Shown here one piece after another: positions 1-64,000 of a DNA stretch of 64,000 nt. This stretch comes from Flavivirga spongiicola. Its GTDB lineage: Bacteria > Bacteroidota > Bacteroidia > Flavobacteriales > Flavobacteriaceae. Numbering within the stretch: position 1 is the first letter of the stretch; the number at the start of each line of letters is the position of its first letter. The notes below the pieces were generated by a model. The model was not told the DNA's origin. It saw only the letters and a program-made list of their open reading frames with translations, and did not search any database. The stretch covers positions 2,825,001-2,889,000 of the forward strand of contig NZ_JAUOEO010000001.1 in the NCBI RefSeq assembly GCF_030540825.1. Direction: 5' to 3'. The position numbers were made by a program, and so were the translations under genes.

Positions 1-160
1 TTTCTTTATGATCAAAAGTTAATTTATGCAACTCTAAATCTCGCAACTTAATGACCAGTCTAATATAGTAAGTTTAGGAAAAAGACTATAGTTTTCTCTA
101 AAGTCATAAGGGATTTCATTTTAAAATTTTATTATTCATTTGAGTTAATTAGCAATTAAT

Positions 161-229
161 TAACATTTTGTTACTAGTGGGAGAATAGTTTTATACGTCA
201 TAGACTAAATGAATCATAAAATTTTAAAA
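161..229 (+). repeat. duplicated 5' leader, copy 1
   Basis: The sequence before the first protease gene (TAACATTTT..TACTAGTGGG.GAATAGTTTT.ATACGTCATAGACTAA) recurs almost unchanged before the second protease gene at about 2004-2074. The duplication therefore took the promoter and leader along with the coding region, and both genes probably share the same control. Confidence 0.8.
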
Positions 230-1924
230 ATGAAGTTATTGTTACAAAAAAGAAATAGCATTTTAATGGTTAACTGTTTAGTATTTCTTTTGTTTTTTGG
301 AGGAAGTTGTAATACAATAAAAGCACAGTCTACTACTTACAATGATGAAAAAAGAGTAGAAGAAATACAGCAACAGGTTTTAAAAATTTATGATAAGCTA
401 TTAAAAAGCACAGTAAGGGTTGAACTAGGAGAAGCTGCAGGGAGTGCTGTTTTAATATCGGAAGACGGTTACATTCTTACTGCAGCTCATGTTATAGATG
501 CCGTTGGAGGAAAAGAAGGCCAAGTTAGGCTTTATGATGGATCGGTATATATGGCAACTTGTCTAGGAAAAGATGGTGTCGCTGATTATGGATTAATGAA
601 AATAGAGCCTACTGAAAAGCTTGTGTATGCAGAGTTAGGAGTCGCGTCAAATTTACCTAAAGATGAAGCTTGTTTAATGTTCGGGCACCCTAGTCCTTCA
701 GATAAAGAACGTCCTGCTATTGGCAGAATAGGTTTTTATGAAGGGATAACAGATAGTGACTATTTAAGAACTTCCTGTATTATGATGCCAGGAGATTCTG
801 GAGGGCCTATGTTCGATTTAAACGGGAAGGTGATAGGTGTTAATTGCTATATAACTAGAGGAATGGATGAAAACTATTATGCTTCTGTAGATAATGTAAA
901 AAAGAATTGGGATAAGTTGGTAAGTGGTGAATTGTTTGATTATAGTAAGCCGGCATATAGTGGTTCAATTGTTGAGGCTGTTGAAAAAGAAAGCCCATTT
1001 GTGTTAAAGGAAGGTAAAGATACTTTTGTCAAGATATTGTCAAAGAAAAAAAATAAAACACATGAAACTATTGTTACCATTGAAAGTTTAGTGGAAGGGG
1101 ATTCTATAAAAACTCAGGGAACCATTTTTGATAAAAAAGGTTATATAGTAGCAAAGTCCTCACAAATAGGAAACACTCAGGTATATTGTACTTTAAACAA
1201 TGGAAATAAAGTACAAGCATATCCAGTAGGACGAGATAAAGTTAATGATCTAGTTGTGTTAAAATTAGAAACAAAAGAAAATCTAAGCTCCATAAACTTA
1301 GGTTTAAATAAGGAGATAAAAACAGGGCAAGTACTAGGAACTGTTTCAAGTCAAGGGGATATTGCTTGGTCTGGAATTTTAGGCTTAGGAGTAAGAAAAA
1401 TTAAGACAAAGGATAAAGGATATCTAGGAATTGAATTTAACAAAGAGCAAGACAGTGTCATTATAGGAAATGTTATTGAAGGAGCTGCCGCAAATCGAGC
1501 AGGTTTACTGGTAGGGGATAAAATTATTCAATTTAATTTAATGCCAATTAATGCAAGACGTGACTTGTTTAAAGCACTTTCTAAAACCGAGCCAGATCAA
1601 AAAGTAATTGTTAAGGTTTTAAGAAATAAAATTGAAAAAGATATAGAGGTTATATTGGATAAAAGAAAAGATAAAAAAACCAGATCTAATTATGTTGCAG
1701 GCAATGTGAAACCTAGTAAAATTAAAGATGGTTTTCCTAAAGCGTTTACTCATGATATGCCTTTGCAGCCTCATGAATGTGGTACACTAGTAATTAACCT
1801 ACAAGGAGAAGTTTTAGGAATTAACATTGCTAGAAGAAGTAGAACATGTTCATTGGCTATTCCGTTAGGGCATGTGGAAAAAGTTGTAGAAACAATATTA
1901 AAAAAAGCAAAAATAAACAGTTAA
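230..1924 (+). CDS. exported trypsin-like serine protease with PDZ and a second, degenerate protease domain
   Basis: Secreted or lipid-anchored S1C-type (HtrA-like) protease. Residues are numbered from an upstream in-frame ATG at 209. A signal segment ends in GGSC (possible lipobox, C34) or in KAQ. The first protease domain has a complete triad: H94 (TAAHV), D126 (ADYGL) and S197 (PGDSGGP). A second protease-like fold begins near residue 287. There AKSSQ replaces the His motif, VNDLVVLK keeps the Asp region, and PHECGTLV stands where GNSGGPLV is expected, so it should be inactive. A PDZ domain (about 405-485) sits between the halves of this pseudo-domain. I prefer the ATG at 230 because the tandem paralogue keeps the surrounding sequence but has no ATG at the position equivalent to 209. 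The substrate is unknown; a role in envelope protein quality control is inference. Confidence 0.88.
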   Translation: MKLLLQKRNSILMVNCLVFLLFFGGSCNTIKAQSTTYNDEKRVEEIQQQVLKIYDKLLKSTVRVELGEAAGSAVLISEDGYILTAAHVIDAVGGKEGQVRLYDGSVYMATCLGKDGVADYGLMKIEPTEKLVYAELGVASNLPKDEACLMFGHPSPSDKERPAIGRIGFYEGITDSDYLRTSCIMMPGDSGGPMFDLNGKVIGVNCYITRGMDENYYASVDNVKKNWDKLVSGELFDYSKPAYSGSIVEAVEKESPFVLKEGKDTFVKILSKKKNKTHETIVTIESLVEGDSIKTQGTIFDKKGYIVAKSSQIGNTQVYCTLNNGNKVQAYPVGRDKVNDLVVLKLETKENLSSINLGLNKEIKTGQVLGTVSSQGDIAWSGILGLGVRKIKTKDKGYLGIEFNKEQDSVIIGNVIEGAAANRAGLLVGDKIIQFNLMPINARRDLFKALSKTEPDQKVIVKVLRNKIEKDIEVILDKRKDKKTRSNYVAGNVKPSKIKDGFPKAFTHDMPLQPHECGTLVINLQGEVLGINIARRSRTCSLAIPLGHVEKVVETILKKAKINS

Positions 1925-1956
1925 TAAATAAAACTAGACACCTTTAAAGCTTCAAG

Positions 1957-1982
1957 AAAAACAAATATAAGATCTTGTTTTT
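1957..1982 (+). terminator. weak AT-only hairpin between the two protease genes
   Basis: AAAAACAA (1957-1964) pairs with TTGTTTTT (1975-1982) across a 10-nt loop, 33 nt after the first protease stop. The right arm supplies a T run. The stem contains only one G-C pair, so termination would be weak. It may simply be AT-rich sequence. Confidence 0.3.
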
Positions 1983-2003
1983 AGTAGTAAGAAATTATTT
2001 ATT

Positions 2004-2074
2004 TAACATTTTACTACTAGTGGGGGAATAGTTTTCATACGTCATAGACTAAGTGAATCATAAAATTTAAAATA
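2004..2074 (+). repeat. duplicated 5' leader, copy 2
   Basis: This is the second copy of the leader found at 161-229. It lies directly upstream of the second protease ATG and differs by only a few substitutions and one or two indels. Confidence 0.8.
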
Positions 2075-3763
2075 ATGAAGTTATTGCCGCAAAAAAGAAA
2101 TAGTATTTTAATGATTAGCTATTTAATATTTCTTCTGTTTTTTGGAGGAGGATGTAATACAATAATAGCACAGTCTACTACTTACAATGATGAAAAAAGA
2201 GTAGAAGAAATACAGCAACAGGTTTTAGATATTTATGATAAACTATTAAAAAGTACTGTACGAGTAGAGGTTGGGAGTGCTGCAGGGACTGGCGTGTTAA
2301 TATCGGAAGATGGTTATGTTCTTTCTGCTGCTCATGTTGTTGCTGCAGTTGAAAAAAGAAAAGGAAAAATAAGACTTTATGATGGCACAGTATATACGGC
2401 GACTTGTTTAGGGAAAAATAAGATAGCCGATTATGGATTAATGAAAATAGAATCTGATAAGAAGTTTATTTTTTCGGAGCTAGGAACCCCTATAGATTTA
2501 GCTAAAGATGAGGCTTGTTTAATGTTGGGCCATCCTGCATCTGATGAAAAAGAACGCCCTCCTATTGGAAGAATAGGTTTTTATAAAGGAGTAACTAATG
2601 GAGATTATTTAAAAACATCATGTATCATGATGCCTGGAGATTCTGGAGGACCAATATTTGATTTAAATGGGAAAGTCATAGGAGTTTGTAGCTATGTTAA
2701 TAGTGCAATTAATGAAAATTATTATGCCTCCGTTTATAATGTGAAAAAGCATTGGGATAAATTAGTTAATGGGGAATCGTTTGGGAATATTAAATCCCGT
2801 TATAAAAGTACAGCTGTTGAAGTAACTGAAAAAGAAAAACCGTTTGTATTAAAAGGAGGTAAAGAAACTATTAGTAAGGTTTTATCTAAAAAAAGAAACG
2901 ACATTGATAAAGCTGTTGTTGCTATTGAAAGTATATTAGATGGCGATGCTTTTAAAACCCAAGGAACCCTTATTAATAAGAAGGGCTATATTATAGCAAA
3001 GTCATCTCAAATAGGAAATAATTCAATACAGTGTACTTTACATAACGGAAATAAAATACAAGCGCAAATGGTTGGTAGGGATCTTGTTAATGACCTTGTT
3101 GTGTTAAAAATAAAAACGAGGGAAAAATTAAATGCTATAAATTTAGATATAAATAGTGCAGAGAAAGCTGGGCAGTTATTAGGTACAGTTTCAAGTAAAG
3201 GTGATATTGCCTGGTCTGGTATCTTTGGTTTAGAATCAAGAAAAATTAAGACAAAAGATACTGGAGATTTAGGAGTTGAATTTGAAGAAAAAGAGAATGT
3301 TATCGTAAAAAGAACTATCGAAGGAAAAGCAGCGAATAAAGCAGGTATATTGGCAGGAGATGAGATTGTAAAATTTAATGAGGTAGCAATAAACATAAAA
3401 AAGGATTTACGTAGAGCGCTTTCTAAAACAAAGCCGAATGAAAAAGTAATTGCTACCATTTTAAGAGGTGGGGCTGAGAAAGATATAGAAGTGGTGCTGG
3501 GTAGAAAACGTGTAGATTATATGAAAAATCATGTGGCAGGAGGTATAAAAACTACTAAAATAAGAGATGATTTCCCTAAGGCTTTTACACACGATATGTC
3601 TATATTACCTAGTGATTGTGGTACACCAGTAATTAATTTACAAGGGAAAGTCATAGGTATTAACATTGCTCGTAGAAACAGAGTAAGCTCATTGGCTATT
3701 TCGTTAGCACATATAAAAACCGTTGTAAATAAAATATTAAAAACAACAGATAAGAAAAGTTAG
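2075..3763 (+). CDS. tandem paralogue: exported trypsin-like protease with PDZ and pseudo-protease domain
   Basis: Same layout as its upstream neighbour. There is a signal segment with GGGC (possible lipobox) or IAQ, then an intact S1C-type domain with SAAHV, ADYGL and PGDSGGP. A degenerate second protease fold follows, with AKSSQ for the His motif and PSDCGTPV for the Ser motif, split by a PDZ domain. The first 70 or so codons are nearly identical to the upstream gene, while the later parts have diverged more. That pattern fits a fairly recent tandem duplication with relaxed or divergent selection on the C-terminal half. Its target is unknown. Confidence 0.88.
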   Translation: MKLLPQKRNSILMISYLIFLLFFGGGCNTIIAQSTTYNDEKRVEEIQQQVLDIYDKLLKSTVRVEVGSAAGTGVLISEDGYVLSAAHVVAAVEKRKGKIRLYDGTVYTATCLGKNKIADYGLMKIESDKKFIFSELGTPIDLAKDEACLMLGHPASDEKERPPIGRIGFYKGVTNGDYLKTSCIMMPGDSGGPIFDLNGKVIGVCSYVNSAINENYYASVYNVKKHWDKLVNGESFGNIKSRYKSTAVEVTEKEKPFVLKGGKETISKVLSKKRNDIDKAVVAIESILDGDAFKTQGTLINKKGYIIAKSSQIGNNSIQCTLHNGNKIQAQMVGRDLVNDLVVLKIKTREKLNAINLDINSAEKAGQLLGTVSSKGDIAWSGIFGLESRKIKTKDTGDLGVEFEEKENVIVKRTIEGKAANKAGILAGDEIVKFNEVAINIKKDLRRALSKTKPNEKVIATILRGGAEKDIEVVLGRKRVDYMKNHVAGGIKTTKIRDDFPKAFTHDMSILPSDCGTPVINLQGKVIGINIARRNRVSSLAISLAHIKTVVNKILKTTDKKS

Positions 3764-4144
3764 GATCATGCTCAAAAGTTATGTTTAATCAAAAATTTGG
3801 TTGATCTAAGAAGTGTAGAATTTGGAATTGTAGGGTTTTAGATATACTACGAGTCTCAGTATTTGATAGCAGTGTTCATAGCCAGTTAAAGGCGGGATTA
3901 AGATGAAATCTTATATATGGTTTAAAGTATCAAGAAAAGATGTTATTGAAAACGGAAACATACATCTAACTTGAAATTTAGACGCAGTTTAAAAGGTCAA
4001 AATTTAGAAATAATGAGTGCAGGAGTGGAGATGCAAAACGAAGCTTTAAGCGCAGGACGAAATGTAAAGAAAATGTATTGAATACATTTTTAGAGAACGA
4101 GCCAGAAGACGCTTGGAGAAAGTGAATGGTGCTTTAGCTATTTC
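3764..4144. other. gene-free stretch after the protease pair
   Basis: I see no open frame of gene length and no recognisable RNA. A short palindrome (AAATGTATTGAATACATTT) lies near 4065-4092. Together with the pseudogene that follows, the stretch looks like decayed sequence. Confidence 0.4.
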
Positions 4145-4480
4145 CTATATTTTGACGTGATTTTTTTCTGGATACAAATTAGCTGTATCGTTATCTAAAA
4201 ATGAGGCAGCAACAAACTTACCGCGAACATTTTCAATCTTAGGTTTAAGGGAATCTTTTGATATGTGCTTTATATATAAACTCTTTTGAATGTTTCAATT
4301 TTTGTAGGCTCCATGTTCAAAACCATCTAATACAATATCTGATCGTTCTGGAGAAGGGCTAGAATAAAACAGATTAAAATTAGTGTTAGAATTTTTAGGA
4401 AGAACATAAACTTAAAAAGTAATTTTGGCATATGCGGATAAATATACAAACAGTGCCTGAAACCAAAAAATGATACTCAT
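4145..4480 (-). pseudogene. decayed exported protein, N-terminal part, two in-frame stops
   Basis: Reading leftward from an ATG at 4480 gives one frame of about 111 codons interrupted by two stops. It starts with a signal-like segment (MSIIFWFQALFVYLSAYA). A TAA then stands where AAA is likely, followed by VYVLPKNSNTNFNLFYSS and SDIVLDGFEHGAYKN. Next is a TGA where TGG (Trp) is likely, followed by NIQKSLYIKHISKDS and VRGKFVAASFLDNDTANLYP. The spacing of FEHGAYKNW and GKFVAASFLDND resembles the DFEG..YG.W ... GKG..NSF.GGD module found at the N-terminus of GH32-type and related Bacteroidota glycosidases; that match is from memory. It lies downstream of the SusC/D unit on the same strand and may be a lost member of it. 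Confidence 0.55.
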
Positions 4481-4694
4481 TCTAGAAATAACTAAACCAA
4501 GTATAGAACTGGCAAGGATTACTTTTATTTGCCAATACAGACCGCATTGGTCTAACACCAAACCAAATGCATGGACAAAAAAATATTAGAATCAGAACCT
4601 ATAAAAACAGAAATCTCCAAGAGCCGAAACTCTCAGAGATTTAAAAACTATCTTTGTATAAACCTGTAACAGTTATTTAGGATTAGTCAATTTT

Positions 4695-6143
4695 CTATCT
4701 GTCTCTATACCCTATTCCTTTGATTTTTCCAAATCCAGAATAAGAACTTTCTAAAGTAATTTGACCATTTACAGGTGGTACATCATAAAACTCTACTACA
4801 CCACCATTTGCAGAACCATTATGAGTACAAACAACTAATTGACTACTCAACAAATCATACCTATCATTACTTTTATTAAACTCATTGAATTTTAAATAGG
4901 TTACTTCTTCAGGTCTATCTATCATCAATGTCGTTTTATCTTGAGTAAAATCATATTGATATACTTTGCCTCCAACTGCATAGAAAATATAGCCAAAATC
5001 CGGGCTAACTGCATAACTTGTAGCCTGATCAAAATCTGTAGCCGTAATTTCACCATAATGATACTGTGTATATTTATTAGGCGAAAATATTGCCAGATAA
5101 TGTTTTGAATCTACTGGATCTTTCAAAAAAGCAAAAGCTCTGGTACCATTGTATTTACTTTGCGTCATATATATCAGGTCTTTTCCTGTATCATAATCAA
5201 ATAATGTACTAGCCTCTGGAGCCATTAAACCAGATGATGCTCGAAAACCAGAAAATCTAACAAATCTTTTATTTGTATCATCATAACCTGTTGTACTAAA
5301 AGGAGCACCTTTTACAATATAAGGAGACGCTACAAAAGGCGTACCATCAATTATATTAATAGGTTGGTTATATCTAATATGCCAAACTGAAAACCAATGG
5401 TATATATTGCCATTTGCCGCAGCGTATCCATAATTTGGATATGGTGAAACCAGATTATCTGCTTTAAGATCATCTGGCTGATCTGATGCAAACTCACTAC
5501 TTAAAGTTCTAAACGTTTCGAATGTATTTGGAGTCAGTCTAACCGTACCATTTCCTGAAGTAGTAATATAAATACCAAGAACACGACGATCCCATTGATA
5601 TATCATAAGGGATTCTGGAACTCCTGATAATTCTAATTCGGAATTGGCAATACTAAGTACATCATTCTTTACTGTATATTCTTCAAATAAATAAGAAATC
5701 ATATCTAGTCGAGACCCTCCATTTTCTTCACTTAAAACAAGCCAACCTTCGTAAAAAGGGTTTAATACTTCTACCGTAAAACGATATTCGTATTCTATTT
5801 CCGTATCTTCATCAGTTACAACATAATAAATATCATGCTTACCCGGAGCCCAATCCAAATTCTCAATATCTAAATCCTTGGTCTCAGCTATTATCTCAGA
5901 ATCATAGCCCCCATCATCAATGAACCATTTATAAGTATAATTATTGGAATCTTTTGTATGTTTTAAATCTGGAGTGACTTTAAAATCATCATATCTAGCT
6001 ATAGAATAAGACTCTTCTACACCTTCAAATGTTATTTCATCTACTTCTGTATAAACGTAATTTCCTTCATCTTCCAAACATGACACCACCAACAAACTAG
6101 TACAAAAAATTAACGCTATTTGTTTTTTTATATTTTTAAACAT
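4695..6143 (-). CDS. PKD-like family surface lipoprotein of a SusCD cluster
   Basis: Outer-membrane-associated lipoprotein: an N-terminal hydrophobic segment ends at VVSC, the likely lipidated cysteine. The start is placed at 6143 (MFKNIKK), because an upstream ATG would give an atypical hydrophilic extension before the signal. The region after the signal looks like an Ig/PKD-type fold (YTYKWFIDDG). The rest is probably beta-propeller-like, with several short Y-rich strands. Proteins of this type commonly close SusC-SusD-DUF4843 operons in Bacteroidota. They are thought to bind ligand at the cell surface, but the ligand is not established. It is the last intact gene of the leftward unit. Confidence 0.75.
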   Translation of the reverse strand: MFKNIKKQIALIFCTSLLVVSCLEDEGNYVYTEVDEITFEGVEESYSIARYDDFKVTPDLKHTKDSNNYTYKWFIDDGGYDSEIIAETKDLDIENLDWAPGKHDIYYVVTDEDTEIEYEYRFTVEVLNPFYEGWLVLSEENGGSRLDMISYLFEEYTVKNDVLSIANSELELSGVPESLMIYQWDRRVLGIYITTSGNGTVRLTPNTFETFRTLSSEFASDQPDDLKADNLVSPYPNYGYAAANGNIYHWFSVWHIRYNQPINIIDGTPFVASPYIVKGAPFSTTGYDDTNKRFVRFSGFRASSGLMAPEASTLFDYDTGKDLIYMTQSKYNGTRAFAFLKDPVDSKHYLAIFSPNKYTQYHYGEITATDFDQATSYAVSPDFGYIFYAVGGKVYQYDFTQDKTTLMIDRPEEVTYLKFNEFNKSNDRYDLLSSQLVVCTHNGSANGGVVEFYDVPPVNGQITLESSYSGFGKIKGIGYRDR

Positions 6144-6185
6144 TTTATTATTTTTTATGTTATTTTTAATTCCGTACACGTACTA

Positions 6186-6941
6186 TCATGGTACAATCAT
6201 CTCGGTCCCATCATCTTCTAAAACCGGTGTTCCTGCTGCTTTTTGAGCATTTAGATAACTTTTAAATTTAGCTGTTTGATTAAAAATTGTAGACAAATTA
6301 GGGAACCTGCTAAAATCGGGAACTGCTATTTCGTTTACTTCTGCAAATAAGTATACTTTTTTACGTGAAAAATCACCCAATAAATACACCATAAACCTAT
6401 TCCATATACTCGGTTCTACTAATTGGTCTGAAACACTAATCTCAAATTCATCATAAACAACTGGTCTACTTGTTTTAGAATTACTTGAAGTTTGATCTCC
6501 AGTAACCTTAACTTCAAAATGATCATTAGGAACCAATTTAAACTTTAAATTAAAAATTTCCGTTTCCATATCGTCAGTTCTTATAAACTCTACGGGAATA
6601 TCAGCATAAACACTGTCTTTAAGGACTGTTATTTCCCTTGGTAAGTTAAAATGTACACCTTCAGTGGCAGTTGTTTGATCATCTAGAACCTCTATTTTAG
6701 CTATTCTATCATACGATGTGGTATAACCTTGTACGCGAACTTTAACGTCTACTATTTTGTCTGTAACTTCTTCTAAGTCAAAAGCAAAGCTTATAGGAAT
6801 GCTATCTAATCTTCTTTCTAGAGCTTGAGAAAAATAAATAACATCCTTCCCTTCATAAACCATAGTTTCTTTTGTTTCACAAGCCATTATAGAAAATACT
6901 ACAAGACACATGATACCAATTTTTTTGATATAATTTTTCAT
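6186..6941 (-). CDS. DUF4843 domain lipoprotein
   Basis: Exported lipoprotein with a signal ending in IMAC. The body matches the DUF4843 pattern: YEGKDVIYFS near the N-terminus, a Calx-beta-like segment (ATEGVHFNLP, VYADIPVEFIRTDD) and a C-terminal region around WNRFMVYLLGDFS. It sits between susD and the PKD-like gene, the usual position of this family. Its biochemical role is unknown; surface capture of ligand for the SusC/D pair is the usual guess. Confidence 0.8.
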   Translation of the reverse strand: MKNYIKKIGIMCLVVFSIMACETKETMVYEGKDVIYFSQALERRLDSIPISFAFDLEEVTDKIVDVKVRVQGYTTSYDRIAKIEVLDDQTTATEGVHFNLPREITVLKDSVYADIPVEFIRTDDMETEIFNLKFKLVPNDHFEVKVTGDQTSSNSKTSRPVVYDEFEISVSDQLVEPSIWNRFMVYLLGDFSRKKVYLFAEVNEIAVPDFSRFPNLSTIFNQTAKFKSYLNAQKAAGTPVLEDDGTEMIVP

Positions 6942-6952
6942 GATAATTAATT

Positions 6953-8431
6953 TTAATTATTGCGATAATTAGATTCTGAATCTGGTAGTGGTGCAACATA
7001 TTCTGCATCTCCCATCTCTATAGTTCTAGAAGAGTTTGCATTAGGAATTTCAGAAATGTTTTTTCTTTTATAATAGAAGAACATTTGACCTTCTGCATAA
7101 AACTCTCTTCTGTATTCTTTAAGGATTTCTTCTTGAATATCTGCTCCAGGGTCTATATCAGGAATCCCTCTGTTAAATCTCTGTGCGTTAAGATAAGTTA
7201 AAGCATCTGCTTCATTAGCTTCCAATTCTGCAGCAATTAAATACATTTCACTCATTCTTATAAGAGGCTGAAAAAATCTAAAGCCCATCTTTGGGTCATG
7301 TACATCTGCATATTTGAAAAATGTTGGAAACGAATGTTCTCCTAATACTGGCAATGCCCACGATGATAACCTACGGTAATCATTGTCATTACCCTCAAAA
7401 AAGAAATCTAATTTACTTTTAGCAGCTAAAATACCAACTTCATCTAAAGAAGCTGCGAACAAATCTCTTTGTTGGTTGTACAAATCATTATTATTTAATC
7501 CAAAAATTATTTCTGAAGAAAAAATACGATCAGGGTTAGCTCCTGCAGAAATTACCTCTTTAAAAGGTGTCCAAGGAAACCACACAGAAGCTTCTTCTAT
7601 AACCAACTTGGCTGCTGTTAATGCTGCAGTATTATTACCTGCATATAAATTAACTCTCGCCTGTAATGCTTTTACTGCATAATAATTCATCCTTTTATTT
7701 CTAAACCTATAAAAATCTGATTCTCTATACTTATATAATGGGTCATCAGAATCTAACTGTTCTTCTTGAGAAACATTTATTTTACCAAATTCTCTGATAG
7801 GATCATTTTCTAAAAATGTTTCAGCACTCGTTAAATCTGCAAGAATTTTTTCCATAGCCTCACTTGCCTTTAATAAAGGAGTAATAGTACTTTGTACATC
7901 TACATTATAAGGAATTGAGGGGTCTTCTGGTGATTTAACATATATTGGACCAAACAGTCTTAATAAATCGAAATGAAGCATGGCTCGTAATGCATAGGCC
8001 TCACCTAATAATATGTTTTCTTCCTTTTCTGGTAAAAGGTTATCACGAGCTTCTACCTGTTTTATAAAATTATTTATATTTAAAATATTTACATAAGCAG
8101 AAGTCCATATATTATCCAAAGCTCCCCTTACATTACTTGCTGTATAATTAATATCTTTATATTCTTTATACTTATGTGGAGTAGACGTATCTGTGTTGTA
8201 AAGCTGTGCGAAAATATCAACAGTACTCATAGTTAACCCTCCTCCATAAAGAGACCCTGAAGTCATATCTAAATAAATCCCATTTAAAACTGTTTGGGTT
8301 CCAGAAGGCGTAGAAAACATACCGTCTTCTAAAAATTGATTCTCTGGCTTTACATCTAAATAGTCATCACATGAAGTAAATAAAATACATCCTACTAATA
8401 CTGCCGTAATATTTTTTAAGTATTTTTTCAT
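6953..8431 (-). CDS. SusD/RagB-family nutrient-binding lipoprotein
   Basis: Surface lipoprotein that caps the SusC channel and binds the ligand. The signal ends at LFTSC, followed by DDYLDVKPENQF, the classic SusD start. TPR-like helices cover about residues 80-340 (EAYALRAMLHFDLLRLFG is typical), and the C-terminus carries RFFQPLIRMSEMYLIAAELEA. Length (492) is normal. It lies 18 nt after susC, so the two are co-transcribed. No glycosidase is nearby, so the ligand need not be a glycan. Confidence 0.93.
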   Translation of the reverse strand: MKKYLKNITAVLVGCILFTSCDDYLDVKPENQFLEDGMFSTPSGTQTVLNGIYLDMTSGSLYGGGLTMSTVDIFAQLYNTDTSTPHKYKEYKDINYTASNVRGALDNIWTSAYVNILNINNFIKQVEARDNLLPEKEENILLGEAYALRAMLHFDLLRLFGPIYVKSPEDPSIPYNVDVQSTITPLLKASEAMEKILADLTSAETFLENDPIREFGKINVSQEEQLDSDDPLYKYRESDFYRFRNKRMNYYAVKALQARVNLYAGNNTAALTAAKLVIEEASVWFPWTPFKEVISAGANPDRIFSSEIIFGLNNNDLYNQQRDLFAASLDEVGILAAKSKLDFFFEGNDNDYRRLSSWALPVLGEHSFPTFFKYADVHDPKMGFRFFQPLIRMSEMYLIAAELEANEADALTYLNAQRFNRGIPDIDPGADIQEEILKEYRREFYAEGQMFFYYKRKNISEIPNANSSRTIEMGDAEYVAPLPDSESNYRNN

Positions 8432-8449
8432 CTTTTTTAATATTTATAA

Positions 8450-11400
8450 TTAAAAATTAGCATTTAGTTTTAAAGAAATAGTTCGTGCAAATGGGTAACG
8501 AATACCGCGTTCTGTTCTTATAGAAGATATGCGGAAAATATCATTCATAAACGCAGTCAATCTCAATTGGCTTAGACCAAGACTTTTAACCCATTGAGTA
8601 TCTCTAAAATCATAAGCCATATTAAACGACTCTGCTATAAGTACATTTTCCTCTTGAATGAATCGAGAAGAAATTCTAGTGTTATCAAATTGATCAATCG
8701 CTTTAAACCTAGCAACATCTCCCGGTTCTTGCCACCTTTCAGTTAAGGCTCTTACATCATGGTTAAATATTCTTTGGCCTTCAGAGATATTTTCTACTTT
8801 GTTATATAATTCTGAGTTAATGACATCTCCTCCTATACGGTAACGAAAATTAAGCCCCAAAGAGATGTTTCCAACACGAAAATCTGTACCAAATACACCT
8901 TCAACAGTAGGTCTATTATTCCCCATAACCTTCTCATTTTCTATATCATATTCATAAGTTGTTTCTCCATCTTTTGTTAAAAACACTTCTCTACCGTTTC
9001 CTGGATCGATCCCTAAAGATTCTAATGCCCACATATCGTTTGGACTGTACCCATCTCTATAGCGTAATAAAAATCTAGAGGCCGTGCCATTTTCTATAGC
9101 TTCTAGAATATTATCAGTTTCAGAACTACCGGTTATTGCAGCTCTTCCTGCATCATCTAAACTTCTAAGGAAATCGCCAAAACCACCATATTCAGATTTT
9201 GTTGCAGCCATTGTTAATCTTAAATTCCAAATTAACTTTTGGTTTGGTTTATAAAGAGGTGAAAATCTTATACTGGCTTCTAGTCCTTTTGTATCTAAAT
9301 ACCCAACATTTATGGGGTATTGAAAAACTCCTGTTGAAGAAGGTAAGTTAATACTAGCTACTAAAGGGTCTGATCTTCTAACAAATCCGTTTATGGTTGT
9401 ACTTATTCTGTTTTTAAAAGCGATATCTAAACCAAAACTGGTATCTAAAGCACTCTGCCATTTTAAATTTGGATTTGCTATTGATTGTAGTTTAGCACCT
9501 TGTCCAAAAATGTTAACATCATTAATAAAACGATATAAAGCTACAGTATTTAATGCAGCAAAGCCTTGGTTTCCTGTTGAACCAATATTTCCTCTCAACT
9601 TAAACATCGTAATTTTATCGCTCATATTAAATTGATTGTGCAAATTCCAACCTAAACCAACAGACCAAAAAGGAGAATATTTATTACTAGAACCAAAAAC
9701 TGTAGAACCATCTAAACGATAGGTCGCATCAAATAAATAAATATTATCATAAGAATAGTTTAAACTCCCTAATATATTTACACGTCTATCAACTCTTTCT
9801 GAGGTATTTGGAGATGATTCTGGTATATAATCATAAGCAAATGCTGGGTTACCGTTAGTTCCTACAGGAAACCCTAAAGCACCTATACCTAGCAGCTTAT
9901 TTTTAGAATGCTCTACAGACCCTCTTATATTGGTAGTAAGTCTATGCTTTTCTGCAAAAACATTAGCATAAGTCGTCATAATATTGGCTCTGTATGTAAA
10001 TCTATCGGTTCGCGTATTAGTATATCTACCTCGCTCACTAATAATACTTTCTCTAAATGAAGGGTCTTGTGGAGATACGAAATTTTCACTAGTGTTAAGA
10101 CCTGAAGAAAGCTGGAGGTTTGCCTGTATTCTAAACTGATTAGAAAAACTTAAAATAGCCTGTAAATTATTAGCTATATTTCGACTATTATTTTTACCAT
10201 AATTATTTAAAGTAGAACGGTATAATGGGTTATCAATAAATACACCATCATTAGCAAAATATCCTTCTATGTCTAAGTATTTTGTAATGTTTCCATTCTC
10301 ATCAGTTTTTCTGAAATACGGATTCGTTCTGGAAAATGCAGCAAAAGACCCGTATGGTGAATCAAGCCCTTCTGCACCATTTATACTAAGGTTGTTCGAA
10401 ATGTTTAATTTTCCTTTACGATAGTTCATTCTTATATTACCTCCCCAGGTAGTACGATCTGAACCAATCATAAGTCCTTGCTGTTTTCTATAATTTAAAC
10501 TTACACCATATCTAAAAGCTTCAGCTCCCCCACTAGCAGAAAGAGAATGCCCTAAAGTGGTACCAACTCTAAGAGGTTCGTTTAACCAATAAGTATCGAC
10601 ACCTCGAGTCACTTCTTTTAAAACAGCATTATAATGCTTGCCTCTATCAAATTGAGAAGACGTAGTGCTAACACCACGATCCCAATACCCCGATAGCCTT
10701 TCGTATTCTAACTTTTGGCTGGCATTCATTAAGTTAAAGTCTGATAAGTCTGGCATCTCAATTCTAAAATCTGAAGAATAGCTAACTTGTAGCTCACCTA
10801 ATTTAGGTTTTTTAGTTTCTACAACAATAACACCATTTGCCGCATTAGAACCATATAACGCCGTAGAAGAAGCATCTTTTAAAATGGTAACAGACTCAAT
10901 ACGGTTAATATCTAAATCGACAATAGTTCTTAAAGACGTTTCAAATCCATCTAAAATAAATAATGGCTGATTAGGATCATTCCCAAATTCATCTCTTAAG
11001 TTATCTGTAGAAATACTTGTTTGCCCTCTAACTTCTATATTTGGTAAATTATTAGGATCTGACCCTAAGCTCCTGTTTTCAAATATAATAAAGGAAGGAT
11101 CTATCGTTTTTAAACTCTCTACTAAATTTAAATTACCAATAGCTCTTAATTCTTCTCCTTTTACAGTTGTTACTGCACCGGTAAAACTTTCCTTACTTCT
11201 AGTAACAATACCCGTAACAACAACTTCGTCAAGTTTAGAGATGTCTTCTTGTAACATAACATCAATCTTATTTCGACCTCCTATCTTTATTTCTTGAGAA
11301 ATATATCCTAAATAGCTAAATACTAATGTTGCTTGCTCATCTGTGATAATTGAATAACTTCCATCAAAATTAGTCACAACACCTTTTTTAGCGCCCTTTA

Positions 11401-11848
11401 TCCTAACATTTGTTCCTGCAATCGGTACCTTGTCTTTATCTACAACTTTACCAGATACTTTATGTTGGGGTACATTTAAAAGCTGTTTTACTGGCTTTAG
11501 TACAATTTGTTTTTCTAAAATTTTGAAGGAAACATCAGAATTTAGAAATAATTTTTTTAGAATAGATGAAACTCTCTCCTTTTTAGCATTTACTGAGACA
11601 ATTTTTTTATAATCTACTTCACTATAATTATATAAAAACTTAAATTCTGTAAGTTGTTCAATCTTATTTAATACATTTTCAACACTTACGTTTTCAAGGT
11701 TTAGAGTAATTTTATTCTTTTGACTATATGCTTCATTAGCTTGAAGCTGAAATAAAGAAACTATCAATAAGAGTGTAGTAAGTTTCATTTTTAAGTCAAA
11801 TTTTAATGAAAAAGAGGGATTGCTCTTTAACTTAATAACTTTTTTCAT
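8450..11848 (-). CDS. SusC/RagA-family TonB-dependent transporter with STN signalling domain
   Basis: Large outer-membrane importer. After a signal peptide (cleavage near AYSQ), residues about 43-115 form an STN (secretin/TonB N-terminal) domain. A carboxypeptidase-regulatory-like domain follows (KVSGKVVDKDKVPIAG, about 129-200), then the TonB box and plug (KLDEVVVTGIV, ILKDASSTALYGSNAANGVI) and a beta-barrel ending in an aromatic residue (LKLNANF). The STN domain is the part that contacts a FecR-type regulator, and a fecR gene lies directly upstream. This transporter therefore probably senses its ligand and activates the adjacent sigma factor. An alternative start 20 codons downstream (MKLTTLL) is possible. 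Confidence 0.93.
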   Translation of the reverse strand: MKKVIKLKSNPSFSLKFDLKMKLTTLLLIVSLFQLQANEAYSQKNKITLNLENVSVENVLNKIEQLTEFKFLYNYSEVDYKKIVSVNAKKERVSSILKKLFLNSDVSFKILEKQIVLKPVKQLLNVPQHKVSGKVVDKDKVPIAGTNVRIKGAKKGVVTNFDGSYSIITDEQATLVFSYLGYISQEIKIGGRNKIDVMLQEDISKLDEVVVTGIVTRSKESFTGAVTTVKGEELRAIGNLNLVESLKTIDPSFIIFENRSLGSDPNNLPNIEVRGQTSISTDNLRDEFGNDPNQPLFILDGFETSLRTIVDLDINRIESVTILKDASSTALYGSNAANGVIVVETKKPKLGELQVSYSSDFRIEMPDLSDFNLMNASQKLEYERLSGYWDRGVSTTSSQFDRGKHYNAVLKEVTRGVDTYWLNEPLRVGTTLGHSLSASGGAEAFRYGVSLNYRKQQGLMIGSDRTTWGGNIRMNYRKGKLNISNNLSINGAEGLDSPYGSFAAFSRTNPYFRKTDENGNITKYLDIEGYFANDGVFIDNPLYRSTLNNYGKNNSRNIANNLQAILSFSNQFRIQANLQLSSGLNTSENFVSPQDPSFRESIISERGRYTNTRTDRFTYRANIMTTYANVFAEKHRLTTNIRGSVEHSKNKLLGIGALGFPVGTNGNPAFAYDYIPESSPNTSERVDRRVNILGSLNYSYDNIYLFDATYRLDGSTVFGSSNKYSPFWSVGLGWNLHNQFNMSDKITMFKLRGNIGSTGNQGFAALNTVALYRFINDVNIFGQGAKLQSIANPNLKWQSALDTSFGLDIAFKNRISTTINGFVRRSDPLVASINLPSSTGVFQYPINVGYLDTKGLEASIRFSPLYKPNQKLIWNLRLTMAATKSEYGGFGDFLRSLDDAGRAAITGSSETDNILEAIENGTASRFLLRYRDGYSPNDMWALESLGIDPGNGREVFLTKDGETTYEYDIENEKVMGNNRPTVEGVFGTDFRVGNISLGLNFRYRIGGDVINSELYNKVENISEGQRIFNHDVRALTERWQEPGDVARFKAIDQFDNTRISSRFIQEENVLIAESFNMAYDFRDTQWVKSLGLSQLRLTAFMNDIFRISSIRTERGIRYPFARTISLKLNANF

Positions 11849-11899
11849 ATTTTTGTTATATGTTATATGTGGTTAATTAATTTAATCACTACAATACCA

Positions 11900-11926
11900 T
11901 TGGGAGATGTTCGTAGCATCTTCCAA
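11900..11926. promoter_or_regulatory. hairpin in the fecR-susC intergenic region
   Basis: TTGGGAGATG (11900-11909) pairs with CATCTTCCAA (11917-11926), with one G-T wobble and a 7-nt loop. A T run follows on the plus strand. In the transcribed (minus) direction the A run comes first, so it would not be a standard terminator of fecR. It could limit read-through, set fecR:susC ratios, or stabilise the susC 5' end. Confidence 0.4.
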
Positions 11927-12030
11927 TTTTTTTTTGGTGTTTTTTTTCTGTTTTTAAGAGAAAATAAATACCTTGTAGATCTTAGCAATTTTGTTTATTG
12001 TATAAGTTTATTTCTTCACAGGCAGTCTTT

Positions 12031-13167
12031 TTAATTAATTATTATTTGATTGTTTTTAATGCTATAGTCTATAGCATAACTAATATTAAAAGATTCAAGA
12101 ACTTGCTCAATAGTTTCAATATCGAAACTGGCAGCAAAGAGTTGATCATCTAATGCTTTGTTATTATTAATAATCTCTACGTTATAATGGCGTTCTAATT
12201 TTTTTATGATATTTTTAAACGGTGTATATCTAAATATAATTTTGCCATTTATCCAAGCCGTATGCATTTCTATATCAGCTTTTGTAATTTCTATATGATT
12301 TGTTTTCTTATTCCATTTTGCTTTTAACCCTGGATCTAAAAGTGTTGCTGTTTCCGGGTTATAATCTTCATTACTATTGTATAAACTTACTAAGCCTTCT
12401 ACCAATACTGTAGTAACATTTTCGTCTTCGGGGTAAGATGATATATTAAATTGCGTTCCCAATACTCTTACATCAATTTCATTTGTGTTTACTACAAATG
12501 AATTATTGACATCTTTAGATACATCAAAATAAGCTTCTCCATCTAAAAACACCTGTCTTTTTTTCCCTTCTATAAAATTAATTGGGTATTTTAATGAAGT
12601 ACCAGCATTTAAATGTACATGAGTACCATCAGACAACTGAACTTCATAACGTTTACCATAAGGGACTGTTATTGTATTATAAACTAATGTTTCTACTTTA
12701 AGTTCCTTATTATACACTAATTGGTTTCCTTTCTGGGTTCCAAGAATATTGCCTTTAACATCAGTAACTTGAATGGTTTCTCCTTTATTAAGAATTTTAA
12801 CATCTCCATTATCTAGTAATAATGTAATGCTTTCATCAGGGATAACGAGCTTTGGTTCACTTTCAACATAGCCTTGCTGATAGAAATAAGCCATTCCTAA
12901 AAAAATAATGGCTACTGCTGCATATTTGAAAACGGTTTGATAGCTTTTTATTATCGGTATGCGTTTAACTTCTATCTTTTTAAGAAGATTTTTATAAGCT
13001 GCTTCAGCATCTATAGGCCTATTTGCCATATCAAGTTTATGGTTGGCATTTAGCAATATTTTAAATTGATCTTGGTTTTTTTTCGAATGCTGCACCCATT
13101 CTATCAGAGATTTTAATTCTGTTTCTGAAATAGTATCGGTTAAATATTTAATAACTAATTTTTTCAT
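12031..13167 (-). CDS. FecR-family anti-sigma factor (DUF4974)
   Basis: Inner-membrane regulator that relays the state of the SusC STN domain to the ECF sigma factor. A cytoplasmic N-terminal part (about 1-80) precedes one membrane helix (VFKYAAVAIIFLGMAYFYQQ). The periplasmic FecR domain (VPYGKRYEVQLSDGTHVHLN, FLDGEAYFDVSKD) and a C-terminal DUF4974 domain (FRYTPFKNIIKKLERHYNVE) follow. It is transcribed away from the sigma gene, toward susC. The 28-bp element at 13203-13230 starts 36 nt upstream of the start codon and points toward it. Confidence 0.92.
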   Translation of the reverse strand: MKKLVIKYLTDTISETELKSLIEWVQHSKKNQDQFKILLNANHKLDMANRPIDAEAAYKNLLKKIEVKRIPIIKSYQTVFKYAAVAIIFLGMAYFYQQGYVESEPKLVIPDESITLLLDNGDVKILNKGETIQVTDVKGNILGTQKGNQLVYNKELKVETLVYNTITVPYGKRYEVQLSDGTHVHLNAGTSLKYPINFIEGKKRQVFLDGEAYFDVSKDVNNSFVVNTNEIDVRVLGTQFNISSYPEDENVTTVLVEGLVSLYNSNEDYNPETATLLDPGLKAKWNKKTNHIEITKADIEMHTAWINGKIIFRYTPFKNIIKKLERHYNVEIINNNKALDDQLFAASFDIETIEQVLESFNISYAIDYSIKNNQIIIN

Positions 13168-13193
13168 GCAGCAGCTTTAAATTTATTTCGTAA

Positions 13194-13230
13194 TTTTCAT
13201 TTGTGACGTAAAGTCCTTAATTTACCCCTA
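13194..13230 (-). promoter_or_regulatory. predicted ECF promoter for fecR-susCD (left arm of inverted pair)
   Basis: On the minus strand this reads TAGGGGTAAATTAAGGACTT followed by TACGTCAC, pointing at fecR. The 28 bp at 13203-13230 are an exact reverse complement of 14131-14158. Similarity extends to about 37 bp with one mismatch. A GGGGTAAA block and a CGTC block about 12 nt apart could be the -35 and -10 of an ECF sigma factor. This is inference from position and duplication. Confidence 0.65.
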
Positions 13231-13298
13231 TATAAATATTAGTTTTTTTTTTAATATTTGCAAAAGAAGTATTTTTTAATTCTCTCAAAATAATACAT

Positions 13299-13880
13299 AT
13301 GGATGAAAAGGTTTTATGGAAACTTATAAAACAAAATGACGATAAAGCATTACAAATGCTTTTTGATTTACATTACAAACCCATGTGTTATTATGCTATA
13401 CAATTCGTTAAACAAATGCCAGAAGCAGAAGACATTGTCCAGAGTGTTTTTATAAAACTATGGACAAAACGGCATAACATTACTATAAATACGTCTCTAA
13501 AATCATATTTATATAGGTCTGTATATAACAATTATATAGATGAATTTCGAAAGGATAAACAAAAAGAGAAGTATCTGGAATCCCTAAAATATGATATGTT
13601 AACTGAGCATATAGACATAGAGGATTCGTCAGAATTTCAAGAAAAAATTGATAGAATAAAGACTCTTGTAGATACATTATCTCCTCGGTGTAAGGAAGTT
13701 TTATTATTAAGCAAACAAGAAGGCTATAAACATAGAGAGATTGCAGAAAAATTGGAAATTTCTGTTAAGACTGTAGAGTCACTAATGAGTACGGCCTTTA
13801 AGAAAATACGTGCCGGGTTTGAAGACGGTGATTTGTTTTTTATCCTTATTAGAAAAGTCTTCAAAAGGTTAAAATTTTAA
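13299..13880 (+). CDS. ECF RNA polymerase sigma-70 factor, Bacteroidota expansion family
   Basis: Extracytoplasmic-function sigma factor of 193 residues. Region 2 carries QMPEAEDIVQSVFIKLW and TSLKSYLYRSVYNNYID. Region 4 carries LSPRCKEVLLLSKQEGYKHREIA followed by LEISVKTVESLMSTAFKKIR, a clear helix-turn-helix. It is transcribed divergently from the FecR-type anti-sigma gene and sits between two inverted copies of a 28-bp element. It probably recognises those elements, thereby driving fecR-susCD on one side and the TlpA-like genes on the other. Confidence 0.93.
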   Translation: MDEKVLWKLIKQNDDKALQMLFDLHYKPMCYYAIQFVKQMPEAEDIVQSVFIKLWTKRHNITINTSLKSYLYRSVYNNYIDEFRKDKQKEKYLESLKYDMLTEHIDIEDSSEFQEKIDRIKTLVDTLSPRCKEVLLLSKQEGYKHREIAEKLEISVKTVESLMSTAFKKIRAGFEDGDLFFILIRKVFKRLKF

Positions 13881-13934
13881 AATATTTTTGAAAGTATCAT
13901 ATTTCTTTACTTTGATAATCAATTTCGAATCTTT

Positions 13935-14054
13935 TTAGAAATCATCAATATAATTAGGACTACGTTTCTTATAATTATCAGGTAATTTCTCTAAAATATC
14001 TGTAGACTCTTGTGCGGTGATTGCATGATAAGTGTATGGTTTTGTTTGTAAAAT
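13935..14054 (-). pseudogene. C-terminal remnant of an unidentified gene
   Basis: On the minus strand 39 sense codons followed by TAA have protein-like composition (KPYTYHAITAQESTDILEKL, then PDNYKKRSPNYIDDF). TAA and TGA stops lie immediately upstream, and there is no start. I do not recognise the family. It lies between the two copies of the 28-bp element, downstream of the sigma gene. It may be chance, but charged and helical residues dominate in a way random AT-rich sequence rarely gives. Confidence 0.3.
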
Positions 14055-14130
14055 TCATTAATGAAATGAATACATTTTCTTCAATTATAATCCTCTTTTA
14101 AAAATATTAAAAAAACTAAGCCATATTATC

Positions 14131-14167
14131 TAGGGGTAAATTAAGGACTTTACGTCACGAATGAAAG
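14131..14167 (+). promoter_or_regulatory. predicted ECF promoter for the TlpA-like trio (right arm of inverted pair)
   Basis: Identical over 28 bp to the fecR upstream element but in opposite orientation, reading GGGGTAAA ... TACGTCAC toward the gene starting at 14228, about 70 nt away. It implies that the three TlpA-like genes belong to the same sigma regulon as fecR-susCD. Confidence 0.65.
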
Positions 14168-14227
14168 TTATTTTTTACTATTCAAATAATTTAATTCACT
14201 AAAAAACATTAACCAAAATAGAATATA

Positions 14228-15607
14228 ATGAAAAAACTAAGTCTGGTGCTCCTTTTCACTTTAGTAATAATAATGATGGGTTGTAAAAAACAACCCTCTG
14301 TCGATTATGCCATTTTAACAGGAGAAATAACGAATACAACTGGAGGTAGAATAGCACTTGTTAAAGGGCGCTCTTTAGTAAAATATATAGAATTAACAGA
14401 GGCAGGCACTTTTATAGATACCTTAAAGGTTGAATCAGGATTTTATACGCTGGCAACAAGTAAAAATAAAACCTCAATTCATATTGACAAAGGCGATAAT
14501 ATGAAAGTTGATTTTGATAATAACAATTTTGAAAACACGCTGAAAGTTAGCGGGAAAGGTTCTGAAAAGATCGCATATATTAAGAAGAAATCTGAAATGA
14601 AAGCCAGGTTGTTAACACAAAAATCAGAGATGTACAGTTTAGAAGAAGCAGCATATCTTAAATTGATTAGATCAGCAAAAGACTCCTTAATAACTCATGT
14701 AGAAAACACTGAAGGTTTACCTGAAGAGTATATTGAAAAGGAAAAAAGAGATATACATTATGAGTATTTAGGAAATTTGGATAGGTATCCAGGCATCCAT
14801 AGGTCTTATACAAAAAATAAAAAGTTTAAAACCTCTGAAGGATTTTTAAAAGAATTAGATGGTTTATCATATGAAAATGGAGAAGATTATTTATTTTCAA
14901 TAAACTACCAGACCTTAGTGAAAATGCGCTGCAATAAAAGATCGCAAGAAATACTTAAACAAGGAAAGGTGAATTTTTTTATAGCTTATCTTCAAGCGGT
15001 TGGTGAGATTAAAAATGATATTATTAGAAACGACTTGCTTTATGATGCTGCAAAACTGAATATTACACAAACCAAAGACTTAGAAAATTATTTCAAAACG
15101 TATATGTCGTTTGCTACAGATAGTACGCATATAGAAAACATAACTAAAAGCTATGATAAATTGTCGTTGGTAAGCAAAGGGAACCCGTCTCCTAAATTTA
15201 CAGATTACGAGAATTATGCTGGAGGCACTACGTCCTTAGATGATTTTAAGGGGAAGTATGTGTATATAGATGTTTGGGCAACCTGGTGTGGTCCTTGTAA
15301 AGCAGAAATACCATTTTTAAAGGAGATTGAGAAAGAATACCATGACAAGAATATTGAATTTGTAAGTATCTCTGTAGATCATAAGAGAGCTCATGAAACA
15401 TGGAAAAAAATGGTAGAAGAAAAAGAGCTTGGAGGTGTTCAATTGTTTGCAGACAATGGCTTTAGTTCAAAATTTATATCAGATTATATGATTAGGGCCA
15501 TTCCGCGGTTTATTTTATTAGATCCCGAAGGAAAAGTAGTGGATTCACAAGCACCAAGACCTTCTAACGCTAAGCTAAAAGAAATACTTACAGAATTAAG
15601 TTTATAA
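14228..15607 (+). CDS. TlpA-like thioredoxin-fold lipoprotein, copy 1
   Basis: Periplasm-facing lipoprotein (MMGC, C19). An N-terminal DUF4369-like beta domain (about 25-110) is followed by a helical linker. A C-terminal AhpC/TSA-Redoxin type thioredoxin domain (about 318-459) has the active site WATWCGPC (C354, C357) and the cis-proline loop AIPRFILLDPEG. It should reduce or isomerise disulfides in the envelope, or pass electrons to a partner. It is first of three tandem paralogues, and the predicted ECF promoter lies just upstream. Proteins of this kind often accompany SusCD/DUF4843/PKD clusters; their substrate there is unknown. Confidence 0.9.
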   Translation: MKKLSLVLLFTLVIIMMGCKKQPSVDYAILTGEITNTTGGRIALVKGRSLVKYIELTEAGTFIDTLKVESGFYTLATSKNKTSIHIDKGDNMKVDFDNNNFENTLKVSGKGSEKIAYIKKKSEMKARLLTQKSEMYSLEEAAYLKLIRSAKDSLITHVENTEGLPEEYIEKEKRDIHYEYLGNLDRYPGIHRSYTKNKKFKTSEGFLKELDGLSYENGEDYLFSINYQTLVKMRCNKRSQEILKQGKVNFFIAYLQAVGEIKNDIIRNDLLYDAAKLNITQTKDLENYFKTYMSFATDSTHIENITKSYDKLSLVSKGNPSPKFTDYENYAGGTTSLDDFKGKYVYIDVWATWCGPCKAEIPFLKEIEKEYHDKNIEFVSISVDHKRAHETWKKMVEEKELGGVQLFADNGFSSKFISDYMIRAIPRFILLDPEGKVVDSQAPRPSNAKLKEILTELSL

Positions 15608-15662
15608 AACATTGCTCTGAATTTAAAAATTCCAATCATAAATTTTAACAAAAATTAATATA

Positions 15663-17024
15663 ATGAAAAAATTAGGTCTAATACTATTACTTGCCTTAAT
15701 TGTTACTAACTGCAAAGAAGAAATTCCTGTAGATTATGTTGTGCTATCAGGAAAAATTATTAATGCAAATAATATCGATAGTCTTAAGTTAAATAAAGGA
15801 CGTTCTGTAATAAAAAAAATTAAATTAAATCAGAACGGTACTTTTAATGATACCTTAAAAATTCCAGATGGCTTATATAGTCTAGGGGCTATAAAATCTA
15901 GAGCACTTCTTCATTTAAACAAAGGAAACAATATCGTTATAAATTTTGATGATCAAGACGTCAAAAACACTTTAAACTTTAATGGTAAAGGGTTTGAAAT
16001 TAGTGAGTACCTATTTACAAAAGAAAGTGTGAACTTTTCCAGTAAGATAAAGTATGGTGTAGAAGAGAACGTGTTTTTAGGAGCAATAAAAGCAAGAAAA
16101 ATAACGATGTTACAAAACCTAAAAAAAGCCAAAAACTTACCTCAAAATTATTCCATAAGTGAAGAAAAAAATCTTCATTTTGAATATTTAGTGAGCCTTC
16201 TTAATTATTCGAAAGCGCGTAAAAATTATAGAAATATTACTTCTAAGCTCTCTGAAGGTTTTCTAAATGAATTAAATGAGATTATTTATACAGATGAATC
16301 TGACTATGGATTTTCAGAAGCTTATAAAATTTTGGCTAAAAAGTATTATAATGAAGAATCTCAAAGATTAGCTAAAGAAAAAAATATAGACCGGGAAATA
16401 GCATATCTTGAAACAATTGAAAAGGTAAAAAGCGAGGCTATTAAAGCAGATTTACTAAATGCTAGAGTAAGAGGCGGGTTAGTTCGCACAGATGATATAG
16501 AAGCTTATTATAAAAAATATCTAACACTTGAGACAGATTCTACGAAAATATATAAGATTACCGCAAGTTATAAATCACTATTAAAAACGAGTAAAGGTAG
16601 ACCTTCACCTAAGTTTTTTAATTATATAAATAATGCAGGAGGAACAACCTCTTTAGATGATTTTAGAGGAAAATATGTATACATAGATATTTGGGGAACA
16701 GGTTGTAAGCCATGTATTGATGAAATACCTCATTTGGAAAAACTAGAAAAAGAGTATCATGGTAAAAATATCGAATTTGTTAGTATTGCTTTAGATAGCC
16801 ATGAATACATAGATAAATGGAAGAAAATGATAAAAGATAAAAAGCTTGGAGGTGTACAACTCATCGCTGATAATGATTTTAAATCAAAATTTATTCGTGA
16901 CTATGGAATTAGAGGCATTCCTGTTTTTATTTTACTAGATCCAGAGGGAAAAATTATTAGTGCAAACGCACCAAGACCTTCTTACCCTAGATTGAAAGAG
17001 TTGTTTAATAAGTATAGTATTTAG
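15663..17024 (+). CDS. TlpA-like thioredoxin-fold lipoprotein, copy 2, altered active site
   Basis: Lipoprotein (VTNC, C17) with the same DUF4369-like, helical linker and thioredoxin layout as its neighbours. The active site reads WGTGCKPC (C348, C351). Both cysteines are kept, but the Trp normally before the first cysteine is Gly and the central GP dipeptide is KP. This should change the redox potential or partner choice. The cis-Pro loop is GIPVFILLDPEG. It follows copy 1 by 55 nt. Confidence 0.88.
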   Translation: MKKLGLILLLALIVTNCKEEIPVDYVVLSGKIINANNIDSLKLNKGRSVIKKIKLNQNGTFNDTLKIPDGLYSLGAIKSRALLHLNKGNNIVINFDDQDVKNTLNFNGKGFEISEYLFTKESVNFSSKIKYGVEENVFLGAIKARKITMLQNLKKAKNLPQNYSISEEKNLHFEYLVSLLNYSKARKNYRNITSKLSEGFLNELNEIIYTDESDYGFSEAYKILAKKYYNEESQRLAKEKNIDREIAYLETIEKVKSEAIKADLLNARVRGGLVRTDDIEAYYKKYLTLETDSTKIYKITASYKSLLKTSKGRPSPKFFNYINNAGGTTSLDDFRGKYVYIDIWGTGCKPCIDEIPHLEKLEKEYHGKNIEFVSIALDSHEYIDKWKKMIKDKKLGGVQLIADNDFKSKFIRDYGIRGIPVFILLDPEGKIISANAPRPSYPRLKELFNKYSI

Positions 17025-17037
17025 TAAAAAGAATTTA

Positions 17038-18414
17038 ATGAAAAATTTATACATAATAGTCATACTTACATTAGTCTTTACAAGTTGCCAAACAAAGAAG
17101 GCTCCTGTAGATTATGTCATATTATCAGGAAAGATACTCAATGTAGATACTAGTCATAAAATGTCTTTATCACATGGCAGCTCTTTGAAAAAAGATATAT
17201 CCTTTAATATGGATGGGACTTTTAAAGATACAATTAAAGTTGACAAAGGAAATTATGTGCTATCTACAGGAAAGTCTAAAGTGTATCTTGATCTAGAACA
17301 AGGAAACAACATTGTTATTAATTTTGATGATGATAATGTACATGAATCTTTAAAGCTAGGAGGAAAAGGTTTTGAAAAAAGTATTTATCAAAGAAAGCGA
17401 GCTATTTTAAAGCAAGGGTTTTACAATGAAGGAATTAGTGCTTATGATAAGGATGAATCCTCCTTTTTAAAAACGATGAAGTCTCATAGAGATAAAATGC
17501 TAGACAATTTAACCAAAACTAAAAATTTGCCTGAAGATTACATAGCAAAAGAAAAAAGAGAAATCGAATATCTATACTTAGACTTTGTACAAAAGTATGT
17601 TGGCAATCATATAATGACTGATAATAATTCATATAAGCCTTCGCAAAACATATTGAATGAGTTAAAAATGTTGTCTTTAGAGAATGAAGAGGATTTTTTA
17701 AAATCAAAGCAATATAGAGGTTTGCTTAAAGTGTACATGACAGTAAAATCGATAGAAATTGCTAAAGCAAATAACATAAGTCGTGAGTTTGCTTATTTAG
17801 AAGCAGCTAAAGATATTAAGAATAGTGCTATTAGAAACGGTTTAATTTTTGGAAGTGTTAAAATGGCGATGGGAAAAGTAGAAGATATGGACGCCTATTT
17901 TCAAAAGTATGTTATTGTAGCAGCAGACAGCACTTATGCGTCAAGGATGACAGAGGTCTATCAAAACTTACAGTCAACAGCAAAAGGAAATCCGTCTCCA
18001 AAATTTGTTAATTATAGAAATTATAATGGAGGAACAACCTCTCTAGAAGACTTTAAAGGCAAATACGTATTTATAGATGTTTGGGCAACTTGGTGTGGTC
18101 CTTGTATGAGGCAAATGCCTTACTTGAAAAAAATCGAAAAGAAATATCATAACAAAAATATTCTGTTTGTTAGTATTTCTGCTGATAAGGAAAGAGATTA
18201 TAAAAAATGGAGAGAATTGGTTGCAAAAGAGAACCTGACAGGAATACAGCTTATTGCAGACAATGCTTTTGAATCTAGCTTTATAAATAAATACAACATC
18301 TCATCAATTCCTAGATTCATTTTATTAGACCCTAGTGGAAATATCATTGATAACGATGCACCAGACCCATCTGATCCAAAATTAGAAGCATTGTTTAAAA
18401 GTTTAAAAATTTAA
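17038..18414 (+). CDS. TlpA-like thioredoxin-fold lipoprotein, copy 3
   Basis: Lipoprotein (FTSC, C17) with an N-terminal DUF4369-like domain, a helical middle and a C-terminal thioredoxin domain containing WATWCGPC (C353, C356) and SSIPRFILLDPSG. It starts 13 nt after copy 2, so the three form one operon. Copies 1 and 3 have the standard motif and only copy 2 departs from it. Confidence 0.9.
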   Translation: MKNLYIIVILTLVFTSCQTKKAPVDYVILSGKILNVDTSHKMSLSHGSSLKKDISFNMDGTFKDTIKVDKGNYVLSTGKSKVYLDLEQGNNIVINFDDDNVHESLKLGGKGFEKSIYQRKRAILKQGFYNEGISAYDKDESSFLKTMKSHRDKMLDNLTKTKNLPEDYIAKEKREIEYLYLDFVQKYVGNHIMTDNNSYKPSQNILNELKMLSLENEEDFLKSKQYRGLLKVYMTVKSIEIAKANNISREFAYLEAAKDIKNSAIRNGLIFGSVKMAMGKVEDMDAYFQKYVIVAADSTYASRMTEVYQNLQSTAKGNPSPKFVNYRNYNGGTTSLEDFKGKYVFIDVWATWCGPCMRQMPYLKKIEKKYHNKNILFVSISADKERDYKKWRELVAKENLTGIQLIADNAFESSFINKYNISSIPRFILLDPSGNIIDNDAPDPSDPKLEALFKSLKI

Positions 18415-18480
18415 CTTGTTTAACGTAAATCTTGGATAAGAAAATTTATGTCAGTTCGAGTGAAATTCTGGAAGAATTTT

Positions 18481-18545
18481 GTATCGAGAAGCTTTTTTTG
18501 TCGAAAATTTATTTGCCTGCCTGTCGGCAGACAGGTTTTCGATAC
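18481..18545. repeat. REP-like palindromic element
   Basis: An outer imperfect pair (GTATCGAGAA at 18481-18490, TTTTCGATAC at 18536-18545) encloses an inner hairpin at 18516-18535 (CCTG.CTG, loop TCGG, CAG.CAGG). Sequences of the type TCAGTTCGAGTG...GTATCGAGA recur as extragenic repeats in flavobacterial genomes, as far as I recall. A single copy is seen in this window. Confidence 0.5.
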
Positions 18546-18630
18546 GATTTTTTATCTGGTTTTCCAGGGCATTATGCTATCATGAAAGGTGAATTTATTG
18601 TAGAGTAAATTAAAAAAACTTTCCGTCTGT

Positions 18631-18671
18631 AAACAAAAAGTCTGAGATTTAAAACCTCAGACTTTTTGTTT
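18631..18671 (+). terminator. intrinsic terminator after the TlpA-like trio
   Basis: A perfect 16-bp stem: AAACAAAAAGTCTGAG (18631-18646) pairs with CTCAGACTTTTTGTTT (18656-18671) across a 9-nt loop, with a T run in the right arm. It isolates the TlpA-like operon from the sugar locus. Confidence 0.85.
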
Positions 18672-18761
18672 ATAATTTAGTGCAATTTTTTTCAGTGAAT
18701 AATACTGAACATTAATATTTAGATAAATAACTAAATTAGATGATTTAACTAGATGTAATTT

Positions 18762-20654
18762 ATGAAAACCAAACTTTTAATAATTGCTGTTCTTTTTGGG
18801 TTTTACTTATCTGCTCAAGAACAAGTAGAACTTGACAATTTAAACGACTTTAAAGTACAGGCTGGAAATTGGCAAATTGTAGGCGATGTAAAGGTAAATA
18901 GGCATATTGATGTGCATCGTAAGCAAGAAGAAGAACGCGATTCAAAAAAGAAAAGGAGAAGAGGGAAGAAAAAAAGGAATGCTGTAGAGCCGTTTAAAGC
19001 AATTGAGTCAACTCCTGGGAATGGCATTCTTTTAAATATAAATGATAAAGAAAAAAATGATGCCCTAGTTACCAATTGGGAACATGGAGATTTACTATTG
19101 GAGTTAGAAGTATTACTTCCAAAAGGATCAAATTCTGGTATTTATTTTCAAGGCAGATATGAATTGCAGTTAAAAGATAGTTGGGGTGTTAAAAATCCCT
19201 TAGGTTCTGATATGGGTGGATTTCATAATAATTGGGAAACAGATGAAGATAAAATTTTTAGAGGCATTCCACCAACTAGTAATGCATCAAAAGCTCCTGG
19301 ATTATGGCAAAAATATAAAGTACATTTTCAAGCACCACGTTTTAATGAGGCTGGTGAAAAAATTTCAAATGCCAAATTTATTTCAGTAGATTTAAATGGT
19401 GTTCGAATTCATAGTAATGTTGAGGTTTCAACATATACCGGCGGTCCAATTGAAAAGAACGAAGTAGCAAAAGGACCTTTGTTAATTCAAGGAAACCATG
19501 GGCCAGTTGCAATTAGGAATTTTAAATACCAATTACTAAAAGAATCTTCGGTATCACTAGCATCGCTTTCATACGTTACTTACAAAGGAGCTTTTAAAGG
19601 ATTAGACGAATTAAATGATCGAGCTAAAGTATCGTCTGGTAAGGCTAATAATATTGATGTTCTTAGTACCGGCGAAGAAGATGAATATGGCATCATGTAT
19701 ATAGGGAATTTAAGTATTGGAGAGGAAGATACTTACACTATTAATGTTGGTTACACAGGAGGTGTTAAATTAATTGTTGATAACAAAAAAATTGTAGAAG
19801 ATAATTCTTCGAGCGGACAAGGGTTATTAAAAGGAGATATGAAATTAACAAAAGGAGAACATAAGTTTCTTCTAATCAATATTAAATCTGCTGGTTGGAG
19901 AGCGCCACGGTTAGGACTATCAATTAAGAGTAAATCGACAAATTCGAAAGATTTTCATACCTACGATTCTTACCCTCCAAACATAAACACGGTATCTCCA
20001 ATTTTTGTTCAACCAGATTCTAAACCACGCTTGTTAAGAGCTTTTGTGAGTTTTAATGGAGATGGAAAACGCCTATCGCACACCATAGGTGTAGGCACAC
20101 CTGAAGGCGTAAACTATGTTTACGATTTAGGAGCAGGAAACCTTGTTGGAGTTTGGCGTGGCGATTTTGTTGATGCAACACCCATGTGGCATAGTAGAGG
20201 GGATGGATCGTTTAAACCAAAAGGAGCTGTACAATGGACTTTTTTAAACCAGCCTATAGCTCAACTTTCAAGTTTGAATGAAGCTTTTCCAGATACAGGA
20301 ATAGCTCCGGATTTCGTTCCTAAAGGTTATACAATTGATAAAGCTTCTGAGTTACCAGTGTTTAAATATCGATATAAAGATGTTGATATTGAAAATAGGA
20401 TAACATTAGATAGCAACAATAATTATGTTGTCAATGATATTCAATTTTCAAAATCTGGATTAACAAACTGGTTTTGCAAATTAGCTTCTGGCAAAGTGAA
20501 AAAAATGACTGACGGCTCTTATCTTGTAGAAGAGCAGCAATATTATGTAAAGGTATTAACGGGTCAGACACCAGTAGTACGAGAAGTTAATGGAGAAACA
20601 GAATTGATAATTCCTGTTGATGGTAGTAAAATTAAATATGAAATAATTTGGTAG
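18762..20654 (+). CDS. exported DUF1080 (3-keto-disaccharide hydrolase-like) protein with PA14-like and extra domains
   Basis: Signal peptide (FYLSAQE), then a DUF1080/LamG-like domain with PKGSNSGIYFQGRYELQLKD and GNHGPVAIRNFKYQLL, residues about 80-255. DUF1080 proteins are named 3-keto-disaccharide hydrolases. A PA14-like segment follows (about 275-390, YTINVGYTGGVKLIVDNKKI). The last 230 residues resemble the N-terminal part found in heme-binding sugar dehydrogenases. A run of Lys/Arg (residues 53-73, KKKRRRGKKKR) interrupts the DUF1080 start, which is unusual. The cytochrome gene begins 2 nt after its stop, so the two proteins probably act together on an oxidised sugar in the periplasm. 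Confidence 0.8.
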   Translation: MKTKLLIIAVLFGFYLSAQEQVELDNLNDFKVQAGNWQIVGDVKVNRHIDVHRKQEEERDSKKKRRRGKKKRNAVEPFKAIESTPGNGILLNINDKEKNDALVTNWEHGDLLLELEVLLPKGSNSGIYFQGRYELQLKDSWGVKNPLGSDMGGFHNNWETDEDKIFRGIPPTSNASKAPGLWQKYKVHFQAPRFNEAGEKISNAKFISVDLNGVRIHSNVEVSTYTGGPIEKNEVAKGPLLIQGNHGPVAIRNFKYQLLKESSVSLASLSYVTYKGAFKGLDELNDRAKVSSGKANNIDVLSTGEEDEYGIMYIGNLSIGEEDTYTINVGYTGGVKLIVDNKKIVEDNSSSGQGLLKGDMKLTKGEHKFLLINIKSAGWRAPRLGLSIKSKSTNSKDFHTYDSYPPNINTVSPIFVQPDSKPRLLRAFVSFNGDGKRLSHTIGVGTPEGVNYVYDLGAGNLVGVWRGDFVDATPMWHSRGDGSFKPKGAVQWTFLNQPIAQLSSLNEAFPDTGIAPDFVPKGYTIDKASELPVFKYRYKDVDIENRITLDSNNNYVVNDIQFSKSGLTNWFCKLASGKVKKMTDGSYLVEEQQYYVKVLTGQTPVVREVNGETELIIPVDGSKIKYEIIW

Positions 20655-20656
20655 AC

Positions 20657-22612
20657 ATGATGAACAAAATAATTCATAATAAAGTTAATAATAGTATTAA
20701 AATCGTAATCATACTGGTTGTTATTGGTTTTACTCAAATTATAATCGCTCAAAATACTCCTAAAGAGGAAGATTATTATCGTATAACTAAAGTGCCTACT
20801 CCCGAAGGTATTAAAGTTGAAGGTGGAGGCGTATTGTCGCTTCCTGATGGAAGTATAGCCGTTTGTACCAGACGTGGCGATGTTTGGATTATTGAAAACC
20901 CAACCATGGGTAATGGCACCCCATCTAAATTTATAAAGTTTGCTTCAGGGCTGCACGAACCATTAGGGTTAGCCTATCGAGATGGGGCATTATATACAGC
21001 TCAGCGAGGAGAGCTTACTAAGCTTGTAGATACAGATGGAGATAGAATTGCTGATGTTTATCAAACCATTTATGCATGGCCATTATCAACACACTATCAC
21101 GAATATTCTTTTGGGCCCGTTTTAGCTCCAGATGATGCATTTTTTGTAACTGCCAATGTCGCTTTTGGAAGTGAAGAATGGTGGCGAGGAGAAAGTCGTG
21201 TGCCATGGCGAGGATGGACGATGAAAATTTATGAAGACGGACGTATGGAACCTTGGGCAACAGGAATGCGTTCTCCTGCTGGTTATGGCCTTATTGATGG
21301 AGAATTGTTCTATACTGATAACCAAGGAGATTGGGTTGGTTCTGGAGGGTTATGGCATTTGCCTAAAGGAGTGGTTACTGCACACCCTGCTGGACTTAAA
21401 TGGAGTGGACATAAAGATTCTCCTATAAAACTTACTGAAGCGGAATTTTATGCTAAAATAGATATGCGTCAAGTTAAAAAAAATGGACGCTACGTAAAGC
21501 CTGAAAATATTATTGATGAGGAAGATCCAGATTTTGTTTATGAAGCAAAAGAATCTTTTCCAGAAATGCAATTGCCAGCTGTAGTTTTACCACATGGAAT
21601 TTTAGGAATCTCAAATTCGGAAGTGAAAGTAGATAAAACTGAAGGTAAATTTGGACCATTCAGCGGACAAGTATTAATAGGTGATATGGGGCAGAGTAAA
21701 ATAATGCGTGTGGTTCTTGAAAAAGTAAAAGGAGAATATCAAGGCGTTGCTTTCGATTTTAGATCGGGCTTTCAGTCTGGTGTGATGCGTATGGATTTTG
21801 ACAAAAGCGGAAACCTTTTTGTTGGGGAAACCAATAGAGGTTGGGGATCGGCTGGAACTACAAATTCTGGTTTAGAATACCTTACATGGACAGGTCGCGT
21901 TCCTTTTGAAATGAAAACAGTAAAATCGATGCCTGATGGTTTTGAGATAGAGTTCACAAAGCCTGTTGATAAAAGTTCTGCTGAAGATTTGGATTCTTAC
22001 AAAGGCAAAAGTTATATATATAAATATCATGCTGCTTATGGTAGCCCACAAGCAAATTTGGAAACTATTAATTTAAAAGGTGTTAAAGTTAGTGAAGATG
22101 GTTACAAGGTTCGTATTGTAACAGATAATTTAAGACCATTTTATGTGCACGAAATGACCTTGCCAGGTGTTAAGGAAAAAGAATCTGGTCAGTTAACTTT
22201 ACACCCAACATTTTACTATACATTAAATAATATAGCAGAAGGTGACAGGCTAGAATTATCTCAGCTTTCAACAAAACGATCATCTAGTATTAAAAAGAAA
22301 GTGGTTAAAAAACCTAGAGTTAGCAAAACTGCAGCAACCAAAAAAAGGAAAACTGTTTTAACTGATGCGCAAGTACAACCTCTTTTAACTAATAATACCT
22401 GTGTGGCATGTCACCATAAGGAAAAAAGACTCGTCGGGCCTTCTTTTAAATTAATTGCAAAACGTAATTATACTGATGAGGAAATGGTGAAACTTATTTA
22501 TAATCCACAGCCTAAAAACTGGCCAGAGTACGCAACACCTATGGCACCAATGCCTCAGGTTCCAAAGGTAGAGGCTCTTAAAATAGCAGCTTGGATTAAT
22601 TCTTTGAAGTGA
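20657..22612 (+). CDS. sorbosone/glucose dehydrogenase-like protein with C-terminal cytochrome c
   Basis: Exported redox protein (signal VIGFTQIIIAQ). A beta-propeller of the PQQ-type sugar dehydrogenase superfamily fills most of it (LPDGSIAVCTRRGDVWII, PLGLAYRDGALYTAQRGEL, MRSPAGYG). A Lys/Arg-rich linker near residues 539-566 leads to a class I cytochrome c domain with CVACH (C582, C585, H586) and a candidate axial Met in TPMAPMPQ. The start is set at the ATG at 20657, 2 nt after the upstream stop; the frame is open further but only from a TTG. It probably oxidises a sugar or carries electrons from the GMC dehydrogenases toward the respiratory chain. Confidence 0.82.
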   Translation: MMNKIIHNKVNNSIKIVIILVVIGFTQIIIAQNTPKEEDYYRITKVPTPEGIKVEGGGVLSLPDGSIAVCTRRGDVWIIENPTMGNGTPSKFIKFASGLHEPLGLAYRDGALYTAQRGELTKLVDTDGDRIADVYQTIYAWPLSTHYHEYSFGPVLAPDDAFFVTANVAFGSEEWWRGESRVPWRGWTMKIYEDGRMEPWATGMRSPAGYGLIDGELFYTDNQGDWVGSGGLWHLPKGVVTAHPAGLKWSGHKDSPIKLTEAEFYAKIDMRQVKKNGRYVKPENIIDEEDPDFVYEAKESFPEMQLPAVVLPHGILGISNSEVKVDKTEGKFGPFSGQVLIGDMGQSKIMRVVLEKVKGEYQGVAFDFRSGFQSGVMRMDFDKSGNLFVGETNRGWGSAGTTNSGLEYLTWTGRVPFEMKTVKSMPDGFEIEFTKPVDKSSAEDLDSYKGKSYIYKYHAAYGSPQANLETINLKGVKVSEDGYKVRIVTDNLRPFYVHEMTLPGVKEKESGQLTLHPTFYYTLNNIAEGDRLELSQLSTKRSSSIKKKVVKKPRVSKTAATKKRKTVLTDAQVQPLLTNNTCVACHHKEKRLVGPSFKLIAKRNYTDEEMVKLIYNPQPKNWPEYATPMAPMPQVPKVEALKIAAWINSLK

Positions 22613-22675
22613 TGGTTTAAAAATAGGGTCTTCACTAGATTTCAAAATTTTTACACGTAACTAATATTTTTCAAT

Positions 22676-22711
22676 AAAAAAGGGTGTCAATTTTAATTGA
22701 CACCCTTTTTT
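22676..22711. terminator. bidirectional intrinsic terminator
   Basis: A perfect 17-bp stem with a two-base tip (22676-22692 pairs with 22695-22711; core AGGGTGTCAATT) has an A run before and a T run after it. It lies between convergent genes and can serve both. Confidence 0.9.
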
Positions 22712-22726
22712 GATTTATAATAACGA

Positions 22727-25700
22727 CTAGCGTTTATAATTCAATAATATCCAATTCATATTTGCGATATATTGTTCTTTATCGGTCTCATTTTTAAATA
22801 CAAGGTATAGTGAAGCCTTATCAGTTTTTGGATTTACAGGTATTTTATAATACTTCATGAGGCCTTTATCTTTGTTGAAATACTTTAAGTGGGTTTTACC
22901 AATAAGATTTCCGTTAGGCGATCCTTCTCTAATTTCAACATCACCTTCATAAGCATAGTTGCCTGCAAAAAACGCAGATAGTTTTATACTTTCTAAACCG
23001 TTTAAAGGTAGCGTGTCAAATTTTAAATATGAATTATGAACAATAGAACCTACGAGGTTTTGTCCATCAGCACTCCAACTTCCAAGGCCATTACTTTTCT
23101 CAATAGCATCTTCAGCTTCAATTTTAGGTGTTTTAAAAATAATTTGCTCCCTAGTAGATAGCTTAGATTCTGGTTGGTCTTCGTTGCCATTGTCTAAATA
23201 AGAAGCCATTAAGACATACATGCCTTCATTTTTACTCCCTATATGTTTATCAAATGTTATAGAGCCCTTTATTGGCAATTGCTTTTTTGCAGGAGTGTTA
23301 TCTGGCTTTAGTGATAATATGTATTTAATCATTTTTTCAACTTCACCCTGGTTTAATTGTGGGTGAGCAGACATCATAGTTTCTCCCCATACACCAGTAC
23401 CTCCTTTTATAACTTTACTGATTAAATAACCAGCATCATCGGATGTGTATTTTTCTGCAATCTCGATATAACTAGGTCCATTTACCTTTTCTTTTTCGGC
23501 ATGACAGGCTTTGCAATCGCTTCCATCTATAAGTTTTCTGCCTTCTGGGACTGTGTTTTGCTGATGCCCTAAAGTGGCCTTTATTAAATCGTTTCCTTCA
23601 GGAATATAATCTAAAGTGACTTTTATTTTATTGGTATCAATAGAACCATCTGTAGTGCTACCATCTTGTTTATCTGTTACAGTTACCGTGTAGTTTACTT
23701 TTTTATAATCCCAAAAGGATGTGTTTTCAGGGTCTATTTGGATGGTTAGTTCTGGCGGGTCGTTACCTACCAAAAGCTTAGTTTCCGTAGTATTCGTTTC
23801 TCCTTTTTGATCAGTCACTGTTAAACTTACAGTATAAGTCCCGGATTCATTAAAGGTAAATGAAGGGTTTACTTCTGTTGATTGTACTTCATCATTAGTA
23901 AAAGACCACTTGTAAGTTAGCTTATCGTTATCATAATCTAAGGATTCTGATGCTGAGAACTGAACAGTCAATGGTGTTGAACCAACCTCTTTATCGTTAA
24001 TGATTTTTGCTATGGGTTTTCTGTTTCCTTTTATATAAGATATTCGGTTTAAGCGGGCATCTAAGTTTTGAGAATTCCATTTTTGACCATATTCTAAAAC
24101 ATACAAAGTACCATCCTTCCCAAAAATCATGTCCATAGGATGCGAGAATTCGGTATTGGGCATAAACGGTTCTGCTTTTTTATAATTATGATTCTCATCA
24201 AGTGTAACTACATAAACCCAATCTCTCATCCATTCATATACAATAAGTTTTCCTTCAAAATATTTAGGAAAACTATTGTCTTTTGCATTGGGATGATTTG
24301 AAGCATGAAAAATTGGTCCTGCCATTGGGTTTACACCACCAACTCCCAGCCACGAAAATTCTTCTGATTTATCATAAGAATACCAGATTAATGATTCTTG
24401 TGCGTCAGGCAGTTCTTTTAAACCTGTATTGTTTGGGGAATCATTGACTAAATTATTGGGATCAAATTTTGCTCCCGATTCTTGAGTTATAAAATTATAA
24501 TCGTTATATACTTGATTATTTCCTCTAGTATATGGCCAGCCCCAAAACCCTGCTTTTCTTGCTTGGTCAAACTCACCCATGCCTTTGGGCCCTCTGTTTG
24601 GATTTTCTGTTCCTGCATCTGGACCAACATCGCCCCAATAGAGATATCCTGTTTCACTATCAATAGACGGTCTAAAAGGATTTCTACAACCCATGACGTA
24701 AATTTCAGGTTTGGTGTTTGGTGTGCCTTCAGGAAACAAATTTCCCTTAGGAATAGAGTAGGTGCCATCTTTTTCAGGCTTAATTCTTAATATCTTTCCT
24801 CTTAAATCATTTGTATTTGCAGCTGATTTTTGGGCATCCCATAATGCGCGTTCTGGGCGCTCATCAATAGGAGTATAGCCAGAGGATTCAAAAGGGTTTG
24901 TGTTATCCCCTGAAGTAATGAATAAGTTTCCATCTGGACCAAATTCTAAGGCGCCACCACTATGACAGCATTCCCTTATAGTAGGAATTTTGAGGAGTAT
25001 TTTTTCAGAATCAAGAATTAATGTTTTGTCAATCAGATCAAAGCGAGATACATATTGCAATGGTTCATCTCCAGGAGCTGAATAAAACAAATAAATCCAA
25101 TGATTCCTTTTGTAGTTTGGGTCTACTGCTAAACCAAGTAATCCATCCTCATTTCCATAAAACAAATCTATCTGAGCAATGGTTTCGGTCTGTTCTGTTT
25201 TAAAATCAAATAATTTTAATGCACCACGGCGCTCAATAAATAAAATACCTTCTTCAGGTAATTCATCCAACTCCATAGGCTCATTAAGGTTAAGATCTAA
25301 AACTTGTTTAACAAAACGATTTTCTGGTGGTACACGATCTGATGTTGCTTTTCTATAATCTAAATTATTTTTACCAATAGCATATATAATACCTCCTAAT
25401 AAATGATTTAAAAATAAAGGATTTGTATATGTATCATTGGTATGTCCCATTTCTGTGTAAAAAGCACGACCTCCATCAAAATTATGATACCAAGAGATTG
25501 GATGGTTTTCTCCATTAGTTCCACCTTCATAAGTGGTTTCGTCTATAGTAATTAGTACGTTAATATCTGGATTGATGTTTTTAAAATTGTACCACTCATC
25601 TTTTTTTACCCAAGTATCTTCAAGGTTCATGGTTGATTTGTGGTTTTTATCTACCACATTAAGTGTTGCCTCTTGTATTCTTGGATGCCCTTCAAAATAA

Positions 25701-26089
25701 GCACCTACAAGTTTGTTGTACCAAGGCCATTCATATTCGGTGTCGGTAGCAGCATGTATGCCTACAAAGCCACCGCCTGCTTGTATATAGCGTTCAAAAT
25801 CGGCTTGCTGTTCGTAATTTAAAATATTGCCTGTTGTATTTAAGAAAACTACTGCAGAAAACTGTTTTAATGAATCTTCTACAAAATAAGTAGAGTCTTC
25901 AGTAGCAACGACTTTAAAATCATTTTCTTCACCTAGTTTTATTAATGCATTTATTCCAGTTTCTATAGAACCATGTCTGAACCCCTCAGTTTTACTAAAA
26001 ACAAGTATTCTTTTCTCCTTTCTACTACATGATCCCAACATAATAGTTACGATTAGAATCAAAAGGGGTTTTATTAATTTAGGTTTCAT
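22727..26089 (-). CDS. ThuA / PQQ-type sugar dehydrogenase / PKD / cytochrome c / carbohydrate-binding-like fusion lipoprotein
   Basis: A 1120-residue lipoprotein (LGSC, C21) with five parts. The ThuA-like domain (27-240, FSKTEGFRHGSI, GGGFVGIHAATD) belongs to a family linked to 3-ketodisaccharide breakdown. The glucose/sorbosone dehydrogenase propeller (about 265-685) contains NEDGLLGLAVDP, CCHSGGALEFGPDGNLFI and GDVGPDAG. A PKD domain (about 690-775) follows. A cytochrome c domain has CKACH at 859-863. The final part is CBM6-like (about 985-1115). It is the last gene of the lacI-xylB-xylA unit, 34 nt after xylA. It likely oxidises or cleaves sugars at the cell surface and passes electrons to its own heme. 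Confidence 0.85.
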   Translation of the reverse strand: MKPKLIKPLLILIVTIMLGSCSRKEKRILVFSKTEGFRHGSIETGINALIKLGEENDFKVVATEDSTYFVEDSLKQFSAVVFLNTTGNILNYEQQADFERYIQAGGGFVGIHAATDTEYEWPWYNKLVGAYFEGHPRIQEATLNVVDKNHKSTMNLEDTWVKKDEWYNFKNINPDINVLITIDETTYEGGTNGENHPISWYHNFDGGRAFYTEMGHTNDTYTNPLFLNHLLGGIIYAIGKNNLDYRKATSDRVPPENRFVKQVLDLNLNEPMELDELPEEGILFIERRGALKLFDFKTEQTETIAQIDLFYGNEDGLLGLAVDPNYKRNHWIYLFYSAPGDEPLQYVSRFDLIDKTLILDSEKILLKIPTIRECCHSGGALEFGPDGNLFITSGDNTNPFESSGYTPIDERPERALWDAQKSAANTNDLRGKILRIKPEKDGTYSIPKGNLFPEGTPNTKPEIYVMGCRNPFRPSIDSETGYLYWGDVGPDAGTENPNRGPKGMGEFDQARKAGFWGWPYTRGNNQVYNDYNFITQESGAKFDPNNLVNDSPNNTGLKELPDAQESLIWYSYDKSEEFSWLGVGGVNPMAGPIFHASNHPNAKDNSFPKYFEGKLIVYEWMRDWVYVVTLDENHNYKKAEPFMPNTEFSHPMDMIFGKDGTLYVLEYGQKWNSQNLDARLNRISYIKGNRKPIAKIINDKEVGSTPLTVQFSASESLDYDNDKLTYKWSFTNDEVQSTEVNPSFTFNESGTYTVSLTVTDQKGETNTTETKLLVGNDPPELTIQIDPENTSFWDYKKVNYTVTVTDKQDGSTTDGSIDTNKIKVTLDYIPEGNDLIKATLGHQQNTVPEGRKLIDGSDCKACHAEKEKVNGPSYIEIAEKYTSDDAGYLISKVIKGGTGVWGETMMSAHPQLNQGEVEKMIKYILSLKPDNTPAKKQLPIKGSITFDKHIGSKNEGMYVLMASYLDNGNEDQPESKLSTREQIIFKTPKIEAEDAIEKSNGLGSWSADGQNLVGSIVHNSYLKFDTLPLNGLESIKLSAFFAGNYAYEGDVEIREGSPNGNLIGKTHLKYFNKDKGLMKYYKIPVNPKTDKASLYLVFKNETDKEQYIANMNWILLNYKR

Positions 26090-26123
26090 TTTAAAAAAAT
26101 TAAGTTTAATTAAATACTTGTTG

Positions 26124-27434
26124 TTATATGTAGCTGTTTATTAATTGCTCTAATAATTCTTGTTTGCCGCTTTTCAATTCTGGTTCCCCATGCTTTGAAG
26201 CTAGCATATTTAGGTCTAGCAAACTGAGTTTGCCTTGTTCAAAATCTTTACCTGGTCCAGAGTTAAACGAATCATATCTTTTTTTCTTCATATCTAGATA
26301 TACAGAATCAGAGAGTATTTTTTCTGCAGTTACAAGGGCTCTTGCAAATGTATCCATACCACTAATATGTGCGATAAATAAATCTTCCATGTCTGTAGAA
26401 TTTCGTCTTGTTTTAGCATCGAAATTAATACCACCGTGCTCAAATCCATTGTTTTGCAATATTATCATCATCGCTTCTGTAACTTCATATATATTGGTAG
26501 GAAACTCATCAGTATCCCAACCATTTTGATAATCGCCTTTATTAGCATCAATACTTCCTAACATATTAGCATCAGATGCCACCTGCAGTTCATGTGCAAA
26601 AGAATGTCCTGCTAATGTTGCATGGTTAACTTCTAAGTTTAATTTAAAGTCATTATTCAAATCATATTTATTAAGAAAGCCTAGTACGGTAGCTGCATCA
26701 AAATCATATTGATGTTTGGTAGGTTCCATGGGTTTGGGTTCAATAAAAAATGTGCCTTTAAAACCTTGAATTCTGGCATAATCTCTTGATTTGGTTAAGA
26801 ACATAGCTAAGTGTTCTATTTCTTTTTTCATGTTGGTATTAAGCAACGACATATAACCTTCTCTGCCTCCCCAAAATACATAGCCAGAACCTCCGAGTGC
26901 TATAGTGGCATCAATAGCGTTTTTGACTTGTACCGAAGCCTTAGTTAATACATTGAAATCTGGATTTGTTGCAGCACCATTCATGTATCGAGGATTAGAA
27001 AATACATTTGCCGTACCCCAAAGCAATTTAATACCATATTCTGCTTGCTTGTTTTGGGCATAGGGTACTATTTTGTGTAAACGCTTTTCAATTTCAAAAA
27101 CACTTCCATCGCCTACTAAATCAGTGTCATGAAAGCAATAATAAGGAATGCTAAGTTTATCAATAAATTCAAAAGCAGCATCCATTTTATGTTTTGCAAC
27201 GGTTAAAGGGTCATTATTAGTTGTATCCCAAGGAAATATTTTTGTTCCTGGACCAAAAGGATCTCCTCCTTCGCCACAGAAGGTATGCCAATAAGAAACA
27301 GCAAACTTTAAATGGGCTTTCATTGTTTTGCCATTAATGACTTGGTTTTCATCATACCATTTGAAAGAAAGAGGATTTTTAGAATGTCTTCCTTCAAATT
27401 TAATTTTATTAATTTTTGGAAAATATGCGCTCAC
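26124..27434 (-). CDS. xylA: xylose isomerase
   Basis: Converts D-xylose to D-xylulose in the cytoplasm. Full family length (436). It shows the N-terminal [16 protein letters not shown], the catalytic His region YYCFHDTD (H102), and the metal-binding segments [35 protein letters not shown] and GSIDANKGD. It overlaps xylB by 4 nt, so translation is probably coupled. Its presence in a sugar-oxidation locus implies that xylose is released by or fed into the pathway. Confidence 0.97.
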
Positions 27435-28942
27435 TTTGATATGTTTTTTTGGTTATAGATTATTTTATTTTTTTGTAATTCTTTTTCCCAATTTTGATAG
27501 GCATCTTTTAATTTAGATTGCATTTTCTTATTTGGTTGAATTGTTTCTAATTTTTGAAAACGGCTAAAAGCTTCGTCTGAAGATTTATAAATCCCAGCAC
27601 CAATACCACTACCTATAGCTGCGCCAATGGCACCATCTGTATCATATATCTCTATTTGTGCTCCAGATAGAGTAGCCAAAGTTTCTTTAAAAATGCTACT
27701 TTGAAACATATTACTATTTCCTGCTTTAATAACATCTAATTTTAATCCCATGGATTTCATTATGTTAATTCCATATTGAAAAGAAAAGACAATACCTTCT
27801 TGCGCTGCGCGTAATAAATGAGCTTTTTTGTGTATGTTAAAATTAAGATGTTTCCATGTGCAACCAATATTTGCATCTTCTAAAATTCGTTCTGCACCAT
27901 TCCCAAAAGGAAACACTTGCAACCCATTTGATCCTATATCCACAGTTGTTGCTAATTCATTCATTTCAGAATAACTTAATCCGTTGGTTATATTTTTCCG
28001 AAGCCACGCATTTAATATTCCTGTGCCATTAATGCAGGCTAATACGCCATATCGTGGTTGCTCAACCTTATGATTAACATGAGCAAATACATTAACACGT
28101 GATTGTAAATCGGGTTTTATATCGTCAACAACTCCATAAATAACACCAGAGGTCCCTGCAGTTGCCGCAATTTCACCAGGCTTCAATACATTTAAAGATA
28201 AGGCGTTGTTAGGTTGATCTCCAGACTTGTAAGAAACAGGAATATCAACGGGAAGTCCTAATTGATTTGCAACTTCGTTAGTAATTGTTCCATGCGAACT
28301 AAAAGTATCATGAATTTCTGGAATTAATGTGTCTTCTAGACCATAATGGCTTAAAAGTGTCTGCGAGATTTTATCTTCTTTAAAATTCCAAAAAACACCT
28401 TCAGATAAGCCACTTACAGTAGTAGTGATTTTATCTGTTAATTTCATAGCAATAAAATCACCTGGAAGCATTATTTTATATATGCGTTCAAAAATTTCAG
28501 ACTCATTATCTTTAACCCATTTTAGTTTTGATGCGGTAAAATTACCTGGAGAATTTAAAAGATTTTCTAAGCAATAATTATGTCCTAAAGTATTAAAAGC
28601 TTCTTTACCAATTTCTGATGCACGACTATCACACCAAATAATTGATGGTCTAAGAGCTTGTTTGTTTTTATCGACTAAAACGAGACCATGCATTTGATAA
28701 GAAATTCCTATAGCAGTTATAAGCGACTTATCAATTTGTACATCTTCTATTAATTTAGGAACTATTGATTTTACATAGTTCCACCAAAGTTCTGGATCTT
28801 GTTCAGCCCAACCATTGTGATGAGCAATAATATTCATTTCGTCTTTAGGTTCGAAATTTTGCGCAATTACGACACCGTCTGAAGCTTGTAATAAGCTTGC
28901 TTTGATAGATGAAGAACCAATATCTAATCCCAGTAAATACAT
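27431..28942 (-). CDS. xylB: xylulokinase (FGGY family)
   Basis: Phosphorylates D-xylulose to xylulose 5-phosphate for the pentose phosphate pathway. The N-terminal nucleotide-binding motif [16 protein letters not shown], the typical [11 protein letters not shown] segment and the C-terminal [19 protein letters not shown] and [15 protein letters not shown] match FGGY kinases. Length is normal (503). It follows the LacI-type gene by 7 nt and overlaps xylA. Confidence 0.95.
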
Positions 28943-28949
28943 AGCTAAA

Positions 28950-29978
28950 TTAGTTTGCTTTTTTTGTTGAATCTCGATGTTTTAAACGTGTTGCAATGAC
29001 TTTAGTTTCATAAGGTTTTTCCGAGGTTTTGTTTTCAATTCTATCGATTAATAATTCTGCCGCCATTTTCCCCATATTATAGCCATGTTGAATAACAGCT
29101 GTTATAGAAGGCGATGAGTATTCAGAAATTAAACCATTTACAAAACTTATTAATGAAATATCTTTGGGTATTTTTAAACCCTTTTTTAAGGCCAATTTTA
29201 TAGCAACGGCTGCGAAATCTTCTTTAACAGCAAAAATGGCATCTGGGAGCGGGTTTAAATTATAGACCTTTTCAATTTGTTTAAAAAGATCTTTTTCTTC
29301 ATCGACTTCAAAAAGTAATGAATTATTTTCTTTGATGCCAAACTCGTCTAGTGCCATGCAATAACCCATTCTGCGTTCTTTTCCAATATTGATATAAGGT
29401 TTAAAGTTAATTAGAGCAATACGTTTACAGCCAGATTTAATTAACGTTTTTGTGGCATTATAAGCCCCACCTACATCATCAGCTTTTACCATATCACAGG
29501 CTATAAAATCTTCAGTTCTATCAAATAAAACCATAGGTAATTGATTGTTTTTTATGTTAAATAGGTGGTCGTAATTTCCCTTTTTTTGTGTGCCCGAAGA
29601 AATAGAAATTAATAACCCATCTACACTGCCTGAAGTTAGAAGTTTTATGTTCTTTACTTCTTCTATATAGGATTCATTAGACAAACAAATCATTACTTGA
29701 TAGCCTCGTTTTTTTGTCATATAATCAATGCCTTTAATAACTGTTGTAAAGAAATGATTTGTTATTTCTGGAATAACAACCCCAATAACTTTAGAAACAT
29801 TTTTACGCAGATTTATGGCGCGTGCATCGGGTTGGTAGTTAAGTAATTTAGAAAAAGCTTGTATTTTTTCTCGAGTTTCTTTGCTTATTCTCGGATTGTC
29901 TTTTAATGCTTTTGAAACCGTAGAAACAGAAACACCAAGCTCTTCAGCGATGCTTTTCATAGTTGTTTTCGGTTTCAT
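28950..29978 (-). CDS. LacI/GalR-family transcriptional regulator, probably xylose-responsive
   Basis: N-terminal LacI helix-turn-helix (MKSIAEELGVSVSTVSKALKDNPRIS) followed by a hinge and a periplasmic-binding-protein-like effector domain (IGVVIPEITNHFFTTVIKGI, DGLLISISSG, PMVLFDRTEDFIACDMV). First gene of the xylB-xylA-ThuA fusion unit, so it probably controls its own operon. The effector is not shown by the sequence; xylose or xylulose is the natural guess. Confidence 0.92.
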   Translation of the reverse strand: MKPKTTMKSIAEELGVSVSTVSKALKDNPRISKETREKIQAFSKLLNYQPDARAINLRKNVSKVIGVVIPEITNHFFTTVIKGIDYMTKKRGYQVMICLSNESYIEEVKNIKLLTSGSVDGLLISISSGTQKKGNYDHLFNIKNNQLPMVLFDRTEDFIACDMVKADDVGGAYNATKTLIKSGCKRIALINFKPYINIGKERRMGYCMALDEFGIKENNSLLFEVDEEKDLFKQIEKVYNLNPLPDAIFAVKEDFAAVAIKLALKKGLKIPKDISLISFVNGLISEYSSPSITAVIQHGYNMGKMAAELLIDRIENKTSEKPYETKVIATRLKHRDSTKKAN

Positions 29979-30128
29979 GTTTAAGCTTATTTTAAGTTAT
30001 TTCTTTTACCTTAATCTTGATAATAACATTCGAGATAAAACAAGGTCTACAAATCTAATTTAAAAACTTGTGCAAAAACAGAGGCGATCTACTGAAAAGT
30101 GGCTGTAAATCAAAAAGTTATTAACGGG

Positions 30129-30153
30129 AAAACGATTTCGCACGAGTCGTTTT
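30129..30153. promoter_or_regulatory. candidate LacI-family operator
   Basis: AAAACGA (30129-30135) and TCGTTTT (30147-30153) form an inverted repeat with an 11-nt spacer, about 150 bp upstream of the lacI-type gene. Spacing and symmetry suit a LacI dimer, but no second copy was found to support it. Confidence 0.4.
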
Positions 30154-30161
30154 TAAATATT

Positions 30162-30194
30162 AAAGCCTGAAAAGGTAAAAACTCAACAGGCTTT
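30162..30194 (-). terminator. possible terminator of the TonB-receptor operon
   Basis: AAAGCCTG (30162-30169) pairs with CAGGCTTT (30187-30194) across a 17-nt loop, 40 nt past the receptor stop. In the leftward direction the stem is followed only by a short T-rich tail, so it may be weak. The T run is better in the other direction. Confidence 0.5.
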
Positions 30195-30233
30195 TTAAGA
30201 TTTTATAGATGCTTATTTTATCTAATATATATA

Positions 30234-33050
30234 CTAAAAGCTATAATTTAATTTTAATAAGGCTCTTCTACGCAAAACAGGAAAAACCACAAAACTAGTA
30301 TCTGGATTGGCTGCTATAAAATCTGGTGTAGCTCCATTTGCATTAGCACCAAAACTATTAGCACCAAAAAAGTTGGCTAACCCTTCTGAATTAAAAAGAT
30401 TTGTTACCAATAGGTCTGCTGATAATTGTTTGGTTATTTGGTACCCGGCACCAACGTTAAAGATACTATAAGCGGGAAGCTTAAAACCATTAGAAACGTT
30501 GCCATCGCGTTTGCCCATAAATTGCCACTTAATAAATGCTGAAATTTTATCTTTTTGATATTCATTACTAAGATTAAACATTAACTTAGGGTTAAATGGT
30601 AATATATTTCCTGAATAATCTATAATACTGTCATCACTTGTATCAACCGAACCTGCTGCATCATAAACTTTCCATTCAGTGGCTTTTGGATTTTGAATGA
30701 TTCCGTTAAAACGAAGGATGAAATTTTGAACCGGCGAATAAACACTTTCCCACTCTAAGCCTATAGTTCTTGAAGTGTTAAACTGTATTGGGGTATAAAA
30801 AATACTATTATCACTAGAATCAAATTCAAAATTTGCAATACCAATATCTTTAAGCTGACTCCAAAATAGTGTACTTGTAAAAGAGAAGTTTTTAAGATTA
30901 TACTTAACACCTATTTCTGCCTGATTTATTTTTTGTATTTCTCCTTTTTTGTTAATGGGTACATTAGAGAAGTTATTGAAATAATAATTTAATTCTGGAG
31001 CCTTATTTCCTTGAGAAAACCTAGCAAATAAAGCGCCATCATCATCAATTTTATAATTAATACCTCCTGAAAAAGATAAGTAGCTATAATTGTAATTGAA
31101 ATTATCTTTTTCACCTGTTGGAGCTAAAATGCCATTATCATAAGCTGTATTATTATTCCCATCTAAACCTCCATCTTGTGTAAACGGAGCAAAACGATCT
31201 TTACTGCCTTTATGCTTAATGGTCTCGTAACGTAATCCTAAATCTAAATGAATAGCATCAGAAACTTTCCATCTATCATTAATAAAAGTTGATATTTGAC
31301 TTACTTTCGCTCTGGAATTTACAAAAAATAAGCCACCATAATTACTAATACCATTGGAGTCGGATAGTTGAATTACTGGATCTCCTGGATTCTCAAGTGT
31401 TACTTGAAGTAGCCTTGGGTTAGGCTCGTATGTTACAAAAGCAAAACTCCCTTGAGTGAATAAAGATGTATCAGAAAACCCTAAAGCAAAACCTGTTGTA
31501 ATATTATGGTTTTCTAATTTTTTTTGTAATGTAAATTGATTCATCAATTCATCTGCTTTGTTTTCTTTGTACCAAGCAGAAGTTCCCATAATGGCATCAT
31601 TGGGTAATGCATTACTAGTTAAATATTCTATAGGTTGTCCTGCTAAAATTCCTGCGTTGTTAAGACGTGCAAGCTCTATGCCTGATTGTGCATCTTTAAA
31701 AACAACCTGACCAATTGGGAAACCAGCGCCACTAATAAAATAGGCTAGTGGGTTATTTAAAGAAACAAATGCATTGCTTATTGAAGTTTGCCAATTGGCA
31801 TCTTTAGTAGAGAATTTTATGTTATTTTTTAATAACCAATTATTACCTAAATCTTGATATATATCAAACCCGAAGGCTAAATCTTTTGCGTGAACTCCTT
31901 GTGAAGGATCAAAGCTGTTTGATGCGCCTTGAGTGAGGTTTCTCCCATCAGGAATATTAGCATTAAAACTAGGCATTAATAGCGAGGTTGACCCGAAATC
32001 TTGCCCAAAAGCAGGAGTAGGGTTGTTCCAGTTTACAGCAGCAACACCAGTATATCTATTTGTTTTATCGTTTAATACTTTACCATAAAATTTCAGATAC
32101 CCATTAGCATTCTTTTTTATGACATTAAATTTGAATTGACCGCCTTTACTGAATGGGAAATCTGTATTTCGAGCACCATCATCATGCCTATAATGTCCAC
32201 CTGCATTAAAAAACCAATTATTGCCTAAAGGACCACCAATATTAGCGTCTATTTTGTGTAGAGAATTTCCTTCTCCTTGAAAACCGTTTGTTAATTGAAT
32301 GTCACCACCAAATTCGTTTCTAATACCTTTCGATATAAAATTATAGATACCTCCAGGCGCATTGAGTGCTGTAATAGAAGAGCTTCCACCTCTTAGTGCT
32401 TCTACTTTTTGTGTGGTTAAATCTAAACGATGAAAAAGATCTGGACTATAATATGAATGTTGAACGAGACTAACAGGAAGTCCATCTTCTTGAAGAGACA
32501 CATAATACCAACCCGTATCATCTTCAGCAGAAGCTGAAATACCTCGTGTATATACTTTTGTATAAACTTCGCCAGCAGATGCATCTGTAAATGTGCCAGG
32601 AATGTTTTGAAGTAAGCTAGCAGTTCCTTGCGGATAATTTTGTTGAATTGATTTTGAATTTAGGATACTTACAGAGGTGCTAGATTCTAATTGCATTCTA
32701 GAATCAAAAGTGCCTGTAACTACTATGGTTTGTAAGCTTAGCAAATCATCTTCTAAAACAAAAGAAAGTGTTATGTCTTTTCCTTTTAATTCAATAGTTT
32801 GCTCAATTGTTTTGTACCCTAAATGTGATATTGTTATTTTATAGTTGTTAGAGGTGATATTTTCAATTTTAAAAAATCCCTCAGTGTTAGTTGTACTTTG
32901 ATAATTTGAAGAGCTTAAAATTATATTTGCACCTTCTAAAGCATTGCCATGTCTATCTTTTACTTCTCCGCTAATATTATTTTGAGAAAAAACAGAATTA
33001 CAAAACATGCTTGTTATTGTAAGCATAAAACGTATTATAATTTTATTCAT
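30234..33050 (-). CDS. TonB-dependent receptor with carboxypeptidase-regulatory-like domain
   Basis: Outer-membrane importer of 938 residues. It has a signal peptide (NSVFSQNN), a carboxypeptidase-D-regulatory-like domain (ISGEVKDRHGNALEGANI, about 25-110), a plug (TIVVTGTFDS, VEALRGGSSSITALNAPGGI) and a 22-strand-type barrel ending in RRALLKLNYSF. It lacks an STN domain and has no SusD partner, unlike the SusC at 8450-11848. It is the last gene of the nine-gene leftward unit starting with the GMC gene and probably imports that pathway's glycoside. Confidence 0.9.
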   Translation of the reverse strand: MNKIIIRFMLTITSMFCNSVFSQNNISGEVKDRHGNALEGANIILSSSNYQSTTNTEGFFKIENITSNNYKITISHLGYKTIEQTIELKGKDITLSFVLEDDLLSLQTIVVTGTFDSRMQLESSTSVSILNSKSIQQNYPQGTASLLQNIPGTFTDASAGEVYTKVYTRGISASAEDDTGWYYVSLQEDGLPVSLVQHSYYSPDLFHRLDLTTQKVEALRGGSSSITALNAPGGIYNFISKGIRNEFGGDIQLTNGFQGEGNSLHKIDANIGGPLGNNWFFNAGGHYRHDDGARNTDFPFSKGGQFKFNVIKKNANGYLKFYGKVLNDKTNRYTGVAAVNWNNPTPAFGQDFGSTSLLMPSFNANIPDGRNLTQGASNSFDPSQGVHAKDLAFGFDIYQDLGNNWLLKNNIKFSTKDANWQTSISNAFVSLNNPLAYFISGAGFPIGQVVFKDAQSGIELARLNNAGILAGQPIEYLTSNALPNDAIMGTSAWYKENKADELMNQFTLQKKLENHNITTGFALGFSDTSLFTQGSFAFVTYEPNPRLLQVTLENPGDPVIQLSDSNGISNYGGLFFVNSRAKVSQISTFINDRWKVSDAIHLDLGLRYETIKHKGSKDRFAPFTQDGGLDGNNNTAYDNGILAPTGEKDNFNYNYSYLSFSGGINYKIDDDGALFARFSQGNKAPELNYYFNNFSNVPINKKGEIQKINQAEIGVKYNLKNFSFTSTLFWSQLKDIGIANFEFDSSDNSIFYTPIQFNTSRTIGLEWESVYSPVQNFILRFNGIIQNPKATEWKVYDAAGSVDTSDDSIIDYSGNILPFNPKLMFNLSNEYQKDKISAFIKWQFMGKRDGNVSNGFKLPAYSIFNVGAGYQITKQLSADLLVTNLFNSEGLANFFGANSFGANANGATPDFIAANPDTSFVVFPVLRRRALLKLNYSF

Positions 33051-33151
33051 ATTTTAATTTGAAAAACAGATTTTAAGTTTTTATTTTTCTTTGAAAAACA
33101 GTAAGGCTTGAATCATAAAAAAAATAGAGATAATTCAATAGTATCGATTAA

Positions 33152-33541
33152 TTACTGCCTTTTTCTAATCTTTATTTGATACATGATGCCTAAAGCTGCT
33201 ATTAATAGCCCTATAAATTCTCTAGTACCTTCTAAATAAGGTTTATCGTAAACCATTTCGCCAAAAATTTCTTCTTTATCTTCTGTTTTTAAATAATCAA
33301 TAAATAATGAGAAATGAAATGCAGCATAGGCTAATAAAGCGATAAGTATTAGAATTAAAAATGGTCTAGAAATAGGTTTAAAACTATTGTATAGACACGT
33401 GATTGCCACAATAAAATAAATAGAAAACCATAAAATACCATCAGGATCATTTAATTGTAAAAGAGCAAAAATGATGAAGAGGGCACATAGAATAAAATTA
33501 ATAATTTTTTTCTGTTTACTTAATGGTTGATTAGACTTCAT
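33152..33541 (-). CDS. TMEM220-like small membrane protein
   Basis: 129 residues with about four hydrophobic helices. The family signature LQLNDPDGILWFSIYF is near the N-terminus, and EYIGL-like helix EFIGLLIAALGIMY is near the C-terminus. The function of the family is unknown. It is embedded in the sugar-oxidation operon, 15 nt after the Gfo/Idh gene. Confidence 0.8.
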   Translation of the reverse strand: MKSNQPLSKQKKIINFILCALFIIFALLQLNDPDGILWFSIYFIVAITCLYNSFKPISRPFLILILIALLAYAAFHFSLFIDYLKTEDKEEIFGEMVYDKPYLEGTREFIGLLIAALGIMYQIKIRKRQ

Positions 33542-33556
33542 TGGTTTATTGGTACG

Positions 33557-34996
33557 TTATAAAGTCCAACCTTTGCGATAGGCTCTTTTTACAAACTGGT
33601 TGGCTTCATCAAAATTTGTGATCTTCATATTGTTGCCATCCCATAATAACTTTTTACGTCCAGGGTATTCAAACCTATTTCCTTTGGGTTTTCTTAAATT
33701 ATAACTTCTAATAGCAAGATTGCCCATTAAAACACTCTCGGTTAAAGGACCTGCGTAATTAAATGAAGACGTTAATGCTTTATGTTTCGTTTTACCGAAA
33801 CCATCTTTACAAGCTTCAACCCAAGAGGTATGATGCCCGTTTTCTGGTAGTTTATTTTCTTCCGTATCTTTAAAAGTTAAGAGTTCGCCATTATTAAAAT
33901 AAATTTTAGGAGATCTTCCGTAAGTGCCACAGGTCATGATGCCTTTTTCTCCAATCATGATGACACCATTAGCACTGTCGTTATCCCCAATAGGATGATC
34001 TGCAGGGACCAAGTCTGGATGAAATGGTCTTAGGCCACCATCAGACCAAGTTAATGTAATTTCTGATGCATTTTTAGCTGAGGCAGGAAACTTTAATTGT
34101 GTTCTTGAAGAAGGTGGGCAAGATTCAGGTAAATACTCAGGTGTCCAATCTTTTTTAAAAATAGCACCTACACTGCTTTCAACTTCGGTAGGGTAGCCTA
34201 ATCCTAATACTCTAAAAGGAGGGTCCATTAAGTGACATCCCATGTCTCCCAAAGCTCCTGTACCAAAATTCCACCAGCCACGCCATTTAAACGGATGGTA
34301 TAACGGATGGTAGTCGACCATTTTTGCAGGTCCTACCCAGGTATCCCAGTCCAAACCGTCCAACAATGCTGGCTTATCTACAGGTGTCTCAATGCCTTGA
34401 GGCCAAACAGGCCGATTCGTCCAAACATGAACTTTCTTTACCGTACCAATTTTACCTTCATCAAACCATTTGATCATTTGTTTAACACCATTTCCAGAAG
34501 CACCTTGATTACCCATTTGAGTAACTACTTTATATTGATTAGCTGCTTCTGTAAGCATTCTGGCTTCGTGTATACTATGAGTCAGTGGTTTTTGTACATA
34601 TACATGTTTGTTTGATTTTATGGCAGCCATGGCTATTACAGCGTGAGTATGATCCGGTGTAGAAACTGTAACAGCATCTATATCTTTTATATCATCAAAC
34701 AACTTGCGATAGTCGCGATATTTTAAAGCATTAGGAAATTTATCCATCAATCTTTTTGACTGATTCCAATCCACATCACAAATAGCTGCAATATTAGAAG
34801 CGCCATTATTCCACGTGTTTACTGCATCAGAATAACCTTTACCACCACCACCTATAATAGCTATATTTAGTTTGTCACTTGGGGGAATAAATCCTTGACC
34901 CATAACATGTCTAGGAATAATAGAAATTCCTAAGGATGTTAAAGCAGCTTTCTTAATAAAAGACCTTCTGTTGTTTGTTTTACGATTTGTTTTCAT
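33557..34996 (-). CDS. Tat-exported Gfo/Idh/MocA-family oxidoreductase
   Basis: NAD(P)-type sugar oxidoreductase family. A twin-arginine signal (NNRRSFIKKAALTSLG) precedes the Rossmann motif LNIAIIGGGGKGYSDA. The conserved catalytic-lysine motif appears as VQKPLTHS rather than the usual EKP. The C-terminal substrate domain includes WRGWWNFGTGALGDMGCHLMDP. Length (479) suits the secreted Bacteroidota/Planctomycete subgroup. If exported with tightly bound cofactor it could oxidise or reduce the 3-position of sugars in the periplasm. It lies in operon with an isomerase and another Gfo/Idh. Confidence 0.88.
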   Translation of the reverse strand: MKTNRKTNNRRSFIKKAALTSLGISIIPRHVMGQGFIPPSDKLNIAIIGGGGKGYSDAVNTWNNGASNIAAICDVDWNQSKRLMDKFPNALKYRDYRKLFDDIKDIDAVTVSTPDHTHAVIAMAAIKSNKHVYVQKPLTHSIHEARMLTEAANQYKVVTQMGNQGASGNGVKQMIKWFDEGKIGTVKKVHVWTNRPVWPQGIETPVDKPALLDGLDWDTWVGPAKMVDYHPLYHPFKWRGWWNFGTGALGDMGCHLMDPPFRVLGLGYPTEVESSVGAIFKKDWTPEYLPESCPPSSRTQLKFPASAKNASEITLTWSDGGLRPFHPDLVPADHPIGDNDSANGVIMIGEKGIMTCGTYGRSPKIYFNNGELLTFKDTEENKLPENGHHTSWVEACKDGFGKTKHKALTSSFNYAGPLTESVLMGNLAIRSYNLRKPKGNRFEYPGRKKLLWDGNNMKITNFDEANQFVKRAYRKGWTL

Positions 34997-35006
34997 TTTT
35001 TAATAT

Positions 35007-35936
35007 TTAAAAACTATCAGATGTTTTGTAAGCTTCAATAACTGCTAATTCACCAGCTTTACCACTTATAGAATTGCCATGTTCCATCCCTAAAATACCA
35101 TTAAACCCTTTTGAATGAATATGTTTAAATACATTCTTGTAATTTATTTCCCCTGTAGTTGGTTCATTACGACCAGGATTATCACCAATTTGAAAATAAG
35201 CAATTTCGTCCCAACATGTATCAATATTCGGAATTAAATTTCCTTCTTGGATTTGTTGGTGATAAATATCAAATAATATTTTACAGGAAGGCGAGTTTAC
35301 TGCTCTACATATTTGAAATGCTTGTGGTGATTCTGTTAAAAATAAACCGGGATGATCTCTAAAATTTAAAGGTTCCAATACCATGGTTATTTGATGGGGC
35401 TCTAAAATAGCCGATGCTTGTTTTAGTGTTTCAATAACATGAGCTGTTTGGTAATGGATATTTTGTCTTAAATCTACATGACCAGGCACAACGGTCATCC
35501 ATTTAGCATGAACTCTTTTAGCTACCTCAATAGATGTTTTAATGTCGTTTAAAAATTCTTGACGCTTGTCTAAATTGCCACTTGCCAGATTAGGTGCTTT
35601 CCAGTGAATCTTATGAGCCACAAACACCCCCATAGTTATATTTCTATTGGCCATAGTTTTTGCCATCTTCTCCTGGACTTCAATAGGGCGACCTTTCATA
35701 TCATTATCTTCAAAAGCATTAAAGCCTTGATCTGCCATAAAATTTAATTGATTGACAGGGTCGTTTCCTGCATGATGTTTAAACATGCCCAAATGTGGTG
35801 CGTAATTTAATTTAAAACTATTCATGTTTGCTTGTGTATTTGAATCTAAAATATTCATAGCATTCATACCAGATACAGTAATCCCTAACAAGGATGCAGT
35901 AGCCGTACTTTTTTTTATGAATGATCTTCTTTTCAT
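35007..35936 (-). CDS. Tat-exported TIM-barrel sugar isomerase/epimerase
   Basis: AP-endonuclease-2 type TIM barrel, of the hydroxypyruvate isomerase-like group. The start is placed at 35936 (MKRRSFIKKSTATASLLG), which gives a proper twin-arginine signal. A longer frame begins at 36017 inside the upstream gene. Metal-site segments include MVLEPLNFRDHPG, CKILFDIYHQQIQEG and GILGMEHGNS. It probably acts on the keto-sugar formed by its neighbours, for example as a hydratase, epimerase or isomerase; the exact reaction cannot be read from sequence. Confidence 0.85.
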   Translation of the reverse strand: MKRRSFIKKSTATASLLGITVSGMNAMNILDSNTQANMNSFKLNYAPHLGMFKHHAGNDPVNQLNFMADQGFNAFEDNDMKGRPIEVQEKMAKTMANRNITMGVFVAHKIHWKAPNLASGNLDKRQEFLNDIKTSIEVAKRVHAKWMTVVPGHVDLRQNIHYQTAHVIETLKQASAILEPHQITMVLEPLNFRDHPGLFLTESPQAFQICRAVNSPSCKILFDIYHQQIQEGNLIPNIDTCWDEIAYFQIGDNPGRNEPTTGEINYKNVFKHIHSKGFNGILGMEHGNSISGKAGELAVIEAYKTSDSF

Positions 35937-35937
35937 G

Positions 35938-37266
35938 TTATATAAAATTAGTCTTTCCAGGAACTGGAACAGGGTAATTCCCGTATTCGTCACGAATAAC
36001 AGGAGGTACAGAATCAAAAGTAAGTGTGTCTTCGTCCGGAACTATTTTATGATTAAGGGCCATAGCTTTATCCCAAGTTATTTCTTTACCAGAATAGGTG
36101 GCCATTCTGCCCATAATGGCTGTCATTGTACTTTTTGCACCATTTTCCGCATCGTTAATCACCTCTCCATTTCGAATAGATTTGAAGAGACGGTTGTGTT
36201 CTTGTTGGTAAGGATTAATATCATTTTCATTATCATGCGTGTAAATGTTAGTTCCATCGTATTTTTTTAATTTTGCTGAACCCCCTCCATCTGTATAAGA
36301 TGTGCCTAGAGTGCCTTGAAAAAACTCATCCACTCTATGTTTTGTGCCAGGTTGATGCCTGCATTGACTAGAAATAATGGTGCCATTTTCATATTCAAAC
36401 TCAACCACATGATGATCAAAAATATGACCGTGATCTTTTCCTTTACGAACTTCTCTTCCTCCTGTTCCACTTGCTTTTATCGGGTATCCACCAACAAACC
36501 AATTGGCAATATCTATATTGTGAATATGTTGCTCTAAGATATGATCTCCGCAAATCCAATTAAAATAATACCAATTTCTCATTTGGTACGCCATTTCGGT
36601 CTGATGGTCTTTTCTAGGTCTTACCCAAACGCCTGAACCATTCCAATATACCTGTCCGGATACGATTTGACCAATAGCACCTTTTTGAATACGATTATAG
36701 GCTTCTATATAACTTGCTTGATAGTGTCTTTGAAGGCCAACCACTACATTTAATTTCTTAGCTTTGGCCATTTTAGTGGCTTCCAATACTTTCTTAATCC
36801 CTGCAACGTCTGTGGCTACAGGTTTTTCCATGAACACATGCTTTCCTTGAGAAATAGCATACTCAAAATGCTGAGGTCTAAACCCTGGAGGTGTCGTTAA
36901 AATAACAACATCGGCAGCATCAATGGCTTTTTTGTAAGAACCAAAACCAACAAACTTATGGGAGGGCTTTACATGAAGTTTATCAGTTTGAAACATTTTT
37001 GTTAAGCTTGTGTAAGCATCTTCTAAGCGATCTTCAAAAGCGTCAGCCATGGCAACTAATTTTACATTTTCATCTGCCCTCAATGCCTGACTTACTGCAC
37101 CGGTACCTCGCCCTCCACATCCTACAACAGCTAGTTTTAATTTTTTAGTTTTATTAAATATTGGACTAGCGGTAAGTAGCGAAGGCGTTAGCAAAATGCC
37201 ACCAGCTGCTAAAGTTGATCCTTTTACAAAGTTGCGCCTTGATAAATTGTTCTTTTTTTGTTCCAT
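35938..37266 (-). CDS. Tat-exported Gfo/Idh/MocA-family oxidoreductase, second copy in the unit
   Basis: A twin-arginine signal (LSRRNFVKGSTLAAGG) is followed by a Rossmann fold (KLKLAVVGCGGRGTGAVSQA) and the catalytic-lysine motif FMEKPVATDV. The C-terminal domain contains VVGLQRHYQASYIEAY and GDHILEQHIHNIDIANWF. Only one base separates its stop from the downstream isomerase ATG. Two exported Gfo/Idh proteins in one operon suggest successive oxidation and reduction steps, or different sugars. Confidence 0.88.
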   Translation of the reverse strand: MEQKKNNLSRRNFVKGSTLAAGGILLTPSLLTASPIFNKTKKLKLAVVGCGGRGTGAVSQALRADENVKLVAMADAFEDRLEDAYTSLTKMFQTDKLHVKPSHKFVGFGSYKKAIDAADVVILTTPPGFRPQHFEYAISQGKHVFMEKPVATDVAGIKKVLEATKMAKAKKLNVVVGLQRHYQASYIEAYNRIQKGAIGQIVSGQVYWNGSGVWVRPRKDHQTEMAYQMRNWYYFNWICGDHILEQHIHNIDIANWFVGGYPIKASGTGGREVRKGKDHGHIFDHHVVEFEYENGTIISSQCRHQPGTKHRVDEFFQGTLGTSYTDGGGSAKLKKYDGTNIYTHDNENDINPYQQEHNRLFKSIRNGEVINDAENGAKSTMTAIMGRMATYSGKEITWDKAMALNHKIVPDEDTLTFDSVPPVIRDEYGNYPVPVPGKTNFI

Positions 37267-37280
37267 GGTATTATATTTTT

Positions 37281-38255
37281 TTAATTTAATCCGTAATCTT
37301 CAATTACGGAAAGCCAATATGTTTTTATGGCTTCTTTTGATGGTTGAATTTTAGGGCGTACCACACGAAAACCAACAAATGGTGCATTAGTATGCCACCA
37401 ATCACTTTTTGGAATTTGAGGATCTCTACGTTTCCATTTTTGTTTAGATTGACCTCTTGAGGTACAGCATAATTTATCTTTAGTGTCTTTCCACGACCCT
37501 CCTCGAACAATCCTAGGATAGAGCTCTGAAGGTTTATTCCAAGGATTCTTTTGCGGAGATGATTGATAATAATCAGCGTCATATTGATCCATAACCCATT
37601 CTGAAACATTACCTAATAAATCATGAATCCCCAAATTATTAACCTCTTTCAGCCCGGTTTTTTCATATTTGTCTTTTGTGTTTTCGTTAAACCAAGCCAC
37701 ATTTTTAAGATTAGAGGCTTCATCTGTTTTTCCTTTTTTACAGGCATATTCCCATTCGGCTTCCGTAGGTAATCGGTAAAACACGCCAGTTTTTGAAGTC
37801 AACCATTTGCAATACATAATGGCTGCATATTGTGTCATGTTAACAGCAGGGTGGTTTTCTTTTCCCATATTAAAACTCATGTCAACGTACGGAGGTGTTG
37901 CTCCAGAAACAGCATCAATTCCTAATGCATTTAATTTGTCTATGTTTTTAAACTGTTCTGGTCCAAATTCGCCAAATACGAAAGCATCATATTGTTCCCA
38001 GGTAATTTCATATTTACCCATCCAGAAATCATCAACTTCTACTTCATGACTTGGCTTTTCATCATCTTTTCGAGAGGAATCATTTGTGTCTGCTCCCATT
38101 AAAAAAGAACCTCCTTTTACAGCAACCATTTCAATGGTTATTTTTTCGCCTTTTAAATCTTGAGTATAATTATTAAAGTTTTGAGCAATGATTAGGGGTG
38201 CTTGAAATACTATTACAAAAGGAATCCCTAATTTTAAAAAATATTTTAATCTCAT
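37281..38255 (-). CDS. exported FGE/SUMF1-fold protein lacking the catalytic cysteines
   Basis: Signal peptide (VFQAPLIIAQN) followed by a formylglycine-generating-enzyme fold: MVAVKGGSFLMGADTND, MGKYEITWEQYDAF, YRLPTEAEWEYACKKGK, GNVSEWVMDQ, RIVRGGSW and FVGFRVVRP. In true FGE two active-site cysteines follow the RGGSY segment. Here those positions appear to be Asp and Leu, although a CC pair occurs slightly later. No sulfatase is encoded nearby. It is therefore likely a non-FGE member, perhaps structural or ligand-binding. Confidence 0.82.
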   Translation of the reverse strand: MRLKYFLKLGIPFVIVFQAPLIIAQNFNNYTQDLKGEKITIEMVAVKGGSFLMGADTNDSSRKDDEKPSHEVEVDDFWMGKYEITWEQYDAFVFGEFGPEQFKNIDKLNALGIDAVSGATPPYVDMSFNMGKENHPAVNMTQYAAIMYCKWLTSKTGVFYRLPTEAEWEYACKKGKTDEASNLKNVAWFNENTKDKYEKTGLKEVNNLGIHDLLGNVSEWVMDQYDADYYQSSPQKNPWNKPSELYPRIVRGGSWKDTKDKLCCTSRGQSKQKWKRRDPQIPKSDWWHTNAPFVGFRVVRPKIQPSKEAIKTYWLSVIEDYGLN

Positions 38256-38266
38256 GTGTGTTTTAT

Positions 38267-39076
38267 TTATAATTCTAGGATTTCTATATTTTTAAATTCA
38301 ACAGGATGACTTTCACTTTGTAAAGAAATATAACCTTTCTTTAAGGGGTGACCTTGTTTGTTTTTCCAATATGCTTCGTTGTAATCAACAGAGCCTCCAA
38401 TTTGAGGTTTTGTATAAGAGAGGACATTTTTACCATTAATAAAATGCTTAATAATAGAATCGTTTCTAACTTCAATTTCTATATTGACCCATTGATCTCC
38501 ATGAAAAGTCTTTGATGAAGAGTTTACACAATGAGGTGTAAATAACTCATTATTCATGACAACGTTAGTGCCTGGGGTGCATAAATTACCAGTAGGGCGC
38601 TCACCTGTTCCTAATCCGCCTAAAAGTTGGACTTCAATTGATACAGGGAAGTTTTGGTTTAGGCCAATGTTTTTCGGGTCTTCACAATGAATCATGACGC
38701 CGCTATTTCGTGTTGCCCATCCAGCACCGTCTTTTATTTGATCGCCAGTAAATCGGTATTGCATTCTAAATTTATAATTCGAAAACTCTTTATTATAATA
38801 GATATGACCATAAGATTCATTAAAAGTGTCATTGTATTCATCGTAATTTACTTTCATGATGCCATTTTCTACTATAAAAGTGTTTTTGTAATTTTCCCCT
38901 AAAGGCTGCCCCTTAATTTTAATGGTCCAATCCTTTAAATCTTTACCATTAAATAAAGGGATCCAGTTTTCAACAGTTTTATTACTGTTAGGCGTTTCAT
39001 CTGTATGGACTTTTTTCTTGCAACTTGTAGTTAATAACAGGGTTAAAACACAAATTAAACTTAAATAATTTCTCAT
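38267..39076 (-). CDS. DUF1080 lipoprotein (3-keto-disaccharide hydrolase family)
   Basis: Lipoprotein (LLLTTSC) with one DUF1080 domain: WIPLFNGKDLKDWTIKIKG near the start, NSGVMIHCEDP in the middle and YISLQSESHPVEFKNIEILEL at the end. DUF1080 enzymes cleave 3-keto-glycosides, and GMC dehydrogenase genes able to supply such substrates lie immediately upstream in the same unit. Lipidation keeps it in the periplasm. Confidence 0.88.
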   Translation of the reverse strand: MRNYLSLICVLTLLLTTSCKKKVHTDETPNSNKTVENWIPLFNGKDLKDWTIKIKGQPLGENYKNTFIVENGIMKVNYDEYNDTFNESYGHIYYNKEFSNYKFRMQYRFTGDQIKDGAGWATRNSGVMIHCEDPKNIGLNQNFPVSIEVQLLGGLGTGERPTGNLCTPGTNVVMNNELFTPHCVNSSSKTFHGDQWVNIEIEVRNDSIIKHFINGKNVLSYTKPQIGGSVDYNEAYWKNKQGHPLKKGYISLQSESHPVEFKNIEILEL

Positions 39077-39087
39077 TTTTATAATAT

Positions 39088-39696
39088 TTATAAAGACCAG
39101 GCTTTACCTCCAGAAGTTTCTTCTATGGTACCGCATCCTATTTGTAATCCTGGAATTGGATCGTAAGCGAGTACTTGTTCTCCAATGAGTTCGCTATTTT
39201 TATAAGCCCAAATGGATGAACTTCTTAAATTAGAAAGTGCATTAAACAAAATAACATCTTTATTTTCTTTGTCCTCCTCTTGCCTGTATAGTTCCTGTTG
39301 TTCTTTAGATGCTTTTAAATATTTAGCTAATAGCGCATCATAATCTTCAGTTTTTAAAGCGGCAACACTATTGTCTTCATTAATATTTAGAGCTTTCATG
39401 ATACCGTTTATGCCTTTTTTAAAAGTTTTTTTTCGTTTTTCATCATAAGTTTTGAAAGCATATAAATCTAAAAACTCAGGGACGTTAACATCTAAAGCTC
39501 CCGGTGTCGCATCTGTTTTTGGAAGGATAAGATCGATTAAGTTAGTTATAACAATACCTTCGTCTATTGATAAAAGCTTAGGAACCCATAATGAAGCTTC
39601 CGTTTTACAACTTTGAAGCATGCTCATTATTCCGGGGGTAGCTATAGCATAGCCCAATGATAGCCCCAAGCCTTTTAATACGTCTCTTCTATTCAT
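39088..39696 (-). CDS. gluconate 2-dehydrogenase subunit 3-like protein with Tat signal
   Basis: Small partner of a GMC dehydrogenase. The twin-arginine motif MNRRDVLKGLGL and a possible lipobox (MLQSC) precede the subunit 3 domain (ITNLIDLILPKTDATPGALDVNVPEFLDLY). In characterised FAD-dependent sugar dehydrogenases the small subunit carries the Tat signal and pulls the signal-less flavoprotein across the membrane. It overlaps the GMC gene by 8 nt, which fits a tight complex. Confidence 0.9.
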   Translation of the reverse strand: MNRRDVLKGLGLSLGYAIATPGIMSMLQSCKTEASLWVPKLLSIDEGIVITNLIDLILPKTDATPGALDVNVPEFLDLYAFKTYDEKRKKTFKKGINGIMKALNINEDNSVAALKTEDYDALLAKYLKASKEQQELYRQEEDKENKDVILFNALSNLRSSSIWAYKNSELIGEQVLAYDPIPGLQIGCGTIEETSGGKAWSL

Positions 39697-41407
39697 TTTT
39701 GTTTTTTTTGAATTGTTCTACGGCATGATTAGCTGCTCTGGCGGTTAATGCCATGTATGTAAGTGAGGGGTTCTGACACCCTGAAGAGGTCATACAAGCA
39801 CCATCAGTAACATAAACATTAGGAACAGTGTGTACTTGGTTATTCTTATTTAAAACAGATGTTTTGGGGTCTCTGCCCATACGAGCAGTTCCCATTTCGT
39901 GAATACCAATACCGGGAGCAGATAAATTATTAAAGGTTTTAATATCTTTAAAACCAGATTTCTCAAGCATTTCTACAGCTTGTTGAACCATATCTTCACG
40001 CATTTTCAATTCGTTTTCTTTCCACTCAGCGTCGAAGGTAATCGTTGGTAGCCCCCATTCATCTAATTTCTCATAATCAAGTGTCATTTTATTATCATGG
40101 TTGGGGAGACATTCTCCAAATCCACCTAGTCCCATACGCCAACCTCCAGGTTCTAATATTTTTTCTTTAAATTCTGCACCATATGCAAGTTCCGCTATAT
40201 GTTCTGAGATGTCTCCTCGACCGCCGCCGCCTTGATAACCGTAACCTCTTAAAAAATCTTTTTTCTCAGTTTTCTTGTCACCTAGATTTCTAAATCTCGG
40301 AATATAAATACCATTTGGTCTACGTCCTTTATAATATTTATCTTTAAAACCATCAAATTTACCCGATGCTCCTGCTCCTAGATGATGATCCATAATATTA
40401 TGACCTAATTCGCCAGAATCATTTCCTAACCCATTAGGAAATCTTTTGGATTTTGATTGCATTAAAATAGCTGATGATGCCATTGACGAGGCACAGCAAA
40501 AAATAATTTCAGCATTAAATACTAAGGATTCTTTAGTTTCTGTATCTATAACTCTAACACCAGTTGCTTTTTTAAGAGTGTCATCATAAATAATTTCATG
40601 AACAATAGAGTTAGGTCTTAAAGTCATATTGCCAGTAAGTTCAGCAGCAGGTAAAGTAGATGAATTACTACTAAAATAGGCTCCAAAAGGACAGCCTCTA
40701 ATGCACCTGTTTCTGAATTGACATTTGCTTCTGCCTTTGCGATTTTTATCTCCGGTAATATTTGCGGTTCTTCCAATAGTTAAAAGTCTATCCGTATAGT
40801 TTTCAGATAATTGTTCTTTTAGATGTTCTTCAACACAATTTAATTCCATGGGAGGATCAAAATTACCATCAGGAAGTTGAGGCAACCCTAATTTTTCGCC
40901 ACTCACACCAATATAACCTTCAACATAATCGTACCATGAAGAGATGTCTTTATATCGTATAGGCCAATCAACGCCATGTCCATCTTTTTTATTGGCTTCA
41001 AAATCTAAATCGCTAAGCCTGTAACTTTGTCTACCCCACATAATAGAACGTCCGCCAACATGATAACCCCGCATCCAATCAAAACGTTTCGTTTCATTAT
41101 ATGGATGTTTTAAATCGTCTACAAACCAATGTTTGCTTTGTTCTGCAGTGGTGTACCCTGTGCGACTTTGTTTTAATTGGCTGTTTTTGTCATCTATTGA
41201 CGGTGTGCCCTTTAATTCAAAATCCCAGGGATCTTTATGCATTGTTGGATAATCTTCAATATGTTTAACCATCCTGCCGCGCTCAAGAACCAAGGTTTTT
41301 AGCCCTTTTTCGCAAAGTTCTTTAGCAGCCCAACCACCACTAATTCCTGTTCCTATAACGATTGCGTCATAAGTTTTTTTGCTTTCTGCTGTTTCTGTTA
41401 TTCTCAT
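39689..41407 (-). CDS. GMC-family FAD sugar dehydrogenase with predicted 3Fe-4S site
   Basis: Large flavoprotein subunit of 572 residues. FAD-binding motif DAIVIGTGISGGWAAKEL (14-31) and LVLERGR. Catalytic pair His503 (GIHEMGTARMG) and Asn546 (CQNPSLT). C229-x5-C235-x3-C239 (CQFRNRCIRGC) matches the spacing of the 3Fe-4S ligands in FAD-glucose dehydrogenases, as I recall it. There is no signal peptide, so export is expected by piggyback on the Tat-bearing subunit 3. It likely oxidises glycosides, plausibly at C3. It is the first gene of the leftward unit, divergent from the AraC gene. Confidence 0.92.
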   Translation of the reverse strand: MRITETAESKKTYDAIVIGTGISGGWAAKELCEKGLKTLVLERGRMVKHIEDYPTMHKDPWDFELKGTPSIDDKNSQLKQSRTGYTTAEQSKHWFVDDLKHPYNETKRFDWMRGYHVGGRSIMWGRQSYRLSDLDFEANKKDGHGVDWPIRYKDISSWYDYVEGYIGVSGEKLGLPQLPDGNFDPPMELNCVEEHLKEQLSENYTDRLLTIGRTANITGDKNRKGRSKCQFRNRCIRGCPFGAYFSSNSSTLPAAELTGNMTLRPNSIVHEIIYDDTLKKATGVRVIDTETKESLVFNAEIIFCCASSMASSAILMQSKSKRFPNGLGNDSGELGHNIMDHHLGAGASGKFDGFKDKYYKGRRPNGIYIPRFRNLGDKKTEKKDFLRGYGYQGGGGRGDISEHIAELAYGAEFKEKILEPGGWRMGLGGFGECLPNHDNKMTLDYEKLDEWGLPTITFDAEWKENELKMREDMVQQAVEMLEKSGFKDIKTFNNLSAPGIGIHEMGTARMGRDPKTSVLNKNNQVHTVPNVYVTDGACMTSSGCQNPSLTYMALTARAANHAVEQFKKNKNE

Positions 41408-41439
41408 TAAAACTATTTAAAACAATTATTTAGATATCA

Positions 41440-41460
41440 GTTTATGTAGTAAATAAACTA
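41440..41460. promoter_or_regulatory. inverted repeat in the GMC-AraC divergent promoter region
   Basis: AGTTTAT (41440-41446) and ATAAACT (41454-41460) are separated by 7 nt, 33 nt upstream of the GMC start. The position suits an operator, but the sequence is all but AT-only. Confidence 0.3.
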
Positions 41461-41568
41461 TAAGAATTTTAACCATCATTATAACTAAAACGAAGAAAAT
41501 GATAATTAAGTTCTTAAATATTTGGAAAATTAATTAATTTGCGCTATATCAATGTTCAAATTATTTCA

Positions 41569-42600
41569 GTGAAAATAAACATACAAAAAATACAGCCTTA
41601 TGAGGCAGATGGGATTGTGTATCATGCAGACACTTGTTTGCCTTTGGTTGATGCTATTAATCGAAAAAAGTTAAAGTTTAAAGCTTTGGCTAGACATACA
41701 TATCCTGGTGATCGTTTAGATAAAAATACGCTAGGTCTTAATAGTATTGGTTATTGGGATGCTAATGAGCCGCAGGATTGGGGGTTAGACTGGCATCGAA
41801 ATGAGGGTATCGAGTTTCATTTTTTAGAATCTGGAACGATGCCGTATTCTCAGGAAAACAAGGAGATGGTACTGCAGCCGAATCATCTAACCATTACAAG
41901 GCCATGGGAGGCTCATAAAGTTGGGAATCCTTATATAGGTATGGGGAAATTTTATTGGGTTATTATAGATTTGGGTGTGCGTAGGCCGCACCAAGATTGG
42001 GTTTGGCCAGAATGGATTACCTTGACTCAAGATGATTTGTCTAGACTTACCACAATTTTAAGGCAAAATGAAAAATCTATTTTGAAAACGGATGAGAAGG
42101 TGAGAGGTTGTTTTCGCAGGATTAATAAAGCTGTGGATACAGATGAAAATGGAAGTAATGCTTCTAAAATAAGGCTTCTTATTAACTATCTGTTGATTTT
42201 GTTGCTTGATTTGTTGAATACTGATGATATCGTATTAAATGAGTCACTCACTGATAGCTCTAGAAGTGTGAAATTCTTTTTGAAAGAACTTGAAAATAAT
42301 TTAACCGAAAACTGGACTATTGAGTTAATGTCTCAGTCGGCAGGTGTTGGGTTAACCAGGTTTACGCATCATTTTAAAAGGTTAACAAATTTAACGCCAA
42401 TGCGTTACTTGACAATGAAGCGTCTGGAGATGTCAAAAAAAATACTTCTCGATAATAAAGATTTAACGATCGCTGAAGTGGCTTACATGTGTGGCTTCGC
42501 TACAAGTCAGTATTTTGCAACGGTATTTAAAAAGCATGAAAAATGTACGCCAAACGAATATAGATTGAAAAATTCTGTTGATAATTTTCAATTTACTTAA
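41569..42600 (+). CDS. AraC-family transcriptional regulator
   Basis: The N-terminal half is a cupin-like sensor (FHFLESGTMPYSQENKEMVL, NHLTITRPWEAHKVGNPYIG). The C-terminal half has two helix-turn-helix motifs (WTIELMSQSAGVGLTRFTHHF and LTIAEVAYMCGFATSQYFATVF), the AraC/XylS signature. There is no in-frame ATG at the 5' end. GTG at 41569 is the best start and TTG at 41539 the alternative. It lies between the two sugar-oxidation operons, so it may switch on both. Confidence 0.88.
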   Translation: MKINIQKIQPYEADGIVYHADTCLPLVDAINRKKLKFKALARHTYPGDRLDKNTLGLNSIGYWDANEPQDWGLDWHRNEGIEFHFLESGTMPYSQENKEMVLQPNHLTITRPWEAHKVGNPYIGMGKFYWVIIDLGVRRPHQDWVWPEWITLTQDDLSRLTTILRQNEKSILKTDEKVRGCFRRINKAVDTDENGSNASKIRLLINYLLILLLDLLNTDDIVLNESLTDSSRSVKFFLKELENNLTENWTIELMSQSAGVGLTRFTHHFKRLTNLTPMRYLTMKRLEMSKKILLDNKDLTIAEVAYMCGFATSQYFATVFKKHEKCTPNEYRLKNSVDNFQFT

Positions 42601-42626
42601 CAAAATTAAAACCATTAAATTTTGTT
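42599..42626 (+). terminator. AT-rich terminator overlapping the araC-type stop codon
   Basis: AACAAAATT (42599-42607) pairs with AATTTTGTT (42618-42626) across a 10-nt loop. The left arm overlaps the stop codon. The low G-C content makes it moderate at best. Confidence 0.45.
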
Positions 42627-42890
42627 TAAATTCTTTCACTGAATAAAAATACACATTGTTTTAAGTCTTAATATATATATTCACGTGATTAATTAAGAAC
42701 TTGTTTAAATTTTTTGGATTGTAGTGAAAATTAACAATTTTACTTCCATTTGAAAGCTTTTTTGAGTTGCATAGCAGAGTTAAGGAAGGAAAAAAAGATA
42801 AAAATGGGTGTAAAAGAGACGTTTTTTAACCAATTAAAAAAGTTTAAACGAGTTCTAAATGTCATTGTTTAACTAAATAAGAAATTAATC
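42627..42890. other. upstream region of the rightward sugar operon
   Basis: No gene. AT-rich; presumed to hold the promoter for the eight-gene unit starting at 42891. I see no convincing operator repeat shared with the divergent region at 41408-41538. Confidence 0.4.
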
Positions 42891-43856
42891 ATGAATACAA
42901 AACATTTTATGTATAGTGCTACTAGAATAATTATAGTCCTGTCAATATTTGTTTTTTCTGCTTGCAAAAAATCTAAAGAAAATAAAGCTTCAAATATAAC
43001 AGAAGAAATTGAAGCCCCTATATTCTTCAAAATTTCCTTAGCGCAATGGTCTTTACATAAAAAAATTGGAAGTGGAAAAATGAACCCTTTTGATTTTGCT
43101 AAAGAAGCCCATGCCTTAGGTTTTGAAGCCATTGAATATGTTAGCGGTCTTTATAATAAAGAGGTAAACGATTTAGGGATAGATGAGGTGGTTAAAAAGC
43201 TAAAAGCTGAAAGTGAAAAACACGGCGTTAAAAATTTACTAATAATGGTTGATGGAGAAGGTAATTTGGCCAGTAATAATGAAGACCATTTAAATACTGC
43301 TGTCGAAAACCATAAAAAATGGGTAGATGCTGCAAAGGCCTTAGGATGCCATTCTATTAGAGTCAATGCTCACGGAGAAGGTACTTATGAAGAGGTTATG
43401 GAACAAGCTGTTATTGGTTTAGGAAAATTATCAGAATACGCAGAAACGCAAGGGATAAATGTGTTGGTAGAAAATCATGGAGGATATACTTCAAATGGAC
43501 AATGGCTAGCAGCAGTCATGCAAAAGGTGAATAAGCCAAACTGTGGAACATTACCGGATTTTGGCAATTTTTGCATTAAGCGTAAAAAAGATGGATGTGA
43601 AGAAGCATACGATAAATATAAAGGTGTTAAAGAATTGATGCCTTATGCAAAGGCTGTAAGTGCTAAGTCGTACGATTTTGATGAAAAAGGAAATGATACA
43701 AGAATTGATTATTTAAAGATGTTGCAAACAGTAAAAGATGCAGGTTATTCAGGTTTCATTGGTATTGAGTATGAAGGCAATATGATGTCTGAAGAGAAAG
43801 GGATTGAGGCCACTAAAAATTTGTTATTGCGAGTAGGGAAACAACTTTCTAAATAA
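42891..43856 (+). CDS. TIM-barrel sugar isomerase/epimerase lipoprotein
   Basis: Lipoprotein (FVFSAC) with an AP-endonuclease-2-type TIM barrel. Segments include SLAQWSLHKKIGSGKMNPFDFAKEA in part, GCHSIRVNAHGEG, INVLVENHGGYTSNG, NCGTLPDFGNFCI and GFIGIEYEGN, the last ones carrying metal ligands. First gene of the rightward unit. Being lipidated, it should act in the periplasm, in contrast to the second isomerase of this unit. Confidence 0.86.
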   Translation: MNTKHFMYSATRIIIVLSIFVFSACKKSKENKASNITEEIEAPIFFKISLAQWSLHKKIGSGKMNPFDFAKEAHALGFEAIEYVSGLYNKEVNDLGIDEVVKKLKAESEKHGVKNLLIMVDGEGNLASNNEDHLNTAVENHKKWVDAAKALGCHSIRVNAHGEGTYEEVMEQAVIGLGKLSEYAETQGINVLVENHGGYTSNGQWLAAVMQKVNKPNCGTLPDFGNFCIKRKKDGCEEAYDKYKGVKELMPYAKAVSAKSYDFDEKGNDTRIDYLKMLQTVKDAGYSGFIGIEYEGNMMSEEKGIEATKNLLLRVGKQLSK

Positions 43857-43883
43857 AACGAACTAAACCAAAATAATAAGATA

Positions 43884-45053
43884 ATGGAAAGTATCAATAA
43901 AAATAAACTTTTCCTGGCAAGCTGTCTTGCTTTAATTACGACAGCTATGACCTTTGCTATAAGAGCAAGGTTAGAAACCGTTTTTGGGCCAGAGGGTATT
44001 GGGTTAACCTTAGAACAACTAGGATATGCTTTTGCACCAGCCTTTTTTGGATTTACAATTGCAATGATTATCGGAGGACCATTGGTCGATTTACTAGGAA
44101 TTAAAAAAATTACTTGGATTGCTTTTTTTACACACATTATTGGAATTGTGTGGACGCTTATGGCAGATTCTATGACATCTCTTTTTATAGCAACATTATT
44201 TGTCGGTATTGGTAACGGAATGGTTGAAGCTGCGCTAAATCCATTAGTGGCATCTATGTTTCCAGAAAACAAAACCAAAATGCTTAATAGGTTTCATGTA
44301 TGGTTTCCAGGGGGTATCGTAATTGGTTCCTTGTTAGGATGGTTAATAATGGATATTATGGGACTAAGCTGGCAAGTTATGGTGGGAACGTTATTTATTC
44401 CACTAATAATTTACGGGATGATGTTTTTTGGCCAAAAATTCCCTGTAACTGAGCGCGTACAGTTAGGAATTAGTAATAAAAAAATGTTTAAGAGTGTGTT
44501 GAATCCGCTATTCTTATTTATGGTGCTTTGTATGTTTCTTACGGCAGCTTCAGAATTAGGAACGACACAGCGTATTGAATCGCTATTAAAAACTTCTGTG
44601 TCTGCACCTTTACTTGTACTGGCTTTTATAAATGGTATTATGGCTTTGGGTAGATTATCTGCAGGTCAAGTGGTTCATAAATTAAGCCCTTCAGGCATGT
44701 TGTTGTATTCTGCTATATTCACTTTTATTGGTCTTTGGATGTTGACAATAACTAGTGGAGGAATGACATTTGTTGCAGCGGCGATTTTTGCTGTAGGTGT
44801 TACTTTTTTCTGGCCAACCATGTTAGGCTTTGTAGCTGAATATTTGCCAGAAACAGGTGCTTTAGGGCTTTCTGTTATGGGTGGAGCAGGTATGTTTTCT
44901 GTATCTATAGTATTGCCAGTTATGGGAAGGCTTATGGATGACGCCAATGCTGCAGAAGCATTGCGTACAATGTCTATTTTACCAGCAATTCTAATCGTAG
45001 CATTTTTAGGATTGAATATCTACATGAAAAAGCGAAAAACAGAACAGTTGTAA
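43884..45053 (+). CDS. MFS sugar transporter
   Basis: Inner-membrane permease of 389 residues with about 12 helices and the MFS loop pattern near helix 2-3 (GGPLVDLLGIKKI). The helices LALVLAFINGIMALGRLSAGQVVHKL and VGVTFFWPTMLGFVAEYLPETGA are typical of the sugar-type branch. It probably moves the periplasmic (keto-)sugar to the cytoplasm, where the Gfo/Idh and isomerase encoded next lack export signals. Confidence 0.87.
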   Translation: MESINKNKLFLASCLALITTAMTFAIRARLETVFGPEGIGLTLEQLGYAFAPAFFGFTIAMIIGGPLVDLLGIKKITWIAFFTHIIGIVWTLMADSMTSLFIATLFVGIGNGMVEAALNPLVASMFPENKTKMLNRFHVWFPGGIVIGSLLGWLIMDIMGLSWQVMVGTLFIPLIIYGMMFFGQKFPVTERVQLGISNKKMFKSVLNPLFLFMVLCMFLTAASELGTTQRIESLLKTSVSAPLLVLAFINGIMALGRLSAGQVVHKLSPSGMLLYSAIFTFIGLWMLTITSGGMTFVAAAIFAVGVTFFWPTMLGFVAEYLPETGALGLSVMGGAGMFSVSIVLPVMGRLMDDANAAEALRTMSILPAILIVAFLGLNIYMKKRKTEQL

Positions 45054-45075
45054 TTTTCTGTCTAAAAGAAAAAAA

Positions 45076-46209
45076 ATGTCACAAAAAATAAAATTAGGAA
45101 TACTTGGCGGCGGCGGTGATTCCCTTATAGGTGTGCTACATAGAGTAGCTTCTTCAATGTATGATAAATATCAACTGGTTGGAGGTGTTTTTAACCCTGT
45201 TTGGGAAGAAAATATAGGTTTCGCACAGAAATTAGAATTATCTGCTAATCGCATTTATATAGATTTTGATACATTTATTGAAGAAGAATTAAAGCTTCCA
45301 GAGTCTGAAAGAATAGAAGTGGTCTCAGTACTTACACCAAATTTTTTGCACTTTCCTATGGCGAAAAAATTGATAGAGAATGGGTTTCATGTTATATGCG
45401 AAAAACCATTAACAACCACACTTGTTGAAGCTAAGATTTTAGAAAGCGCACTTAAAAAATCAAATACAGTTTTTGCAGTAACGTATACCTATACTGGGTA
45501 TCCTATGATTCGTCAAATGCGAGAAATGATTCAATCTGGTACTATAGGAGAAGTACAGAAAGTAGATGTTCAATATTATCAGGGATGGATAAACCCCATA
45601 CTACTGGATAAAGAATTACGAAAAACAATATGGCGCTTAGATCCTAAAAAAGCAGGAATAAGTAGTTGTATAGGAGATATTGGAACGCACGCTTTTAATA
45701 TGGCAGAATATTTAACAGGACAGAAAGTGAAATCAGTTCTGGCAGACCTTAATATGCGCTACGAGGACAATCAACTAGATGTGGATGGCACCATATTGAT
45801 ACGTTTTTCAGAATATGTTAAGGGTGTTATAAGATCAAGTCAAATTGCCACTGGAGAAGAAAATGGCCTTGAAGTAAAGATATATGGAACAAAAGGAGGA
45901 TTTAACTGGAAACAGGAAAATCCAAACTATCTATATTATTTAACAGAAGATAAGCCATTACAAGTATTAAAACCAGGACATGGTTACAATGGAGACGTGT
46001 CATTAAATGGGACGAAGTTACCACCTGGACATCCTGAAGGTATATTCGATTCTATGGGAAATATTTATTATGGTGTAGCAAAGGCAATTAGAAAGAAAAC
46101 ATACGATAGCGGTGAGTATCCAACAATGAATGACGGTGTTCGAGGTATGAAATTCATAGAAAAATGTGTTGAATCTCACAAGTCAGGAAATATTTGGTTA
46201 GATATATAG
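45076..46209 (+). CDS. cytoplasmic Gfo/Idh/MocA-family oxidoreductase
   Basis: NAD(P)-dependent sugar oxidoreductase without a signal peptide. Rossmann motif KLGILGGGGDSLIGVLHRVA, catalytic-lysine motif CEKPLTTTLVEA, and substrate-domain segments IRQMREMIQSGTIGEV and SCIGDIGTHAFNMAEYL. Family length (377). It may reduce 3-keto sugars after uptake, or oxidise intact disaccharides inside the cell. Confidence 0.9.
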   Translation: MSQKIKLGILGGGGDSLIGVLHRVASSMYDKYQLVGGVFNPVWEENIGFAQKLELSANRIYIDFDTFIEEELKLPESERIEVVSVLTPNFLHFPMAKKLIENGFHVICEKPLTTTLVEAKILESALKKSNTVFAVTYTYTGYPMIRQMREMIQSGTIGEVQKVDVQYYQGWINPILLDKELRKTIWRLDPKKAGISSCIGDIGTHAFNMAEYLTGQKVKSVLADLNMRYEDNQLDVDGTILIRFSEYVKGVIRSSQIATGEENGLEVKIYGTKGGFNWKQENPNYLYYLTEDKPLQVLKPGHGYNGDVSLNGTKLPPGHPEGIFDSMGNIYYGVAKAIRKKTYDSGEYPTMNDGVRGMKFIEKCVESHKSGNIWLDI

Positions 46210-46254
46210 AACAAGAAAATGATATCTAACCTAATTAAAAAATAAAATAAACAG

Positions 46255-47307
46255 ATGAAAACAATAAAAGGACCTGCTGTTTTTTTAGCACAATTTGCTG
46301 GAGATAATGCCCCATTTAATAGTTTGGACGGGATATGTGAATGGGCGTCAGGTTTAGGATATAAAGGCATACAAATTCCTACTTGGGAATCTCGCTTCAT
46401 AGATCTAGATAAAGCGGCATCAAGTAAAACATATTGCGATGAGTTAAAGGGGAAAGTGCAGTCTTATGGTCTGGAAATAACAGAACTGGCAACACATTTA
46501 CAAGGGCAACTCGTTGCGGTACATCCAGCATACGATTTAATGTTTGACAATTTTGCGCCGGATGATTGTAAAAACAATCCTAAAAAAAGAACAGAATGGG
46601 CCGTACAACAAGTTAAAAACGCTGCTATTGCCAGTAAGCATTTAGGCATTAAAGCGCATGCTACATTTTCTGGATCGTTACTTTGGCATACCATATACCC
46701 ATGGCCTCAAGCGCCAAACGGATTGGTAGAAATGGGTTTTGAAGAATTGGCTAAACGGTGGCTTCCCATTTTAGATGTTTTTGAAGATAACGGGGTAGAC
46801 CTTTGTTACGAAATACATCCAGGAGAGGATTTACATGACGGGGTGACATTTGAACGTTTCTTAAAAGCGACGGGAAATCATAAACGTGTTAATATATTGT
46901 ACGATCCAAGTCATTTTGTATTGCAACAATTAGACTATTTAAAATACATTGATTATTACCATGAGTTTATTAAAATGTTTCATGTAAAGGATGCAGAATT
47001 TAATCCATCTGGAAAAAGTGGCGTGTATGGTGGTTTTCAAAGTTGGAAAGATAGGGCAGGAAGATTTAGGTCTTTAGGTGATGGACAAGTAGATTTTAAA
47101 AGTGTTTTTTCTAAATTAACCAAGTATGGATGTGATGTTTGGGCAGTTATGGAATGGGAATGCTGTATAAAAGCTTCTGCTCAAGGAGCCAAAGAAGGTG
47201 CGCCTTTTATTCAAAAGCATATTATTGAAGCTACAGAAAAAGGATTTGATGATTTTGCTGGCGGTGAAATTGGTAAAGAACAGTTAAAGAAAATACTCGG
47301 AATATAA
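46255..47307 (+). CDS. cytoplasmic TIM-barrel sugar isomerase/epimerase
   Basis: 350-residue AP-endonuclease-2 fold without signal. Metal-site segments VDLCYEIHPGEDLHDG, NILYDPSHFVLQQLDYL, KMFHVKDAEF and VWAVMEWECC are intact. The neighbours suggest a keto-sugar substrate. Confidence 0.88.
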   Translation: MKTIKGPAVFLAQFAGDNAPFNSLDGICEWASGLGYKGIQIPTWESRFIDLDKAASSKTYCDELKGKVQSYGLEITELATHLQGQLVAVHPAYDLMFDNFAPDDCKNNPKKRTEWAVQQVKNAAIASKHLGIKAHATFSGSLLWHTIYPWPQAPNGLVEMGFEELAKRWLPILDVFEDNGVDLCYEIHPGEDLHDGVTFERFLKATGNHKRVNILYDPSHFVLQQLDYLKYIDYYHEFIKMFHVKDAEFNPSGKSGVYGGFQSWKDRAGRFRSLGDGQVDFKSVFSKLTKYGCDVWAVMEWECCIKASAQGAKEGAPFIQKHIIEATEKGFDDFAGGEIGKEQLKKILGI

Positions 47308-47340
47308 CTCAATTAATAATTTTATAAATTAAGGAACCTC

Positions 47341-49059
47341 ATGCAAATAAAAGAATCTCCTGAAACTTTTGATGTTATTATTGTTGGTTCTGGAGCTGGT
47401 GGAGGTATGGCTACTAAAATACTCTCTGAAGCTGGTTTAAACATAGCAGTCATAGAAGCTGGTCCATTTTACGATCCTGCAGATCCGGTTTCACGTACGC
47501 AGCTAAAATGGTCTTATGAATCGCCTAGAAGGGGTGCTGGATCCACAAGAGATTTTGGCGATTTTGATGCTGCTTATGGTGGGTGGGATATAGAAGGAGA
47601 GCCATATACAAAAAAACACGGGACAAAATTTGATTGGTTTAGATCTAGAATGTTGGGAGGAAGAACCAATCACTGGGGAAGAATTTCCTTAAGGTTTGGA
47701 CCATTGGATTTTAAAAGAAAAAGTATAGATGGCTTAGGTGATAACTGGCCCATTTCTTATGAAGATGTTAAACCTTATTATGATAAGGTCGATAAACTCA
47801 TTGGTGTTTTTGGAAGCAAAGAAAATTTACCGAATGATCCTGATGGTTTCTTTTTACCAGCACCAAAACCGAGACTCCATGAGTTATATTATATTAAAGG
47901 AGCAAGAAAGGCTAACATACCTGTATACCCTTCACGCTTATCCATTTTAACAAAACCCATAAACGATAGTAGAGGTGTTTGTTTTTATTGTGCTCAGTGT
48001 AGTAGGTCATGCAGTGTTTATGCGGATTTTTCTTCAGGGTCCTGCTTGATATTTCCAGCACAAAAATCTGGAGGGCAGATAAAACTCTATACCAACTCTA
48101 TGGTAAGAGAAGTTGTTACAGACGATTCTGGTAAAGCAACAGGTGTTATTTTTATTAATAAGCTGGATAGAAAAGAATATAAATTAAATGCCAAAGTAGT
48201 TGTTTTGGCAGCCTCAGCATGTAGTACCGCAAGAATTTTACTAAATTCTAAAAGTAAAGTTCATAAAGATGGATTAGGAAATAGTAGCGGATTAGTTGGT
48301 AGATATTTACATGATTCTACGGGTACCGATCGGGTAGCATTTGTTCCTGAATTAATGAATAGAGAGACTTACAATGAAGATGGCGTTGGAGGTATGCATG
48401 TGTATTCACCTTGGTGGGGTAATCATAAAAAGTTAAATTTCCCAAGAGGATATCATACTGAAATCTGGGGTGGGCTAGGTATGCCTAGTTATGGATTTGG
48501 GTTTAATATAACGGGGTTAAATAAATTTATAGGTGGTCAGGTAGGCGGTTATGGAAATAGTTTAAGAGATGATATTAAGAGATTTTATGGAGCAGTTATA
48601 GGGATTGCTGGTAGAGGTGAAAGTATTCCGGTGGAAAGTAATTACTGTGAGATAGACCCTGATGTTGTTGATGAATGGGGGATTCCTGTATTGAGATTTC
48701 ATTATGAATGGAGTCAACATGAAAAATTACAGGCAAAGCATATGCATCAAACATTTGAAGACATTTTTGATGGTATGGGCGCACAAGTGTTAGGGGATAG
48801 ACCAAATAAAGAGAATGACTATGGGCTGTTAACTCCTGGGAGGATCATTCATGAAGTCGGAACAACAAGGATGGGAGACGATCCTAAAAAATCGGTTACA
48901 AATAAGTATCAGCAATTACACGATGTTGATAATGTTTTTATTGTTGATGCAGGTCCTTTTGTATCACAGGCAGACAAAAACCCGACATGGACCATACTGG
49001 CTTTGTCATGGAGAACCTGTGATTATATTGTAAGTGAATTGAAAAAACAAAATATTTAA
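47341..49059 (+). CDS. GMC-family FAD sugar dehydrogenase with predicted 3Fe-4S site, second copy
   Basis: 572 residues, the same length as the leftward-arm enzyme but clearly diverged. FAD motif DVIIVGSGAGGGMATKIL, His504 (IIHEVGTTRMG) and Asn547 (DKNPTWTI). C214-x5-C220-x3-C224 matches the 3Fe-4S spacing, with an extra C217 between. There is no signal peptide; export is expected through the Tat-bearing subunit 3 encoded next. The divergence suggests a different sugar from the first GMC enzyme. Confidence 0.92.
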   Translation: MQIKESPETFDVIIVGSGAGGGMATKILSEAGLNIAVIEAGPFYDPADPVSRTQLKWSYESPRRGAGSTRDFGDFDAAYGGWDIEGEPYTKKHGTKFDWFRSRMLGGRTNHWGRISLRFGPLDFKRKSIDGLGDNWPISYEDVKPYYDKVDKLIGVFGSKENLPNDPDGFFLPAPKPRLHELYYIKGARKANIPVYPSRLSILTKPINDSRGVCFYCAQCSRSCSVYADFSSGSCLIFPAQKSGGQIKLYTNSMVREVVTDDSGKATGVIFINKLDRKEYKLNAKVVVLAASACSTARILLNSKSKVHKDGLGNSSGLVGRYLHDSTGTDRVAFVPELMNRETYNEDGVGGMHVYSPWWGNHKKLNFPRGYHTEIWGGLGMPSYGFGFNITGLNKFIGGQVGGYGNSLRDDIKRFYGAVIGIAGRGESIPVESNYCEIDPDVVDEWGIPVLRFHYEWSQHEKLQAKHMHQTFEDIFDGMGAQVLGDRPNKENDYGLLTPGRIIHEVGTTRMGDDPKKSVTNKYQQLHDVDNVFIVDAGPFVSQADKNPTWTILALSWRTCDYIVSELKKQNI

Positions 49060-49234
49060 AGATGAAGTGTTTTAAGTTTTTTATAATTGGCTGCAAAATG
49101 CCCTTTCATCCCCACATTTTGTCTTTTTCTTACTCCATAGCGATGCTATGCAGCTCAAAAAAGCCTTCATTAGGGAATGAAATTACTATTTTTCGCTTTA
49201 ATCAAAAAAGTTTAAACCACTTCAATTTGTAGAC
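49060..49234. other. spacer with small hairpin between GMC and subunit 3 genes
   Basis: 175 nt without a gene, unusually long within an operon. It contains CATAGC-GAT-GCTATG, a 6-bp hairpin near 49137-49151. This may tune expression of the second half of the operon. Confidence 0.35.
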
Positions 49235-49942
49235 ATGAAAAGACGTGATAGCATTAAGACCATACTGTTAGGTTCTGTAGCCACAGGATTAGTACTAAAT
49301 GGATGTACTACAAAAACACCATCTGTTGATGAACTACCCGAGATTAAAGAAGTACCCTTATATGGTCGAACAGAAGAGGAGACTTTAAGAGATCAAGAAT
49401 TGTTCGAATCCAATTTTTTTAATGAGCACGAGCTTGCCACCATAGCGGTTTTGTGTGATATTATACTTCCCAAGAGTGATCCATATGTTTCTGCGACAGA
49501 TGCAGGTGTAAAAGAGTTTATAGATTTTATTGTTAAAGATATAGAGAAACAACAAATACCATTAAGAGGTGGTATTATGTGGTTAGATAGTTTTAGTAAT
49601 AAGTTGTATAACAAAGCATTTATTACATGTACAGACGAGGAGCAATTTTATATTTGTGATCAAATAGCATATCCGGAAAAAACAAAGCCAGAACTCATAC
49701 AAGGAGAAGCATTTTTTACAAGAATGCGTAATTTAACGCTAACAGGCTATTACACTTCAAAAGAAGGTATCAAAGAATTAGGTTATAAAGGAAACACGCC
49801 AAACATTTGGGATGGTGTGCCCGAAGAGATTCTTAAAAAGCATGGGTTTAAATATGAAGAAGCATGGTTGGCTAAATGTGTAGATCAATCCAATAGAAGT
49901 AATATTGCAAAATGGGATGACGAAGGAAATTTGATTAGTTGA
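49235..49942 (+). CDS. gluconate 2-dehydrogenase subunit 3-like lipoprotein with Tat signal
   Basis: MKRRDSIKTILLGSVATG carries a twin-arginine motif followed by VLNGC, a likely lipobox, so the small subunit may anchor its GMC partner to the membrane. The subunit 3 domain follows (LATIAVLCDIILPKSDPYVS, GVKEFIDFIVKD, DEEQFYICDQI). Unlike the leftward arm, here it lies 175 nt after the GMC gene instead of overlapping it. Confidence 0.9.
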   Translation: MKRRDSIKTILLGSVATGLVLNGCTTKTPSVDELPEIKEVPLYGRTEEETLRDQELFESNFFNEHELATIAVLCDIILPKSDPYVSATDAGVKEFIDFIVKDIEKQQIPLRGGIMWLDSFSNKLYNKAFITCTDEEQFYICDQIAYPEKTKPELIQGEAFFTRMRNLTLTGYYTSKEGIKELGYKGNTPNIWDGVPEEILKKHGFKYEEAWLAKCVDQSNRSNIAKWDDEGNLIS

Positions 49943-49962
49943 AAATTGAAAAAATTATAGTT

Positions 49963-50724
49963 ATGAAATATTTAAAGTTAATGCCTATAAAACCATTAAT
50001 CTATTTACTAATTATGCTAATGGTTACAACTTCTTGTAAACTACGAAAAGGGAAAACATCTATTGAAGAAAGAAAGGTTGACGTTGCTGAAAAGAAAATG
50101 ACTGAAGAATGGGTAACGCTTTTTGATGGATCATCTTTTAATAACTGGCGCGGATATTTATCAGATAAGATGCCTTCTGAATGGTCCATTGAAGATGGAA
50201 CTATGGCTTTTACCCCAGGAGAACATGGCGGAAAAAATATTATAACAAAAGAAAAATATACCAATTTTGTCTTATCACTTGAATGGAAGATTTCAGAATT
50301 AGGTAATAGTGGTATTTTTTGGAGTGTTTTTGAAGACGAGGCTTTTCCTGAAGCCTATCAAACAGGACCAGAAATACAAGTATTAGACAACAAAAAATAT
50401 GCAGACGCAGAAGTGAATCACAAACACCACCAAGCCGGGGCACTATACGATATGGTGCCACCTGCTCATGATGTCTGCAAGCCAGCTGGAGAATGGAACA
50501 CATGTTTAATCAAGGTGGATCATAAGTCAAATTCTGGTAGTGTTACATTAAACGGAACAGTCATAGCAGAATTTGCTGTTCATGGCTCGACATGGGATGC
50601 CTTAGTTGCAAAATCAAAGTTTAAGGACTGGAAAGGCTTTGGGAAACATCAGACGGGTCATATAGGACTTCAAGATCATGGTAATAAAGTTTGGTTTAGA
50701 AATATTAAGATTAAAAAATTATAA
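49963..50724 (+). CDS. DUF1080 lipoprotein (3-keto-disaccharide hydrolase family)
   Basis: Lipoprotein (LMVTTSC) with one DUF1080 domain: WVTLFDGSSFNNWRGYLSDK, LGNSGIFWSVFEDE, PEIQVLDNKKYADAEVNHKH and HIGLQDHGNKVWFRNIKIKKL. The ATG at 49963 is chosen; the open frame extends back to a TTG overlapping the previous gene. It likely cleaves the keto-glycoside made by the adjacent GMC enzyme. Confidence 0.88.
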   Translation: MKYLKLMPIKPLIYLLIMLMVTTSCKLRKGKTSIEERKVDVAEKKMTEEWVTLFDGSSFNNWRGYLSDKMPSEWSIEDGTMAFTPGEHGGKNIITKEKYTNFVLSLEWKISELGNSGIFWSVFEDEAFPEAYQTGPEIQVLDNKKYADAEVNHKHHQAGALYDMVPPAHDVCKPAGEWNTCLIKVDHKSNSGSVTLNGTVIAEFAVHGSTWDALVAKSKFKDWKGFGKHQTGHIGLQDHGNKVWFRNIKIKKL

Positions 50725-50728
50725 AGTT

Positions 50729-51535
50729 TTGAATATTAGAAAAATAACCCTAATAATATTAGTGACACCTTGTCTTTTTGCATGTACCAATGGTAAAGAA
50801 AATAAAACTTCTATAGAGATAGAGGCAGAAGAGGAAGTCGTACTTAAAGAACCAACAACTCCCGAAGAAACAGAGCTTTATAAACCTATACCGCCAACGG
50901 TTAACCCTACAGGGCAAAATGGCGTTCCGAGTGATGCTATGGTGTTATTTAATGGTGAGAATTTAGACCGTTGGGTGCATGCTAAAGATCAGACACCAGC
51001 ACAGTGGATTTTAAATGATGATGGTTCGATGACCGTTAAAGACAAATCTGGAGATATTCAAACGAAGCAAGAATTTGATTGTATACAGTTACATATAGAA
51101 TGGCGGTCTTCACCAGAGAAAAGAGCAAGTGGGCAAAGTAGAAGTAATAGTGGTGTTTTTCTTCAAGAACGTTATGAAGTACAGGTTTTAGATAATAATG
51201 ATAACGATACTTATGTTAACGGACAAGTTGGATCTATTTACAAACAATCCATTCCTTTAGTAAAAGCCTCAGTGCCAACTGGCGAATGGAATGCCTATGA
51301 TATTATTTATCACGCTCCAGAATTCAATTCTGAAGGAAAAAAAACAAAATCTGGAACGATTACCGTGTTACACAATGGCATTTTAATTCAAGACCATTAT
51401 GAAATAAAAGGAACGACACCATATATTGGTTGGCCTAAAAATAATCCACATGGTAAGGGCGCAATAAGACTTCAGGACCACCATGATAATAGCGGTGTAA
51501 GCTATAGAAATATTTGGGTTAGGGAGTTGCATTAA
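50729..51535 (+). CDS. DUF1080 lipoprotein, second in tandem
   Basis: Lipoprotein with signal ending in CLFAC and an acidic linker (IEAEEEVVLKEPTTPEETEL), then a DUF1080 domain: MVLFNGENLDRWVHAKDQTP, NSGVFLQERYEVQVLDN and AIRLQDHHDNSGVSYRNIWV. Start unclear: TTG at 50729 gives a normal-length lipoprotein signal. ATG at 50678 would overlap the previous gene by 47 nt and add a hydrophilic leader. Two unlike DUF1080 enzymes in a row suggest two linkage types or sequential steps. Confidence 0.84.
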   Translation: MNIRKITLIILVTPCLFACTNGKENKTSIEIEAEEEVVLKEPTTPEETELYKPIPPTVNPTGQNGVPSDAMVLFNGENLDRWVHAKDQTPAQWILNDDGSMTVKDKSGDIQTKQEFDCIQLHIEWRSSPEKRASGQSRSNSGVFLQERYEVQVLDNNDNDTYVNGQVGSIYKQSIPLVKASVPTGEWNAYDIIYHAPEFNSEGKKTKSGTITVLHNGILIQDHYEIKGTTPYIGWPKNNPHGKGAIRLQDHHDNSGVSYRNIWVRELH

Positions 51536-52027
51536 TGTTTATTGGTGCAATTTAATTTGGCCGAACTAAAATGTAAACCATGAGAATATTAGGGGAGTCA
51601 TTTGGGAATAAAAATAGTCTCTTCTAAAAAATGGCTTGTATTTCATATGATGTTTTGGTTGTTTTAAATACTGTTTAAGTCACTTTGCTTCTTTTTTTTT
51701 CTTATCACTAGCTATAAACAAATACTTTTATCGAATATTTTAGAAGCCATATTATTTAAAATGGTAATATGAATATTTTATTATCTTAGGCATGAACATT
51801 TTTTAGTTAGTGAACATTCAGACGATCTATATAGTGTAAATTCCATTTGTTCTTTTAAAAAATGATCTAATATAGCACCAGCAGTTTAAAATCAAAAAGA
51901 GGTTTGTTAACACAACATAGAAATAATGAGTAACTTGTTAAAAATGAAAACCTTAATTTTTTTATTATATTATTAAACAAAAAACACCAAAATAAAAGTA
52001 TTATTTCTGCAACTTAATTATAAATAA
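51536..52027. other. intergenic region before the efflux operon
   Basis: About 490 nt without a clear gene. On the minus strand at 51781-51885 a 34-codon stop-free stretch (AILDHFLKEQMEFTLYRSS, then ECSLTKKCSC) ends in TAA but has no start; it may be a gene remnant or chance. The promoter of the efflux operon presumably lies near 51950-52020. Confidence 0.35.
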
Positions 52028-54358
52028 ATGAAAAAATCCCTCTTATTTTTCTTTGTGCTTATTTTTCAATTAAATTATTCTCAAACGATAAAGATAGGCT
52101 TACTTACAGATAAAAATTCTCCGGAAGTGAAACCTTTGTTAGAACAGCTAAAAACTGAAATCAGAGCAGTCTTAGGTCAAGGGAAAACAGTAAACTTTAA
52201 AAACGTACTTTCAAACAATTATAATTTAGAAACCGCAAAGGCTAATTATGAATCATTAGTTAATAGTGATGCAGATATTATTTTGGCTTTTGGAGTTATG
52301 GATAACATCGTTTTGAGTCAACAGGAAAGTTATACCAAGCCTGTTATTGTTTTCGGTTCCATTAATTCAGATTTTATAAACCTACCACGAGAGCAGAAAA
52401 CATCTGGGATTAACAACATTACATATATTATCGCTCCGTTGTCTTATAAGAAGGATTTGAACGCCTTTAAAACTATTTATAATTATAAAAATATCGGCAT
52501 TATTATAGATGATTACATTATAGATGCGCTTCCATTGGAGACCGTATTTAACCCATATTTTCAGAAAGAAGGAAAACAGTATCGTTTAATTCCGTTATCT
52601 GAAAATGGATTGAGTGCCTCAGATTTAGATGGCATTGATGCCGTTTATCTTGCTGGTGGTTTTGATTTTAGTAATGCTCAATTTGAGGAACTAACATCAA
52701 TGATTAACACTAAGAAACTACCCTCATTTTCGGCTAACAGAGTTAAGGATGTAGAGCGAGGCATATTAGCAACCAATCAACCTCAAACCAATTTAGATCA
52801 GTTTTTTAGACGCATAGCTTTAAATGTTGAGGCCATAGTAAATGGTACCAATGCTTCAGAATTACCTCTACTCCTTGAATATAAAAACAAACTAACTATT
52901 AATTACGAGACTGCAAAACGTATTGATTTCCCATTGCGGTATGCCATGTTAGGTTCAGCAGATTTTATAGGAGGTAGCACAAAACCTAAAACTGAAAATT
53001 CATTGTCTATATTAGATATTATGCGTGGTGTTTTAGATCAAAATTTAGGATTATCTTCAAATAAGAAGAGTATTGAGTTAAGTAGCCAAGATGTTAAAAT
53101 TGCTAAAAGCGGTTATTTGCCAAATGTTACTGCTGGTGTCAGCGGTGTTTATCTAGACCCAAGAGTAGCAGAAATTTCTAATGGTAGTAATCCAGAAATT
53201 TCAACATCTGGAAATGTTGTTTTGGAACAATTGATTTATTCTGAAAGTGCTTCAGCAAATATTGATATTAAAGAAGATTTACAAAAAGCACAAGAAGCTG
53301 TTTATAATGCGAGTGAATTAGATGCTTTATTAAATGCATCAGTAGCTTATTTTAATGCTTTAATTTTAAAGACTAACACAAATATTCAAAACCAAAATTT
53401 ACAGATTACAAAACGTAATTTGGAGCTGGCTGAGCAAAATTTTGAAGGCGGCGCATCTGGCAAATCAGATGTGTTGCGTTTTAGAAGTCAGTTAGCACAA
53501 AACACACAAAACCTTATTGATGCTGGAAATCAATTAAGACAAGCCTATTTTACGATTAATCAGTTAATGAATTCACCTATCAATAAAGACATAGATATTA
53601 ATGATGCGATGCTTTCTGAAGGTGTTTTTGAAAATTATAAATACGAAGACTTCTATACGATTTTAGATGATCCAAAATTACAACCTGCATTAATTGAATT
53701 TTTAGTAAAAGAAGGAAAGAAAAACGCACCAGAATTAAAAAATATCAATTATAACTTAAGTGCTAATGACCGTACTTATAGATTGAATGATACAGGGCGT
53801 TTTATTCCAACCGTAGCTTTACAAGGGCAATATAATTTAGCTATTTCGCAATCAGGAAAAGGGTCGACTGTGCCTGATGGCTTTCCGGTTACGCCAGACG
53901 GAACATATAATTTTGGATTAAATGTATCATTACCAATATTCAATCAAAACCAAAGAAATATAAATCGTCAAACGGCTAAAATTCAAGAAGAGCAGTTAGG
54001 TTATGAAAAAGAAAATATAGAACTAAATATAGAGAAGAATGTCAACGATATTGTTTTAGACTTAATTAGTGAAATAGCAAATATTGAAATCTCTAAAGTA
54101 TCTGAAGAAACAGCAAAAGAAAGTTTGGAACTTACACAAAATGCTTACAAACAAGGAGCTGTTCCTGTCATTCAATTAATTGATGCACAAACCAATTATT
54201 TACAAACCCAATTAGCAAGTGCTACAGCAAATTATAATTACTTACTAACATCCATGCAGTTAGAGCGTGCTATTGGATATTTCTTTTTAGTACATACAGA
54301 AGCCGAAAATCAACAATTCATTCAAAGCGTTAACCAATATATTTTGAGTAAAAACTAA
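52028..54358 (+). CDS. TolC-type outer-membrane channel fused to an ABC substrate-binding-like domain
   Basis: Exported protein of 776 residues. After a signal (LNYSQ), residues about 20-310 form a type-1 periplasmic-binding-like domain (IKIGLLTDKN, DADIILAFGVMDNIVL, KPVIVFGSINS, NIGIIIDDYII, DAVYLAGGFDFS) of the ABC_sub_bind type. Residues about 325-776 are a TolC channel with the usual two repeats (SSQDVKIAKSGYLPNVTAGVS, LAEQNFEGGASGKSDVLRFR, QNAYKQGAVPVIQLIDAQTNYL). Ordinary TolC proteins are about 430-500 residues long. It is first in an operon with an adaptor and an RND pump. The extra domain may sense or deliver substrate. Confidence 0.87.
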   Translation: MKKSLLFFFVLIFQLNYSQTIKIGLLTDKNSPEVKPLLEQLKTEIRAVLGQGKTVNFKNVLSNNYNLETAKANYESLVNSDADIILAFGVMDNIVLSQQESYTKPVIVFGSINSDFINLPREQKTSGINNITYIIAPLSYKKDLNAFKTIYNYKNIGIIIDDYIIDALPLETVFNPYFQKEGKQYRLIPLSENGLSASDLDGIDAVYLAGGFDFSNAQFEELTSMINTKKLPSFSANRVKDVERGILATNQPQTNLDQFFRRIALNVEAIVNGTNASELPLLLEYKNKLTINYETAKRIDFPLRYAMLGSADFIGGSTKPKTENSLSILDIMRGVLDQNLGLSSNKKSIELSSQDVKIAKSGYLPNVTAGVSGVYLDPRVAEISNGSNPEISTSGNVVLEQLIYSESASANIDIKEDLQKAQEAVYNASELDALLNASVAYFNALILKTNTNIQNQNLQITKRNLELAEQNFEGGASGKSDVLRFRSQLAQNTQNLIDAGNQLRQAYFTINQLMNSPINKDIDINDAMLSEGVFENYKYEDFYTILDDPKLQPALIEFLVKEGKKNAPELKNINYNLSANDRTYRLNDTGRFIPTVALQGQYNLAISQSGKGSTVPDGFPVTPDGTYNFGLNVSLPIFNQNQRNINRQTAKIQEEQLGYEKENIELNIEKNVNDIVLDLISEIANIEISKVSEETAKESLELTQNAYKQGAVPVIQLIDAQTNYLQTQLASATANYNYLLTSMQLERAIGYFFLVHTEAENQQFIQSVNQYILSKN

Positions 54359-54369
54359 CAACTATCATT

Positions 54370-55464
54370 ATGGAAATTAAAAAATATACTCTAATCATGA
54401 TTTTAAGTTTAACCGCTTTTATATCCTGTAAAGAAGAAAAACAAGTTAAAGAAACTGTTTTGCGACCAGTAAAATATACGGTAGTTGGTGATGTTGATAC
54501 TCATAAAATAAGAACGTTTAGTGGTACTGCCAAAGCAGGAGATGCCATTGATTTAAGTTTTAGAAGTGGAGGTATCATTACTAAAGCAAATTATAGTAAA
54601 GGTGCAAAAGTAAAGAAAGGCGATGTTATAGCTAGGTTAGACAATGTTGAAGCGAGTTTAGCTTATGAGCAAACGGTGTCTGCATTAAAAAGTGCAGCGT
54701 CTTCTATGAATACTTCAAAATCTAATTTAAATCGTATTAAATCACTATATGAAAAAGGAAGTAATTCATTAAGCGATTATGAAGCTGCAAAAAATTCTTA
54801 TCAAACGGCTTTAGATCAATATGAATCAGCTAAACGTAACAAAAGTATTCAAGCTACACAATTAAGTTATGGCATAATTAAAGCACCAAAAGACGGTTTG
54901 ATTGCAGATACAGATGGCGGTGTTGGTGAACGTGTCGCAGCGGGACATGTATTTGCTATTCTCAATGCTGGCAAGGATTTAAAAATAGAAGTGGGTTTAC
55001 CTGAAAATATAGTAAATAGAGTAGCAGTAGGTATGAAAACTAAGTTAGAGTTTTCAGCAATCGAAGGTCAAGTATTTGATGGTACTGTAACTGAAGTCGC
55101 ACCAATTATTAACCCTGAAGCCGCAACGTATACTACATCTATATTCTTAGATAAACCTATTTCAGATATTAAACCTGGTATGGCAGCTAATGTCACTTTT
55201 GATTTCTCTGAAACATCAGATAATACCTCAAATACCTCATTAATTATTCCTGTGAAAGCGGTTGGTGAAGATGGTAAAGGGCGTTTTGTTTTTCTAATTA
55301 GCTCTAAAGATGGCGGAACAGGAACAGTGAATAAGCGGTATTTGGAATTAGGTGATTTAACTGCTGATGGCTTTGAGGTGAAAAATGGATTAGTGGCCGG
55401 AGATAAAATAGCAACAGCTGGCTTACAGACATTATTGGACGGACAAGACGTAAGATTAAAATAA
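54370..55464 (+). CDS. RND efflux periplasmic adaptor (membrane fusion protein)
   Basis: Lipoprotein (TAFISC) linking the pump to the channel. Barrel-sandwich/lipoyl halves (DLSFRSGGIITKANYSKGAK, LSYGIIKAPKDGLIADTDGG) flank a helical hairpin (SAASSMNTSKSNLNRIKSLY). A beta-barrel (FDGTVTEVAPIINPEAATY) and membrane-proximal domain follow. Spaced 11 nt after the channel gene. Confidence 0.93.
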   Translation: MEIKKYTLIMILSLTAFISCKEEKQVKETVLRPVKYTVVGDVDTHKIRTFSGTAKAGDAIDLSFRSGGIITKANYSKGAKVKKGDVIARLDNVEASLAYEQTVSALKSAASSMNTSKSNLNRIKSLYEKGSNSLSDYEAAKNSYQTALDQYESAKRNKSIQATQLSYGIIKAPKDGLIADTDGGVGERVAAGHVFAILNAGKDLKIEVGLPENIVNRVAVGMKTKLEFSAIEGQVFDGTVTEVAPIINPEAATYTTSIFLDKPISDIKPGMAANVTFDFSETSDNTSNTSLIIPVKAVGEDGKGRFVFLISSKDGGTGTVNKRYLELGDLTADGFEVKNGLVAGDKIATAGLQTLLDGQDVRLK

Positions 55465-55493
55465 GAACTTTCAACCAACCAAAAATATTAAGT

Positions 55494-58400
55494 ATGAATC
55501 TTACGCAATTTTCAATAGATCGTAATCGAGTTGTTTTAAGTATCCTAGCTGTAGTTATGATTATGGGTATGTTGTTTTACGGGTCATTATCGAGAGACAG
55601 TATGCCACCATATACCATTAGAGTGGCATCGATAGTATCATCATTTCCTGGCGCAAGCCCAGAACGTGTTGAAGAACTTGTTAGTGATAAAATTGAAAAA
55701 GTAGCACAGGAATTACCCGAATTAAAAGTCGTAAAAAGCACATCGCGTACTGGGCTTTCAATCGTTCAGGTTGAACTAAAAATGGAAGTGAAACCCGAAG
55801 AACTTCAGCCGGTATGGGATCGTTTACGTCGAAAATTAAGCGCAATTCAGGGATTGCCTAGTAATGTAAACCCTCAATTACAGGATGATGGTATTGGTGA
55901 AGTATTTGGTATCGCTGTAGGTTTGATTTCTGATGGTTATGACTATGCAGAAATGAAAGACTATGCAGATGATTTGAGAGATGATTTAATAAAACTTGAA
56001 GATGCTGCTAAAGTTGAGTTGAACGGTGTGCAGGAAGAACGTGTTTTTGTAGAGTTTGAAAATACCAGATTGAAAACATATGGATTAACGTCTAGTAGAT
56101 TAAAAAATATTATTGGGAGTACCAATATATTAAGCTCTGGAGGTACTATTAATGTTGAAGCGGAACGTATTATTCTTGAACCAACAGGAAATTTCAATGA
56201 TTTAAAGTCGATACAGGAGATGCTCATTCCAATTGGGGAAAATGGACAAGTTATAGCTCTTGAAGATATTACGACGGTTAAAAAAGGGTATATCAATCCT
56301 CCGAAACAAAAAGTACGTATTAATGGAAAAGATGCTATTTCATTGCACGTATCTTTAAAAAAAGGAGCAAATATCATTAAGTTGGGTGAAGAAATTGATG
56401 TATTGTTAGCTGAGTGGCAAGATAAGTTGCCAGTTGGTTTGGAAGTATCCCGCCTAGCATCCATAGATAAATACATTGATTTAAAGATTAGTGATTTTAT
56501 TGGCAACTTATTACAGGCGATTGCGATCGTGTTAGCAGTCATGTTATTCTTTTTAGGAATAAGAACGGGGTTGGTCATAGCAAGTCTAATTCCTATTGTA
56601 ACCATTACCACACTCATGGTCATGGGGTTAATCGATGTTGGGCTCAATCAAATTTCGTTAGCCGCTCTCATAATGGCTTTAGGGATGATGGTGGATAATG
56701 CTATTGTTGTAGCGGAATCGGTCATGGTAAAAATGGAAGCAGGCATTCCTGTTAAAAAGGCTGCCATAGATGCGTGTTCAGAATTATTCACGCCATTATT
56801 GATTTCAACATTAACAACATCTGCTGCGTTTTTAGCCTTCTTTATGGCAGAATCAGTAATGGGAGATATTATGGGGCCTATTTTCGTTGTTATAACCATT
56901 GCCCTCTTATCCTCTTGGATTATTGCGTTAAGCGTCATCACCTTATTTTGTGTGTTTTTCCTTAAGGTAAAACCAAAAGAAGCTGGAAAAGAAAGCTTCT
57001 TAGATAGATTAATTAATGGATTAAAACGTAAGTATAAAGATTTGATTTTGTTAGCTTTAAGCTGGAAAAAATCAGTATTGGCACTTATTGTTTTTATGTT
57101 CTTTTTATCCATTTTCGGATTTGGTTTTTTAGGTTTTGTATTCTTCCCAGATAGTGACCGTAATATGATAACGGTTGATGTTAATTTGCCAGAGAATACG
57201 AAAATTGAAAATACAACAGCTGTTATTTTGGCACTTGAGGATTTTATGGAAAAAGAGTTGAAGGTAACAGATGCTAAACCAGATGGTATTGTAGATTGGT
57301 CGGCTTATATTGGTGAAGGCCCTTCTGCTTACGATTTGGGGTATAATGCAGATGAGGCGAATTCTAATTATGCCCATATTTTAATCAATACGTCTTCTTT
57401 TTTAGTGAATAATGACATGGTTGAAAAACTAGATGCATTTAGTTTTGAAAACTTTCCAAATGCCGATATTAAAGTTGGATTGCTTGGTTCTGGTGGTGGT
57501 GGAACACCTGTAGAAATTGAAGTTTCAGGTGACGATCCAGATAAATTAGCAAGTATCGCCGAAGAAATTAAAGCAAAGTTATTTACTATTTCGGGAACAA
57601 AAAATATTAAAGATGATTGGGGACCGAAAGGAAAGAAGTTTGTTATAGATATTGATCAGAGTAAAGCACAAACAGCAGGCGTTACTAATCAGGATATTGC
57701 GACGTCTCTACAAACCGTTTTAGATGGTTTTCAGGCAGGTGAGTATAGAGAAGGGGATAAATCTATTCCTATCATAATGAAGAGTAATCAAAGCAAACAA
57801 CAATCATTATCGTCATTAGAAACATTAAATATATACGCTCAAAGTTCAGGGAAAAGTGTGCCTTTGTTACAAGTAGCTACGATTGTTCCCGAATGGCAAT
57901 ATTCTAAAATAAAGCGTGTCGATTTGACAAGAACCATTAAAGTATCAAGTGAATTAACAACGACAGGTAATGCTTCCGAAGTGACTCAAGCTATGACGCC
58001 TTGGCTGGAAGAACAAAATGAGATTTGGGGTAAAGGCTATACTTATGAATTAGGAGGTGATGCAAAGAGTTCAGCAGAAAACATGGGAGCAGTAGCAAGT
58101 TATTTACCGCTTTCAGCTTTTATAATCGTCATGCTATTAATCATACAGTTTAATTCATTTAGAAAAATGGTTATGATTGTTTGTACCATTCCTTTAGGTG
58201 TTATAGGAATGGTTTTAGGTTTGCTTCTGTTTGGTGTACCATTTGGGTTTATGGCCTTTTTAGGTGTCATTTCATTAGCAGGAATCGTTATTAATAATGC
58301 TATTGTATTGGTCGATAGAATAGAAATTGAAGAAAGTGAGTTAAAACGTAAACCACAAGATGCTATTATTGCTGCCTGTTTACAACGATTTAGACCCATT

Positions 58401-58604
58401 TTACTAGCCACCTTTACAACCGTTTTAGGCTTAGTGCCTTTATACCTTGGAGGCGGTGAAATGTGGGAGCCTATGGCGGTAACTATTATGGTTGGTTTAT
58501 TGTTTGGAACGGTCATTACCTTATTATTTATTCCAGCATTTTACAGTGTGATGTATAAGGTAAACTATAAAGATTATGAGTTTAATGATAAGCTTTTAGA
58601 TTAA
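55494..58604 (+). CDS. RND-family efflux permease (AcrB/HAE1-like)
   Basis: 1036-residue proton-driven inner-membrane pump. One N-terminal helix precedes a large periplasmic porter domain (FPGASPERVEELVSDKIEKV is typical), then a helix bundle with GMMVDNAIVVAESVMVKMEA. The transmembrane-4 relay has one Asp (D401) followed by Asn402, where AcrB has two Asp. The second half repeats the layout and ends with FGTVITLLFIPAFYSVMYKV. Substrate not predictable from sequence. Confidence 0.94.
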   Translation: MNLTQFSIDRNRVVLSILAVVMIMGMLFYGSLSRDSMPPYTIRVASIVSSFPGASPERVEELVSDKIEKVAQELPELKVVKSTSRTGLSIVQVELKMEVKPEELQPVWDRLRRKLSAIQGLPSNVNPQLQDDGIGEVFGIAVGLISDGYDYAEMKDYADDLRDDLIKLEDAAKVELNGVQEERVFVEFENTRLKTYGLTSSRLKNIIGSTNILSSGGTINVEAERIILEPTGNFNDLKSIQEMLIPIGENGQVIALEDITTVKKGYINPPKQKVRINGKDAISLHVSLKKGANIIKLGEEIDVLLAEWQDKLPVGLEVSRLASIDKYIDLKISDFIGNLLQAIAIVLAVMLFFLGIRTGLVIASLIPIVTITTLMVMGLIDVGLNQISLAALIMALGMMVDNAIVVAESVMVKMEAGIPVKKAAIDACSELFTPLLISTLTTSAAFLAFFMAESVMGDIMGPIFVVITIALLSSWIIALSVITLFCVFFLKVKPKEAGKESFLDRLINGLKRKYKDLILLALSWKKSVLALIVFMFFLSIFGFGFLGFVFFPDSDRNMITVDVNLPENTKIENTTAVILALEDFMEKELKVTDAKPDGIVDWSAYIGEGPSAYDLGYNADEANSNYAHILINTSSFLVNNDMVEKLDAFSFENFPNADIKVGLLGSGGGGTPVEIEVSGDDPDKLASIAEEIKAKLFTISGTKNIKDDWGPKGKKFVIDIDQSKAQTAGVTNQDIATSLQTVLDGFQAGEYREGDKSIPIIMKSNQSKQQSLSSLETLNIYAQSSGKSVPLLQVATIVPEWQYSKIKRVDLTRTIKVSSELTTTGNASEVTQAMTPWLEEQNEIWGKGYTYELGGDAKSSAENMGAVASYLPLSAFIIVMLLIIQFNSFRKMVMIVCTIPLGVIGMVLGLLLFGVPFGFMAFLGVISLAGIVINNAIVLVDRIEIEESELKRKPQDAIIAACLQRFRPILLATFTTVLGLVPLYLGGGEMWEPMAVTIMVGLLFGTVITLLFIPAFYSVMYKVNYKDYEFNDKLLD

Positions 58605-58605
58605 A

Positions 58606-59265
58606 ATGCTAAAGAGACTATATCCATATCGTTTTGAGATCTTTCTTTTTAGCCAAATGGCTATTTTATTTGGGGCGTTAGTCATACCGCCTGCTTTATT
58701 TGAAAGTATTCTGTCCCCCATATTATTTTTTATCAATTTATTAGCTGGTATTGTTTTGGTTTCTGAGAAGAAAAAACTCATGTGGTTTTTATTAATTTTA
58801 GTACTAATCTCAACAGTTGTTTTTGGTACTAGTCTTTTTGAAAATAAAAATGAAATACTTTTTAATTCTACAAGAATGGCAAGTTATTTCTTGTTTTATG
58901 TCATTGTATCACTAGAAATTATCAAGCAAGTCTGGACGGCTAAAATTGTAAATAAAAACGTGATTTTTGGACTAATCAGTGGCTATATATCTCTCGGACT
59001 CATAGGCTTTTTTATTTGTTTAAGCATCGAAATGGTATTTCCAAATTCATTTCAAGGCATATTAGCAGGTAATTCATTAACAGAAGGATTAATGTATTAC
59101 AGTTACATTACTTTATTAACTATTGGTTATGGAGACATACTTCCAATAACTACTTTAGCTCAAAAGGCAGCTATTTTAATAGGTTTAATGGGACAAATTT
59201 ATTTAGTAGTAATAACTGCGATAGTCGTTGGAAAATATATTAATCAATCATTGAGAGCAAATTGA
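58606..59265 (+). CDS. two-pore-helix type (Ion_trans_2) potassium channel-like protein
   Basis: 219-residue membrane protein starting 1 nt after the pump stop, hence co-transcribed. Five or six hydrophobic helices. The last pair encloses the pore sequence YYSYITLLTIGYGDILP with the K+ selectivity filter TIGYGD (172-177), followed by helix ILIGLMGQIYLVVITAIVVG. A K+ channel tied to an efflux operon might balance charge. That link is inference. Confidence 0.85.
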   Translation: MLKRLYPYRFEIFLFSQMAILFGALVIPPALFESILSPILFFINLLAGIVLVSEKKKLMWFLLILVLISTVVFGTSLFENKNEILFNSTRMASYFLFYVIVSLEIIKQVWTAKIVNKNVIFGLISGYISLGLIGFFICLSIEMVFPNSFQGILAGNSLTEGLMYYSYITLLTIGYGDILPITTLAQKAAILIGLMGQIYLVVITAIVVGKYINQSLRAN

Positions 59266-59471
59266 AAATAACCCTGACTCAATAATGACGAAATACTTCA
59301 TGTAAATTTCATTTAGTCAATAATTATTCTTTTTGCAAGTAAGTAAGTACTGTTTTTTAGCTCAGTTCTTTAGTTTTGATGTTTTTAGTTTCCATAAAAA
59401 ATTCTTATTAAATAAAGGTAGACATGTTTTATAAGTTATCAAACGGATTTTTGATTTTTCTTACACTAGTT

Positions 59472-59561
59472 TCATTAACATAAGTGTAAATTATAGTACT
59501 TATTACTGCAATTGTCGTGGGTAAGTATTCAACTATTAAAAGTCAAACTATTCCCTTTTAA
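59472..59561 (+). pseudogene. decayed copy of the ion channel gene's 3' end
   Basis: At 59493-59561 the frame reads IVLITAIVVGKYSTIKSQTIPF then stop, against LVVITAIVVGKYINQSLRAN at the end of the intact channel about 230 nt upstream. Recognisable but stop-ridden similarity continues upstream to about 59472. This indicates a former tandem duplicate now reduced to its tail. Confidence 0.65.
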
Positions 59562-59570
59562 TATATAAAA

Positions 59571-59603
59571 AAACCGCTCAATCTTTTAGAAACTGAGCGG
59601 TTT
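59571..59603. terminator. intrinsic terminator after the efflux-channel operon
   Basis: AAACCGCTCA (59571-59580) pairs exactly with TGAGCGGTTT (59594-59603) across a 13-nt loop, with A-rich flank before it. It could act in both directions between the rightward operon and the leftward lipoprotein gene. Confidence 0.75.
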
Positions 59604-59605
59604 CA

Positions 59606-59659
59606 AACTAACTAACTAACCATATGAAAAACTTACTATATTCTTTTTTATTGAGTTAA
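59606..59659 (+). other. AACT tandem repeat followed by a mini-ORF
   Basis: AACTAACTAACTAAC (59606-59620) puts stop codons in all three frames. It is followed at once by a complete 11-residue frame, MKNLLYSFLLS (59624-59659), with the look of a truncated signal peptide. It could be a broken lipoprotein start or a leader peptide. Confidence 0.3.
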
Positions 59660-59749
59660 GAATCTCTTTAAATTGTATTATTTATCTTTTATTTCTATTC
59701 AGCTTTTAAGTCTAAATTTTCAATATTTTTTTGATGTCTGTCATGGGTT

Positions 59750-60172
59750 TCAAATAACAGGAACTTCTATAGTTAAGAACATATCTTCCCCATCAGGATC
59801 TTTGCCTTGATAAAATTTAAAAATATAAGGTTCAGACTGTAGGACTTCTACTGGTATTGAAAATGTAGTTTCAGTAATGATTTGATTACAAGAAGCACCA
59901 TCATCTACATGTCCTATAGGGTAAATAAGCCTTGTAGTTCCATCATAGATGTAATCATATTGATCGTAATAAAAATAGCAACTGTTTGGTAATGCTATGG
60001 TCACCTCAATTTTGTAAGTACTTCCATGATTAAATTCATCCGGAAGTTCCGCGCTTATAACATTTACATACTCCAAGTGGTAGTCGTGGTCATTGTCGTC
60101 GTCCGTACTACATGATGATACAGGTATGGCAAGGGCAACAATCATAATTAGTAAATACTTAAAATTTTTCAT
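59750..60172 (-). CDS. hypothetical lipoprotein
   Basis: 140 residues, lipobox PVSSC followed by an acidic DDDNDHDYH stretch, then an immunoglobulin-like beta-rich body with two cysteines (NSCYFYYDQYDYIY, GASCNQIITE) that could form a disulfide. No family recognised. It is a single gene with terminator-like sequence downstream. Confidence 0.75.
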   Translation of the reverse strand: MKNFKYLLIMIVALAIPVSSCSTDDDNDHDYHLEYVNVISAELPDEFNHGSTYKIEVTIALPNSCYFYYDQYDYIYDGTTRLIYPIGHVDDGASCNQIITETTFSIPVEVLQSEPYIFKFYQGKDPDGEDMFLTIEVPVI

Positions 60173-60509
60173 CTTATTTTATTTTTAATTTCTATTCAAA
60201 GATACCCGCACTTTAAGGTTTAAATGGGTTCATTTTAAGTGAAGTGTCCAAATTGTAACTTGAAATAACCTTAAATACATTTGAAGTATTTAATGGCCGT
60301 TCTGTGTTGATAATGATGTTGTTTTATAAATAATATGAGTAAAACAATGACATCAAGATGTTATAAATTTATCTGATGAACTTTTTCTCCTGAGGATGAA
60401 TAATAAAAGAATCTGAATACTCCTGAAGTTATAAAAGCTTGTTCTTTGCTAAACCCATTTCATCATCAGTTTGCATTTCAAGATCTGTATGCGTCAGGAT
60501 TACCAATGG
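60173..60509. other. gene-free intergenic stretch
   Basis: No open frame, RNA or convincing hairpin seen. It presumably contains the promoter of the leftward lipoprotein gene near 60173-60250. Confidence 0.4.
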
Positions 60510-60887
60510 TTAAGTCTGTGGCACCTCTTCTACTGGGATGGTTGTTTTTTTAAGCTTCTGTTGTTCTATTTTTTGTTGCTCTTTTTCTTGTTGACGTTTT
60601 TGATATTTAATAGTAAAATAAGCAAAAGAAGCTATAATGATAAGTGCTAATAAACCATTAGTTTTTAGTATGATTTGCCTTTTGCTTTTATATGCTAAAA
60701 CTAGCGACAAACACAATCCAATAAGCGCTCCAATAAGACCATAACCTAGAACAATAGCACCTCCTGCTAGCATTTGTCCTTTTCCAGCTTCAATAATGCC
60801 AGCATACACGATGCCCAAAAAGAAAAAAGCAATAATTGCTAAAAAGTACAGTAAAAAGCTATAAAGTTTTACCATGGGATGCACCAT
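60510..60887 (-). CDS. small hypothetical membrane protein
   Basis: 125 residues with three hydrophobic helices (SFLLYFLAIIAFFFLGIVYA, GGAIVLGYGLIGALIGLCLS, GLLALIIIASFAYFTI). A Gln/Glu/Lys-rich cytoplasmic-type tail (QKRQQEKEQQKIEQQKLKK) follows. It begins 2 nt after the VWA gene stop, so they are co-transcribed; it may anchor or assist that protein. Family not recognised. Confidence 0.7.
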   Translation of the reverse strand: MVHPMVKLYSFLLYFLAIIAFFFLGIVYAGIIEAGKGQMLAGGAIVLGYGLIGALIGLCLSLVLAYKSKRQIILKTNGLLALIIIASFAYFTIKYQKRQQEKEQQKIEQQKLKKTTIPVEEVPQT

Positions 60888-60889
60888 AA

Positions 60890-62290
60890 TTAAAAGCTAA
60901 TTATTTTAGTTACAGTCTCTCCTTTTTTGACCTCAATAGTAAAAGTTTCTTTTTTACCAGCATATTCCTTTTTTACAGCACTTACTTTTACTTCATAAAC
61001 TCCAGGATTGAGCATAAACTCCCTAGGGTTACTTGAATCTGATGTATAAGTTCTACTACCAGCTACGTTTTCTCCGGTTTCTTTAGTTTTAATACTTACT
61101 ACGGCATCAACCAATACATCGCCACTTTTTACCCCAATCATGGCAATTCCTGATTGGAAATTATGAGAGACATCTACTGTTTTTGTGGCTTCGACGGTTA
61201 CATCTTCAATAATGAATTTGTTTTTAAGACCTTTTATTTTTAATGCCATTACTTCAATATCATAAACCCCTGGATTAAGCTCAATTATCTTTGGCTTTCC
61301 ATAAGTTCTACTACCTCCAACAACTTCGCCTTTCTGAGTTTTTACTTTACTAGTACAATCCCAACCTTCATTATTATTTAGAGTGGTGAGGTTAATTTTT
61401 CCACCATCAAAACTAACGGTTTGATGACCAATTTTATCTTTAATACTTTCAATGGATACAGTAGTTCCTTTTATTTTAGTACTCTCTAAAGGCTTGATAA
61501 TCATGTCATATTTTCCTGGAGGTAAATAAACCCAGCCAGTATCACGATACGTTCTTGCACCATCTATTTCATCATTTGTTCCAGCTTTTACAACTTTTAT
61601 CCATGCGTCAACAGGCTTTCCATTTTTTACCGCATAAATAGAAAAATTATCTGAAGGATCATCCACAGTTTCTGTTGTAGCTTCTGCAAGTACATCACCT
61701 AAGCCACTAGCATCTGAAGCGTCATAGTATTTTCCGTCTCCAGCATTTGCAGCACATTTTAATTGTTCGGTCTCACTTTCTTTTAAACCAAAGCCCACAA
61801 TATGAAGTTTAAAATCAATACCATCTGTTTTGGCTTTAGTTACCACATCACAAATATTGCCATCGCAAGATTCAATGCCATCTGTTATTAAAATGATAGT
61901 TGCTTTGGTGTTACGCTCTTTTAATGAATTGATAGCCATAGTGGCAGAACGCGCTAAAGGTGTTCGTCCCAATGGATTGATACCTATAACTGCATTTTTT
62001 ACTTTTTCTTTAGAATTATTGGTGATATCAACCATAAATTCCACATCATCACAGTCACCTTTAGTTCTGTGTCCATAGGTTACTAAACCGATATTCTGAT
62101 TCTCTGGAAGATTGCTTACAGAAGTTGCTAAAACTTCAGAAGCAATTTCTTTTTTTGTTTTGCCATCTAGTTGTCCCCACATGGAGCCACTTGCGTCGTA
62201 GATAAATAAGATTGGAGATGGGGCGTCTTGTTGCGCGTATGTTTGTATACTTAAACCTAATGCACAAAATAGAGTGATTAGTAGCTTCAT
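60890..62290 (-). CDS. exported VWA-domain protein with three C-terminal repeats
   Basis: Signal peptide (IQTYAQQ) followed by a von Willebrand factor A domain (about 25-205) with a complete MIDAS: D32-x-S34-x-S36 (YDASGSMWG), T110 (LGRTPLARS) and D137 (LITDGIESCDG). The C-terminal half holds three repeats of about 82-85 residues, each with G(A/S)RTY then (L/P)(N/P)PG(V/K)Y(D/E) (RTY at 246, 328 and 413). These are probably Ig-like or carboxypeptidase-regulatory-like beta domains. It likely mediates metal-dependent protein contact in the envelope; partner unknown. Confidence 0.85.
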   Translation of the reverse strand: MKLLITLFCALGLSIQTYAQQDAPSPILFIYDASGSMWGQLDGKTKKEIASEVLATSVSNLPENQNIGLVTYGHRTKGDCDDVEFMVDITNNSKEKVKNAVIGINPLGRTPLARSATMAINSLKERNTKATIILITDGIESCDGNICDVVTKAKTDGIDFKLHIVGFGLKESETEQLKCAANAGDGKYYDASDASGLGDVLAEATTETVDDPSDNFSIYAVKNGKPVDAWIKVVKAGTNDEIDGARTYRDTGWVYLPPGKYDMIIKPLESTKIKGTTVSIESIKDKIGHQTVSFDGGKINLTTLNNNEGWDCTSKVKTQKGEVVGGSRTYGKPKIIELNPGVYDIEVMALKIKGLKNKFIIEDVTVEATKTVDVSHNFQSGIAMIGVKSGDVLVDAVVSIKTKETGENVAGSRTYTSDSSNPREFMLNPGVYEVKVSAVKKEYAGKKETFTIEVKKGETVTKIISF

Positions 62291-62694
62291 AAGGTTATTT
62301 ATTAATGATATTAAAGATACTAAAAATTAACGTTGGTTCGTGTAAATGATTATTAAAGAGTGTGTTATGAATTAAAAAGCTATTTTGTATATATAGGTGT
62401 TTGGATGTTTTATTTTTTTCTATTAAATCGCATCTTCTTTTTCTAAAGAATTTTATTATTGGTTGGCCATAATAAAGCACAACTTGTTATTAGTAAAGAA
62501 TCATAAAAATTGAGAATAAAAGGAAATAGTATTATCTTTAAACTTTAACAAAGCGGCTTAAATTAAAAGGAAAATATGAAATAAGTTTTGCGATTATTAG
62601 TTTATAAAATAGCAGCTATAGATCTCACGTCCGCAAAACAAGTATTAAATAAATTCACTACAATTATTGCTAAACAATTTAAACACTAAGTTAT
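62291..62694. other. divergent intergenic region
   Basis: About 400 nt between divergent genes; AT-rich, no gene or repeat recognised. It must contain promoters for both directions. Confidence 0.4.
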
Positions 62695-63126
62695 ATGCTC
62701 TCATTTAAAACATTTTTAACCTTTAGCCTTATTTTGATAACGACTGTTGGGTTTTCACAACAAATGTCTCAGAAACAGAAGGAAAAGGAGCAAAATAAAG
62801 TGAAAATTTTTACTTCAGAAGAAAATGATAATCTCCAGCGTTTTTATAATGAGGAGGTGAATAAAATGAAGTTATCCAAAGAGGAAAGAGAAAAATATTA
62901 TGATATATTATTATATCATACTTATGATATGTCTAGGCTTGATGATAAAGATAAAAATTATACCGAAACTGAGATTACAGAAAAGTTTAATACTATTATT
63001 GATAAAATGAATGCTAAAATGAAAGCATTGCTCACACCAGACCAATATATAATGCATCTTGAAATATTTGGAAAGATTATATATAGTGTCAATAGAAAGA
63101 AGGATTTGGATAAAAATAAAGAATAG
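62695..63126 (+). CDS. hypothetical exported helical protein
   Basis: 143 residues with signal peptide (TTVGFSQQ) and a highly charged, all-helical mature part (KQKEKEQNKVKIFTSEEN, FNTIIDKMNAKMKALLTPDQ). The segment MKALLTPDQY recalls Spy/CpxP-like or DUF4890-like small periplasmic proteins, but the match is weak. The TerB-like gene follows after 8 nt. Confidence 0.7.
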   Translation: MLSFKTFLTFSLILITTVGFSQQMSQKQKEKEQNKVKIFTSEENDNLQRFYNEEVNKMKLSKEEREKYYDILLYHTYDMSRLDDKDKNYTETEITEKFNTIIDKMNAKMKALLTPDQYIMHLEIFGKIIYSVNRKKDLDKNKE

Positions 63127-63134
63127 ATTTTAAC

Positions 63135-63554
63135 ATGGAAGAGTCTAGAAGCGAATATTTTAAGGCGTATGCAGCCATTATGAAGATTACCTTGCGAGAT
63201 GGAGATGCTTCAGAAGAAGAAAAGGACTTTCTTCAGAGTTTTGGGAAAAAGTTAGGAGTTTCAAGTTCTGAATATTTCGAATTAGTAGACACCTATATGG
63301 AATACGAAATAACAGCGCCCTATACTTATAATGAACGTTTGGAAAGCTTATATAAGTTAACGGAGATCGTTTATAATGATGACGGACTAAATAAAACACT
63401 TAAAGAAAAGTGGTTAAAAAGAATGGCCATTGCTATTGGTTTTGATCCGAGTAATATTAAATATGTAGTGGCCAAATCCTTTGACTTATTCAATGATACT
63501 AAAAATTTGGATTTGAAAACTTATAAGGAGAGCATTAAGAATATAATGCATTAG
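63135..63554 (+). CDS. TerB-like helical protein
   Basis: 139-residue soluble helical protein. IMKITLRDGDASEEEKDFLQ and the following LGVSSSEYFELVDTY resemble the TerB/DjlA-type fold, in which an acidic patch binds metal. Probably cytoplasmic, with no signal. It shares an operon with the preceding exported protein; role unknown. Confidence 0.65.
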   Translation: MEESRSEYFKAYAAIMKITLRDGDASEEEKDFLQSFGKKLGVSSSEYFELVDTYMEYEITAPYTYNERLESLYKLTEIVYNDDGLNKTLKEKWLKRMAIAIGFDPSNIKYVVAKSFDLFNDTKNLDLKTYKESIKNIMH

Positions 63555-63718
63555 GAAAAACTAAATGGATCGTTTTTAAAAGATTTCATTAATACCAAAA
63601 TAAAACCACTATTACCGTGTACTCCAGAACCTATATCCAGGCGTAACCAGGTGTCTTTATCTTTGAATATCTTATAGCGACCACCAATCCCCAGACTGGG
63701 TTTAATATTTTTTTTGAC
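63551..63718 (-). pseudogene. C-terminal fragment of an outer-membrane beta-barrel protein
   Basis: A 55-codon minus-strand frame (NIKPSLGIGGRYKIFKDKDT, WLRLDIGSGVHGNSGFILVL, MKSFKNDPFSFS) resembles the last strands of a BamA/Omp85-like or similar barrel. A TGA closes it upstream and no start exists. Its TAA overlaps the stop codon of the convergent TerB-like gene. Confidence 0.5.
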
Positions 63719-63730
63719 TCAAAAGTTTAA

Positions 63731-64000
63731 TTATTTAGATTGCAATGTAATAATTTTTCCTCCTCTTAAAACAGTCATTTTAAATTCTGGTTTTTTTTCT
63801 AGGCTATTTGCAAAATCAGCTATTTTCAATAGGGTGTAGTCTGTAACATCATATGTGATGTCATTAAAAGCCAATATAATATCGCCTCCCATAATTAATT
63901 TTCGAAGGCCAATGGTTACTTCTACATCACCTTCTTTTATACCCATTTTATCAAACAAAGAATTAGAGGCAATACGCTGTACTAGCAGACCGCTGTCTTG
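63731..64000 (-). CDS. PDZ-domain protein, C-terminal part, cut by the window edge
   Basis: The frame is open to the window end (QDSGLLVQRIASNSLFDKMG at its start) and contains a PDZ-like domain: GLLV...S.F.KMGIKEGD, LIMGGDIILAFNDITY and FKMTVLRGGKIITLQSK at the C-terminus. This is the usual end of an HtrA-type or other trypsin-like protease, the rest of which lies outside. An ATG at 63958 is internal and not the start. Confidence 0.7.
   Translation of the reverse strand, partial: QDSGLLVQRIASNSLFDKMGIKEGDVEVTIGLRKLIMGGDIILAFNDITYDVTDYTLLKIADFANSLEKKPEFKMTVLRGGKIITLQSK

Follow-up and report, generated by a model that had tools for sequence, protein, structure and literature searches.

Within a window of 64,000 nucleotides of Flavivirga spongiicola DNA, the genes between positions 18762 (the ATG of the first ORF) and 51535 (the stop of the last ORF, both confirmed by an ORF check) are read here, with a probability of roughly 0.75, as an enlarged oxidation–elimination–hydration–reduction pathway for glycosides. 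By homology, the core most likely corresponds to a flavin-dependent 3-keto-glycoside pathway known from earlier work on Agrobacterium and Caulobacter. New here is a co-occurrence pattern centred on the hydratase of this pathway across 120 genomes of the family. The features of the locus, with left and right denoting the two arms on either side of the AraC gene, are as follows:

18762..20654, + strand: secreted 630-aa protein with an N-terminal DUF1080 domain (PF06439, 71.7 bits)
20648..22612, + strand: secreted 654-aa protein with a C-terminal CxxCH heme motif (motif scan) and no Pfam match
22727..26089, − strand: ThuA-GSDH-PKD-cytochrome c-CBM6-like fusion lipoprotein (Pfam)
26124..27434, − strand: XylA xylose isomerase, the genome's second copy (TIGR02630, 658.7 bits, cut-off 533.25)
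27431..28942, − strand: XylB-like FGGY kinase (TIGR01312, 307.4 bits, cut-off 380.25 not reached)
28950..29978, − strand: LacI-family regulator (Pfam/NCBIfam) at the head of xylB-xylA-ThuA, with gaps of 7, −4 and 34 bp downstream
30234..33050, − strand: TonB-dependent receptor (Pfam)
33152..33541, − strand: TMEM220 membrane protein (PF15071)
33557..34996, − strand: Tat-exported Gfo/Idh (left Gfo1), a relative of the BT2158-like glycoside 3-dehydrogenases (NF058561, 501.5 bits; 8tdf, E 1.4e-104)
35007..35936, − strand: Tat-exported TIM barrel, hydroxypyruvate isomerase/epimerase-like (PF01261; 3ngf, E 9.2e-24)
35938..37266, − strand: second Tat-exported Gfo/Idh, Gfo2 (Pfam/NCBIfam)
37281..38255, − strand: exported FGE-sulfatase-domain protein (PF03781, 145 bits)
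38267..39076, − strand: divergent DUF1080 lipoprotein (PF06439, 130.6 bits)
39088..39696, − strand: left subunit 3, Tat signal with lipobox (PF13618; motif)
39689..41407, − strand: left GMC flavoprotein (Pfam), itself lacking Tat and lipobox motifs (motif scan)
41487..41543, + strand: conserved 57-bp block upstream of AraC, candidate promoter/operator (conservation in three related loci)
41539..42600, + strand: AraC regulator (Pfam)
42891..43856, + strand: lipoprotein TIM barrel, candidate eliminase or epimerase
43884..45053, + strand: MFS transporter (PF07690)
45076..46209, + strand: cytoplasmic Gfo/Idh, candidate 3-ketoglucose reductase (3v5n, E 2.3e-93)
46255..47307, + strand: cytoplasmic TIM barrel, predicted 2-hydroxy-3-keto-glucal hydratase (8ro4, E 4.7e-168)
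47341..49059, + strand: right GMC flavoprotein (Pfam)
49235..49942, + strand: right subunit 3, Tat signal (PF13618, 107 bits; motif)
49939..50724, + strand: DUF1080 lipoprotein, BT2157-like (PF06439, 167 bits; 8tda and 8rr2, E 3.5e-39)
50678..51535, + strand: DUF1080 lipoprotein (PF06439, 131.8 bits)

Pfam/NCBIfam searches bore out most of the inventory of an earlier sequence-only reading, i.e., two GMC flavoproteins, two Gluconate_2-dh3 subunits, four proteins above the DUF1080 (3keto-disac_hyd) cut-off, three Gfo/Idh proteins, three AP_endonuc_2 TIM barrels (XylA apart), an MFS transporter, a TonB receptor, an AraC regulator and one ThuA fusion; the LacI, FGE-sulfatase-domain and TMEM220 genes were absent from it. 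Its xylAB call stood for XylA, which is 64% identical to the genome's other copy (C1:3739739), but the kinase fell below its family cut-off, as does, just barely, the other xylB of the genome (379.5 vs. 380.25). The gene sets described as mirrored around the AraC gene are mirrored in gene types but not in sequence, the left and right counterparts being 22–33% identical, several over short stretches only; the idea that either arm arose as a copy of its counterpart was rejected on this ground.

The protein encoded at 46255–47307 matched the solved 2-hydroxy-3-keto-glucal hydratase 8ro4 over residues 1–349 of 350. The adjoining gene encodes a Gfo protein without an export motif, and the GMC flavoproteins have Tat-bearing subunit 3 partners, both features of the pathway. 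The hydratase match and the precedents from Agrobacterium and Caulobacter support the proposal that glycosides are oxidized at C3 and probably cleaved without a classical glycosidase. In the predicted route, the GMC/subunit 3 pairs would be taken to the periplasm by subunit 3 with its Tat signal and, judging from family and precedent, oxidize the glycoside at C3; the DUF1080 lipoproteins and/or the exported TIM barrels, as suggested by their solved relatives, may then eliminate the aglycone to give 2-hydroxy-3-keto-glucal, which the MFS carrier would import. Strong homology predicts that the cytoplasmic TIM barrel hydrates this compound to 3-ketoglucose, which the cytoplasmic Gfo protein, by analogy with the Agrobacterium operon, would reduce to glucose. 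The Tat-exported Gfo proteins of the left arm may provide a second, NAD-type 3-oxidation/reduction of the Bacteroides kind. The elimination enzyme of Agrobacterium, AtOGE (8BVK), was not found among the sequence matches of the three TIM barrels, nor among the fold matches listed for the lipoprotein TIM barrel, an absence that proves nothing.

For the DUF1080 proteins, the name hydrolase, used in the sequence-only reading, is probably a misnomer, because the solved relatives bear the titles eliminase/hydratase or hydratase. DUF1080 structures also ranked first in a fold search with the predicted model of the divergent protein at 38267..39076 (pLDDT 82.6), with a TM of about 0.5. Distant relatives (32–33%) of the 630-aa protein occur downstream of TonB in loci L024 and L030, paired with the next gene. 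A 1,883-aa protein in L086 gave a weak PF06439 match of 27.5 bits, which was not reproduced at E 0.001.

The proposed split between periplasm and cytoplasm is supported by export motifs. A motif scan located Tat motifs in the leftward Gfo pair and in each subunit 3, and also in the leftward TIM barrel if it is read from an internal ATG at 35936, and none in the rightward Gfo or the hydratase. Among relatives, a crude motif test showed Tat motifs in 7/7 for left Gfo1, 5/5 for Gfo2, 16/18 for the left TIM barrel, 84/84 for left and 1/2 for right subunit 3, and in none of the relatives of the right Gfo (0/33), the hydratase (0/65) or the left-type GMC (0/91); a lipobox-like motif was present in 70 of 76 relatives of the lipoprotein TIM barrel. 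A hydrophobic-stretch flag was not used, as it fires on 33/33 right Gfo and 75/91 GMC proteins, probably at their Rossmann starts.

Neither arm by itself makes up the functional core. The conserved unit spans the AraC gene and joins the left GMC/subunit 3 pair to the lipoprotein TIM barrel, Gfo, hydratase and DUF1080 of the right arm. Across 80 loci, which had been picked by the left GMC, relatives of subunit 3 and of the lipoprotein TIM barrel were each present in 76 and of the hydratase in 65. Some family labels on loci came from home-made HMMs, so that absences there are weak. Unlinked loci were sampled for the left GMC (20 of 42) and loci of the right GMC for 20 of 32 copies plus L117, and two alignments, A1 and A2, comprised the window protein with 34 of 76 and 24 of 30 relatives, respectively. 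To this unit the left arm adds a Tat-exported Gfo of the Bacteroides (BT2158-like) type; close relatives of this Gfo (at least 73% identity) have a left-type GMC within 6.2 kb in 8/8 genomes, F. spongiicola included and the G060 pair read separately. In L001, L002 and L119, 51–53 bases of the 57-bp block upstream of AraC are kept, compared with 31–39 in 19 other loci tried and 34 for the best match elsewhere in the window; the true start of AraC is probably a little downstream of 41539.

Among the closest known systems is the GlycDH/AtOGE/AtHYD/Gfo operon of Agrobacterium tumefaciens, with steps that have been assayed (PMC10628242), which shares with the window a GMC dehydrogenase, two TIM barrels and a Gfo reductase for oxidation, elimination, hydration and reduction; the window additionally has candidate lyases of the DUF1080 family, another GMC/subunit 3 pair, Tat-exported Gfo proteins, the lipoprotein TIM barrel, the TonB receptor and the ThuA fusion. 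The lacABC/DUF1080 locus of Caulobacter crescentus, known from fitness data, likewise has a three-part dehydrogenase, DUF1080, a transporter, two epimerases and a reductase close together (PMC9007349); the window differs in its two GMC pairs and in a core where no cytochrome was found. Similar operons with Gfo, a hydratase relative, a transporter, DUF1080, GMC and subunit 3 occur in Pseudoalteromonas and Hymenobacter, the latter with an additional c-type cytochrome, and one in Croceicoccus has no DUF1080 listed and a ThuA protein nearby; these three examples were chosen from 331 matching plasmid records, the annotated regions opened being H1, H5, H22 and H26, four of the 40 listed. NCBIfam names and PDB titles also point to the Bacteroides BT2157–BT2160 set, with a BT2157-like DUF1080 and a BT2158-like Gfo in the window, which differs in joining them with a flavin GMC. 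Left Gfo1 is a relative only, lying under the BT_2158 equivalog cut-off (501.5 vs. 750), and all three Gfo proteins lie far below that of BT_2159. The DgpA/B/C proteins of C-glycoside deglycosylation also use 3-keto chemistry; in PDB entries they have the TIM fold in common with the window proteins at low identity, and no DUF6379 match was found by Pfam among the scanned window proteins. A 3-keto-C-glycoside eliminase (DgpC/CGD) was considered as a possible identity for the lipoprotein TIM barrel at 42891–43856, against isomerases and epimerases of similar fold. This locus is not described in the titles and abstract openings of the open-access papers searched, subscription papers lying mostly outside that search.

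The proposed transfer of electrons to the encoded cytochromes is rejected as an established point. Of the two proteins described as having cytochrome c domains, each carries a single CxxCH motif (25 window proteins checked), but the one at 20648–22612 has no Pfam match to such a domain, and its 43–44% identical relatives in L024 and L030 lack the motif. The same scan located no cytochrome among the core-operon proteins, heme motifs being confined to these two flanking genes. A small cytochrome c lies directly upstream of the GMC gene in 9 of 16 Aquimarina loci.

A role in handling inositols or sugars in free or anhydro form (levoglucosan-like, IolE/IolG-like) instead of glycosides is unlikely. 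The right Gfo does have matches to levoglucosan and inositol dehydrogenases, and the hydratase one to IolE, all of them below cut-off, whereas the match to the 2-hydroxy-3-keto-glucal hydratase is far stronger, and such substrates would leave the DUF1080 proteins without an evident role. Very unlikely, too, is a reading of the GMC/subunit 3 pairs as ordinary dehydrogenases of aldoses or fructose that supply electrons to the respiratory chain amid unrelated scavenging genes: although fructose and glucose dehydrogenases are the top solved matches of the left GMC, the pair is conserved with hydratase, DUF1080 and Gfo, and the genome-wide profile also argues against this.

In that profile of 120 genomes of the family, 60 with the hydratase, contig breaks can hide links. 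The hydratase is single-copy in 59 of the 60 and accompanies the left GMC in 58/62 genomes, Gfo1 in 49/51, the ThuA fusion in 21/21 and the right GMC in 30/30, though just 1 of 32 right GMC copies is linked to it; for xylA, taken as a control, the association is looser (41/53). A single-copy hydratase and the near-constant co-occurrence of scattered parts therefore suggest that several modules in the periplasm feed a single hub in the cytoplasm; GMC, Gfo and ThuA modules lying unlinked in other parts of the genome are probably served by the hydratase as well. It is possible, at a little under even odds, that in half of the sampled genomes scattered modules (GMC/subunit 3, BT2158-like Gfo and ThuA fusion, in different, sometimes sulfatase-rich polysaccharide loci) all pass the same intermediate to a single hydratase/reductase pair in the cytoplasm, and that the window joins hub and modules, 3-oxidation of both the flavin and the NAD type included, within a single locus under AraC control.

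A general co-occurrence of the arms with xylAB was rejected: hydratase and xylA lie within 50 kb in 1 of 41 genomes with both, that of the window, and xylAB is a separate cassette not generally linked to the core. The link recurs in two named close relatives outside this count, Gaetbulibacter sp. 4G1 and Wocania ichthyoenteri, both of which have the core, the left arm and xylAB, one of them missing the LacI gene. The 120-genome count is relied on because contig identity is mostly unresolved in the named-genome set (29 of 30 searched, 23 with xylA). A xylA gene near L011/L013, considered as a linked gene, sits in a GH65/GH13 setting, with a rho gene alongside in L083, and was regarded as a neighbour without relation to the locus. 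The LacI-xylB-xylA part is a joined xylose cassette and may point to xylose-containing substrates. It is quite possible, at distinctly less than even odds, that an AraC-controlled 3-keto-glycoside core and an independent xylose cassette with the ThuA-GSDH protein are chance neighbours, as the separate regulators, the 255-bp LacI–TonB spacing, the narrow distribution of the xylAB link and the TonB gene next to a ThuA relative without xylAB in L119/L120 would indicate. Against this, every genome with the ThuA fusion also has the hydratase, and in L117, from another genus, xylB-xylA-LacI is next to genes for a Gfo and for a right-type GMC with its subunit 3; the window kinase is 51–53% identical to the xylA-adjacent kinases of L115 and L117.

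The enlarged glycoside pathway proposed here has a known core, assembled in an unusually rich form, which may serve several separate sugar-breaking gene sets per cell. If the hub-and-module arrangement is true, non-hydrolytic glycan breakdown would be widespread and modular among these mainly marine bacteria, a route missed by searches for glycoside hydrolases, with the hydratase as a one-gene marker for the pathway.

The stretch is placed in the organism's own genome (5.9 Mb, four contigs) as follows.

G000:C1:2825001-2889000, the window

ORF calling and profile scans bore out the gene list of the sequence-only reading, from which a LacI gene was missing. Two divergent gene strings begin at about 41.4–41.5 kb of the window. 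The leftward string is compact from GMC through TMEM220, its genes lying −8 to 15 bp apart, and is followed after 101 bp by the TonB receptor gene and after another 255 bp by a LacI-xylB-xylA-ThuA string, with internal gaps of 7, −4 and 34 bp. An exported FGE-sulfatase-domain protein is encoded within the leftward operon (37281-38255), despite which no sulfatase was found among the scanned locus proteins; several sulfatases stand in some other GMC loci of this genome and of relatives. Directly before the locus (14228-18414) lie three tandem proteins of 453-459 aa with C-terminal thioredoxin/AhpC-like domains. Upstream of the AraC gene, a 57-bp block (41487-41543) is identical at 51-53 of 57 bases in three related loci (L001, L002 and L119) and terminates in GGAAAATTAATTAATTTGC; several further loci have variants of this terminal sequence ahead of their AraC gene. 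The block is a possible promoter or operator.

The cytoplasmic TIM barrel at 46255-47307, hereafter the hydratase, matches PDB 8ro4, named 2-hydroxy-3-keto-glucal hydratase, with E 4.7e-168 over residues 1-349 of 350. The DUF1080 protein at 49939-50724 matches BT2157-type structures, whose PDB titles read 3-keto-2-hydroxy-glucal hydratase or 3-keto-glycoside eliminase/hydratase. The Tat-exported Gfo at 33557-34996 (Gfo1) matches 8tdf (E 1.4e-104) and 8tdh (E 2.1e-102) and scores under the cut-off of the BT_2158 family, and the solved structures closest in sequence to the left GMC are fructose and glucose dehydrogenases.

In Agrobacterium (PMC10628242), a single operon holds a GMC dehydrogenase, two TIM barrels, one eliminating and one hydrating, and a Gfo reductase, the hydratase evidence being termed preliminary by the authors. 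A second study (PMC9007349) reports that lactose use in Caulobacter requires lacABC, that a DUF1080 gene, a transporter, two epimerases and a reductase near lacABC are important, and that in Pedobacter none of 10 DUF1080 genes gave a lactose phenotype. Hydratase relatives occur in 331 plasmid records, three of which were examined. The Pseudoalteromonas and Hymenobacter loci group Gfo, hydratase relative, transporter, DUF1080, GMC and subunit 3; the Croceicoccus locus lists Gfo, hydratase relative, subunit 3, GMC and MFS, with a ThuA protein nearby and no DUF1080 among the listed genes. A Catenovulum locus, found via its GMC, carries subunit 3, DUF1080, a PVC-type heme protein and a sulfatase. 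Given the Agrobacterium, Caulobacter and plasmid precedents, the core is of a known kind; the locus is real and functionally coherent, a richer version of a pathway already described.

The Hymenobacter operon includes a c-type cytochrome. Among 25 window locus proteins checked, CxxCH is restricted to the two flanking units. In Aquimarina, a CxxCH-bearing ORF of 162-169 aa lies directly upstream of the GMC gene in 9 of 16 loci (both of the two scanned are cytochrome c), and a CxxCH ORF is located elsewhere in five further loci of the 80 described next.

Among 80 loci chosen by similarity to the left GMC, with relatives counted at set identity limits, subunit 3 and the lipoprotein TIM barrel are each present in 76, the hydratase in 65 and AraC in 17. 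The right-arm set is divergent to the left GMC in many loci and on the same strand in Aquimarina; because the left GMC recurs with the right-arm set, the conserved unit spans the AraC regulator. The arms had been described as mirrored, yet with 22-33% identity between counterparts neither is a copy of the other. The right GMC lies inside the locus in just 3 of the 80 (L001, L003, L006). The left Gfo1 clade (at least 73% identity) lies no more than 6.2 kb from a left-type GMC in all eight genomes, this one included.

The proposed joining of xylAB to the 3-keto locus holds in this genome and two close relatives and fails generally. Gaetbulibacter sp. 4G1 (L001/L081) has all locus genes, LacI-xylB-xylA, ThuA and both outer genes among them; only the last DUF1080 gene was unmatched within the stretch examined. 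In Wocania ichthyoenteri (L002/L082) the core and left arm are present together with TonB, xylB, xylA, ThuA and both outer genes; LacI, the right GMC with its subunit 3, and the last DUF1080 gene found no match there. In a sample of 120 family genomes, evenly drawn from 119 genera, xylA and the hydratase lie within 50 kb in one of the 41 genomes having both, the window's own; in one same-genus genome they are on separate contigs. One other genome (L119/L120) has the core, the left arm apart from Gfo1 for the most part, and TonB, then about 25 bp on a ThuA relative, with xylAB absent between; this ThuA copy has internal stops and extends to the contig end. Another genus (L117/L118) has xylB-xylA-LacI next to a Gfo, a right GMC of 72% identity, subunit 3 and a TIM barrel that appears to be exported; a ThuA relative lies some 18 kb away from this xylA. 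Taken together, these cases make the link rare yet present in more than one lineage. The other xylA of the window's own genome is 64% identical to the window copy, whose kinase shares no more than 24% identity with the kinase beside that other xylA. At L083:1696-8816, a GH65/GH13/HAD alpha-glucan cassette adjoins the related locus L011, so the LacI gene there is probably part of that cassette.

Across the same sample the hydratase occurs in 60 genomes, in single copy in 59. Left-type GMCs (115 copies) occur in 62 genomes, 58 of them with the hydratase; in hydratase genomes, 65 copies are within 20 kb of it and 42 are not. Right-type GMCs are found in 30 genomes, all with the hydratase, and are linked to it in one of 32 copies. 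The hydratase also accompanies Gfo1 relatives in 49/51 genomes, the ThuA fusion in 21/21 and xylA, taken as a control, in 41/53. Exceptions are four genomes with the left GMC and two with Gfo1 that have no hydratase, and two with the hydratase and no left GMC. The associations persist within xylA-bearing genomes alone (p 1e-8, 5e-4, 2e-6 and 2e-3), these values and the link counts being inexact because genomes are related and contigs broken.

This genome itself has two more left-type GMC/subunit 3 pairs, one (L085, C2:773501-793400) amid four sulfatase-domain genes and a two-domain DUF1080-HEAT protein, the other (L086) beside a hybrid two-component regulator and a GH109-type Gfo. Subunit 3 is present in 17 of the 20 unlinked left GMC loci sampled, sulfatases in five and a detectable DUF1080 in two; for 20 right GMC loci the figures are 19 with subunit 3, eight with a sulfatase-like neighbour and one with DUF1080. 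One family directly follows subunit 3 in 9 of 21 right GMC loci, and its three scanned members are all AP_endonuc_2 TIM barrels. On this pattern the lyase slot seems to be occupied either by DUF1080 or by a TIM barrel. In another genome (L121:7474-15595), the ThuA fusion adjoins a two-domain DUF1080-HEAT protein and a Tat-type Gfo. The co-occurrence suggests that a single hydratase hub may be fed by many modules, and it is this single-hub, many-modules pattern that is the point of specialist interest.
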